From: Gossypium raimondii
Lineage: Eukaryota; Streptophyta; Magnoliopsida; Malvales; Malvaceae
Assembly: GCF_025698545.1 (NCBI RefSeq)
Contig: NC_068569.1
Location: 8,928,001-8,992,000, forward strand
Reading direction: 5' to 3'
DNA length: 64,000 nucleotides
Part shown: piece after piece, positions 1 through 64,000 of the stretch
Layout of the letters: each line of letters opens with the position of its first letter
Numbering within the stretch: position 1 is the stretch's first letter
Translations under genes and position numbers: made by a program
The notes under the pieces: model-generated
What the model was told of the DNA's origin: nothing
Databases searched by the model: none
What the model saw: only the letters and a program-made list of their open reading frames with translations

Positions 1-2242
1 AGGACTTTTAGTGTAGAAGGGACACAAACCTCCTTTTCCTTGACTAGTAGCACTATTCAGGGAGATCTTGCTCAAAGAATAGCCAGGGTTAACGCTCTCA
101 GGTTTCTTAATTTGATCAAGTAATGGGGAGGCAAACGGCACTGAACGAACCGCGTTTCGTACTGAAGAGACCTTTCCTTTGGAAACGACATATACAGTGC
201 AGAAGTCCGGTGAAGTTTTCAATACACAGGTCGGTATGTCGGCCCTGAATTTTCTGCATAACCATCGTTTGGATAAGAAAGAATTTCAGTGCTGAAGAAG
301 CGCCATCATTCTTTTAATTTTTACTCTAGGCTAGGTGGTGATGTTACCCTAACTATTACATTCGCTACACAAAAGCTCATTATTAACGTTTGTTTCTCAT
401 TTCAGACAGACTTGTTGCTATTTAAAGTTTAAAATCTGATTTCTCCTGCAAAACCAATCATATTGGGTTCTTATCTAACCAATACCTCATAAATCCACTT
501 CGAGAAGGGGCACCAAGAACCAATTTCTCAATTGCAGCGTAAGAAACATATTCCGTCAATGCTTTTACAATATCTGAACCTTCAAGTATGATATCAAGAG
601 AACGTATCTGTTACAAATCAAACCAAATAAATATCATTTCTATATAGTGGCAGAGCGAGGATATTATTTATGAGGAGATCAAATTAAAATTAGGCATGTT
701 ACGATTCAAACATTTCAACAATTGATTCAAAAGAAATAATATTTTAACATAATAATCGATTTAAAAGGAGTAATATTCTAATATGACAATCGATTTAAAC
801 ATAAAAACAATAGATTTAAAAGAAGTAATATTCCAGCATAACAATCGATTCAATCCAAATTGACCAATTCATGATTATCCAAAATCAACCAAATTTGATC
901 CTCCAAAAACAAGTATAGTTTTCACAATTAAGCCGCAAACTTAAAACCGAATTCATGCTCATCCAAATATGCACCAGTGCCGCCTAACACAGTGACGAAA
1001 CCAAAAAAACAACTTTTAAAAGATAATGATGGCCGAATGATTTGCTGAAAAATTTGGGAGTGTTGCTTGACACGTCAACGGCACCGACTGAGTACCGTAG
1101 ATTTTGCCCATTTTCGTAAATAATTGGTGTGGTGCCTATTTTGGTAATTAATTATTTTTTCACATTATTTGAGCAAAAATACCTATTTAAAAAGAACAAT
1201 TAAGAAAAAATAGTATATCATTACTTAAAATTGTGCACGATGTTCTTTTAAGGAAAAAAATCATTAAATATAAAGTCTGAATCAAAAGTTTCAACAATCT
1301 CTCTCAATATAAACGACAATATTATCTATAAGAAATTCATCGTCCATTTTGTTGCGAAAATTCAAAACAAGCCTTTAATACATATGCATAAAATAAGTTT
1401 CAAAGATTCAAAATCTATGAAAATTTAAAGAAAAACATACTTTATACTTAAAATTGGAGGAAAATGATGCAGAATTCTTTTCTTCTTTTCTTGCTAGGCA
1501 TGAATATGAAAAGAAAGATGATAAAAATATGTTCATATTTTTTCTTTTAATATTAAATTATTATTTAATAAAATGTCATTCAAAAGTTATCATGAATAAT
1601 TTAGCTTTTTCAGAAATATTTTCTTTGTTTTTATCAAGAATAATTTTTGGGAAGACTATAATTTGTATACAAAGGAGGAAATTGTAAAAAATCTTAAACC
1701 TTAGTCGGCTTTACTTATATTTTTTGGAGGATCCTACCATATCTATAAATGGTTAAATTGTAAAAATTTTAAACTTTAGGAGCATTACCCCTGGGCCTCT
1801 ACTAGGCTACGCGATGATATATACTTGATATGAAAGAAAGCAATCGTCACAATTGCTCAAAGGGTTGCATTCGATTTCATAAACTTACGTCTTTTCGAGT
1901 ACAAAAACAATGGAAGGTGAGGAACAGTTCCCTAGATAGCTTATCCTTCATCTGCTTGTTGGTGCCGGGTTCGCTAACATGACCATTACCTGCACCAGGG
2001 TAAAACTTAAATAAGAATATTGGAGCATGGATCATGAACCAAGAGTTCGACAGAGAGTTACCGGCTGATGGTTTATTAACATGAATAAGAACAACAGTTT
2101 GGCTTTTGGAAAGAAGCTGCTCAACGGCCCATCTGAAAGCATGTAGACTCCCTTTGTCCTTATCAATGGCTACCGCTACCAGCCCATTGCCACCACCACC
2201 CCCTTTCTTTGATACTGTACTATGTCCCTTTGGATGCCACAT
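1..2242 (-). CDS. USP-domain protein of the U-box/USP receptor-like kinase type (3' part beyond window)
   Basis: Three coding exons read on the minus strand: 2242-1889, 607-486 and 253 to beyond position 1. Frames join without a break (118 codons, then a phase-2 junction giving Arg). Exon 1 opens with MWHPKGHS and the alpha/beta start of a universal stress protein fold (VAVAIDKDKGS, then AFRWAVEQLL, then VVLIHVNKP), followed by ELFLTFHCFCTRKD. Exon 2 carries ALTEYVSYAAIEKLVLGA. Exon 3 carries the USP end DFCTVYVVSKGKVSSVR and the beginning of the Ser-rich linker. In this family a linker, coiled coil, kinase and often a C-terminal U-box follow, but none of that is visible, so kinase or E3 activity is inferred only. 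Intron 1 (608-1888) is long and filled with AT-rich repeat DNA. The ATG at 2242-2240 is the first in frame. Confidence 0.83.
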
Positions 2243-2944
2243 TTTGCTGTCTTCTTTTTTTATTTTCTCTTCTTCTTCCTTAAAGCTTAATCAAAGAATG
2301 AAAACAATACCCAAGGAAAAACAAAACTAGCTGGTTTTTTAAAGTGTTTTTAATTAGAATATAAATAAATATATAAAATGAATATTTAGTGACCCAGGTT
2401 ATAATGGCAAAATGAAGATTCTAGTTTTTGTTGACAAAAACTACCTTACGGATCATCATTTGTTATTATCAGAAGGGAAGTTTAGAACTAGTTTTGGGAG
2501 GCCTAAAACCTCTCTTTTTTCCTCTAATCCCCTTTACAGCAGGCATCAAAATTCTGATTTTGACCATGCATTGCCTTTTATTGTCTTCTTTTTAACAGCT
2601 CCCTTGTTTTAGCTTTTGTCTATTTTGGTTGTCAAATAAATTCCTCAATAATTAGAACCCTTTGACCGAAACTTGTGTTGGAAATCAATCAACGTTACAA
2701 TAATTAAAAATGGAGGACTATATTAACCAACAAATAATTATGAATAATAATAAGGTATATTGCATTCTTAGATAAAAGATTTAGGGTTGAATTTTAGAGA
2801 CGATATTATTGAAATGAATAGCCACAAACCTTAAACATGGACTATAAAACATATATAAAGAATATTAAAAAAAAATTGAGGCATATATTTCTTCCCCTCT
2901 CACTGTTTCCATGAGCGAATTATAGAAAATAATAATATGCCTTA

Positions 2945-3077
2945 GGTTTGGAGGACGATTGGGTGCGGTGCGGTGCGTTATGCTTATTTTTTGTCTCATG
3001 CTATAGTATCTAATCTCAATGCCACCACTGTTTTTACATTAACCGCAGGTAAACGCACCATCCATCCAAACTCACCA
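2945..3077 (+). mobile_element. Harbinger-like MITE, copy 1
   Basis: About 133 bp, starting GGTTTGGAGGACGATTGGG and ending CATCCAAACTCACCA. It is flanked on both sides by TTA (2942-2944 and 3078-3080), read as a 3-bp target-site duplication. The interior has the GCGGTGCGGTGCG block and the TAGTATCTAATCTCA block shared with the copies at 39031 and 48524. The left inverted repeat is slightly eroded. TWA duplications plus short inverted repeats point to PIF/Harbinger. The family assignment is inference. Confidence 0.8.
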
Positions 3078-3344
3078 TTAATTTGTACTAATTAAAAGCA
3101 AGACAAAAAAGGATAATGATCAGTAATTATTATCGAGTGGATATAAATAGAAGTACTGTTAATGAATTAGAATAAACTTGTGATTGAGATGTATTGTTTA
3201 TTATTTAGCAATACAATAATAACTAATCATTGTTCATATGTGTAAAGTTAATTTATAGAATAAACTTATACTTACTAGACAGTAATAGATGGAAAGATAA
3301 AAAGAGAGTTTGATCCCAAACATGATCATATTAAAATTATTGGC

Positions 3345-3602
3345 AGTGGCGGAGCCAAGGGGGGTTGGTAGGGCTCCGATCTCCTATAAAATGAAAAATT
3401 TTTCATTTAAATTCTTTATAATTTATGAAATTTTAAATTAATAATAGTAAAATTGTATTTTGGCCTCCCAAAAATAATAAAAATTTGATTTAATCCTCTA
3501 AAATTATAAAGATATAGACTATTAAATAGTAAAATTATATTTTACTATCGTAAAAATATAATTTAATTCCGACCTCCCAAAAATTTTTCTAACTCCACCG
3601 CT
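3345..3602 (+). mobile_element. MITE-like dispersed element with AGTGGCGGAG terminus
   Basis: Begins near AGTGGCGGAGCCAAGG and ends near CTAACTCCACCGCT, whose reverse complement resembles the beginning, giving imperfect terminal inverted repeats of about 13 bp. The interior alternates AT-rich blocks with CCTCCCAAAAAT motifs. A related copy in the opposite orientation lies at about 45950-46130, and a possible fragment (GTGGCAGAGCGAGG) near 646. The target-site duplication is not clear, and the element class is unknown. Confidence 0.5.
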
Positions 3603-4790
3603 TGATATTAGTGGATATGAGTTATTAGAGTAACATTAGGTATTTTATGTTGTGATTATTATTCTGGTGAAATGCTACTATCAAATTGCTAACATATATC
3701 CAACCTTTTCCATTTGAGGCGATTTTAATTTGTTATATAAATTATATATATTTGATTTATTAAGGTATTTATTGGTGAGTCCAATAATTAATTCTTCATT
3801 TTGTAGGCTCATTAAATGGATAAATACTAGTCATAAGTTTTAAATTTGCTCTATATTTAAAGTGAACATCAAACCTTCAACCACTAGTTAATGTAAATGT
3901 GAGATTGTAATAATTTAATTAATTTTCAAGTAATACAATAATTTATTAAATTGAAGAATACAATAATTTAGTTGTTAAGGTAAAATGTGAGATTTTATTG
4001 AAGAGGAAGAAAAATTGACGGGGTTTGAACTCATCATTTCAGAATCAAATAATGTTCTTAGCTTTTTGCTGATACTTTTTTACAATCCAATAATAATAAT
4101 AAGCGTGGGATGGCTTCTTTTTCTAAGAAAAGAAAAGAAAAGAAATCAGCCGTGAGCAACTCAATTAATGTTTGTCGCTAAAATTTGTTATTTTAATAAT
4201 AATAATAATAATAATAATATTAATAAAGTTATTAGTTGATGTGGGTGATATAGATCATAAGCATTCACAATTTGATTGTGATAATAATGTTATAAAAAAA
4301 AGGAAACAGGTTATGTGAAAATAAAATGATAATTAAATTTTAAGTGTTAACATGTACACAAAAATAAAAAAATAAAGATATGTGTAAGCCTGAAACCTCA
4401 CATAGGCCGAAGAACCATATTTGTTTATTAATTAAGCTTATTATGCTTTTAATTTATGTTATTATAGAAATTATTGGAGAAAGTTATTAGAATAACTAAT
4501 ATAACAAATAAAAAGCTAGGAACAAATATTTGTATTTGTATTTTTTTTTCTTTTTCCATTTAAAAGAATTCTCTATCAAATATTTGCTTTTCTTTTTTTC
4601 GGGTTTCTTCACCATGTTAGAAATGTATGAAGGCTTCATGTCTGGAGTTACAGCCCAGCCAAGTTTTCATTGTTTACATATGGAGAAAGCTAGCTCCCCG
4701 CGGACCATGATGTTGTTCATGAAGACATAGCTGGGTTATCCATTCTTACATTCATCAAGGTGTGCTTGCTCCCCTTCATCATCTCACAGC

Positions 4791-7007
4791 TCAACGACTG
4801 AAGAAGGATTCCTCATCCTTAAAACCGTTTTCCCCAGAGATAACTGCATTCACTTCGCCTATGGTGGAAGAGACGTCGTCATCATCATCTTCCTCTCTCA
4901 ACTCTTCAATCTCTTTCACTACTTCCTTCAGCTCTGGTCTTGCCTCCGCATCTTCTTCGCAACAACTTAACCCGATCTTCAATAGGCTTATCATCTCACC
5001 TTTACAGTTCTTCGTTCCTTGCATCTCCGTGTCGAACACTTCACTGATCTTCTTCTCCTTCACCATCTTGTTCACCCACGTCGCTAAATTCGTTTTGCTG
5101 TCGTAACTTGGCGTCAGATAGTTTTCTGGGAACCTACCCGTTAAGATTTCCAAGATGAGTATTCCCAGGCACCAGACATCGGTTTTCCTACTTATGCGGC
5201 CATTCATCGCATACTCTGGTGATTTGTAAGCAGTCATCAGCGAGTGAGCTTGCTCTTGGTTTATCACCGACCTCAATGCGTAGTCACATAAAAATGGCTC
5301 GAAGTTCATGTCCAGGAGCACATTGGAAGATTTCAGATGACCGTGTGGAACAACTAGGGTAGGAAGCTCGTTGTAGAGATATGCCAAACCCTTCACAACA
5401 CCTCTTATGATCTTCAACCGAGTTTGCCAATCAAGACCAGGTTTCTCTTCAGAGCGGTTGGCTGCACCCACCCACACAAAAATAGAGTTAGTGACTATAA
5501 TTTGTAAGTACTAGCTAGCAACTTTAAGTTAAAAGGATGGGAATCTGACCATGAAGGTGACTGGCCAAGCTACCATCAACTACGAACTTGGAAACCAATA
5601 ACTTTTCCTCTTTCCTATAGTAATATGCCAATACAGGTAGTAGGTTCTGATGGCTTAGCCTTCCTAATCTTCTCATATGTTCATGGAAATCTTCCCTGCC
5701 AACGTTATTCATTTGCTTATAGTTCTTCACCACCACTGCTTCACCTTTCCCTATGATAGCCTTATATGAAGCACCAAAATTCCCACTACCAAGAATCTCA
5801 GCTGAGGCTCTTAACAGATCCTGTAAATCAAACCTTTGGACATCCTCATTCAAGAATATTAGCTCAGACCTTTTCACATGAATAGTAGTAGAAGTCTCTG
5901 GAACTTTCTTTCCCCCTTCATCGCTTGCTGGCGGCTTAGTTGACTCATTAACAAATGCTTCCTCCTCTGATGATATTGATCTTCCTCTCCTCCGGACGAG
6001 ACAAAAAACAAGTAATGCAATAATCGCCAGTAAAACTACAGACACCACAATGAGGGCAATCGTTAGAGCAGTCGATGACTTTTTAACCGTGGGTACAAGG
6101 GGGCTGTGTGGAGGGCCGCTAGGACTAGGTGGCGAACTAGGCGGAGGGCTCATGCCGCATGCTTTGAGAGGTGGCCCGCATAGATTTTTGTTCCCTGCAT
6201 CACAACAAAGATATAAACATAAATAAATAGGTGCCAAATTACCTTTAGCGGATCAAGGCTTTATTTTATTATATCTTGACTAAAGGCATGCATGCATGCA
6301 TGCGTGCTGTGGGTACCTGAGAACATGTTTGCACTCATTTTGCTTAAGCTTTCAGGAATAGGCCCCTCAAATTGATTGTTAGCCAGGTTCACCACCTTCA
6401 ATTCCTTCCCATAAAATTCAGGTATTACGCCACTAAATTGGTTCCCCTCCAATTTCAGAATGGCTAGCTTAGGCAAGGTGATTAGCGATTTAGGAACTTT
6501 ACCAGTAAAAGCATTATTTGCCAAAAACACTCTCTTCAAGGATAGCATCCCTTGGAACTCTTCATCGGAAATCTCCCCAGAAAGACGATTGTTTGACAAA
6601 TACAAAGCCTTCAACATACTTAAATTCTTCACATCAGGTAATTTACCATCAAAATTGTTGTTCATGAGACTTAAACTGCGCAATTCATGCAATGCCCCGA
6701 GACTTTCAATATTCACCGTCCCTGCTAGACCCATGTTTTCAAGTTGCAAACCGATAACTTTACTGTCATGGCAAAGAACACCAACCCAATTCCCTATATC
6801 TCCTATACATGGTGGAACGGAAGCATTCCAATTGTTAAGAGACGATGAGATTGTTAACGAGTCCTTAAACGTCAAGAGGCTCTCAGTCTCCGTATCACCA
6901 CCAGCCCCGCATGTATAGTGGACCAACGATAAGAAAAGAACAAGTGCAAGAAATAACGAGGGATTTGGCATGCGCACAAGCCTAGCTATGTGCGTGCCCA
7001 TTACCAT
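4791..7007 (-). CDS. Pollen receptor-like kinase (PRK, LRR-III), probable pseudokinase
   Basis: Exons 7007-6317, 6194-5550 and 5461-4791 join in frame to 668 residues, the usual length for PRKs. The order is: signal peptide (about 13-34, LFLALVLFLSL), N-terminal LRR cap, about five or six LRRs, a Pro/Ser-rich juxtamembrane stretch (about 245-265), one membrane helix (about 272-296), and a kinase-like domain. The glycine loop is GSGNFG (366-371) and the VAIK lysine is present (K387). However, the HRD motif reads HGH (485-487) and DFG reads DYA (505-507), so phosphotransfer is unlikely. Both changes are common in this subfamily, which acts in receptor complexes and ROP-GEF signalling at the pollen-tube plasma membrane. 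The acidic C-terminus (EEDDDDDV) is also typical. The start is the first ATG (7007); Met13 is an alternative. A (GCAT)n repeat sits in intron 1 (6284-6304). Confidence 0.92.
6284..6304. repeat. (GCAT)n microsatellite in PRK intron 1
   Basis: About five GCAT units, self-complementary, 13 bases inside the donor side of intron 1 of the PRK gene. Confidence 0.8.
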
Positions 7008-8714
7008 TGCAAGCTACAACGTGGAAATGGTGTCTAAGCAGATAAGGCAGGCTTCAATAGAAATGACGAGTTTTGATTGCATGAGCTTACTATCGGGCCT
7101 TTTTGCCTTACATTGACTTGTATACCTTCGTTTTTCGTTTTGGGGAAGGAAATGTGAGGGATGAAGAGAGTTGAAAAAAACAGGGGACAAACGCCACGAC
7201 GATACGTTGGCGTAAAATCCCAAGAATAGAAGAGTTGGTGAGGATTTAGTAATAAAAAGGATTGAATGAAGAGGGTCCAAAGTTGGTGAAATTGAGTAAA
7301 CAATCCTATATTCTAACCTATGCCCTGGGTTTTTTTTTTTTTTTTTGTGGTTTACAAGCTGAGCTGTGCCTCGGAGAAATCTTAGCTCCGCCTTCCAATT
7401 TTAAGCCTTTTTTGCCCTACTCTATTAACTTGGACGGTTTTAAACTATTTCCCTATTTTTAGTTTATGACTCTTGAGGACATTATGTCTTCCTCCTCCTC
7501 TTTCTTCTTATATGTTATACCCAACAACAGCTAATTTCCATCGTAATCAAAACCAACTTCCTTTTTTATATAAAAAGAAAACATGCGTGTATTGTCACCA
7601 TCATGACTCACATCTCAAAATGGTCAAGCTCTAATTTGTGTTTAAATTGTGGACGCCCTTTTTTGTCATATTCCATTCATCACCCATTTATAAAATTATT
7701 TTAATCTTATTAGAGATGAAAAGTTGAAAGGGAGATAGCTCTAGCAATTTTTTCAACATGGTGGAGCCACAACTTCATCAATCAACTTATTTAAAATATT
7801 AAAATTATATATTAGAAATATATAAATTTAAAAATAAAAAATTAATTATCAATGTGGGAACATTAGTCTGATTCAGGATCTAAATTAGATAAAAAATACA
7901 AACCCTAATATAAAATAATTGTCAAATTTAAAACCAAAAATTTAAAGGAAAAATTTATCAAGTTTAAGCTCAAAATATGATTTAATCCTAAATTATATAT
8001 AAAAAAATTATCAGGTTTAAGCTCACTATTAAAATACAATATTCCCACTTATTAGATAGGGTTGAAATGGTAGACAACACTTATCATAGCTTGTATATTT
8101 TGATAATATTTCGTACTCAAACTTTTAATTTTCTTTATTTGTATTAAACAATAATTTCAATCAATCAAATCGTGTTTTTGTCTTATGTACTATTAGTTAG
8201 CGAATTTATTATATTGCATACGTAGAGGATTTTTTGGGGGTTGAAACAAAGTCGGCCGCCGGCTTTGAGCCTTTCTTTCCGGTGGTGTTAGGCGGCAGCC
8301 GGCAGGTAATCACTTTAAAATTCATAGTAATTTTATATATGCATTTTCACGAGATGATGGTGTGAGTTGATAGTAAATTTTTTAATATAATTATATAGAA
8401 AACAATTATTTTAATTGAGAAAATGGTCTTACATTTGGTAGCAAGTAGAAGTAATTCATTTTAAGATTTTATTTATGTTTTCAAGTGTAGCATAATGCTA
8501 ATATTATGCACAATGGGAGCCCACCAATTGTTTACATTTGTTGATCAAACCATCGAAATTTTAGATTTTGTTGTGTTATTGGACAGTCTGCTATCACTTT
8601 CCAGCAGGGTCTCTCATTCATAGTTAACAAAACTCAACACTTGTGGAGTCCAGCATTTGCCAAAGAAGTAAACATTGTGGACAACTCAGTCTGTGTGCTT
8701 TTTCCTTAAACAAA
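7008..8714. promoter_or_regulatory. Shared upstream region between divergent PRK and CAS-type OSC genes
   Basis: The two genes face away from each other across 1.7 kb, so this region must hold both promoters. It is AT-rich with a poly-T run at about 7330-7347 and a GC-richer patch at 8250-8305 (GGCCGCCGGC). No coding region is supported. No TATA position can be assigned with confidence for either gene. Confidence 0.5.
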
Positions 8715-11700
8715 ATGTGGAGACTTAAGATTGCCAAAGGGAGTGTTGGAGATGGTGGGGGATGGCTAAGGAGTTTGAACAATCATGTGGGACGTCAAGT
8801 CTGGGAATTCTGCCCTGAATCAGGAACCCCGGAAGAGCTTTCTAAGGTGGAAATGGCTCGTCAGAGTTTTCGGGATAACCGTTTCCACAAAAAGCACAGT
8901 TCTGATCTTCTCATGAGAATTCAGGTTAATCTGGGTGCTGAAATTGGGATTTGGGGTTTTTTGTTAATTAGTTGTTCATGTATTTTGTTTTCCAATTTTG
9001 GAAGAATTGGTTCTCTGCTGTTGGGATTTCCATATAGTTCTCTTTAGTCTTTCCATTGCAGGGAAATTTTACTTCTATGATTGATTTCATGATGTGACAA
9101 AAAACTTCAAAAAAGGAAAAAGAAGCTTAAAACTTTTCTCTTCTGCTGTGGTAAACTTCATATCCAGATTATATGAAAACAGTTAAGGAGTGTAGAAAAG
9201 ATTTCTTGTTTTTGACACGTCGTCTAAACCATTGTTGATTGTTTTAGCCATTTTGCATTTTGAAGGTCATTGTAGTTCTTTCTGGATGTAGTTTGCGGAG
9301 GAGAAACAATCTGTCACTAATTTACCACAAACCAAACTGGAAGAGTTTGAAGATGTCAAGGAAGAGGCTGTAATGACAACATTGCGCAGTGCCCTTGATT
9401 TTTATTCAACAATACAAGCAGATGATGGTCATTGGCCAGGAGATTATGGGGGCCCTATGTTTCTACTTCCTGGTTTGGTAAGGCTTAACAAAGCTATATC
9501 TGATTCTGATCTGTCTGTTAATGTGGAAATTACTAATGTCTTTTCTGTGGCTTAATCTACAAAGAAATTAAATTGCTGCTTCTCAAAATCTTTTGACATT
9601 TCACATTTGTACGTGTAGTGGAAGAACCAATCCTTTATTTTGTCATTATGTCTGTCTTTTTAACTCTGAGATCCCCTGATAATTACATTTCAATAGCTTT
9701 CTGATTACCTTGACATTGTTGCATCTCTCAACAACTAATAATTGGATGATATGTAATTTAATCTTTGTTTATAAACTGCAACAGGTTATTACATTATATG
9801 TTACTGGAGCCTTGAATACTGTCCTATCAAAGGAGCATCAATATGAGATATGCAGATATCTGTACAATCATCAGGCAAGCAATGTGCACTGTGTGTGTTT
9901 AAGATTTTTATGATTTCCACTTGTTGAGTAGATATTATGTTATGCACTAATCATGACATAATTATGTTATTATTGTCTGCTAGCTCTCTGGAATGTTTCT
10001 CACATCAGTTGAGCTTGTTCTAAGCAAGCATAGTGCTATCTGGATGAAAGGAAAACCAACCCACTTAAGTCAACTGCCTTTTACTAACTATTCGCTGTCA
10101 GTTGGCATTGTCATTACCGTATAAACAAATGAAGAAAATTGCTCTGTTCTGAGAGTTGTTTGTTTTCTTGCAGAATAGAGATGGTGGTTGGGGTCTTCAC
10201 ATTGAAGGTCCAAGCACCATGTTTGGTACTGTGTTAAATTATGTTAGCTTGAGGCTGCTTGGTGAAGGTGCTGAAGGTGGAGAAGGGGCAATTGAGAAAG
10301 CACGTGAGTGGATCCTAGAACATGGTAGTGCAACTGCAATTACGTCATGGGGGAAAATGTGGCTCTCGGTATATAATCAGTCTTCACTATTTGCTTATTT
10401 GTTATTTTTAGAAAAAGGGTAAAACTTTGAACACAGTGTCAACCTTTTGTCGATATTTGATCCTGATAGGTGCTGGGAGCATATGAATGGTCAGGGAATA
10501 ATCCACTGCCTCCAGAAGTATGGCTATGTCCTTACTTTCTTCCTATTCATCCAGGTTTCTAATTACTTTTTGATGGTTATGTTTTTTAATTCTTCATTCC
10601 AAGCCATGTAGAATATAGAATGTGTGTGTGCGTGTGTGTTTTAGTCACTAGCCTCTTTTCTATTTTTCATTTTAGATAAAGACAACTCATATTGGAGGAT
10701 CTTGTTTCCTATTTTGTAGCTATTTTTCACTTTGAGGGCTTTTCTTTTGCTATAACTTACTTTTCCACTCTTAGTCCATAGGTTTTTCCATATAAATCAT
10801 AAAGATTTTGATCTTTCGATTTGCTTCTGTTTCACTTTTTCCCTTCTTCACTTCATTGACCTGGTTCCTTTCAAAAGTTTGTTAGTAAATAGTCTCCCTT
10901 TTACAGGTCTTATATCTGTTCCAAAGGTTCTACATTATTCTACTCTGGACAATAATTTTGTATAATTCTGTAGGAAGAATGTGGTGTCATTGTCGAATGG
11001 TGTATCTGCCAATGTCGTTTTTGTATGGGAAGAAGTTTGTGGGTCCTATCACACCCACAATTCTATCCTTGAGAAAAGAGCTCTACACGGTTCCTTACCA
11101 TGAAGTCGATTGGAATAAAGCTCGCAACGCGTGTGCCCAGGTTGGCTAACCATTTGCCTGTGAAAAACAATGTTTCTTTATATATGTACAGCAAGTTTTG
11201 GCAATTAGCCAGTGATACTACTTTTACTTGTTTCCTATAGCTACTCTTGTTATTTCATGTGGTTAGTCTGCTTCTTTTTGGAAATTTTGATGTATAAATC
11301 ATCTTAAACATTCTTTCTTTAAATTTATAGTTATTGTATTTAGGAAGTTGCTTCTAGCATATCCAAGACACTTGACAATAATGCAGTTTAATTGAAATCA
11401 TATGTTGCTGAAAGTTCACCAGGCCAGTACAGAGAGTTCAACAGAATTTCCTGGAAAATTTAAATAAACGGTAGAAAATATGATTGCTGGGATCATAGAT
11501 TTACGTAATGAGTGAAATGGTCATGTTCACTGCTTTCTGTTCAATGTGTAAAATAATCGTTAGAAGTTAATAATCCTTTTCCTCACTTATAAACCATGAA
11601 CGCATATCAGTAGTGGGACATTTGTAGAGAAATTAACAGATCTGTTCCAACTGATATTCCTAGAGGTCTCATATTCTTGTTTGTGTTCCAACTTGTCAAG

Positions 11701-14700
11701 GAAAGGCTAGATTTTGTATTTCCATTTAAATAATCTTCTTGACCTTAATTTGTTTGTCATTTGGCATTGTGCATTGTTAAAGGCTTGTTGTCAGTATTTC
11801 ATAATTTTCCTTATAATTTTCCCATCCATTAATTTTTGGTTTTCTATAATTCTTTAATATTGTCTCAAGTTCCCATCTGCAGTTTAATATATTGATTATG
11901 TAATCCACACATCATTATCTATCAAACTAAAGCAGTAGAGACAAGATTGTGAAATATTAAAACCAGTGCAACCAGCTCATGATATTGTTATGATGAAAGT
12001 ACTTGCTGTGCATTTTTCTTAGTCATTTAAATGAATAAACTCATTTAACAATCTTGTGCTTTTCCATGACAGAAATAAGAATATTATTTATCTTTTGTAA
12101 TTAAATTATCTTTGAAAGGCTGTATGAGAATATGTATGTAAGCAAACTCTAATTGCACTGGTATTCCATTTTCATTTTTGTGAAAACATGTTTATTTTTC
12201 TAGTCAAATGCCTAGATGATGGTTCTTGTCTTTAGATTTCAAGGTTGGAACTTATTTCTTTTCTTCTTCCAAATATTTTTAGGAAGATCTATACTATCCA
12301 CATCCTCTGGTTCAGGATATTCTTTGGGCATCTCTCCACTATTTATATGAGCCTATGCTTAAATACTGGCCTTGTAAAAGCTTGAGGGAGAAAGCTTTAC
12401 AGATTGTCATGCAGCATATACACTATGAAGATGAGAATACCCGGTATATATGCATAGGGCCTGTGAATAAGGTAAGCCTGGAGAATGATTGCACATGATC
12501 TTAGATTTTGATATAGAAGAAAGCATGTAGTTGTTATTTCGCTTTAGCAATCAATGAAGGGGAGGGAATCTGTAAACGTTCATATCACTTTACTAAGATT
12601 AGGTTGCTTCTTCAGTATGGCAAAGCTCTGGAGTGATGCTTAGGAGGTCATGAATCTTATCCATCTCTTCACTCCAAGGAGTTTCTGATTTCCTAGAACT
12701 TGTATTCTGCAGGTCTTGAATATGCTTTGTTGTTGGGTGGAAGATCCATATTCAGAGTCATTCAAACTGCATCTACCTAGAATCTTAGATTATTTGTGGA
12801 TAGCTGAAGATGGCATGAAGATGCAGGTGCTGAACAATACTGGCTTTTCTGATTCTTAAATTTACATCATTGTACTCATCTAGTTCCTTTCTTGTCTTAT
12901 TGCAGTTCTAAGAATGGTACTTTCTGGTTTTAATTTATTATATTTTTGAACTATGCTAGGGAAAAGATATTTTGCTGTGCAAGAAATTGTGCTTGATTCT
13001 CATATATCTTAATTTCTTATGATTTCATTTCAGGGTTATAATGGAAGTCAATTATGGGATACTGCTTTTGCTATTCAAGCTATTATTTCTACTGGTCTTG
13101 CTGACGAATATGGTTCAGTTTTAAGAAAAGCACATGATTTCTTAAAATATTCCCAGGTTTCATTTATGAAGTCTTTTAATCATTGTTGTATCATTGACCA
13201 TAATTTCCTCAACTTGATTAGGTTTCTGTGTTTTCAGGTGTTAGAAAATTGCCCTGGGGATCTAAATTTCTGGTATCGTCATATTTCAAAGGGTGCTTGG
13301 CCATTCTCAACTGCAGATCATGGATGGCCCATCTCAGACTGCACATCAGAGGGGCTGAAGGTACAAATAATGAAAAACCTCTAGGAGACTCTAAAGTCTA
13401 AAATATTTTAGATTTGAGTAATAATGATTTCCACGTACAGGCTGCATTATTACTATCAACACTACCAGCAGCAACAGCTGGGGAGCCATTAAATGTGATT
13501 TGGCTATATGATGCTGTTAATGTTATCCTTTCCCTACAGGTAAATTGGATGCTACATTGGTTTAGTATTTAAATTCTTCTAAGAAGTTCTGGTGGGTTTA
13601 GTGAATTAGTAATTGGTCACCACTGGCGTTACAAATGGAGGAAACCTCAAAATGAGGCTGATACAGTGTTAAGAGGTATAATGTTTTGTGATTTTTTAGT
13701 AATTAGGTATAACAGAAGAGCTTGGTTCGTGTAATTATGCCAAGCCAATCCTATTTGGATATTGTAGCCTTTATTTGTGGTATTTAAATGTTCGTTTCAA
13801 TAGCTGCTACCTAGTGGACCACCTAGTTTAAGCAAGAAGGTTTTACCATGATATCAGAAAAGCTTGTGATCACTTTGATATTTGTGGATCTTTTTCCCCC
13901 TAGTGGATTAATATTTAGAGATGCTTAAGTTTGATGCCTTGCAAGTTGCACCTCCATAATCTGTCCTTTTCTCATAGAAACTATTTTCTAATGAGACTAC
14001 ATGTCCTTGATAATGTAGTTTATTCCTTTTACTATGAGCCTTCTCTTCTTCTTTTCTTAGCTTTGTAAATAACTAATACCAATGAAACCTTTTGTTGCCT
14101 TTTAGTTGCCTTTTTGCTAAAGGAAGATAGGTCCTGAGTTTGGGTTTAGGCATCTTATTCTTTGTTCTTTCTCATTAAAACTATTATCCAATGAGCTTAC
14201 CAGTCCCTGCTAATGTGATATATTCCTTTTATTTTGAGCCTTATACTTAGCTCTGAAAATGACTTAAAGAGTCTTAATGGTATTGTAACCTAGTGTTGCG
14301 TTTTTCACTAAAGGAAGATGGGTCCTAGGTTTTGATTTAGGCACCAGAGTTTGGAAATGTCACCTCCCATTATGCAACATATTTAATGATCTAAAGGGAA
14401 AAGAAAAGCCTGAATAGTCTTAGGCAACTATGTCAAGACAAAAATTTGACATAATATGAAAGAAAAGGATAGAACTTGGTTTCAAGCAGATAGATATCAC
14501 CATAGATAGTTCTTGATAGTAATCTCTGTTTATTGCCTGAGATTTATCTGTTTCTGAAACAAATTGAAATTGAAAATTTTTCAACATGGATGTCATTTAT
14601 TCACTTATAAATACAATAAAACCCTATAAAACAATATTTTTCTGACTAAAAAATTATTATAAAGAGTTTATTTAATTATAACTAAATGAATAAATTATTC

Positions 14701-17700
14701 ATTTATTGATAAATTTATAAAGAATTTTATGTTTTCAATCCTTATACATGTGTATCAATTTTTGTTATTTCCTTTTACCAAAATACATGAATGATCTATA
14801 AATTCTAAACACTAGATAGAGACAACAATTAATCTTTACTTATGAAACCATTCGCTAAGCATGAAAAGAATTAGTGAATCTCCTCTGTGCAGTGCGAAGC
14901 TAATTATTAGATTCAATTTGGTTTAGGTAGAAAGAACATACAATTAAATGTAGATGCATTTTTTAGAAATCTTAAATGAGAAGTAAAATTAAAGTGAAAA
15001 TTTTCCTCATAGCATTATATGAACTTTCATGTATTTTATTATCTTATGCATTCAATGAGGTTATTGTTTTAATGCACTGGTATTGTTTTAATGCACTGGT
15101 TCGAGCCAGGACTTTGAGATTCTACTAATTAATAAAAATTATTAGTTTACCTAATATTCATTTATCAAGATTTTATTATAGTACACACTAGTGAATTGCC
15201 AGCATTACCTCGATACACTTACTTTGTGTCAGTTTAATGGGACATATCTGAAATCTGGTTATACAAAATTTCTCTTAAATTTGACTAGATTTTGGATCAC
15301 TGCAGAATGCTGATGGTGGTTTTGCAACATATGAATTGACAAGATCCTATCAGTGGTTGGAGGTAACTACTTGACAAGTACATGGCTTTGTCAATTTTCT
15401 CTCTTTACATCAAGCAAACGCAAACGCAAAAGCCATACACACACAAACAAATAAAGATACAAATACACGAACAGGCATACACATTATCAACTGAAAGTCG
15501 AAAAGGTGAATCAGAAAAGAAAATGTGGTTTTAACCAAAAAATAATAGCCAAAGCTACTAAAGAATAAAAAGAGAAATAAAATTGTAAACAATGAAGCAG
15601 TAAAAACAATGATGTTAGTCTATCTGGGAATAAAAATTGTAAAAACAAAGTATAATAGCTGACTTACCATAATTTTACAAACAAGAGAGAACAAGAAAGT
15701 ACCCTATATAATTTATTGAACTGGATGGAGAAAGACTGATTCTTGAAATGAAAGATGGAGTTAACATAGCTCTAATATACTGTATCTAAGGTTTAGTGCT
15801 TGCTTTCTTATTATTAGTTGTTATGACAACAATTTAACCTTCATAATTGTCGTAAGCATCTTGTAAGGTGGCCAGTATAATTGCACTATTTCGTTTTTCT
15901 CCTATTTTCAGTTAATCAACCCTGCTGAAACTTTTGGTGACATAGTTATCGATTACCCGTAAGGTCCCAGCATACTTCATTTTCTTCTCAAGACATTTTT
16001 ATTTAACTGAATTACATTCTGATTTGATGTTTATGGACTGGCAACATAGATATGTTGAATGTACCTCGGCAGCCATTCAGGCACTAGCCTCATTCAAGAA
16101 ATTATATCCTGAGCATAGGACAGAAGATATTCAAAATTGTATTGGTAGAGCTGTGGAGTTTATAGAAAAGATGCAAGCAGAAGATGGCTCTTGGTTTGTT
16201 TATATAGTATTCTGTGATCTATAATTCTTCATAATTACTTTTATGTACATATTCTGCTACTTTTATCACTTCTTCAACATGGCTGACTCTGTAGCTTTTG
16301 CTGAAGAACTTGCATTTTGCTGTCATTCTTAAATTACTTTTACTCAGTAATGGAGATTTTGATAGGTATGGATCCTGGGGCATCTGCTTCAGTTACGCTG
16401 GATGGTTTGGAATAAAGGGGCTATCAGCTGCTGGTAGAACATACAAGAACAGTTCTCATATTCGTAAAGCATGTGATTTTTTTTTGTCCAAAGAGCTTGT
16501 AACAGGTGGTTGGGGAGAGAGCTACTTATCATGCCAGAACAAGGTTTTGATCCATCATTTTTGGAATTTCCTTGCGTGTTCTTTGATAGGCCTGTCTGAC
16601 TTTGTGGAATCTCACTTCGAATTTACTAATTATGCTCTAAATATATAGTAGTTCTAGTTCATTTGGCTCAGCTTCAAGAGAAAAAAGAAAAGAAAAATAA
16701 TAGTCCAATTGGATTGAACCTCAAACCAATTAAGCTAAATTTATTTGAAAAACACATTGAACAGGTCAAAGATTCGGTTGGGTCATTTTATTTGTAGGCT
16801 CTGCATATCCAGTTACTATTCTAGACATAAGGGGGATTCAGACGGGTGTATGGTTAAAAGTTGAACTGGAATGAATCTGCCTTTTCACAAAAAATTTGAG
16901 ACGAGCTATAACTTCTAGTGTCTAGTTGTGTAAAGTGTCAATGATCTTTCTGAAGTTATTTTCTTGGATTTTCTCAAATTCCAATTCATCTGAATTGCTT
17001 GGTAAGGACTGCATGTTTGATAACATTCCTGTAAGTTACTAATGAGACTATTGGTAGGGACTACATGCTAAATAAGAAAAAAGTGTCTGAACAATGAGAA
17101 GAAGCTTTCTTTTAGTTATATTGAGCTAGTAATAGTTTTGATTTGTATAGTTTTTCAACATTTCATTTCTTGAAGAGTGTTTATTAAATGTAGAATTCTA
17201 AGGGCTGTCTTGAAGTTGTTGATGATTTGATGGATTATTTTGAGATACATTTTGTTGGCACTTACCTCTTTCCTTAAATGGAAGTATCTGATTGAGAACC
17301 ATCAATGTTAGAAATTCAGATTCCTAGTACACTGCATTAGACAAGACTATTGCACTAATTATCGGGATGATTCATGTTTCTACTTTCCTTGCGTGTAGCG
17401 TTAAACTTCTTGTTTGTTTCACTAGGTTTATACAAATCTTGAGGGTAACCGGCCGCATATTGTTAATACCAGTTGGACCATGTTGGCTCTTATAGAAGCT
17501 GGGCAGGTATGTATAACTTCTCATTGGTTAATGTTCTACAGAATTCAGGATGTATGATAACGTTGTATGGCGCTGTTTTTGTGTGTTAAACGTGCTGATT
17601 CAGTGTACATACTTTTAAGCGTTAACGAATGTTTCAGCTTACATGTCATTGACCTGACCTTTTTGGTTTTGTAACAAAAGGCTGAGAGAGATCCAACACC

Positions 17701-18162
17701 TTTGCACCGCGCTGCAAAGATATTAATTAACTCTCAAATGGAGGATGGAGATTTTCCTCAAGAGGTAAATACAGTAGGTTTTATGTGTTTGTGTTAAAGA
17801 TCAGTGAAGAAAACTGTGCCTGGACCAAATAATATAAATCATGTTTGTCTAAGAAAATTAGAAGTAATTATGTTTCTTCAGTGCTTAATTTCCAAATATT
17901 AAATGCCTGTCATGGTTTAGTTGTCTGCAAGTACAAAATGATCGGGTAAGACTAAACAAAACCTTCTGCCTGTTTAATGGAATTACAAAGAGAAAATTAT
18001 AACTAATGCATCGCGTTGCTGATTGGTTTTACCATTTCCCGGCCACAGGAGATCATGGGAGTGTTCAATAAGAACTGTATGATCAGCTATTCAGCGTATC
18101 GGAACATTTTCCCGATCTGGGCCCTCGGAGAATATCATTGCCGGGTGTTGCAGGCCCCCTGA
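8715..18162 (+). CDS. Cycloartenol-synthase-type oxidosqualene cyclase
   Basis: Eighteen exons: 8715-8924, 9292-9477, 9785-9874, 10174-10368, 10470-10554, 10974-11140, 12283-12471, 12713-12826, 13034-13156, 13238-13360, 13441-13539, 15306-15362, 15912-15958, 16050-16193, 16366-16543, 17426-17506, 17681-17764, 18049-18162. They splice to 761 residues, normal for the family, with no internal stop. CAS hallmarks: MWRLKIA start, MWCHCR (258-263), [12 protein letters not shown] with Tyr414, and His481 and Ile485 before the catalytic Asp487. These match the Arabidopsis CAS1 trio Y410/H477/I481 with a constant offset of 4. The expected reaction is cyclisation of 2,3-oxidosqualene to cycloartenol on the ER membrane. 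Oddities: the catalytic motif is DCTSE (487-491) instead of DCTAE, YAGWFG replaces the usual YGTWFG (620-625), and intron 3 has a GC donor. It could be the sterol enzyme or a diverged paralogue. The in-frame GTG at 8643 was not used as start. Confidence 0.93.
13971..14344 (+). repeat. Tandem duplication inside CAS-type intron 11
   Basis: Two diverged units of about 180 bp (13971-14154 and 14171-14344) share the same order of blocks: CTCAT.AAAACTATT, TATTCCTTTTA, GAGCCTT, CTAAAGGAAGATGGGTCCT and TTTAGGCA. They lie within the 1.77-kb intron 13540-15305 and do not touch coding sequence. Confidence 0.7.
15063..15100 (+). repeat. Short 19-bp tandem duplication in CAS-type intron 11
   Basis: The word TATTGTTTTAATGCACTGG occurs twice head to tail. 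It is followed by GGTTCGAGCC, which looks like a tRNA T-arm by chance only. Confidence 0.8.
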
Positions 18163-19422
18163 GATTATCCCGCCATTCATAATATGGTCAGATGACCTTT
18201 TTATCATTCACAACATTTTATTTTTGTTAAAAAAGAAAACCCATTTGACATCAATGAAATATGAAGGCTTTTTGTGGGGGCAATGTAGGGTTTCGATTCG
18301 AGAACTAGTGTAATTACATTACGCTAAAAGATCTCCTTGTAAAATTACCCACGATGTGGTTCGATTATAGTGGGTTACATTTATGATCAAATATCCCAAA
18401 GGTTACATATTGACATCTCAATGGTGTATTCATTTGTTCCTACATGATTGTTTTACGTGGTGAAATAATTAACACTACTTTGATGTAATTTTTGTTAATC
18501 TAATCATTCAAATTCATCATCATGATAAAATATTAAAAAAAACTTACATTAATATTTTAATTAAAATAATTAATAATATTAAAATTTAAATTAATTAAAG
18601 ACATTTTAAAAGTAAAAATGTCGAAAATTGAAATATATAAATTCAATTTAGATAACTGTGAAATTTTGACTTGTGAATCAAATACTTCTTCAATGTATGT
18701 TCCACCACAAAATTTACAAAGAATGCTGACGTGATTAGTTATTCAACTAATTCATTTAGAAATTCTGCATAAGTGTTAGAGTTAATTTACTTGACTGAAA
18801 TAATATTGAAATATTTGATTATAAAAATTAATTACGCTTTTCATAAATTTGAAATTTAGTTTTTATATTTTTATTTTCAGGACTTATTTATTTTTAGATT
18901 TTAAATTTCAAGTGCAATTGTTATTTTGTCAACACTTTTAAAATTATTTTGTTAAATTTAAATTTATTATAATGTTATTTTTAATTATATTACTACCAAG
19001 TGATTTTATTTTATTTTAAAATGTCACATCAACCATAAATAGATTTAATATTGGATCTAAATTTTAAAATGTGAAAAGAAAAGAACTAAATTCTTAAAAA
19101 TAAAAATTATACTGACGAAAACCAAATTTGTGAAGAATACAATATGCATACTTTAACCCCAATATATATATATATATATCAAAATTTGAGATATTATATC
19201 AAGATGTAAGAAATTTATTATAATTTAGAAAGTACCAGTATCACAATGAATATAGTACGGAGGAAGTTTATCCTTAAGATTTAAAGATGAAGAAAGAAGA
19301 AGAGAGAAACAACAAGGGAAGGAATAGCAGTGAAATGGTTTGCTTTGCTTGTTTGAGAGAGCTAAGACTGTGATGTCTTAATTATTGAAATTGCTGAAGA
19401 GAAAATAAGTTGCATGTTGGGA
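18163..19422. other. Intergenic region between convergent OSC and P450 genes
   Basis: 1.26 kb of AT-rich DNA separating the two 3' ends, with a (TA)n run near 19161-19180. It must hold both 3' UTRs and polyadenylation sites. No other feature is seen. Confidence 0.6.
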
Positions 19423-21814
19423 TTAATGGGGAAGGAGGCGAACAGGGAGTCCTTTAGCAGGCATGGGGAGTGGATCCACTATTATCATCTCATCAGGTAT
19501 CAGCTTTTCCCAGTTAAACCTTTTGATTACATTGTGCATGAAAACCAGTATCTCCAGACGAGCGTACTCTTTCCCAGGACACATCCTTGGTCCTCCTCCG
19601 AAGGGGACAAATGTGTAAGGAGCTGGTCCACTGCCTTCGAATCTTGCAGGCTCGAACTTCTCTGGCTCAGGGAAGCACTCGGGGTTTTTGTGGGTTGAAT
19701 TCACATTCCAATGCAACTGTTCCAGTTCCAGTAAATCATTTTAGTTGCTGATCATGGAATTTTATACATAGAGAGAGAGTGTGTTAAGATTTCACAAGAG
19801 AAAAAAAGAAGGAACCTTCCAGCCCTTGGGAATGGAGAAACCAGCGAAGGTGAAGTCGGTGATGGCCTCTCTGAAAGCACCCTGAAGCGGAGGCGCAAGT
19901 CTCATCACTTCGCAGGCTACGTTCCATGAATATTTCATCTTTTTTATGTCTTCCCAGTTTAGCATCTCCCCTTCTTTCTTTGATCTTGCTATCTCCATTT
20001 GTTCTGCCACACGTACCCTTTGTCACACTTTTTTACTCTCTTGCCCTAATCTAAACAACTCCCACTTCATATGTTTTTTCCATACTTACCAAGTTAATCC
20101 CTTATCTATCTATTATTTCTTGAGTTAATGTTGTGACTTAATCACACAGTTACTTTACAAAATAATAAACATTATTTTTCTATTTATAAAAAAATTAATA
20201 CCCTATATTTCATGCGATTTCAACCTTAATTTTACAATTTCATTCACACCATCAACAAATAATAACATGGCACATCTTCATTAAATTAAACATAAAATAT
20301 GAAAGACTTGTAAATCAATATATAAACATGATTAAGTATTGAACGTAAATATTATAAATAAATATTAATAATCCTCAAATTTAGAATTATGGGTTTAAGG
20401 GTTTAGGTATAAGATTTTAATATTTATTTATGTTCAAGTAAAATTATTAGTATTTATTTATAAGTCCTCTACTATTTTTTGTTTTACTTGATGATAATGC
20501 ATAGAATTTTGATATTTTAAAATAATTTACATGGCTGCATAAACTAAGCTAAACTTTGGAGTTTATTCTCAGTTTTATTGAATTGGTTGGGTAACTAGAG
20601 TACCGATTAAACCAATGAAAACGAAATGCTTTAACTTGGCTATTTCGTTGCTATATGGATTGCAATTAATTTTTCCATGCTGATATGATAATTTTCCAAA
20701 ATTGTTTTACGTGGCTAAAAATCAATGGATACGAAAGGAATGGAAGGGAAAAAAACAAAGAAACAAACAAGTAATCTGTTTTTCCACGACACTTAACCAA
20801 AGTGTTAATTTCTTTCTTGCATGGGGAAAAAGAACCAGATTAATAAAGGGTTTAGAAAATCACACCTTTGTAAACCTCGTTGTAGATGTTAGGAAGCTCA
20901 GCAAGATACTTGACAATGAAAGTAACGGTAGCACTGGCAGTATCGTGACCACCAATCAGCAAACCCAGGATCCTATCAGCAATGTTCAATTCATTCAAGT
21001 ACTGCCCCTTCTCATCGGTTGCAAGCAACATGTGGGACAATATATCTTGGTCTGGGGTTGCTTTATTTTCTGCGAGATCCATCTTTCTTTGCTTGATGAT
21101 CGCCATCAACTCCTTCCTGGTGGTTTCAGCAGCATTGATAGCTCGCCGGAAAGGTGTTCCCGGTAAGTCAATGGGGACGGTAATGATTCCGGCGGCTAAA
21201 GCATTGAAAAGGTCGGCTAATTTAGATACATGGACGGGGTCTTCTATGCTTAGAAACACTTTGCAAGCCACCCAAAAGGTGTATCTTTTGGCAAGTGGGA
21301 ACACTGTTATTTCTTGCTTGCCTTCCCAACTGGCTTCGAAGTGTCTTTGGGCAATCATATCCATCATCCCTATGTATCTTTGCAAGGCTTCTGGTTTTAG
21401 GAAATTAGGCAGCATTTTCCTCATCTTGATCGACTCTTCTTTCGAACTCGTTTGCGTTGAAGAAGGGAAAATCTTGTTCACGGAATCCGGCCACCACGAA
21501 GTGACGAGCTTGTTTTCGTTGGAGAACAAGAATTTGTTACCGACAGCCCCGCATACGACGGCCATGGGTTCTCCGAATATCGAAGTTTTGAAGACTTGCG
21601 AAGAGTATTTGGCCATTCTATCTTTTAAGAACTTCTCGGGGTGACCCCTTCGACCTGTTAAGAGGTACTCGATGCTTTCACCGATGTATGGAAATCCCAT
21701 CCTGCCGGGCGGAAGGTTAGGGTTCGAGGCATAATTAGATTTTTTGTAGAATATAAGGAATGCAAGAGACAGTAGTGGGAAGAAGGTTGCAAAGAAAAGT
21801 AGGATGGGATCCAT
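19423..21814 (-). CDS. CYP716A-type cytochrome P450 (probable amyrin C-28 oxidase)
   Basis: Exons 21814-20866, 20003-19816 and 19716-19423 splice to 476 residues, complete for a CYP716. An N-terminal ER anchor (about 4-23) is followed by [13 protein letters not shown]. Motifs: [13 protein letters not shown] in the B-C region, I-helix GGHDT (288-292), K-helix EVMR (348-351), FEPARFEG (400-407) and heme loop [10 protein letters not shown] (418-427) with Cys425 as iron ligand. The C-terminus PAKGLPVRL is typical. The blocks [27 protein letters not shown] and [16 protein letters not shown] match what I recall of grapevine-type CYP716A enzymes. Those oxidise C-28 of beta-amyrin, alpha-amyrin and lupeol to the acids in three steps. 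Its position between two OSC genes fits. Substrate and regiochemistry are inferred, not shown. It is convergent with the CAS-type gene. Confidence 0.93.
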
Positions 21815-24800
21815 GTTTGTTTGTTGACGATCAAATTTGGTTTTGATTTCTTTTAGATATTTGCATATGGAAATGATCTAGCAAGAGTATATATATATAT
21901 AGGCAAGCCTATGTGCAGATTCTTCACTAAACAGCATATGATAGGATCTTTTAGTCTCACTAAATAGTACAATTCATGAAAGCTTCACCTGGAACAAATT
22001 ATAAGCTTTATTCTTTTTTATGTTGCTTTCCTTTTGTTGCCGAAATGAACTTCACTCTTGGATCCATGAAACTGCTAATTAACTTATGGAACAGACACAG
22101 AACGGAATAAGTTGAGGATTTATATACATATATATATATATATTTAAATAATCCAGTTGAAGTGTCGTCATTTGTTTTTTTCTTTAGTAAATTACACTAA
22201 TATCTTTAAATTCTTAGTGGGTTTATATTTTGATCATTCAACTTTAAAAGTTACAAAATCATCATTGAACTATTCAAAATAAATTTTGATAAATATTTAT
22301 CTAGATGCATTTAAATTTGGACGTCCATTTCTCAAAAATCATTCTAGATGTAATTTTTTTAACAATTTTATATATTTTAATTATATATCTATAAAATATC
22401 AAGATATTGTTATTGTTTTGAAATTAAAATATATAAAATATAAAATATAAAAAGTTTTTAATGAATCTAAACAGATTGTTTCAAATTCAAATGCATCTTA
22501 ACAGCAATTAGTCCAAATTCATTGTAGATGTTCTTTTAGTTCTTTTATAAATTTATAATTTTGAACTTTTTATATATGTATATATTTTTATAAACTTATA
22601 AAATAAATTTTTATTTATATATTATATGTTGTAAAATTTTATATATTTTCATAATATTATAGTCTTTTATATATTTTTAATTGTATGTATTTTATAAAAT
22701 TATATTATATATTTTTAAATAATAATAACAAAAATTGATATTTTATTAAAATTAAAAATATATAAATTTACTAAAAATACATCTTCATTCTTTATGTGAA
22801 AAATTATATTTTTTTATTAAATTATATATTTTTAAAGATTTTTAATTTATGTTCGTCGCATGTCATAATTGAGGGCTATTATACATCACCACCGATTGAT
22901 CATCAATGTTATGTCAGCAGTAGTAATTTGAGTAATGTAATTCAAATATATCAACTAAATAGTTTTAGAAAATTTTAGAGATAATCAACGATTAACTCTT
23001 AAGTTTTATATCTAACTTTTCAAAACTTTTACTGTATCATAGATATGTCATATAAGTAATGTGTTTTAGAATTTCATGTACTAATAATAAAAAATAAAAA
23101 ATAAATGCTGAATAATCAACCTTCAAAATCAAACGTGAAGTTAGGTTGAAATTTGAATCATTAATTTACTTTTATAGGTTATATTCTATCACTAGTGTGT
23201 CCTGAAGCATAAACTAACAAAATTAAATTCTATCACTATCAAGATTTGCTTACAGTTGTAATTAAAATTCCCTTTCACATTTGACTAATATAAATTAAAA
23301 CTTTGTTCTTCTCTTCTCTAGTCTTGTTCAATCTTTAAAATTAATGTCAAATTATATTCTATTTTCATCCATTCCTAAATTCTAAAATTTAAATTTAATA
23401 ACCTCAAGTTATACTTTTCCCACTTACAAGCACATATGTTTCAAATTTTAAAATTATTTTACTTATTTAATTAAAATTTTCTCTCTTGATGGGATATGTT
23501 ATGTAATAACATATAGGATTGGAGCTTCAAAATCAACCTCTTGGGGAAACTTAAAATCTTCAATGTACAGAATAATAAAAGATAGTTGTGACCTTTAAAA
23601 TCAGACCTCAAACTAACATTACAAATGTTGCTGATGAGATATGTTGTAGCATTCTTATAGTAAGATATTTTTTTGTAATAACTAGTATCTGATAAATAAA
23701 ATAATAAACAAATTAGAAATTTTTTTTTGCTTCAGTTAGCTATTTTTGTTGTCTTGGATTTTCTTTGTTAATGATTTTTCAATTCATTAATTTGAATTTA
23801 CAATAGTGAATTGGGCTAAGCTCAAATTTTGACATAATCCAAAAGTATTAACATAATTTGAGCAGTGTTGACATAACCTACCAAAATCTAGCTTAGAATC
23901 CAAAAGTATTATCTGCATTTCATGATAGAAATATAAAATGCATGTGCATTTCATGATGAAAGAATCAAAATTAAAAAACTAATCCACAACATTAAAACTA
24001 AAAGCAGAAAAATATGTCACTTGTTTTACTTCTATAGAAATAGCTGGAATTATACAAATATGGAAAGACATAGCAATTAGAAACCTTATGGTATATTTTC
24101 ATTCAAAAACAAAACTTATAGTAAATGAAGAAAGCTTATATCAATAAAATATGTCACTGTTTTAAAATTAGATCAATTGATCAAATTAATTGGATTGAGA
24201 ATCGATCTATTACTAGTAAAAATTCGCTTAAATTATAAATCAATAAAAAAATGTAATTAAACCACAAATCGATTATAAAAAAATTAAAAAAATTAATTAA
24301 ATCAATTTTCAAAAAAAAAAAAAGACCGAATAAGCTTAGGAAAGAAAACCACGGCCCAAAACCTTAAAATAGAAAATAATAATAAACAAAAGAGACCCGC
24401 CCACCCACCCACCCACTCATTACTTAAGCTAAAAAAAAGAGAAGAAAAGGTTTGACCCTGAGGGAATTGGAAAGCCAAGACTTGCAAAAAAGAAAAAACA
24501 CGTAGAACTGTGGAAATTCATATGAGAAAGAGAGTTTGAGGGACATGAAACATGGAAGATTGATAAATAGAAAAGTTGAGATTTGGTAAAAGTAATATTT
24601 AAAGGAAGATATTGGGAAAGTTTATTCTTTATTCGGTTTATGTTTTCTAACATTTTAATTTTTAATTTTATCAACAATGTTTTTATTTTCTACTTAAAAA
24701 ATTTAAAATTGCGTGTGGAGTTTTTTAAAAAAATTAATATTTTATTATTCTTGTTTAATTGAAAATTAGTTAAACCGTCCATTAGATCAAAAACTAATAA

Positions 24801-24978
24801 TATGACTAATTTAATCACGGATATGATTTTGATAAACAATTCTCAGCTTTAAAATCAAAGGTTGAATGTTACTGATGTGGTTTCTACTGGGTATTGTTTG
24901 ATGTTGTGATATGAGTAGTGTGCCGTTTGTGACACCATCCATCCTATAACTAACATACGCGTTGAAGAAACAAGAGAA
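21815..24978. other. AT-rich intergenic region upstream of CYP716A and downstream of ABCG
   Basis: 3.2 kb without recognisable coding sequence. It holds (TA)n runs near 21889 and 22123-22142. A repeat-like stretch at about 22200-22290 has the pattern GATCATTCAACTTTAAAAG followed by TTGAACTATTCAAAA, which I associate with dispersed cotton repeats. A (CCCA)n run lies near 24397-24418. Nothing else can be supported. Confidence 0.6.
21889..21902 (-). promoter_or_regulatory. TATA box of the CYP716A gene
   Basis: On the minus strand CCTATATATATATA lies 75-88 bp upstream of the ATG. This is the spacing expected for a TATA box with a short 5' UTR. The repeat nature makes the exact site uncertain. 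Confidence 0.55.
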
Positions 24979-27900
24979 TTATCTTCTTTGAAAGTTAAGG
25001 AACTTGATACCGTAGGCAAATACGAAGAAAAACAGCAGACACCAACCGATGTGTACGACAGCAACTACAGGAAGGAACTCATACTCGAACCCGAACATTT
25101 CCTTAATGTATCTCTTAACCGGAATGTCGGGAAATCCAGGCACCTCAAGATCGGAGTTTCGGTCACCCAATTGAGACGTAATAAGGCCATAGAGTGTCCA
25201 AGCCACTGGAGTTGCCCAATAATACCACCTCCACCATACCGGGATTAGTGGTCTCGGGATGAGAAAACCCGAGAAGATGTTCCATAAACTTAGGAAGAAT
25301 GACATGACAATTGCAGCAACTTGTGCCCCTGGAGTGAGAGCAATAACCATCATCCCATACAGTGTGAAGTAGACATAACTTGCTGTTATGTAGTAGTAGA
25401 ACCATAGGAAGTTGCTGGCCTTCCATTCATACCCAATCATTAAGTATAGGAGTGCAACGTAGATCGCTGTCTGGATTGCGGTATAGATTATCTCTATTGC
25501 CACCTGAACAACAAAGTAAGGTGGGGACAATGATTCTAAGTCTAAAATTAATGATGGTCGAATTAAGTACTTCAACTTAAATTCCGTCATTAGATTACTC
25601 CAATGGACATAGTTGATCATTTTCACCTGAGCAAGCGCGTAAGGAAATTCAGAATACATTCCGGCAGCTCTTTCGCGATAAAAAACGGTTCTCTCTACTG
25701 CAACTACGCCTTGCACCGTTGAAGCATTCACTGCTCCAAGGAAAAACACTGCACTGTACATCGCTCCGAAAAAGTTCAGCACATCTTGTTGTTTTGCTCT
25801 GTTCATGGTTAATATATAAAACTAGTTTGCTGTTAGCGTTACATTGTATAATCAACGGCAATAATCTTTGTTTAATCCGAGAATTAAAGGAAACACATTA
25901 CTTACATTTGTTGTCCTTTGTTCCAAAAGATAAGGCCGAACAAGATTCCGACGACAATTGTTATGAAGAACCTAATAGCATTGTACCGAGGGTTCCTCTT
26001 GTAAGACCAGTGTTGCTTCAGGAAACAAACCTTGCATTGAGAGAGGAATGGTAGAGAATATTTGGTCGGAAAGTGGAGATCCTCGGAGCCCGGAACCGGA
26101 CGACTGAGCTCTTCAATAATTTCTTGATTCCTCCTGCAAGTTTTACAACAATAAAGAGGAAGCAAATATCAAACTACCACTTCTTAATTTCGTCTATTAT
26201 GGAATTGAATTGGAACATACTGATAAAGGGAGGATTCAGCGTAAATTTCTGCAAAGTCTGCATTCAGCTGATTCTCAACTGCAGGAGCGGTGATTTCAAG
26301 CATCCATGTTGCTGGATTATATCCTTCCTTGATTTTTGGAACTCCTGGTATAGCCTGCAATGCAAGTAGCGCACATGTTGCTGATAAATTTTAACAGTCT
26401 AATATGAATTTTCTCTCATTAATTGACCTACAAAAAACCAAATGCTCACCTCAAAATATTGTACAAGATTGTGAGAGTTGCGACCAAGAGGTCCGGCATA
26501 GATGATTTGCCCTCCTCTTTTCATCAACAGCAACTGAACAAGTAAAATAGCAAGTTGAAAATGACTAACATAAATGTAATAATAATTTAGAGGAAAGCAT
26601 AGGCAGCAAATTCTGAGACAAGAATCTAGCAAAATAAAGCCTATACACCTCATCAAAAGACTCAAAAATGTCTATGCTAGGTTGGTGAATGGTGCACACT
26701 ACGGTTCTCCCCGTATCAACGGTGTTTCTCACTGTCCGCATTACAATTGCAGCAGCCCTGGCATCAAGCCCGGATGTTGGCTCATCCATAAAGATGATAG
26801 AAGGATTAGCAACCAATTCAACTGCAATTGTCAACCTCTTCCTTTGTTCTGTTGAAAGACCATCTACTCCTGGAAGGCCAACTATAGCACCCCGTAGTGG
26901 CTTGAGCTCAATCAACTCCATAACCTCTTCAATGAACATCTGTGCATAGTCCAGAGTATCAAATTTAAACCCTTTTTTTTTGGTAATTACAACAGAAAGG
27001 GAAAGATAACTTTTTTTGGAAATGGCATAACCTTTCTTGTCTTGGTGTCAACTTCTGAAGAAAGACGAAGCCAGGCTGAGTACAGCAGGGATTCATAGAC
27101 TGTGACATGAGGAGAGTGGATATCATTTTGTTCGCAGTAGCCGCTGACACGAGTAAATGTAGCTTGGTTCTTTGGATATCCAGAGACGCTTATGCTTCCC
27201 TCAATGTATCCCCCGGTTTTCCTTCCTGCTAATACATCCATCAGGGTTGTCTTTCCGGCACCAGTGACACCCACCAATGCTGTCAATATCCCTGGTCTAA
27301 AAGCGCCACTAACATTTCGTAGCAACTTAAGATGATCCTCTTCAACACCTTGGCTCTTCATTTCCTAGAAAAAGAAAACCAACATTTCACCTTAACCGCT
27401 TGCCTCTTGAAATCAAAATTTTCTCGAATGGAATGTTGCATTGATCTTACATTACAATAATATGGGAAGTGTTGAGGAATGAGGAATTAGTAACTTACAG
27501 AAGGCATATCTACAGAGTAGCTAACATGGTTGAACGCAAGTGAAAGTGGTTTGAAAGGCAACACCATTCCTCTTCCAGTGGGTCGCCCCGTGATGTTGGT
27601 GGCATCCAAAGAATTTCTCACTGGCAGATCAGTACCTACAATCCACTCACAAAAGTTCAGGCAAAGCATCATATAGGAAGAATGGTTTTGTTCCTTAAGA
27701 TTTGAAGTGACATGTTGATACAACATTCTCGATCAAATATTCAGCATGTTTCCTTACCTGGTATGTTTTTTCCCGAGGATGACTCTTTCTTGTTCGTATT
27801 TTCATTTTCATCAACAACTATTGCTTTGGAATCACGCAGAGCTGAAAATTGGTTCACATAAAAACCACGTGTCAAAATTGAAATTTCTTTCGGATGGAAG

Positions 27901-30900
27901 AGATTACAAGTACGAAAGCAAGCAGCCCTAAAGTTGGATTTTGATTCATATAGCAGTTGTTTGAAGTACTGAGATTTCATTAAAATGAAAGAAACTAATA
28001 AGGTAACCTACGGTTGAGGTAAGTCAACGCCACAATGAATAAAATGTTGAAGAGAACAGAAAATCCGAACAGCGCTGCAACAGAAATCCAAAACCAACAA
28101 TCTTCTGTATGGAAACCTCTACTCTTTAGAAGGACTTGTCCGACTGTAGTTGCATTAATTCTGGTGTCATTATTTTGCTGCATATACAGCATTTTGTGGT
28201 ACAGTAAGGTCAAGAAAATGTAAGTGCCTAACCAGTGCTTATACACAGAGATGCATCCATACTATATAGACATATACATATACATAGACTTGCATATATG
28301 CTTCAAATTGGAAGACAAATAAAAGGGAAGAGATCTTACTCTATTCCATCTTTTATCAAGAAATTCATTCATGACGATGGCATTTTGTCCATACATCATT
28401 GGAGACAAATAGTAGCCCCATATCATCCATGGTTCAATGTCATCTGCAATTAGACAAAGGGTTACCATGCTTGAACCAAAGCGGATTATAACCAGAAAAA
28501 AATGTAAAATATTAATTATATAGATCAAAGGATAAACGGAAACAATCATCTAATAGAATTTTGACAATAGGAATACCATATTGCTTTCCCTTTTGCTTAC
28601 TGCTTGGTTTAACTGCAATGCTCTTTGATAGTAATTATAGATGAATTTACCTACCTCTTGCAACAATGAAACCTCCAAGCACGAAAACCATTAGCAAGGT
28701 GAAGGTACCCAATGTGTTTGCAATGACTTGTGTTCTTCCTACAGCAGCAATGAACCTAAAGAGGGATAAAGCCATTTGATGTATGCCAAAGAATGCCAGG
28801 AACTGTCTGAAGAACCTGGATATATAAAAGGGAAAGAATTATTATATAAAAGAAACTGTTACAGTTTATAGTTTAAAGTGTTAGTTTTGAGTGTTCACTA
28901 AACCAGTGATTATTAGGAGATAGAAATAGAATAACTAAACTCTGACTAAGGTTCCTAATTTTCATGGTTGTGAAGAAACTACTAATTTCGTGGTATGTGA
29001 GAATGGTGATTGTGAAAATGTGGAGACACTCTACCTGCTAGCAGCTGGAGCAAATCCAATGGTGTAGTATGTGAGGCAGATCCATATTCCAGATTCCAAT
29101 AATGACAATGGGATCTTGATGATCCAAATGGAAAGGCTAAAAGCCCATGGAGGATAGAACAAGAAGTCCCTTTGTTTATAGAAAACAGGAAGCCTGAAAA
29201 TTGTCATTGCAAGTTCTGCCATCCCATTAAACATTACATTGATTAGACTGTAAAACAAAGCTCCGAAAAATTTCGAACCGTCTTCCAAATTGCCTGCATG
29301 CATTTCTTTTATGAAAAATACGGTCATGGCAATCAATGACATGATCGTAATTTGGACAGTCTTGAATATGTACACGAATGAGTTACGTTTCATTAGCAAC
29401 CATTCCCTTGCAAAGCATGCCCTGAACAACTCCCAGTTTGAAATGCCATATTTTTCTGTAACTACTGCAGGATGGCGTGCTACTGATCTGTCATAAGGAA
29501 CCCTCAGATCGGATTCAAGCTGTTGGCCAATGTGGAATGAGTTGAACCCCTGCACAAACTCGGAAACCGTAACATAACTATAAGGCTGGTCTTTTCTGAA
29601 CCAATATTGCTGTTGGTCCTTCTTGGAAGTTACTTCTTGCAAAAAGTCTGCAACTCCTTTTCTTTCAGGGCATTTGAAACCCATGTATTCAAAGAACTCA
29701 AGGACACCTTGGGTGGGACCTTGGTAGACAATTTGACCTTCCGAAAGTAGGATAAGGTGGTCGAACTGATCGTATGTCTCGGGTGCTGGTTGCAGAAGAG
29801 AAATGACCATGGTTACATCCATGATATGAACCATTTGCCTCATGAACTTGCAAATCTGGTAAGTGGTAGAACTGTCCAGCCCCGTCGATATTTCGTCCAT
29901 GAAGAAGGCCTTTGCTGGACCAACCAACATCTCTCCTGCAATTCAGGCGAACCCAAACTATTAGACTGCCAATATCTAACAACATTCAGCACCATTCTCA
30001 GGAGAAATTCAAATTTTGGTAGAAGCATACCAGTGGTCAAACGCTTCTTTTCACCACCAGAAATACCTCTACGCATGTCGTCCCCGACCAGAGTATCCGA
30101 ACACATTTCTAGTCCAAGTATCTGATTAAAAGATTCTTAAAACGGGTTAATGTGCTTGGATTGGGGTTTAGTAGACAAATAGAAAACTTAGATGAAAACC
30201 AAACAACCTTAAGAACATAATCTGTAACCAAGCTAGTTCGTTGGCCTGCCATAGCTGTTGCTTTCATGAATGCATCAATTTCAGGATCTGGCTTGATCCC
30301 TGCCTCTTTTTCCCGATTTGAGAGCTCTTTCAATATTTCATATCTGGTGCCAACACCGAGACACCGTCCCGAGAAATCCAATGTTTCCCTCACTGTCATT
30401 TCACCATGGTGAACATCATGGTGACCGATATAAGCACATGTTCTTTGAGGAATAAACTCACTCATTTCATAACCACAATATGTGATTCTCCCACTAGACT
30501 GCCCAACAATGCCAAGTTATTGAAGCTAAATATTTAAGATAATTCCATTGTTAGTCCTATGGAAAAAGAAATCTTAAAGAGACTCACTCTTAGATCCTGA
30601 TCAAGCCTTCCTGCAAGTGCTTGCAAGAATGTTGTTTTCCCTGCACCTGGAGGACCCAAAACTAGGGTCATCCTATAAATTTTCAGAACAGATCATTAAT
30701 CCATAAATAACTGGACATTTCATCCTTCAAATTATATCCTCATTAACAAGTTAATTTAACATTGCTGATTTCTCCATCCAAATTTACAAATAAGTTGAAA
30801 TGATAATTGATGTTCTCTTTTCCTAAATTACCTTGACGGTTTCACAATTCCACTGACATCTTTAAGTATCTCAATCTTTCTTTTCCTAGAAGGTACAAGC

Positions 30901-32529
30901 CGAACCAATCCAAGAATACTCTATGGTTCATGGCACCATAAAAAATTAAAAAATATATTAGTTATCGAAATTAGAATATACTGTAATAAAAATAAACTAT
31001 AATTACCAATACAACCAAAGTTTTTGGATCTAACTTAACCCTAAAAATTGATTTGTAGCACTCAGTTAAGTTGTGCCATAAGTAATATTATAAAATGGTA
31101 AATTTCAAACTTTGATATTTTTAATGCCCTAACTTCTAATCTGAATCTTTGTTGATTTCTTTTAAGTTAAACTCTTTTGAGGTTTAAAGTAAATTTTATG
31201 TGAAACAGGTTACTTTTTAAATAAATTGATATGAGACACCTACATAATTATCAACTTAAACATAGTATAAATGAATACAAATTAAATATAATTACTTTTT
31301 TACTTAAACTTTAAATCATAAACCCTAAATCTCACTAACACTAACCATAAATCCTAAATATTACTTCACTATTATTATTGATTAATTTTGGTTCAATCAA
31401 TATAAATTTTAAAATTTTAAAATGATTAATGTTATGATATTATTTAAAACCTTGTAAAAATATATGATGTTTAAAAGTTAATATTTTTATTTTTGTTATT
31501 TTTATCAGTTTAAGTTTGTTTGAGCCAATAGTAATATTTAAATAAAGTCCTCTCAATAATGTCAATTTAATAATTCGAATTTATTCACAATTTATTAATC
31601 ATTAAAAATTAATCCTTTAAAATTATTCTAATACAATTTAAACTTATAAATGAAAAGAAAAAGAGTGAAGGGATACCTCTATGATATTCAAGGTAACATT
31701 AAGCAGTGTAGGAAGAGCTCGGCTTCCGACGTAAACGTCTCCTTCAACTGATAAATGCTCAAATCTAACTTCAATTTTTGGAATTTCAATGCCAACTCTT
31801 CATCATCCATAACCCAATTCCATATATTAGATCAGAAATCGATTTTGTTTAAATTCTAAAAAAGAATTAATCAAATCAATTATCCATAAAATTTAAATTC
31901 TAAAAACATTTTAGATAAATAGTTTTAGACAAAAATAATTAAAGGTTTTACATATAATACAGTTTGAGTATAGTTGTTCAGATTGGGGTGGTATTCTCCT
32001 CCCAATAAAATTTTACTATATGATTCCAACCTGACTTCTTCTAATTTAGGTTTTTTTTTTTCTAATACAAAGCTTATCGATTTCAATGTAATATAAAAAT
32101 ATACAAGTTAGAAGAAGTTGGTTTTTACTAAAAATGAGATAGCAGCAAGCTGGCATCATGTACATACCTATCAGTTCGATCCCTTAATTTCCTGAGAAAA
32201 TTTTCATTATCTTGTTCGACAACCTTCAAAATACTGTCTATGAGTTGCTTCTTATTCTGTTGTCCAAGCTTAGTTACATCAACTTCGTGAAGAACAACTT
32301 TCCCATTATCACCAACTTTCCTTATCATACTTTTCCGAAGGCGATCATACATGGGAAGTCGTTCGATGGCAGCCCAAATGAGATCCTCCTCCGTGTCATG
32401 CCGTTGGCTCCTCTCGAACACTTCGGGCGGAGTTTGCCAAATATCCCGGAACCTCGCCGACCCCCAACCCCCACGCCCGCTGCTCATTGATCTTGCCGAC
32501 AGATCATCTCCTGCTAAAGCTGACGCCAT
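24979..32529 (-). CDS. Full-size ABCG (PDR) transporter, cluster-I type
   Basis: Nineteen exons on the minus strand: 32529-32168, 31797-31677, 30920-30832, 30672-30588, 30498-30208, 30121-30031, 29935-29035, 28815-28655, 28443-28340, 28177-28012, 27841-27758, 27635-27499, 27364-27032, 26939-26649, 26533-26450, 26354-26221, 26133-25906, 25798-25627, 25503-24979. They splice to 1452 residues with every phase matching, so the gene looks intact. The order is NBD1-TMD1-NBD2-TMD2. NBD1 has Walker [10 protein letters not shown] (197-205) and signature ISGGEKKR (336-343). NBD2 has Walker [10 protein letters not shown] (896-904), the PDR-type LSTEQRKR and [10 protein letters not shown]. The end is [13 protein letters not shown]. 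It resembles ABCG29/34/39 and tobacco PDR1. That clade contains plasma-membrane exporters of terpenoids and phenolics. A role in exporting the local triterpenoid is inferred from position. Intron 1 ends in a weak, purine-rich acceptor (GGATGATGAAG). Confidence 0.94.
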
Positions 32530-33111
32530 CTTGACGATGAATTAACTCTAGCTTTTCATTCCGATTGAAAAGAAGATAAATCAAAGGCACGACGTCGGTT
32601 ACTTGCCTATATGAAACTGATCACTTCATTGCTGAAAAAGAACGCAAGTGTTTGGTGCTTGAAATGTTTGGCAGTGATGATATGAACTGAAAAGATAACG
32701 AGACAATGTACGTCTTGTGATATTAAAGAGAGGTAGTTGGATCCATTAAACATCAGACTCCAGTCGGCTATAATCAACTAATGTGTGCTGACTATCTAAA
32801 TTGAGGCCATACTTGTCACTGTCAATTTATTTCTTGAGGTGTTCGTGGCTGTAAATCAATTACGTTTTCATTTATCTTAAGATATTTTATATTAATATTT
32901 TACATAAATTTATTAATATACCAACCAAAATTAAATACGATTAACAAAAAAATTTTAACATTATAATTAATTGTATATTTTTAAAATTGATAAAATTAAA
33001 GTAATTTAATTTAAAGAAGTTAATTTTACTCCATATCGAAATTAAACGGAATTAAAGAAGTGTTAGTTTTAACACTTTCTTTTTTGGAATTTTACAGTTT
33101 ATAGTTATCTT

Positions 33112-33146
<35 letters not shown>

Positions 33147-35263
33147 TATACTATCACGTCTCATTAGGGTTCCACCTATTATATCCTTATATCGATGGCC
33201 CCTAAATGTAGAATGTTGTTATTACAAAGGCCCATATAAAAAGACAATCTCTCATTTCTTTTTCTTAAACAAAAAGAGGCTTGAGACTAAAGAGGGGGCT
33301 TTTTCCTGCCTCTCCAAATCTCCATGGTCACCACACAACACTCTACCTTGTATTAAACGAGGTAAGTTACTCATTTTCCTTTAATCTTTTTTATAATTTG
33401 GGATACAAAATTAAAAAGCCTAAAAAATTTTAAACATGAGACCTTTTACTCGTACTAATTTTTTATGCCTTTTTATAACTCTTAAAAGAAAGCAAAGTTA
33501 TAAGAATGTATATTAGACATCTAAAAATCAATCATTCTTGAGGGTATAAATATGGCACATTTCACTTACATGGAGAATTTAAATTTAAACTTTAGAGATA
33601 ATATTATTAAAATAAATAATCACGAATCTTAAAAAGTTAATATTGTTAAACCATAAAACATATTGAACCACGTCTTGTGATATTAAAAAAGGTGATTATA
33701 AGAATAGATGTAAAATAGATAGAAGTTATTATTATTAGGTAAAATACACTAGTAGTCGTCCAACTATTAGTAAATTCCTAACTGCAAAATATGGTAGGAT
33801 TTTATTGATTATTGTTAATAAAGAATATCCTTTCTCAAAATCGGATGAATAAAAAATATTGTTTTCATAATGAATAAAATATTGTCATATCTCAACGATT
33901 AATCGAATAGGGCAAGGAAATAATTTCTTGGTGTTTTACAAAAAAGAAAACCCTTTATAAAACACAAAGATCATAATTAAATATCGATATTTTAATTTTT
34001 AATTTTCAAATTTATTAACAACATATAATTAATAATATACTAATTTTTAGTGTCCTTATGGTATTTGATAGAAATCGAAATAGTTGACCTAATTCGATTA
34101 AGAGTCGGTTAATGATATTTTAAAAGTTTGATTATCAATTAATTTAATTTAAAATTGAGTAATTAATTAAATTAATCGAACTTAATAATTAATAATACAA
34201 ATTATATGTAATTTTAATTTGGCCAAATGAACCTTATCAATTTATTTATTTCAATTAAAATAAAAATATATAAATTTCGATTAACTGATTGAATTAATTA
34301 AAATATTTTAATTTAATTAAAAAATTTAAAAAATTTAATTAATTTAATTAATACTAATTAACGATCTTGAAAAAAGAAAAGTGCGTCATATCATAATATT
34401 TTAATCCATAGAACACAATAGTTGTCACAAATCACTCATTTGTTGAGTCGTGAAATTTAACTTCTGCCTATTGGCAATCATTCCAACCAGGAAATTAAAT
34501 TAGGAGATGTACATCTGTAAGACACAACACTGCTCTCATAAGGAACTTTAAATAAAATTAACATTTCTTTCCACCCTTAGTATCAACCCTTAACGCAACT
34601 GTGGTTAAGCTTTTCAAAATGGAATCGATTATAAAATTGATTGATTTGATGATTTCATTAAATAAATTATTTACTAAAATATTAAAAATTAGCTCAATTG
34701 ATTCAATTTTTTTAAAATTAATACTTTGATTAATCTAATCTAAATCAGCCGGGTTTAGATAATATTGTGTGCCGTTAAATAATTGTGAAATTTTACATTT
34801 AAATTTCATGCTACTCCTTAAAACCAAACTTGACAAATTTGAGCTTTCTAATTCTTTATCATTTTTATAAGTAAACTTGTCTTTATTTATGATTGTCTTC
34901 CAATCCAAAATCTTTTCCTCAAAATTTCTTATTCCACTTACTAATACCATGTGAAAAAAATAATTTGATGGACATTTTTAACCACACTTATATACTTAAC
35001 AGATGAAATAAATCCATGAAAACTTGGTCTCTGTGGGCAAAGCGGATTCATTTACTTAAAATATGATTTGTGGGTATACCATTTTACAAGCTTATTTTGT
35101 CCACTTATGTGATGACATCCACTCATTGACTTTTGTACATTCATGACCACCTTTGTGAAAAATAAAAAAGAAATAGTATACAGAAATCAATAAATTAATC
35201 TATATAATCCGCCATTTCTTTTGGCGTTCGATGAGTCAAGTTCCAACATGTTTGGACAGAGGA
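32530..35263. other. Intergenic region upstream of ABCG and downstream of beta-amyrin synthase
   Basis: 2.7 kb, AT-rich, with a (TA)n microsatellite at about 33115-33143. The 17-bp word CGTCTTGTGATATTAAA occurs twice, at about 32712 and 33672. It holds the ABCG promoter, but no TATA position can be fixed. No coding sequence is seen. Confidence 0.6.
33115..33143. repeat. (TA)n microsatellite
   Basis: About 14 TA units, roughly 590 bp upstream of the ABCG start codon. Confidence 0.85.
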
Positions 35264-38200
35264 TTATGGCAATGGAACACGTTTCCGGTACTCTGCAAGT
35301 GCCCACAGTGGGTAAATGTTCCTATAGGCTGCATAGTGTAACATGCAGTTTTTCATGAACACTCCAGTAATTTCCTGTCACCAATAGGATTCAATTGTTA
35401 GGTTGAAATGAAATCACTGTTTGATCTCTCTTTCTTTTAGGATTTTCAGTAAGCTATATAAATATTATATTAGCACCTGTTGGGGAAAGTCGCCATCTTC
35501 CAACTGAGAATTGATTATTAGTTTTGCAGCACGGTGCAGAGGCCTTGGGTCTCTTTCCGCCTGTTTAAAACAAGCGAGTTGTAGTTAAACCGGGTTATCA
35601 ATATTATATTTAAGTTTCAATTTGTATCCTCAAAGCCTAAGCTTCCACAAAAGCATCAGGTTCACCTGTCCAGCATGAATCAAGCCCATCATAGCCCATG
35701 CAGTATGCACCAAGTTTGATCTGCCATCTTCAAGAGGTACATATATCTGCATCACCAACCACATTGGTGTTACTAATTAAACCATTAAACCCTTGGTATC
35801 AAACAGGGCAGATTAATTGTTTGTGACATTGGAGATTTACTTTTTCAGGACATGATTTGTAGCTCTCTCCCCACCCACCATTCTCTCTTTGTGTTGTAAG
35901 TAGGAACTCAACACCTCTCCGCATAGCTTCACAGTTGATGTATGTCTTGCCTGCAGCTGCAAGGCCTCCGAGTGCAAACCATGTACCATATGTGAAGCAA
36001 ACTCCCCAGTTTCCATACCTGTTAAGTGTTCGATATGATTCAATTCTAATCACAAAACGTCTATTCGATTTATCCCGAATCAAACTTACCATGAACCATC
36101 AGGCATTTGTATATCTTCGAGGTAGTGTACGGCATTCGTGATGAAATTCTCGATTTCTTTCTTCCTGTGCCCAGGGTACAACTTCTTAAACATAACTAAA
36201 GCATGGATTGAAGATGCAGTACACTCAATGTATTCATGCTCGATGACTATGTCGGCAAAAAATTCGGTGGGATTAAGCATCTGAACAAGAGCAACATACA
36301 AGGAACCATCATTAACATGTGAAAACTAAGAAAGAGTAAACCATAGTTCAATAGCCTAACAGATGTCAAGGGCTTAAGCACTTACTTCCAGCCACTCTTG
36401 AGCTCCTGCAGGCTCCCAGGCAGCTAATCCTCCATTTTGACTCTATATAGAACAAGTGAAGCATTTGAAGCTTATATAAATAGACAACTTGCTATGACTA
36501 GCAGGTATCCTTGAAAATCTAGAATGAGCACATTCTTACCTGCAGAGAGAGTATAACATTGACTGCATCATATAATTGCTGAGGTTCCATTTTCTCACCA
36601 ACAATTTCTGGTGGCAACATGGACATGAGTAGGCAACACTGTAAAATAGAGGAACATCTGTTAAGTCAACATGAATTTATAGAATAGATGCATCACTCAT
36701 ATTTTTATAATGCATTTGATTGAGACTAAAGAAATCAGTACCTTCAAGCCTTCTGCAGTGCAATCAGAAACTTGCCATCCATGATCTTGATCAGAGAAAG
36801 TCCAAGATCCCTTTGAAATATGACGGAACATTTGCTTAAAGTCACCGGAAGGGTTGTCCTTGACCTATTCGTTGTAATCGGAAGATAACGGTTATTGTCG
36901 ATCGACATACGACGGGCAACAGAAAAAGATTGAAATGACTTGATGATGAATGAATCTTATATTGAACCTGAGATTTCTTGATGAAGTCATGTCCTCTCTT
37001 GAGTACGGGTCCGATTTCATCGGTGAGGTTACTAGCAAGCAAAGCTTGAATGGCGAAACCGGTATCCCACTGTTGGCTTCCAAAACTCTGCAGACCAGTA
37101 ACCATGGAGTTTTCTAAATGAAAATCTATGCTTGTAACATCTTTCCTTGTTACTGATTTAATCAATCAATAAGTTTATTTTGGTGAATGAATGTACACAA
37201 ACCTGCATCTTCATCCCATCTTCAGCAACCCAAAGATAATCCGGGATTCGAGCAAGGTGTTTCTTAAAGTAATCACTATTTGGCTCTTCAGCCCAACAAG
37301 CAAGCATGCATAACACCTAGTCCATTCAATGGCACCACATGGTTAGCAATCAAATAGACATAACCTTAACCTTCTTATTACCTTTGATAAATTATGATTG
37401 TAAAATTACCTTCTCCACACAACCAATGGTGATGTATCTACTATTTTCATCTTCATAATGGATGTGTTTCATTGTTACTTGGAGAGCCCTTTCTCTGATC
37501 AACTTGTTAAAAGGCCAACGAGTAAGCAGCGGTTCGGTACATATATATAGACTGTCCCACATCAGATCCTGAATCAAAGGATGTGGATAGTATATATCCT
37601 CCTGTAACACCAAATTGTTTATCAATGTTATATTAACTTAACTGTAATGTGGTTCATTGCCTTTGCAGTTTGTAATTTGTACACAACAAAGTCAAACTCA
37701 CAGGTGCACATAGATGGCGTATTTTCTTCCAGTTAATTTCATTGTAAGGTTGAAGGTAGAGTTCTTCTCTGAGTTGTTCGATGAGAGGTGTGATCTGGCC
37801 GACGAACCTTTTGCCATATAGGTATGACATAGGCATGTACACCATACGACAGTAGCACCACATTTTAGCTGCACATTTGAAAGTTCCAATTGAACATTAA
37901 TCAGATTCATTGCTGCCATTGTTGATATATATCAACTAATATTACCGCATGCAAACCTGGATGCATAGGAAGGAAAGAAGGAAGCAGCCAGAACTCTGGG
38001 GGCATTGGGTTACAACCGGACCAGTCAAAAACACCAAGTATCTACAAGAAAAAGGGAACATTCTTATCTGAAAAATGGGTAAATTTTAAAGGCCAGTTTG
38101 TGCAACATGTGCATTGATGCATACCGAAAGCCAAGTCTTCCCCCAAGAGGGCATATGAGTGACACTGCCATGGTCAAGAATCCACTTGCGGGCTCTCGCA

Positions 38201-41200
38201 CAAGCATTGTCCAGTCCGCCATCGGGTCCTTCCCCGAGAATACGCATGCAAATGTAGCTAAGAGCTGTACAAAACATGGTGCTGTGACCCTCTATATGTA
38301 ATCCCCATCCACCATCTTCATTCTGCCATCACATCCATTGAACTCTTCAATTTTACTTGGATATATAACAATTTTATACCAAAATATAGAAAATATAAGT
38401 ACCTGATGATAGTATATATAACGAAGGATTTCTCTACGATGCTCTTCAGGGAATACGGTGTTAAGGTGTCCAGTAATATACATACTGAAAACCTACAATT
38501 TTGAGTAGACAACATTAGCACCCGCATTTAGTTAAAAAGTTGATGGACAAGTCCTAGTGAATGAAATTTACCAAGGGTGGAAGGAAAAACAATGGACCAG
38601 CATTTTCAGCGGGCCAATGACCGTCGCTGGCTTGCAAAGCAGAGAAGAAATGCACAGCCCTCCTCAGTGTTGTTGTGGCCTTCTCATACGTGATTTGCTC
38701 ACCATCTTCAATTTTCACTGCTGGTATGCTTTGTTTGAAATTCTTTTCCTTCAGAAACTGCAAAAAGAAAAAAAAATGGAGTAAATTTTACATACTCATA
38801 ATATAATATGAATCACCAAATTATTTTAATTACTTCATTTTTTCCTATAAGAAATTTAAGCTTCTGCTTTCATATAAAAAAAAGAGAAATTAGAAAGAGC
38901 CTGGAAATATAAATAAAAAGACTCAAAATTTTACCTTTTCTTTATATATAGATATGATCATTATGGTTATCATTTCGGTCTCTACTTTTTCAAATTTTAT
39001 TAAAATATTTTACACAAGGTGAATTGTTAAGGGTGGGTTTGGATGGGCGATTAGGTGCGGTGCGGTGCGTTTAGTTTACTTTTTGTCTCACGCTACAGTA
39101 TCGCTATAATATCTAATCTTACCGTCACTACTATTTTTAAACTAACCGCAAGTAAAATTGAAATTTACCCGTAACCTATAGAAATTTTAAGGTAGGTCAT
39201 AAATCACCAAAACTAGCATTAATTGATGACAGTGTAGGACTTTTTAGGCATTGTAGGGTGGAGTATCAATTATAACTATTTATAGATAGGATAAAACTTA
39301 TCTAAAATTTGGAAGAATTTAGATAAAAATTTAGGTTTGTTTAAATGGTGAATTTGACTCGAGTTTAAACATTCAAGACTCAAATCCGGTCTAATCCAAT
39401 CTATTTTTAAGTTTATATAATATTTTATACTATGATATTTTTATATATTATGTAATTTAGAACATATTAAAAATAAACTTATATTAAATATATAATACTA
39501 CACTAATGTAAATATTAAAATAATATTAAAATACTATATGAAAATTTTCAATAAATAAAATATATATAATTATTAAATATTAAAATAAAATATTAAAAAT
39601 ATTTTTAAAAAATAATATGGTGGGCCTAAATGGACTTGAATTAGTTTTTTTTGCAAATAATGATGAATTTAGGCAAAATTTTAGGTTCATATTTCCAGTC
39701 AGACCGAACTTAAGTAAAAATAAAATATATTAATATCATACTTAGGCCAGTCATTCCCAGCCATGAGGATATTAGAAAATTCCTTTAAAAGATTCCTTTG
39801 AAAAATGGATAATAATATATTTAAAGCATCAATAATCTATATTTTATGTATGGTAGATAGTTAAATTATTTTTAAATGTATATATAAATAAAATGTATAA
39901 ATCGTTGTTACGTTTGACATAAAATCTTATCATTCTTTTACCAAAATTTAAATTATTTATTTGGGTGCCTGTATTTAAACCATTTATTTATTTAAAATTT
40001 TGATATTTTAAAATATTTTATTATACAATATTTGTAAATTCCAAAATCTAATTAGGGTATCAAAAAATTTCCTTTTATTATTTATTTATGTGCAAGGTAT
40101 AAGTCTATGAAGAAAATGATGAGAAATGGAATGGAAGTGTACGAAAAAGAATGTAAACAGAAACTCCACGCGAAAACACATGGTGAGTGCAGTCACGTAG
40201 AAACAACTTTGGACGACACTTTCAAAGTCGTCGCTATTTCTACCCTTTTCTTCTTTCCGCTTTTGCCATTTCCTTCTTTCTGTCTCCACTTTCATATCGC
40301 ACCATTACTTATTTATCTTATAATTCATTTTGAAACCCCCCCCCCCAAAAAAAAAGCAAAGAAGATAAAAGAATATCCACTCATTTTATTTTATATAGTA
40401 GTAAATTAGATCATCCCATTCCATTAAAACTTTTATAATAAATGTACATAATTTTTTTATTGAATCCCGTTATTCGGTTTACATATAAATTTTATATGAT
40501 ATATGCATCAAATATAGATCTAAATTTAAAAAAAAAAAAACTTGTGAAGCTATTAAAACTATAGTTTTAATGAAAAATTTGTTGTTGGTTAACCCCAATA
40601 AAGATGCTTCAAATTTGTAAAGATCATAAATGTATAAGAGTTATAAAAAAATTTGATACGGAATTAAATTGTATATTTTATAATAATAATAAAATAATTT
40701 TACTATTTTAATAGTTTATATTTTTATATTTTAAAGAATTAAATCAAATTTTTATTAATTTTTAAAATATTAAAATATAATTTCATAATTACTAATTTAA
40801 AATTTTATAGCACTTCTCTATCAAACAGGATTTTGTATACACGATGGTTTTATTTTCTGGCTACGTCATTAAATCAGTAGTATGTGACTTTGTGCCAGAT
40901 ATTTCGTGTTAATTGCTTAAACCTAAACCACTAATCATAAATTTATAAATTATCTGTTTCCTTCTATATTTAAACATTGGACTTTTACAAAAATATTATT
41001 AAAAAAGAAAAGAGTAGTCTTGTTTAGTAGGTTTTTTAAATTCCTTTTAATTACTTTTGACTTTTCAAAACTAATATAAATTTTTATTTAAATTACAATA
41101 ATAACTTTTTTGTTTTTTATATGGTTTTAAAATAAATGAATTCCAGGTTCAGAAAATTCTTAATCTCGTATCTTAATCCAAGAAAAAAAAATAAAGGTTG

Positions 41201-41922
41201 AAGTTCAGCCCATTCTATAATGTACAGAAGAAAATGAAAAAAAAAATAATTGAGAGTAACCTTATCATCTCGAATTTTGTTTTAAAAGATCTCATCTTTT
41301 ACGGATAGCTACATTTTGTAAATTCATCTTTGGCTTTCTATCGTTAGTACACTTACAAATTCTTTGACACCAAAAATCAAAATACTGGACCATATGATTT
41401 TGGCCTTTAGATTAAGGCAATGCCATACTCATGACAGACGTCGACGTAAGAAATCCAAGAATATTTAAACCAAATTCACCTAAAAAAGACAAAAAATGGG
41501 ATATAAATAGAGAGAGGGAGAGAGAGAGAGAGAGAGAAGGTCCCTCAGTTTTGGTCCAAGCCTCCAAGGAATTTACAAAAAAAAAACTAAACTTGTTAAA
41601 AGGGGTGGGTAAAATTTCCAAATTCAAAAGTGTGAATCGTTTCAAATCATACGAGGTGGTGTGCAAGTGGAAAACGGGTCGGGCATGCAAAAGACTGTTT
41701 AAAAAAGAGATAATTAGATACCTGCATACGCCAAAGGAGGTCAGCACTAGGCTTGACATGGTGGCGGTTTTGGTAGAAATTTTGGCGAGCCTCTTCAACC
41801 TGGGCTCGCTCTTCAGGGGTGCCACTGTCAGGGTCGAATTCCCAGGTTTGTCTCCCCGCGTAGTTGTTTGTGCTGTACAAGTACCGCCCATCCACACCCT
41901 CTGCAACCTTCAGCTTCCACAT
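35264..41922 (-). CDS. Beta-amyrin-synthase-type oxidosqualene cyclase
   Basis: Seventeen exons: 41922-41722, 38757-38572, 38492-38403, 38322-38125, 38041-37957, 37868-37702, 37601-37410, 37316-37203, 37087-36968, 36864-36742, 36638-36540, 36442-36386, 36280-36090, 36018-35841, 35746-35666, 35560-35477, 35374-35264. They splice to 758 residues, complete. It starts [15 protein letters not shown] (256-261) is the beta-amyrin form; lupeol synthases have MLCYCR. It continues with [11 protein letters not shown] and [12 protein letters not shown] with catalytic Asp485. Pentacyclic-type Val483 replaces the Ile of cycloartenol synthases. The reaction is cyclisation of 2,3-oxidosqualene to beta-amyrin, possibly with other amyrins. 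Many exon lengths equal those of the CAS-type gene, but exons 13 and 14 of that gene are one exon here (191 bp). Intron 1 is 2964 bp and contains a MITE, a C13 run and a (GA)n repeat. Product specificity cannot be settled from sequence alone. Confidence 0.92.
39031..39155 (+). mobile_element. Harbinger-like MITE, copy 2 (right end lost), in beta-amyrin synthase intron 1
   Basis: It starts GGGTGGGTTTGGATGGGCG after a TAA and follows the copy at 48524 through the GTGCGGTGCGGTGCG and CTAACCGCAAGTAAA blocks. It then diverges, so the right terminal repeat is missing. It carries a short extra block near 39111-39120. It lies in the first intron of the pentacyclic OSC gene. Confidence 0.75.
41506..41536. 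repeat. (GA)n microsatellite near the 3' side of exon 1 of beta-amyrin synthase
   Basis: An interrupted run of GA units about 190 bp inside intron 1. On the transcribed strand it reads as (CT)n. Confidence 0.85.
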
Positions 41923-41924
41923 TC

Positions 41925-42167
41925 TGAATCACAAAAATGGACCCATTACTGAGTTGATCCTAATGTGGGAGATGATGATTTCCAGGATAACATACAATAT
42001 TTGGCTCTGTTGCATGGACACAAATGGAACACTACAGTTTGAAGTAAATAAGTAAATTGGATACATACTTTACGTAATTGGGAATTAAACCTCCCATAAA
42101 CAACAACAAGTTTTGCTAATTTTATTTATGCTTATGGTGTTTAGTAAGAAACAACCAAAAAACTCAC
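41925..42167 (-). other. Predicted 5' UTR intron of the beta-amyrin synthase gene
   Basis: On the minus strand a good donor (AAGCT then GTGAGT, ending at 42162) and a good acceptor (TTTTGTGATTCAG, one base before the ATG) enclose 243 bp. This would connect a TATA box about 465 bp upstream to the start codon. It is inference from consensus only. Confidence 0.4.
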
Positions 42168-42385
42168 AGCTTGGAGAAAGGATAGATTTTGGACTCAACC
42201 TGATCAAGCACTTGTCAACTACAGAAAGGGGAAACTTTTATGAATTCTGCACTTGCAGTAGTACTCAAAAGAAGAAGAATAAAGATTTGGTAAACTGAAG
42301 ACAAGATCCTGAACCTGAACTTGAAACTTATGACCAGGAAAACTATGCTTTATGATGTGAGCTTTGGGTGCAAAGGGGACAACGG

Positions 42386-42393
42386 TTTATATA
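42386..42393 (-). promoter_or_regulatory. Candidate TATA box of beta-amyrin synthase
   Basis: TATATAAA on the minus strand, preceded by CTC and followed by a GC-containing stretch. It would place the transcription start near 42355, upstream of the proposed leader intron. Confidence 0.45.
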
Positions 42394-43610
42394 GAGATAA
42401 AATGCCAACCACCCCAATGTTTTGCTTTTTATTCCTTTTTTCGCCATGCTTTCGTGGTAGAAATTTTGTAGAAATTTCAGGATCCATTTTTTTAATGGGT
42501 ACGTTTAATCTGGAGAGATTAAAACAATAATTACTGAACTATTAGTACGGTTAAATTAAAATCATCGATGATTGGATTTAAACTCGGTTTTGGCATTCAA
42601 TGAAATTTGACAATATTTTATTAAAAGTGGTATATAACCAAATTCTTTTTATTAAATAAATAATCATATCTATAATAGTGTTGTCTTTAGTTTATTATTG
42701 ATGTAATTATTTTTATTTATTTAAATAATTATGTTATGCATTCATGTAATTTTATAATAATTTTAAATTATTTCTTGTATTGAATGATAAATATTTTTTA
42801 AATAATTTCTATTAGTATCATCCTAATATCCTCTCAAACTCAAACTCAATCTCCTCTACTAGAATTATTTAAAAACAAGAAATTTATATTTAAAAAGAAA
42901 ATAAATTAATATTGAAACTAATTTAGGGTTATTGGGAGAAAACCGTAGATAAATTTAATTTTATTTGCTTCTTACTTTTTAAAAATAATTTAAAATTTTT
43001 TGTTCTCACAAATAATTTAATTAAAGTTAGATCGAATCGAAACAAATATATAATAATTTTATGTCTTTAAAATTAATAATGTAGTAAAATTTTATTGAAA
43101 TCTAAAAATTTTAATACTTAGATTATCCTAATATAATATAATTCTCATTGTTATTATTTCAACAAATAAAAAAATAAAATTTTAGAAATAAACTAATTAA
43201 TTTCTTTTTGGCGAAAAATTAAACTAATCAATCAGAAAGGGAAAAGAAATTATCTATAGGGTGAAGAGTCGATAATTTTGGGAAATTTTGTAATTAGATC
43301 TGTACTACAAACAGAGTTACCAAAGGGGATGAAAACAGAGGAATTGGATTCTTGGAAAAATATTGAAGCAGCCATCCTCTTTTGTAAAATGAAACATTGT
43401 TGAGTAGAGATTTATAGTGCATGTGGGATGCTGAGTGTGACACCTATGCCACTCAAATTGTATTGGACATCCATAAAGCAAAATTAAATACAGATTTCAT
43501 ATCAATGAACTTCTTTCTAATTTCCCAAAATAATAAAAATGGGGTGTTTGTTAGGTTTGGATCATTGAATCTACTTTAATGTTATCATTGCTGCTTCTTC
43601 TTCACTTTTT

Positions 43611-44270
43611 ATCACAAATTTGACCACTAATACTTACATATTTTGTCAAAATGACCCTAATTATATTTTAAGTCTTTTTTTATCATTAATTTTTTTCAAA
43701 CTGCTTTTTCTAATAGGTTTGATAAAAGTATCTTTAAAAATTTAACGGGATAATGTAGATGTAATTTATTATTTAGGTAACTTGATAAGATAATTACATG
43801 TGAAAATAATAAAATAAATAAATCATACATAAAATTAATAAAATAACTCTTAATTTGAAGAAAAAACATAATTATCTAAAAAAATGTTTCAAAATAAATG
43901 CAAAGTTTGTTAACTGAGAGGTTTAAAAAGATAATTAATAAATGCATTCATTTTGAAACATTTTTTAAGATAATTACATTTATTTTCTTTAAATTAAGAG
44001 TTATTTTGTAACTTCAAGAATTGTTTATTTATTTTATTATTTTCCACATGTAATTATTTTATTGAGTTATCTAAGTAATAAATTATATCTCATTAAAAAT
44101 ATTCCACATATGAAATTCTACATCATCTCGTTAAATTTTTTAATGGTACTTTCATCATATCTCATAAAAAAGTAATTTAAAAAATAAAGGTTGATGGCCA
44201 AAAAAATTTAAAAATACAATTAGGAGCATTTTAATAAAACATGTATAAATATTAGTGGTCAAATTTATCA
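43611..44270. mobile_element. Fold-back (long terminal inverted repeat) element
   Basis: The left arm (about 43611-43902) reads outward-in ATCACAAATTTGACCACTAA. The right arm (about 43943-44270) is its imperfect reverse complement, ending TTAGTGGTCAAATTTATCA. Shared inner blocks include AACTCTTAATTT, ATAATTACATGTG, AATAATAAAATAAATAAA and ATGTTTCAAAAT. The loop is about 40 bp. No coding capacity is seen. The arms could form a near-300-bp hairpin if transcribed. The class (Mutator-like MITE or fold-back) is uncertain. Confidence 0.78.
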
Positions 44271-45949
44271 TTAAATTTATATTTAACTAGATTTTTATAA
44301 GGGCAAAGAGAATTAAGCACAATGTCACTCACAAAAAGAAAAGCACATTAACTTCATATATTTTCCTTGTGGTTTACTTTATTATATTATAAATGGCGTG
44401 CCGACTTTCTTTTTTTTTCCTTTTAGCCAATTCTGTGAAGAAGGTAGGCTTCAGTGCCTTTCACACATTTGATTAGTTTAATATAATAATGAGTTTATCA
44501 AGTCTTTCTTCGATCATTAGTAATTAATTAACTAACTTTTCAATATGACTTGGTACCCAAAAATTTAAAAAAAATATTATTTTTCACATTTTCATAATTT
44601 TTCAATTTTCATAATTTTCTTAGATAATACTCATTTCGGCTCTGTACATTGTTTTTTTCCTTTAAATATAATTTAAGAGCATAAAAACACCATTTAATTC
44701 CATCCTACATCTTCAAAAGGCAAACATGATTCATATAAATTGTTATATTTTAAATACTGGATGATTTTCTAAAAAAAATTGGATAATACATAGATTGAAA
44801 TAATAAATACTTAATTATAAAATAAAATATTTAAAGAGTGTAGCTAATTAAACTGGAATGAGGAATAAGAGAGATGAACATACACTAATTTATTATCAAG
44901 AAAAATCATGAAAAGTTATGAATTTAAAAATAAAATTCTACTTTAATTAAAAATAAAAAAGTATTTTTAAAAAGATATGCATTATATTTTAATATATAAT
45001 TGAAGTAATTAATGAAAAATAAAACATTTGTATATCCCATTTTAAGAAAAATCTGGCAGCCCGAGATGATATTGCTAATAAAATACAAAATGCAAAGTGG
45101 TCCATGAAAAGAAAATAATACTGAAATTGAAATTAATGTGTATAATAGTGGGTAGTTGATGAAATAGAGCATTCCTTTAATTTCAACCACTATGGCTAAC
45201 ATCACAAAGAAAAATGCTCCGACATTGGTTCAATATGAAAGACCGGTATAGTTGGATATCGGAATCTGATAATGAGCGATGGCAATGGATATATCTCACT
45301 TCACACCAATTATGTCCTGTAATTTCCAGTTATTATTAAGATAATTACGTATTTATTTTCTAAATTATTAAGAAATATTTATCATCCTTTAATTATTATT
45401 TATGATTACGTAACTAAAAAAAATATTTAAGTTTGCTAATATTCCATTTTAAATAAACTGTGTAGCTGTTATACTTACTGGGAATTTAAATTTAACAGAT
45501 TTTCATTTCATTATAACCTTTATGAAATAAATAAGAGAATTAACAAATAGGAGATAAACTCCTAGTCCTAGTTCAATCAATGTGGAGATGAAAAATAGGT
45601 TAGATAATGACGGAAAACATGCATGAACCAAATGGAATTTACTATTTAGTCTAACGCAATCAGCAAGAAATGGATCGACAGAAATAAATGCAATGCTGTT
45701 CTCCAGTCTCTTTGATTTCACTGATGATTGTGAAATGCGATGGTGCAATTTGAGTTTTTTTTTTTTTTGGGTATGTGAAACGTTATAGTACATTTTGATT
45801 TTTGAAATCAAGTTGGATTATATTTTAATAAGAAAATATTTATTGTTTTCAATTATAAAATTTAAAATAAAAAATTGTACTTGAAATTATTATATACGTT
45901 GTCGCTTGGTCCGATAAATATCGGTAAATTAATTAATGTTTATAAATGG

Positions 45950-46130
45950 GGGAAAATTTTAAGGGTCGAAATTAAATTGTAATTTTTATAATAGTAAAAA
46001 TGTAATTTCACTATTTTAATAGCCTAAATCTTTATAATTTTTCTTTATCAATTTAAAATTTTTAAAAAGTTTAAATGAAAAAAATTCATAGAGGCGGAAC
46101 TGCCAACCAACCCTCCTAATTACGCCCCTA
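45950..46130 (-). mobile_element. Second copy of the GTGGCGGAG-type dispersed element, inverted
   Basis: Read on the minus strand it gives GGAGGGTTGGTTGGCAGTTCC, then TTTTTCATTTAAA, then TAGGCTATTAAAATAGTGAAATTA. This is the same order of blocks as the element at 3345-3602. Edges are approximate. Confidence 0.45.
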
Positions 46131-48523
46131 CCTAAAATTGGTATAAAATTTCTCACGTAAATTGGAAAAATAAAAACAAAAGCTAAATTGAAAGAAAGAA
46201 AAACCAATTGTTTGAAATAATCTAGATTTCACTGGGAAAAAAATAAACTAGATTTTGGATCAATTTTCAGACTTCTACAACATAAAAAGAAGGATTTGCA
46301 ACACAAGCCGAAGCTAAGCAAGCTAATTAGAACAAACTTCAATTTTTGAAAATAAAATAGTAAATTCATGAATTTGATAATTAAATTTATTTAAATAATT
46401 ATATTTTTTCTTCAATTTGACAGTTGAAATTAACAATTAGATGTATTTTAATATCTGAAATTAATTTTCATTAATATTTAATGATATAACATTCTAATAT
46501 TGTTCCATATGATTATTTACAATTTTAATTTCAAAAACTAAAATTAACATAATTATAAAATTCAGGAAATCGTGAAAGGTTTTAGATCGGGGGCTTTCAT
46601 TATTGTGTTTTTACTTTGCTTTTAATGCGGTTTGGCTCCCCTAGGCGCTGTTTAGTTACCCAATGGCTGGGCTACACGTGTGGTCAGATGGTAACTGATT
46701 AATGGAACAAATTCGGAATTGTTTTTAAATTATTTTCCGATAATTGTTCAACAGATTTCCCCTGCCTTAACATAATAAAGACAACTCCAAGCATCTTATT
46801 ATTGGTCCCCCAAAAATTGCAATCCCCTCCAACATTCTTCCAATTTCCTTTATTCACTTCAATTACGCAAGAATCCAGGCATACGATTCGGTGATAATCT
46901 TATATTAACATTATCGATTACATATTTTTATTGTAATTTTTTTGGAAGCTTTAAAATTTTAAAACTTTTAAAAGAAATTATTTTATAAAAGATAAATATA
47001 TTTATATATTTAAATTTTAAGACGGGTTGGTGGTTCTTTTTTTTGGTTGGATTTGAAGAATAAAATTTATCATGAAAGTGAATATCCCCCACCTGCCCTT
47101 GTATCCGCCACCAAAACCTTCTTCTATTTCAAGTAATAATCTCATTACGATATGTAGATATTTATTCCTAATTAGTGTTCGCATTATTCTGATCATTGTT
47201 TTCTTTTTCCTTTTTAAGATACGAGTAACTTGGTATGTCCAAACATATAATTAGTAAAAATTATATTGACTAGAATTACAAGAAATGAGTATTTCAGAAG
47301 TTCCACTTTTCACGATTGATGTTTCCATTTTGTTTTACTATATTCATTTAACTCAATATATATTATAAAAGCAAACTTACATGACGTGACGATAGATTCG
47401 AAAGGGTGAATATTTTGTTAGTCTTGTGGTGCTGCCCCTGTGTAACATGTTAGTTTCCCCACTAATAAAGAATTGATTTAGTAAAATAAGCCTATGTCTC
47501 TTTCGGAAATTTGAAATTTAATTGCTCCACTTTTATTTCTAAAAGTTTAGTCAATTTATTTTTTATATTTTAAAATATATGTTCAATTATTAGCATAGTT
47601 AAATTTATTGGTGTGAGATTTTAGAAATAAAAAAATTCATTTGGCATCTATGTAATTAAAAATTAATATGGTAAATTGAGCTTGAATTTAAAAATTTAAA
47701 AATTAAAAAATTAAATTCTTGAAAATAAAAATATAAAAATTAAATTTAGAATTTTCAAAAACTAGATGGTCTTATGGTATGTTTTAACCCAACAATAATA
47801 ATAAAGGAAAACTCAAGGAATTGGTGGTGGGGAAGGACCAAAATTATGATCAATTTAGGTCAAAACAAGAAGAAAAGAAAACATATAAAAATCAGTCATA
47901 GTCATGAACTATATATTTTTGAAGCGGGTCTGTTTCTTGTGAAACTTAGTTTAAGCCAATTTAGCCTTACTTTGCTTCAGAAAGGCGAAAATAAAGACCA
48001 ATTTGGGTCATTTCCATTTTCCATGTTTTGACCAACTCTTTCCTAATTCACATTCAAGTTATACCTTTTTTCTTTTTAAGAGAAGAAAAAGAATTGAGCT
48101 GGTGTTGGACAAATGGCAAATACAACGACTTTGGGACTTTACCTACAATCTTTGAATAAGTTAATTTCAATACATAACTAAATAAAGACCCTACTCGGCT
48201 ATTTGAAATTAATTTTATGACTAATTAATTTGTCCATCACTTTCCTTTAAAACCTTAAGTTTGCTTGATATGTTAATTGCAATATAATTCAATTTAAAAT
48301 TCTTAAATATGATTGTGAGTCACACGTTTTCACTTTTGACCATAAAAGATATATAAAAATTTAGTCAAAAATTACCAACAAAAATAATGTTTTGTCAGAA
48401 TGCCGTGGTTGCTATTATTGACACAAATCAAAACACAATCACTGCACAATTTTAAATCTTAAGAGTCCGTATCAACTAATTTTAATAAGAATTAGAGCAT
48501 TGAAATGTTTCAATATTGCTTAA

Positions 48524-48662
48524 GGGTGGGTTTGGATGGGCGATTGGATGCGGTGCGGTGCGTTTAGTTTACTTTTTGTCTCACGCTACAGTATCTAATC
48601 TCACCGCCACCGCTATTTTTATACTAACCGCAAGTAAACGCACCGCCCATCCAAACTCACCC
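48524..48662 (+). mobile_element. Harbinger-like MITE, copy 3 (complete)
   Basis: 139 bp with terminal inverted repeats GGGTGGGTTTGGATGGGCG and CGCCCATCCAAACTCACCC (one mismatch), flanked by TAA on both sides (48521-48523 and 48663-48665). It is the best preserved of the three copies and defines the family. It is non-coding. Confidence 0.88.
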
Positions 48663-50726
48663 TAAGTCGATGATTATTTTAATTACATGAAAGCTTTTTG
48701 AACAATATTAATATTTATATGCCCTAATAAAAAATGTTAGATGGTTTAATTTAGAAAATTATTTTACCTTATGTAAAATTTGTTAATATTGATATCAAAA
48801 AATAATGTAGAGGAGGTTGGAGTCGGTTTCCCTTGTTTGGGTGAACAACCATACAATTTTAGTGTAGGTAGGATGTGAGGAAGGCGAAGGAAATGTTTTT
48901 ATTAAACCAAGAATAGGGGAGCGTATGCATGTCCTAGTTTCAGGGTTGCGAGAGGTATGTGTAAGAGTTTGATGTCTTTAGTCACATATAATCTCCTGAT
49001 AAGTTTAGTGATTTCTTTCATGGCCCTCATCGTGACGTATGATAATTAAGTTGCAAAGAGTGTATATGTTTATTAAGTTATAATAAAATAATTTTTTTAA
49101 CAAAAGAGATGTATTAGAGTAAATTCAGTAATTACGATGTTTCGACGAAAATGACTTGATAGTAAACAAGCGGTGATGATTTAATGAGAAAATATGTATG
49201 TATAATAACTAATTATCTAATCAATAGCACTCTAACGATACAATGGAGTTTTCTCAAAGAATTTTGGTTTCATTCCATTCGGATTCTAATTGGAATGCGC
49301 AAGGTTTATGAACATTTTACATTATTAATATTAAGGAAGAAAAATGAAGTTGAATTAGAGATGAATGAGAGCGTTGACTGTGTTAGGAATATTATTGTGG
49401 TGAGGAGTAACGTAATTCCATGGTTGCCTTGACTCTTATTATGTTAGGAATAATTAGGCGGTAGAGAAGGTTTATGTTTATGTTTGGTCTAGCTCTTAGA
49501 TGGGAGCCGTTGAGTGGGTCTTTTTTTAGGAATGATAGCATGCGATGGTGAGCGTTGAGCTACGTTGTCCAAAGCTAATCATAATAAAAGTTTTCAAATG
49601 CAGCCATATATTTCACTTGTTTTTTTCTTACCATGCAACTATACTGTCACTATTTCAAGAATTTTTTGGTAAATATATTTAGATAATTTTTATAACAAAT
49701 TATTAAATAGTTTTATTATAAAATTAAAAAGTGAATGATATGTATTAATACTTTTATTAAGTAACATTAAGATTTTTTATTACTATAACTATCGTTAAAC
49801 ACTATATCCTATTATGACCCCTTCGCTTTCTAAAGTTTTAAATTATATAATTATACTATATTAATATAAATATAATTCTATTATTTTTATTATATATATA
49901 CACATTTTAATTTAATATCCATAATAGTCATTTTATTTTCACATTATCATTACAATTGCAATTGAATCTGAACACACATTTCATCATTGTTTTTAATCTC
50001 ACCGTCCATCCAAATAAAACTTAATTTAACAATTCAATTTTTAACACCCAATAACTTTTCCATTCATTATCTCATATATCGTGCTCTCTCAATGTTGTTA
50101 TAACATAAATGTGATATAAATAACTTAAAGTATGAAAATTTATGTAAATGAAATTTTAATATCTAAAATTTACATAAATATATAATATAATATTTAATTT
50201 AATTATAGATATTTTTAAATATCAGAATAGAAGAAACCCTGGAAAAGAAAGTTGAAGAACAATGGACAATTTCAGCTTGGTTGCTTGGATTGTTTAGATT
50301 TGACTTTTGACGTTAAATGTCTCCGGTTTGGATGACAGGTAGTTCAAAATCTGTAAATTATTACCGAAATAAAAGTAGTGGCAATAATTTTTTGTTAAAA
50401 AAATGGGGAAAATAATTCTAATTTAATAAACAAATTAGCATGCAGACAAATATGGGATCTTGGTTCTTGGAAATGGATGTTAGCTACCAAGACAAGAAAC
50501 GGCATTTTTAATCGATGCCTTAAAAAAAGAAGACCAATAAAGGGATCATACATCTAAAGGCTTTTTGGAGAAACATGTTGGGCTAAATCCCCCATTTTTC
50601 AATGTTACAGACTTGGAATAGTCAGCCCATTGGTGATGGTGATTACTCTTTGGATTTGCATATCATTAATTCCCTTGTACTTTTTTTTCCTTTTTCCTTT
50701 TTTGTACATATCAAATATGCAAACAA

Positions 50727-53700
50727 TCAAACGTATACTGCGTAGTCTGAGTCCTCTGTCCGGCGAGAAGTTGAAAGATCATCTCCCAGGTTCATGTTTG
50801 ATTGTTGAACTAATTGTATCAGTGACTGCACCACCTCCGACATCGCGGGCCGAAGCTTTGGATCCGACTGACACACACACACACACACAAATACCATTGT
50901 TATATTTATTATATACCATTACCACCCACTTTTGAACATGATGATTAAATCAATAAAAATAAGGGCGGGCGGGCATGTAGCGCCACCTTTACGCAGTGGG
51001 CAATAATATCAGCAAATGGAGAGAGTGATTTTGGAGGATACAGTCCCCTCAAGGCAGGATCCACCATTGCTGCTAGTGCATCGTTGTCTTGAAGCCGAGG
51101 GCTAGCCCATTTCACTAAGCACTGTTCTGTTTGTGGCCTTTTACTGTAAACCCAGAAAGCAATAGAATTAACCCACCCTGACGCTACTACACAATGTTAA
51201 CTTCAAATAGCTATATGATAATGGGACGGATGGAGTGGGGGATTTAGGCTCACTTGTCCAGGGGCATCCGACCCGTCAATAGTTCTAACATCACCACCCC
51301 GAAACTGTAAACATCACTCTTTAGCGTATAGGCTGAAGGCCTTGAACATTCTGGAGCATTATATCCCATTCCCAGGTTTTGGCTCGTACGCTGAAACCAT
51401 TACAATTTAATCCTTATTGCTAAAAGCATATATGAAATGAAAGCCATGAAGATACAATCTTTGTCTTTAAAACATTGTTTATAGGCTGAATTTCTAGAGA
51501 TGAAGACATGCCCTAATTTAGAGTGAAGGACATACATATATAAATTGTAGTCAAATATATAAAAGAGGAAGAAACTGCTACTAACCTGATGGAAGTGTGC
51601 CATACCATAGTCAGATAGGTGAGGAGTGAGTTCAAGATCAAGCAAAATATTGGATGACTTGATGTTCTTATGAACTATGGGTGGAGAACAAACGTCGTGG
51701 AGATACCTGAACAATGCAAATGCTCACCACTGGATTCGAAGTTAAAAGAAAGAGCAGCTAAAGGAGATTGTGAGGAGAATGCAAAAAATCATACAAGGTA
51801 AGAAAATAGAAAAGAAAGTAAAAAGACTTACTCAACAGCCCTGGCTGCACCTAAAGCAATTGAGACTCTGGTATTCCAAGTGAGGGGTTTGCTGAAATCA
51901 TCTGATACGTGTAGGAACTCATGAAGTGAGCCATTCCTGTAATGGTCATAAACCAACAGATAATTCCCCCGCTCTGAGCAATACCCAACAAATTCAGCAA
52001 TGTTTGGATGGTGAAGCTTTGAGATGTTTGCAACAATTTCTGCAAATCCCTCTGGCTTCTCGCCTTGTATAAGTATGGGATCTATCTTTTTCACCGCTAA
52101 AACCTGTTGCAAATATATGCATACGTACAAGAAAGTGCATATGACTACAATGATATGAAGAACAACAAAAAGGTAGGAACAGTCACGTACCTTGCCATCT
52201 TCACATTTCGCCCTATAAACACGTCCAATGTTGCCCTCACCCTGGAGGTTCCTCGATGCAAAATCACCAGTTGCATTCTGTAAATCCGCCAAAGAATAAG
52301 CAATAACAGGAGCAGAGGTGCTGCTTCTGCCTTTTAGCCGGCTTGTTTGCTCACTTACACTAGACCCACGACCTGAAACTGAACGATTAAGTCCCATTGG
52401 TCCTGATATCTGCAAAGACGCTTGATCTAGTGTAACACCTGACTGGATTGTTTTTAAACCTGTCACCATCACAAATCATATAATCAGTTCAATTCATCGC
52501 AGATCCATCTAAAACGTGTTTTTTAAAGCCATTTTTTTTCAAGAAATGGATACCTTTTGATTCTTTTACATTGCTAACATATTGTGCACCTGCTAACTCT
52601 CGTGACTGAAAGGGAGTATTATCTTTAGTCCCAGTGTTCCTCTCTTCATCGAGAAATTGTGAGGATGGATGAGCAGCCTTTCGCCTTGCGAACACTGCCA
52701 TAAGAGCAGCGAACACCAACATTGCACCTAAACATGACCCGGCTACAATTGCTACATTCCGAACAAGTTTAGATTTCTCCCCGTCGTCTTTGTTGTCTTG
52801 ATCTTCTTTGGCGTTGGGATGTCGGTGGCGCACACCAGGCGGTGGAGGCGGAGCCTTCCCTGTCGACCATGAATTTCCGCCCGTTCTTCCAATAACAGAT
52901 AAGATTGCAAGTCAGGAAACGACCTTTCACATCCACTGCAACAATGATTAAACAAACAAAATTTTGTAGGATAAACTCACTTCAGGCTGCGAATGCCCTT
53001 CAACTCATTAGGAATCCATCCACTAAATTTGTTGTTTTCAACATTCCTGCCATGAAAGAAAGAAAAAAAAAAGGTGGGTTGATAAGAATAATTGAAAACC
53101 ATCATTTTCAACAAAGTTTAGGTGCCGGTCATGTACAGATCTTCTATAGGAAGGTCGGCAAGGACATTTAGTGTTCCAGTTAATTGGTTGTTCTGCAGAC
53201 GCCTGAATAATTGAAAACAAAAGTTAGCAACCATGGCCTCGACAGAGTATAATATGAAAACCTTTGCACTTACAAAGTGTTTAAATTTGTAAGATTTGCA
53301 AAAGAATTCGGAAGCTTATCAGTCAGTTCGTTGTTGGATAAATCACTGCATATCAGCTCCTATGTTAGCAATACAGTACTAACCCTACGTCTAAGCTCTA
53401 AAGCTATGTAAATAGAAAGAGGAGTTTTCAGAAATTATATACTTACAATGATTTAAGTTTTTTAACTTTGGCGAACATATCGCTCAAGGTTCCGTCGAGT
53501 TTATTATTGCTTAGATTTCTTCATAAACCAACCAAATAGTTAGTTATGGTTAAAAAACTGATGAAATTGTAATGAAAAATAGATGGATGGAATGCAACCA
53601 ATTATTTTGACTTACATGCTTTCGATGTTGGACATCTGAGATATCGAATAAGGCACATTGCCAGTAAATTGATTATGAGAAAGGTTTCTGCATGTAAATT

Positions 53701-54763
53701 GAGCTCATAATACATGATATGTGTGATAAATCAAACCAATGAAATTCATATATTCAGGGATATGGTATTTGGAGGATTTTTAAAAGTCATGCCCATGTAT
53801 TCATGTGTCGAACATGAGAGACAAAAGGTGACTTACATTCGAACAGCATTGGGAGGTAGTTGATATGGAATTTGATCATTAAGGTTGTTCTTGCTCACAT
53901 CACTGTACTATGACAAACAATGCATTGCCTTCAGAATTCAGATTATGTCCTCTTACAGGGAAGAAAAGTAAAACAAATACAAAAGGGAATAGATTATCTA
54001 ACAAAAAAAAAACCTATCTCTAGAAGCAAATTCTCACAGGGAAGTGAGTGAAGTCAAGTTTGATAGCTGGTAGCCCAATTCTCCATTGAGTCCATAGTTA
54101 GATAAGCTTCTGCAAAGTTTAAACCCAATCAAATACATATATATACAAGAATGCTATGCAAGCCTACTTTAAGAGACAGATAATGGGGAAAAACATACAT
54201 CTCAGTTACACGAGAGCCTGAGCATTTGACCCCTTGCCAGGAATCGCTACAAGGGTCACCGCCACTTACCCTCCAACCACTTAGTTGTGATGGAGCTTTT
54301 AGGCTTTTAAACATCACATTAAGGGCATTAACTACAAAATACAATTAACAAGTTTCAGAATATATATATACATGGATTAGATGCTAATGTGATGCACCGG
54401 GTTGTAACCCCCAAATGTATGAGATGTCATCCCTTTTAAGGATGGCTGTGAACTAAGTGTGATAAAACCCGATTTCATTTCCTTTTTCCAAAACATATGG
54501 AACCCATTTTTCATATTGCATGAGTTAGATAAACGTATCAATGGCTTTACATTAGCATCTAATTGTATTATCCCCGTGAGCATAGTTTTGCTAAATATAA
54601 ACACATCATTAGCAAATAGCATGCAAAAATCTAAATTAGTGTACAACAAATGAAGTTGAATAATGATGATACATATACCATCTCGGCTATCAGTCCATGA
54701 ATGAACCAATGAAATCAAGGTCCCAAAGGAAAGAAGCAAGTATCCTACAACAAAACGATGCAT
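50727..54763 (-). CDS. STRUBBELIG-receptor-family (SRF) LRR receptor pseudokinase
   Basis: Sixteen exons: 54763-54679, 54331-54199, 54109-54038, 53902-53837, 53687-53616, 53518-53447, 53345-53274, 53202-53137, 53046-52981, 52885-52554, 52459-52191, 52103-51832, 51706-51586, 51390-51254, 51143-50987, 50867-50727. They splice to 710 residues. Order: signal peptide (about 1-22), SUB domain with [19 protein letters not shown], about six LRRs each encoded by its own 66-72-bp exon, a Pro-rich APPPPPG stretch, a membrane helix (about 278-300), a Ser-rich linker and a kinase-like domain. The glycine loop is GEGNIG (419-424) and Lys440 is present. HRD reads HKN (538-540) and DFG reads DYG (558-560), so the domain is probably catalytically dead, as is usual in SRFs. 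These act in cell-surface signalling for tissue patterning or cell-wall sensing. Which SRF it is cannot be told. A (TG)n run forms the last acceptor tract. Confidence 0.92.
50868..50890 (-). repeat. (CA)n microsatellite forming the SRF intron 15 acceptor tract
   Basis: On the transcribed strand this reads TGTGTGTGTGTGTGTGTCAG directly before exon 16, so the microsatellite itself serves as the polypyrimidine region. Confidence 0.75.
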
Positions 54764-55747
54764 GTTCCTATGCAAAATTGGCAAAGAAAAGGAAGAGGAA
54801 AATAGGTTTATTATTAGTATTATTATTATTATTATTTCCTATGCTAATATCAAATGCAGGAACCAAAAAGAGTTGGAGGAGGAGCTGAAGAAAGAAAGAA
54901 TAAACATCTAAAAGGGGAAAAATAATATAAACTGTTTTGGTATTGTCTTAGCATTTTCTGTTTCGTATTGAAGGGCTCAAGTCTGTTTTAGGTTTTAATT
55001 TTTTAATTTATTTATTTTTTAAAAATTTCTTCAAAGGGGTTTGCTAAATTTGGTGAAGAGAAAAGTACAACTAATTGCAAAGAGCGGAAGGCGAGGAGAA
55101 ATAACTCATCAGAGCCTTTCAATGTTTTACGGGACTTGGTATAACACTTTTTTGCAGCTTTCTCTAACTGTCACCTTTGATTAATACACATGACTCATCT
55201 TTCCAGCCTTTGTCTGAGGCTGACCTAAGAATTTTTCTTAACTCCATTTTTTTATTTTCTTTTTCTTTTTCCTACTCTTTCGGGACTTAAGATCACTTTA
55301 AAATTGTATACCAACACTGGTCCAACCAGATTGAATTAAACAAATATATATGCAAAAGATTTGTGTTTATCATAAACTCAACTCTGGCATGCTATTGTTT
55401 TAACTGTCCATCCCTTCATATGTTGGGTTTATTAGTTGCATGATTATTAATATGCAATCCCGTGAATGTGCTGGATTGTAAGATCCTTTTGATGCAAGTC
55501 GAGGCTGTAATCTGCATGCTGCAACTTAAAGTTCATGAACTGCAGTGATTAGCATTAGATAGAATCTGGGTTTAAGTTCATTTACAATAACCAAAACATA
55601 TATTATACAATATAAAACTGGGGTTTCACATCTTTAACAATGCTATTCCTCCGACTCTGTAGTTAAACTTCAACTAAGTTCAATAAGTCCATGTAACAAA
55701 GAGCATCTTTAAAAAAACCATCAAAATTAGTTGCAGAGTCGGGTGCC
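54764..55747. other. SRF upstream region and START gene downstream region
   Basis: About 1 kb with an (ATT)n microsatellite at about 54811-54835, some 50 bp upstream of the SRF start codon. No other gene is seen. Confidence 0.6.
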
Positions 55748-58700
55748 TCAAGTTTGCATGCTTTGGCTTGATCTATCACCACGCTTTCTCAATTTTGTTA
55801 AGATGTATGCCATTGCAACTTTAGCACCCAGGCCAGAGTGACCGCGAGACAGGCAGATCACACCCCCAATAACAAGCAAACTTTTTGCTACAAACTTTTT
55901 CGACGGTTTTCTTGATAGCCTTTTCTCCCTGGGTTTATCATTAACTGGTTCAAAAGTGGCCATCGAGGCAGAGACAGCTGGAAGTGCATCACCGTTTATC
56001 ATATCTAATTCAGGTGGAACCTATATACAGACATGTTAATAATCATCAGTTCAAGAGTTGCTCTGAAGATAATATCACCAGAAAAAGCTCTCTCTCTTTT
56101 TTAGTAAGAAGAAGCAGAAGTTCAATTATGTGTTTCCATAACCATAGTTTATTTCAATAAATTATTTTGACAATGTAAGGACTAAACTAGATACAGCCTC
56201 AGTTAAAATGACTAGTTCATAAAGGTAGATTATTAAGGCAAAATCGCTCGATAGTGCAATAGAAGAGTGCCAAAAATGCAGAGGATCTGGATATATACAT
56301 TCATCCTATAAACTTCTATAATGTCAAATACTGGTTTATACATAGGGTTATACCAAGGTGTAGTAAGATCGCTCAAGTCTCAGACATTCTCCCTAGGCCT
56401 AGACTGCTCCTGCATATGGTCCTCGCATCCCACGTTTTTTATTTGTACTTCTGCTATAAAGATAACCTATCTTATTAATTTCTCAAAAACGCTAATGATA
56501 AGATATAAAGATAGATAACCTATCTTATTCATTTCTCCAAACACCAGTCTTCAACTCACTTGAAGGAAACCAAGATAAAGGGGTATGTTCCTCTATGACA
56601 TAATAAAGTCAAATGCATACTTTTAAGGTTAACTGTTTTATCTTGGACTAAGTGTGAGTGTTGGACATGGATAAGTGTTCGACACGGGTCTTTAACTGTT
56701 TCATCTTGGACTAAAGAAATTAACAGAGTTATTGCAAAACATGATCACAATTAAAAAACAGGATTATATATACAAATATTTTATATATTTGTTCATTATG
56801 GTAATGCAGACCTTCTGAATCAGAGTGGATGGTGAAACAGATGGACTAGTCGGAGGATGGCTGATCACAGCATACTTGCGTAATGCATTATCCATCTTAC
56901 ATACATAACTCCATATGCCCTTTGCAAATGCTAGTTTTGCCATTTCCACATTCAGACCAGCATCTTCTTGGTGAAACATTCTGATCTCAGAGGCATCTCT
57001 ACCGGGTACTGTACAAATAACATTACAGTTCAGAATCATAAATAGTCAAGCAATAATGGGAACCAAAGAGAGAGAGAGAAAGAAGTATATAGGTACAGCA
57101 TCCGTTATTCCCTCCCAAAAATTTAATACTTTCAATGCCTTGGGTAGAAATACTGCAGCATTAAGAAATGCACCGTCATTAATGACACAAACCAGAGTCC
57201 AACAAGCCTCAATTTCGGTTACAGGATTCATTATTCATTATTTTTTTCATTGCAGAGGGGGGGGGCGGGGAGGGGCTGTCGCTGGCAGGACCACATTGTG
57301 CAAGTACATAATTCGACTTTAAGAAAACAACTTCCTGACAAATTGCATGGCTCCAACAAGAAACCACCAACTCTTTATGTTTCTTAGTTAGGGTTAGACA
57401 AATATATGAGGTACTTGCCTTTCCTGATTTGCCAACCGGATCTAAAATATCCTACGCGGACGTACTTCTTCCGTCTTGGTGCAGATGGATGTTCACATTC
57501 CTAGTCAATCATAACAAGAATTACAAAAAACAAAAAATTAACCATGATGTGGTAGTAAGCATAAATAGGACTGCTATGGAAAAACATTGAATATTTGTGT
57601 GAAGCAATTTTTTATGGTACATGTATTAGAGTTATAAACTCTGGGTATTTGCAAGAACCAGGTTTAGAAGTTAGAACCCCAAACCTAAGGGAGCTCCACC
57701 CTACTATCATTCCTGAACAGAATAAAAACTTTCCTCAAATGACAGCATGAGATACAATATTCCATGATCTCTATTGGGTCAATGATTGTATACCCATGAG
57801 CCGTTAATTAGCATGTGCTAGATGTGGATAAATTCCAATATTAATAACTTTCAGCATAAAATACGTACATCTCTTTCACATTAAAGATACTGCCAATCAT
57901 GTTCTTAATCCTTAATATCAGCCATAGAACTTCCAGTTTCCAGAAGAATATGAATCTGATATGAACTCAATATGATGAAAGAAGTTTCAGCGATAGTCAC
58001 CTTGATAAAACAGTAGAATGTTCTATCTTTTCCCTCCCACAATCTCCACGCAAGAACATACTCTCTGGGTGTCAAAAGGGGAAACTTCTTTATTGTGCAG
58101 CCAATTTCAATCCCATTTGTTGTGTTCATCTGCAGCTGCACATGATCAATCACCGTTTTATCCCACTGCTTTCTATAATTATTGTCCATATAGAAGTCCC
58201 TCAGAAGCTCCGGAGAGCAACCCTCAAATACAGTCGTGCTCAGGTATTTTAGTGGTTTATTCTGCAATTAACAACAAGAAACATAACTTTCAGTTGCTTC
58301 ACCACTTAAAATTACATACTAGCCTGGACCTGCTGTACACAGATTGTATTTCTAGCTTAAACCCAAGTCCACCAGCAGGTCAAATTAGAGTAACCTTAAG
58401 TGCAATGATTTAGCATATACAAGTAAATGGTTGAAAATACTAATTTTATAAAATTTCGCTACACTGTTATTATAGATGAACTAAGCAAATCAAAGTACAC
58501 AAAACCTTAGGTCTGCAGCATTTGGCCTTGTAGGATAAAGAGTTGGTTTTCTTATCAATTACAGTCTCCCATTTCTCGTCCTCATCGAGCTTCTCATCCA
58601 GATTATCAATCAAAAACTTCAAGTCTGAATCAGATACAATCTCTGGGATTCTACAGGTACCAAAAACACAAACTCCAAATCAGTTAAAAGTCAAGGTAAC

Positions 58701-59428
58701 ATTGATATCCCCTCCATATTAAGTAAAAAAAAAAAAAAGAATTGTTTAATTTCCCACTGTTAATAGTTGAATTTATTGGAGATTGCCCTAGAGAAAATTT
58801 CCCCCACCATAATTAAGGTAAAGGAAAATGTCTAATTAAGAAAACATTATAATATATTCCCGAAAGAGCATGTTGTTCATATTTTGACAATAAAAGTTGC
58901 AGATAAGAAGATTACAAGAAAATTCAATTAATTTCACTTCAGAAAATCAAAGAAAAAAAAAACATATCATACTAGAAAGGGTAATAGAAGAGCAAGCATA
59001 AATTTAAGGAATAAATTAATTCAAGAATTGACGAAGAGTGATGCAAAACCCAGAAACATAGATGCAAAATCCAAACAGATTCTTCAACAACAAAAAAAAA
59101 AAAAAAAAGGAAGAAGAAGATTTAAAAGAAATTGAACCTCAATTAAGCAACCCAAAAAAAAATTTTGAGTGAGAGAGGTGACAAACTGAATGAAATAAGA
59201 GGAAGCAAGATTAAATAAAGCATAAAAAAGTTACCTTGATTGAGATTCAGGAAGGGAAGTGGATGAAGAAGGAGAAGGAAGATGAAGAACGGAAGGAGGA
59301 GGAAAGAATTTAGAGTAAAGTTTCTTGGAAAGATGAAAAAAGAGAATAAGAAGAAGAGTAATAAGAGTGGCTCTGAGGTTAAGGATGCACCAAAATTCCA
59401 TTGAAGAAACACTTGCCATCATCCCCAT
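55748..59428 (-). CDS. Membrane-anchored START-domain lipid-transfer protein
   Basis: Six exons: 59428-59235, 58650-58506, 58261-58001, 57500-57419, 57008-56812 and 56020-55748. They splice to 383 residues. An N-terminal hydrophobic helix (about 13-33) is followed by a Pro/Ser-rich linker. The START-like domain (about 70-280) contains YLSTTVFEGCSPELLRDFYM, RKQWDKTV, TPREYVLAWR and GRDASEIRMFHQEDAGLN. A second hydrophobic stretch (about 340-350, SLLVIGGVICL) lies near the basic C-terminus. This matches a small plant family annotated as polyketide cyclase/START lipid transport, whose ligand is not known to me. Intron 4 (57009-57418) uses a GC donor (AAAG then GCAAGT). Two other Met codons (residues 3 and 4) could also start. 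A lipid or sterol ligand is family-level inference. Confidence 0.87.
56459..56715. repeat. Two small direct repeats in START-gene intron 5
   Basis: GATAACCTATCTTATT.ATTTCTC occurs at about 56461 and 56514. AACTGTTT.ATCTTGGACTAA occurs at about 56631 and 56695. Both lie inside the intron 56021-56811. Confidence 0.6.
57257..57275 (+). repeat. G-run tract in START-gene intron 4
   Basis: Three G runs (9, 4 and 4) separated by single bases. The tract could form a G-quadruplex on the plus strand, and the pre-mRNA would be C-rich. Confidence 0.7.
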
Positions 59429-62400
59429 TTCTCAAACACTTGCCTTCCCCTTAATAATAGGTTTCCCCATCTTCACTGCAGTGTTGGGAGAAATGTCTAC
59501 TTTATTCTCAAGAAAAAATTAAAAAACTTTAATTAATTAATTAATTATTTATTTATTTATTTATTTTTAAATCTGTCTACTCTTTATATTAAAACTAGAT
59601 TTTGAGACACACCCTTGTGGTGAGTTTTTTTCTTTTAATTTAGTTTTTAGAGAAAGAAAAGGTACTAAAATGGCCATTTTTAATTAAAAATTCAGTGGAA
59701 AAAGGTAAAATATTGAAGAAAATAAAATTTTGATAATTATTATTTCAAATGTTATTAGATAATATTTGAAAATCAGGATTTCAGAATTTAGATTTAGATT
59801 TAAAAATAGTATAAATTGGGTAGTAAATTATTTAGAAATATAATATTTATTATTATTTTTAAATCCATTGATTTGTTAGAAGTTTGTTTAATAATGAATT
59901 TGAAATATTTAAAATATTTTTAAATTTGATAAATTCATATTTTATATCTTTTATAATATCAATTAGTTTGTCAATTTCATTTTTACTATTTACTTAATAA
60001 TTAAAATTCAAATTCAAATTTTCAAATCCAAGCTCTTAAAGAGAGCATTATTATTATTTTATATAATATTATTTCGGTAACCTCTAAGAGTTTTAGAATT
60101 TGAATATAGATTTCAAAAATAGTAGAACTATTTTAAAATGTAGCATTTGTGATTAATTTTTAAATTTATGGATTTGTTAAATCCGTGGTCCGCATGAGTT
60201 GCGGAACTGTTCAAAGCAAGCCGGAGTTAAAAGAAAGGCAACGTCTGAGCTTGGTGAGTTATCGGAGGGGCTTCCACCCAAGGAAGAGGTGAGTTTGTTA
60301 TCGGACTTAGAGGAAAAAGTTGCGAATTTAATAATGAATTTAAATTTTTTTAAAAATATTTTTGAATTTTATAAATTTATGCTTTTAATATCTTTAAAAT
60401 CTATATTATATTGAATATTAACTAATTTGTAAATATATATATTTCATTCTTTCCATTTACATCATAAATGAAATCTAAATAAAATTTTCATATTCATATT
60501 CTCAAACCATACATAAAATGGTTCTAAAAGTTTCTTTCCATCTGTCTAATACTTTGATTAAATGTGATTTAAATATTATAATTTTACCCAAATAGTTTTA
60601 AGGTCTTGCAATATATCCTTATGGTGTTTTTTTAATAAAAAATAAAAAAAATTATTTATTTTTCTTTAAGCAATTCGATCCTTCTCTTTTGTTTTGGCCA
60701 ATGGCGATCTCAACTTTCGAGTTGGCTATTGTCCGTCTTTTTCTCACTCCTATCAACCCTTTTTTTTCCTCGTTATTCACTCCATGTGTCTTTTTTTATT
60801 TTCAATTTACAAATATATTTTGTGGGTATTTTTGTTGTCTTCGGTTGTGATGGAGAAATAATGGTGTTTGTTGTCGTTGATACTCCACCAAGCATCAACA
60901 GTTTCTCTTGTGAAGTGGATGACTCTTTGTCTGTTTCTTAATTTGTTTCTGCTTTTAGAGTATTTCAGAAGAATAAATGATTTCACAAGTCGATTTGAAC
61001 TCTTATTTAATAAATATTTCACTTTTAGAAGTTTGTGTCCACTTTTGTAGCACGTTTTTTAACTTGCTTATACATGTATTCTTATTTTTATAAGTGATTT
61101 TAGGGACGGTTTTGTCGTCGTCCTCTCCAGTTTGGTGAATGCTTAATTCTTTTGTCGATTTTTGCCCGCCGCTTTGGGCCATTCGAAGTTGATTTCCTTA
61201 TCGTATTAAATACTTGCAATCAATTCAGATATATTATGCTTGAGTTATAACAAAGCTAATTGTCAACATATTATAATATTTTATTGATGCTGAAGCTAAA
61301 GTCTTTATTATATTGATGAAATTTGTCGCTTGTAATTTGTTTTTCCCCTAAATTTACTTAAAAAAAAGTATATCTTAATTCTGCTTATAAAAAATTATCT
61401 ATATATTTTATTTAAAAACTAAAATGATCTATATTTAACTATTTCAAAAGCATAACTGAAAATTAAATGAATTGATTTTAAGTAAAAACTCTTATCCAAA
61501 TTCAATGATGTAAATCTGAAATCAAATGATTCAAATAAAACAAACAGAAATCAATTCAGATCAATCACCACCTTTTCTTTCTCATTTTATTTTTATATAG
61601 AAAATCAGGTTTTTTTTCAGAAAATATTACAATCTTTTGAGTTTGAATTAATGCAGTTAATATCCTACCTATTAGTTTATTATTTTTGTTTTGATTTCGA
61701 TACATACAAGCTTCAGTGTACTATTTCGGATTTACCAATATTTTTAAATTTTTTCATACATATATTTATAATTTAAATTTTAGTTTGTTGATAAATTATA
61801 TATACATTTGAAAATTTTTCACATATCTATTTATAGTTTAATTTTTAATTTCTTTATAAATTATATATTATCTATACATGTAAATATATCTTAATTACAT
61901 CTATATAAATATAAGTTTTAAATTTATAAATTAGGTTCAACAATTTAATTTAATAACTATTAATTTTAAATGTAATTATAGATAAATAAAATGGTTAAAA
62001 AATTTAAAATTAATTTAAAATATTACAATTTTATATGGATTGGTGCGCACTAATATAAGTCAGTATTGATTGAAATGGTTGAAACACGCCAAAATTTTAA
62101 CTCAAATAGAACATATAAGACTTGATATCAGTGAAATAAGAACCAATTCCCAATTTTTAATCTTAAATATAAAATAAAAAAAGGGTTGCATGACAGCTCA
62201 TTGAAGGGAACAAAGCAAAGAATTTGTCAGCATTTGATAATACCGTTAATGTCGTATCAAAACAAAAAAGAAGATTCTGAAGTCCAAAGTCTGGGTGGGA
62301 GCTAATAATATTTAGAGCCGAGTAAATTTCATTTGGTTGAGAATATTCAGCAAAGTAGTTGTCACCATCATATAGTAGATAAGAGGATATGCATCAACGA

Positions 62401-63189
62401 ACAGATACTTGGCCAAGCGAGGGAGGGAGGGTCCCACCTACTTCTTGTGGTTCATCCTCTACTCTCTAATAAGGCAGCAACAACACACACCCATATCCAA
62501 CTCCTTTCCACTTTTTCTTTTCAACTAAACCTAATAAGCTGCCTCTTTTCACTTGTTCAAGGCTTCCATCCCTTGGAGCCCAAGTATAAAGTAAATTGAT
62601 TGCCCAAAAATTCTCCTTCATACAACCCCCCCCCCCTTTACGTTTGTCTAAATTCGAGTTCAAATAGGTAGAGCAATCTAAACAAGCTACTATCATCATG
62701 TAATCAAATTCAAAGTGATAACATATAGCCTACATAAATATCAGTAACAAAGTACAATTCCTAATAATAACAAATGAAGAATGCTAAGAGCGAAGAGAAA
62801 GAAACCAAAAGATTGCATAACAGTAACACCATTTGCTGTATTCTTTATTAAACTGCCTGGAAAGATGAACAACTTTACAAAAAGCATGATATCAGCCAGT
62901 ATCTTTCACTAATCTCACCCACGAAATCAAAGCAAAAGGTTGAAGGAAAAGAAAGTAAAAGAAAACTAACAGACTACAGTTACCGTTAAACTCAGAAGCC
63001 AAATCTTACATATGAAGCAAATCAGCCCCATACGACTTTGTTCAAATACGGATGCACTCCAACAGAATTTCACCAAATGAGAGATCCAACTTTGCATAAT
63101 AATTTTTTTTTTTTTAAAAGAAGCTGAAAAAGATGTTTGTGTCACATACAGTAAACAAAGGCTGCCCGAAACTCCCTGAATGCTTATTC
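59429..63189. other. Gene-poor region with an AT-rich duplication and a gag-like fragment
   Basis: 3.8 kb. Two related AT-rich blocks lie at about 59780-59960 and 60100-60410, and the second contains the fragment at about 60181-60320. A C13 run lies near 62625. No gene with family resemblance is seen. The START gene's promoter lies at the left end. Confidence 0.6.
60184..60330 (+). pseudogene. Retrotransposon gag-like fragment
   Basis: A GC-richer island in AT-rich DNA. It encodes RGPHELRNCSKQ, which resembles the second half of a CCHC zinc knuckle (G-x-H-x4-C), followed by a charged stretch ending SDLEEKVA. A stop lies directly upstream in frame and the frame degrades downstream. It has no start, no first Cys pair and no neighbouring pol domain, so it is a fragment, not a gene. 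Confidence 0.45.
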
Positions 63190-63561
63190 TTAACTTGCCT
63201 GAGCAGAAGAGGCTGCTGCTGTGATAACATCTTCAAGTTTAACCCTTGCACCTTTTGACCCATCAGAGGCAGAACTAGTTCTCTCAATAGCAGTGCCTTC
63301 CTTATTACCATCATCCAAGCACACAACTTGAGCAAAGCTCTTAGACATCTGCTTTATGAAATCGTTGGATAACGTAACAGTGTTTCTATGCTCACTTTCT
63401 CCAACAACCCCTACAGACATGAGGCTAGCTTGTTGTCTAGCCTTACGCTCTTGCATGGCCTTCTGTCTGTCCTCATAAAATTCAAAATCATCCAGGATTG
63501 ACATATCAGTTTCATAACTTTTAAAGATGCTCAACATCTCAAGTCCTTGCTCCAGTTTCAC
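63190..63561 (-). CDS. Last exon of a probable YTH-domain (ECT-type) m6A reader, gene continues past the right edge
   Basis: The last exon gives 123 residues plus stop after an acceptor AATTTTGCAG at 63562 and beyond. It begins VKLEQGLEMLSIFKSYETD, continues SILDDFEFYEDRQKAMQERK, and ends in an Ala/Ser-rich tail. The first 45 residues resemble the segment just after the YTH domain in plant ECT proteins, where a conserved stretch of the type ILDDFxFYExRQK is followed by a basic helix. The aromatic cage of the YTH domain would be in exons outside the window, so RNA binding cannot be checked. No exon could be identified in 63562-64000, which reads as intron. Confidence 0.6.
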   Translation of the reverse strand: MKLEQGLEMLSIFKSYETDMSILDDFEFYEDRQKAMQERKARQQASLMSVGVVGESEHRNTVTLSNDFIKQMSKSFAQVVCLDDGNKEGTAIERTSSASDGSKGARVKLEDVITAAASSAQAS

Positions 63562-64000
63562 CTGCAAAATTTGACATTCACACAAGTAAAGAATTGTTGC
63601 AAGTGAAATACCTTCAAGCAACATCTTTTAAATCCTCAAAACTAAGTAAGAAGAAGCATGAAGAAATCAAAAGTTGCATAAGACATGTTATCCAATCAAT
63701 AAAGGAAAAGGAATGGCCTTAGGATTCGTAATACGACAGGAGGACAACAAAATGGTGGGGTAACATCCTCAATTACATCTGAGGGAGAGAGACTGATGCA
63801 GGTGAGGGCCACAGATCATATATAGATCAATGATCCTATCGATTCAGGAAAGAACACTTGATGACTACGGTTTTGTCGATAAAAAGAAGCTTTGGTATCA
63901 GAATTAGCACCTCATTCAGAAGGCTAAAAGGATAGGAGACCTGAACAAATTTTTAAAATAATTTTTTCAACAATTTAGTATTCAGAACCAAGATTTTCCC

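What the first reader, a model, noticed from the sequence alone, without database searches (positions are those of the whole stretch)
8715..41922. Candidate triterpenoid gene cluster: two OSCs of different clades, a CYP716A and a PDR exporter
Four consecutive genes with intact spliced frames cover scaffold formation (CAS-type and beta-amyrin-type cyclases), oxidation (CYP716A) and export (cluster-I ABCG). No unrelated gene lies between them. The predicted minimal route is oxidosqualene to beta-amyrin to an oleanolic-type acid, with export. Pairing a tetracyclic-type and a pentacyclic-type cyclase with one P450 is unusual, because most described plant triterpene clusters centre on one OSC clade. 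Including a transporter is also uncommon.
Basis: partly seen in the sequence, partly recalled or inferred. Interest (0 to 1): 0.85.

Follow-up and report, generated by a model that had tools for sequence, protein, structure and literature searches.

The report
Ancient triterpene gene neighbourhood in cotton
Four neighbouring intact genes in what looks like a cotton genome probably build and oxidise plant triterpenes, and they belong to a gene neighbourhood already described in related plants, here with a second sterol-type enzyme that is probably not the plant's ordinary one and with a transporter whose role is unproven.

Summary
All four genes are present at the stated coordinates, intact after splicing, with no other gene found between them: OSC1 (CAS-type, 18 exons), a CYP716A P450 (3), a full-size PDR-type ABCG (19) and OSC2 (beta-amyrin-synthase type, 17). 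The host genome is held (751 Mb); delta-cadinene synthase genes point to Gossypium. A published synteny study reports a superrosid region derived from an ancestral CAS locus that holds BAS, CYP716 and BAHD genes. This locus fits by gene content: four BAHD places lie 65-207 kb beyond OSC2. So the OSC pairing and CYP716A linkage are an instance of a known, old arrangement. OSC1 is probably not the housekeeping CAS1: an intact canonical CAS lies on C8, about 131 kb from the only other CYP716A found, in the same relative order and orientation. OSC1 belongs to a separate CAS-clade lineage, possibly that of cucurbitadienol synthases (support 84-91%, resting on recalled sequences), yet keeps 13 of 13 CAS residues checked. 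The ABCG resembles ABCG34; nothing ties it to triterpenes. A beta-amyrin to oleanolic-type two-step route is likely but inferred. Co-expression, products and collinearity with other plants could not be tested.

The parts
8715..18162 (+). OSC1: CAS-clade oxidosqualene cyclase, 18 exons, 761 aa, intact; separate from the canonical CAS on C8
   Evidence: GC donor in intron 3
19423..21814 (-). CYP716A-type P450, 3 exons (21814-20866, 20003-19816, 19716-19423), 476 aa, intact; [10 protein letters not shown] and GGHDTAS present (motif roles recalled)
   Evidence: 73.1% to recalled CYP716A12, 74.3% to the C8 copy
24979..32529 (-). Full-size PDR-type ABCG transporter, 19 exons, 1452 aa, intact, two ABC and two membrane domains
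   Evidence: 72.3% to recalled ABCG34
35264..41922 (-). OSC2: beta-amyrin-synthase-type cyclase, 17 exons, 758 aa, intact, MWCYCR motif; 83.5% to recalled ginseng PNY
4794..7013 (-). Left border: LRR receptor-like kinase (pollen receptor kinase type, name recalled)
   Evidence: Arabidopsis PRK2 At2g07040 and CAS1 At2g07050 are listed together at one SNP
1..2290 (-). Left border: USP-domain protein kinase, runs out of the window to about C5:8925830
   Evidence: (Usp 22.2 bits, cut-off 24)
50948..52911 (-). Right border: receptor-like kinase (STRUBBELIG type, name recalled)
55751..58267 (-). Right border: START-domain-like protein (weak Pfam hit, 21.2 bits against cut-off 22)

Best explanation
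This is the cotton copy of the ancient CAS-derived triterpene neighbourhood of superrosids. Its core is a working two-step pair: OSC2 cyclises 2,3-oxidosqualene to beta-amyrin and the CYP716A beside it oxidises that, most likely at C-28, towards oleanolic acid. OSC1 is a second CAS-clade cyclase kept next to them since an old duplication; it most likely makes cycloartenol or a related protosteryl product and is not the housekeeping CAS. The PDR-type ABCG is a neighbour of unproven role. BAHD acyltransferases further right may extend the set. Shown: genes, intactness, order, the second CAS/CYP716A linkage on C8, the BAHD genes. Inferred: every catalytic activity, product, transport, co-regulation, and identity with the published region.
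For: Four intact genes in 33 kb. OSC2 is the only one of the 10 full or near-full OSC models in the genome with the MWCYCR motif and it groups with recalled PNY (80/78). Only 2 of 29 matches to the P450 exon 1 reach 71%; the other is on C8, about 131 kb from the canonical CAS (from the coordinates), and a PRK-like kinase lies 192 kb on the other side, giving PRK, CAS, CYP716A in the same order and orientation as here. Synonymous sites of both pairs are saturated (pS 0.77 and 0.79, pN 0.14 and 0.17), as expected for an old duplication under purifying selection. BAHD matches at 4 places on C5:9.03-9.18 Mb (6 of 103) match the published BAS/CYP716/BAHD set (PMC10576086, section 13 read whole). 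The canonical CAS group excludes OSC1 with 99/98. OSC1 agrees with AtCAS1 at 13 of 13 positions checked, among them Y118, H257, Y410, H477, I481 and Y532, and changes 3 of 166 sites invariant in 14 other OSCs, the same as the C8 CAS.
Against: Collinearity with other superrosids was not computed, only gene content compared with a paper. The C8 PRK-like gene is only 47% identical and is not the closest PRK paralogue (65% on C6, 59% and 51% on C10), and the 40 kb read around the C8 CAS gave only weak kinase hits (29-40%) to the window's border genes, so the C8 block is loosely matched. The window P450 is less like CYP716A12 than the C8 copy is (73.1 against 77.7%), so the C8 copy could be the main C-28 oxidase. 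No expression data.
Confidence: 0.7

Rival explanations
1. A dedicated, co-regulated four-gene pathway: both cyclases feed the same P450 and the ABCG exports the products.
For: Tight packing with nothing found between; three of the four genes on one strand; CYP716s of Aquilegia include enzymes acting on cycloartane and on oleanane scaffolds (PMC5303825 section 7).
Against: No expression evidence; in that paper the cycloartenol-oxidising enzyme (CYP716A113v1) and the beta-amyrin-oxidising ones (CYP716A110, CYP716A111) were different; the ABCG has paralogues at 79-80% at three other places over the exon searched, plus partial ones beside one of them, and none near the C8 block.
Confidence: 0.15
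2. Mere linkage relic: old neighbours retained by chance or by low recombination, each acting alone; OSC1 is simply a spare CAS.
For: Borders are ordinary kinases; OSC1 keeps the CAS residues checked; sterol-clade OSCs in Brassicaceae lack specialised-metabolism neighbours (PMC7383575 passages).
Against: Both CYP716A genes found sit beside OSCs, and BAS/CYP716/BAHD linkage is reported across superrosids.
Confidence: 0.12
3. OSC1 is a cucurbitadienol synthase, giving cotton a cucurbitacin-like branch.
For: OSC1 pairs with the recalled CPQ (88/91, and 84/88 with the broken C10:53.1 Mb relative included); an Aquilaria OSC of this clade, from another Malvales family (ordinal placement recalled), makes over 90% cucurbitadienol (PMC12858397 section 7).
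Against: OSC1 has Tyr at the position where recalled CPQ has Leu, the residue recalled as deciding between cycloartenol and cucurbitadienol; a tree keeping OSC1 with canonical CAS is not rejected (p-AU 0.298).
Confidence: 0.1

Closest known systems
Superrosid CAS-derived BAS/CYP716/BAHD region, including horse chestnut AcCluster I/II (PMC10576086)
   Same: CAS-clade and beta-amyrin-type OSC with CYP716A, and BAHD genes within about 0.2 Mb
   Different: No cellulose-synthase-like match at C5:8.5-9.5 Mb among 149; a PDR-type ABCG between P450 and BAS ('abc' has 0 occurrences in that paper's main text); collinearity itself not computed
Arabidopsis tirucalladienol cluster: PEN3, CYP716A1, CYP716A2, SCPL1 (PMC9909608, passages)
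   Same: An OSC linked to CYP716A genes, about 47 kb
   Different: Its OSC makes tirucalladienol; no beta-amyrin-type or CAS-type OSC is listed in it
Arabidopsis CAS1 locus: AT2G07020, AT2G07040 (PRK2), AT2G07050 (CAS1)
   Same: PRK-type kinase and a USP-kinase (AT2G07020's type recalled) next to a CAS-type gene (passages)
   Different: No CYP716A, ABCG or BAS recalled there; recalled AtCAS1 groups with the C8 copy, not with OSC1
Group B OSCs (cycloartenol and cucurbitadienol synthases), e.g. Aquilaria OSC1 (PMC12858397)
   Same: OSC1 may share this lineage
   Different: OSC1 keeps Tyr118; product untested; the paper's group profiles were not available to me

Membership tests
Superrosid BAS/CYP716/BAHD region | BAS-type OSC | tested here: met
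   OSC2, MWCYCR, 83.5% to recalled PNY
Superrosid BAS/CYP716/BAHD region | CYP716 gene linked to it | tested here: met
   P450 at 21814-19423, 73.1% to recalled CYP716A12
Superrosid BAS/CYP716/BAHD region | BAHD acyltransferase in the region | tested here: met
   4 places on C5, 65-207 kb beyond OSC2; IIIa/IIIb class not tested
Superrosid BAS/CYP716/BAHD region | Collinearity with the ancestral CAS segment | not testable with these tools
   the genome has no relatives here, and no other plant genome was at hand
Canonical (housekeeping) CAS1 | Falls in the clade of AtCAS1 and PNX | tested here: inconclusive
   C8 CAS does, OSC1 is outside with 99/98, but p-AU 0.298 for holding OSC1 with them and reference rows are recalled
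Cycloartenol synthase, catalytic residues | Y118, H257, Y410, H477, I481, Y532 (set recalled) | tested here: met
Cucurbitadienol synthase | Leu at the AtCAS1 Y118 position (recalled) | tested here: not met
   Tyr in OSC1
CYP716A subfamily | over 55% identity to a member (rule in PMC5303825) | tested here: met
   73.1% to recalled CYP716A12
PDR-type full-size ABCG | (NBD-TMD) twice plus PDR_assoc | tested here: met
Functional biosynthetic gene cluster | Co-expression and one shared pathway | not testable with these tools
   no expression or product data

The most novel reading that the evidence does not exclude
A two-arm cluster: OSC1, freed from sterol duty because an intact CAS sits on C8, makes a protosteryl scaffold (cycloartane or cucurbitane type) and OSC2 makes beta-amyrin; the single CYP716A oxidises both, and the ABCG34-type pump exports them, so that one 33 kb locus of a Malvales plant gives tetracyclic and pentacyclic defence triterpenes.
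Probability: 0.1. Interest if true: 0.75.

Novelty: new member of a known kind. Interest (0 to 1): 0.4.

Why it matters
It puts a concrete, testable two-step oleanane route at one locus of a probable crop relative, and it offers a clean test of how triterpene clusters arise: a CAS plus CYP716A linkage is seen twice in this genome, once beside the canonical sterol cyclase and once beside a diverged cyclase, a beta-amyrin synthase, a transporter and, further off, BAHD genes. If OSC1 proves to be of the cucurbitadienol lineage, it would help date that lineage outside the cucurbits.

Tried and rejected
Rejected: OSC1 as the genome's housekeeping CAS1, my first idea from the Arabidopsis neighbours, weakened by the canonical CAS on C8. 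Rejected: hidden extra OSC, P450 or ABCG pieces in the window (0 hits). Rejected: a cellulose-synthase-like gene nearby (none at C5:8.5-9.5 Mb among 149 matches). Led nowhere: Rfam and tRNA scans (0); the transposon terminal motif in the window (0); paper search for the Y118 residue (0 papers); Ks between the duplicates is saturated, so it dates nothing; NCBIfam, a library for prokaryote proteins, gave no specific P450 name.

Not done: expression, products, synteny with other plants, structure prediction, a family search on the proteins of the 20 kb flanks.

Full report
What is there. Spliced alignment gives four intact genes: OSC1 8715-18162 (+), P450 21814-19423 (-), ABCG 32529-24979 (-), OSC2 41922-35264 (-). 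Exon counts are 18, 3, 19 and 17. There is no internal stop or frameshift in any. One OSC1 intron has a GC donor. Family assignments come from Pfam and NCBIfam; subfamily names rest on identities to sequences recalled from memory.

Where it is. The window is C5:8928001-8992000 of a 751 Mb genome held without a name. Many matches at C5:54.03-54.31 Mb, exon by exon up to 98% identical to a recalled cotton delta-cadinene synthase, point to Gossypium; a D-genome species is my guess from genome size and about 13 chromosome-sized contigs.

OSC inventory. The PF13243 search gave 11 places, two of them in the window. Models were tried for 10 loci outside the window: a canonical CAS on C8 (81.5% to recalled AtCAS1, intact), a lanosterol-synthase-type gene on C13 (N477, V481 as recalled for that type), a tandem array on C6:57.94-58.07 Mb (four near full-length models, one of them with a stop and a frameshift, and one locus modelled only in part), a lupeol-type gene at C6:27.07 Mb without its start and with one frameshift, an odd OSC at C10:3.3 Mb, and a broken or partial OSC1 relative at C10:53.1 Mb. 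Of the 10 full or near-full models, window included, only OSC2 has MWCYCR; it is 83.5% identical to recalled PNY.

OSC1. It is 77.0% identical to the C8 CAS; the C8 CAS is 81.5% and 83.0% identical to recalled AtCAS1 and PNX, OSC1 only 76.3% and 76.0%. The canonical group excludes OSC1 with 99/98 (97/96 in both smaller trees). OSC1 pairs with recalled CPQ at 88/91, or 84/88 with the broken relative included; holding OSC1 with the canonical group costs 5.07 log units, p-AU 0.298, so it is not rejected. Of 15 sites where OSC1 and CPQ agree against the canonical group, 6 also differ from the C13 outgroup, 7 agree with it (and so could be ancestral) and 2 are neither; six control pairs, each made with one member of the canonical group, gave 0 or 1 by the count that gave 6. 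The controls lean low, because the canonical rows form a clade. A 2025 survey (PMC12858397; outline, passages and section 7 read) puts cycloartenol and cucurbitadienol synthases together in group B and cycloartenol synthases alone in group C, and reports a cucurbitadienol synthase from Aquilaria. OSC1 agrees with AtCAS1 at 13 of 13 positions checked, Y118 among them, so I predict cycloartenol or a close relative.

The second block. The other CYP716A (C8:1535228-1540066, three exons, no stop, 74.3% identical) is about 131 kb from the C8 CAS; a PRK-like gene lies 192 kb on the other side. Order and orientation match the window: kinase, CAS, CYP716A. Synonymous sites are saturated in both pairs. 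Against this: the C8 kinase is only 47% identical and closer kinase paralogues lie on C6 and C10; the 40 kb read around the C8 CAS showed only weak kinase hits to the window's border genes; and the 8 kb read at the C8 kinase showed no USP-kinase, though it ends soon after the kinase.

The neighbourhood. For twenty kilobases beyond each end I read ORFs of 100 aa or more by eye, without a family search, and saw no P450, OSC, BAHD or transferase of the pathway. Further right, BAHD acyltransferase matches fall at four places, 65-207 kb beyond OSC2 (6 of 103). No cellulose-synthase-like match lies at C5:8.5-9.5 Mb (149 matches). Other P450s and glycosyltransferases were not searched for. The horse chestnut study (PMC10576086; passages, and section 13 read whole; [quoted passage not shown] It used G. 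raimondii for orthology; whether cotton was in its synteny panel I could not see. Hence this is best read as a member of that known region.

The transporter. It is a full-size PDR-type pump, 72.3% identical to recalled ABCG34. Over the 303-residue exon searched, three other places match at 79-80%, and partial matches at 76-83% lie beside the one on C9. Nothing here connects it to triterpenes. Of ten paper searches, two asked for ABC transporters with triterpene clusters; the listings showed no title about a PDR gene inside a BAS/CYP716 cluster, but I opened only some of the papers, and most subscription papers are not in the library.

Mechanism, shown against inferred. Shown: gene content, intactness, order, a second CAS/CYP716A linkage. 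Inferred from family knowledge: oxidosqualene to beta-amyrin by OSC2, C-28 oxidation by CYP716A (a CYP716A12-type step; Aquilegia CYP716A110 gave erythrodiol and oleanolic acid). Speculative: use of OSC1's product by the same P450, acylation by the BAHDs, export by the ABCG. On recheck I lowered the main confidence from 0.72 to 0.70, because the p-AU result and the weak C8 border matches had been given too little weight.

Noticed in passing
window 8795-10326 and 10859-11082; copies at C4:12.57 Mb (L027), C5:3.186 Mb (L036) and elsewhere: The 5' part of OSC1, introns included and with the same internal deletion in the two copies read, has been captured by a mobile element with ends like TTAGGGTC..GACCCTAA (PIF/Harbinger- or Tourist-like by recall) and spread: 6 copies of one arrangement at 94-96% identity and 4 of a second. 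In the two copies read, exon differences are not lower than intron differences (5.5 against 4.4%, 5.0 against 2.4%), so they look unconstrained.
   Followed up: partly
L028 (C10:29.97 Mb): A different OSC1 piece (window about 11360-12454, 93%) sits next to the same element end as in L027 and L036.
   Followed up: partly
C13:56.54 Mb (L013, L016): The lanosterol-synthase-type OSC also has weak USP-kinase matches close by (45-51%), like OSC1; possibly another ancient duplicate of the neighbourhood.
   Followed up: no
C10:143619 and C10:465186: A PRK-like kinase (59%) and a CYP716-like P450 (45%) lie 0.32 Mb apart with no listed OSC match between them; possibly a third duplicate block.
   Followed up: no
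C10:3.3 Mb (L019): A divergent intact OSC with LWSYMR in place of MWCYCR; a group I OSC of Gossypium barbadense is reported to make achilleol A (PMC12858397).
   Followed up: no
window 2945-3076, 39023-39156, 48515-48661; 3424-3595, 40638-40809, 45967-46040: Two small dispersed repeat families (76-86% alike), MITE-like, one copy of each inside OSC2 intron 1.
   Followed up: no
C6:57.94-58.07 Mb: Tandem array of four near full-length OSC models (one with a stop and a frameshift) with MLCYCR or MFCYCR, 69-72% identical to recalled PNY, plus one locus modelled only in part.
   Followed up: partly
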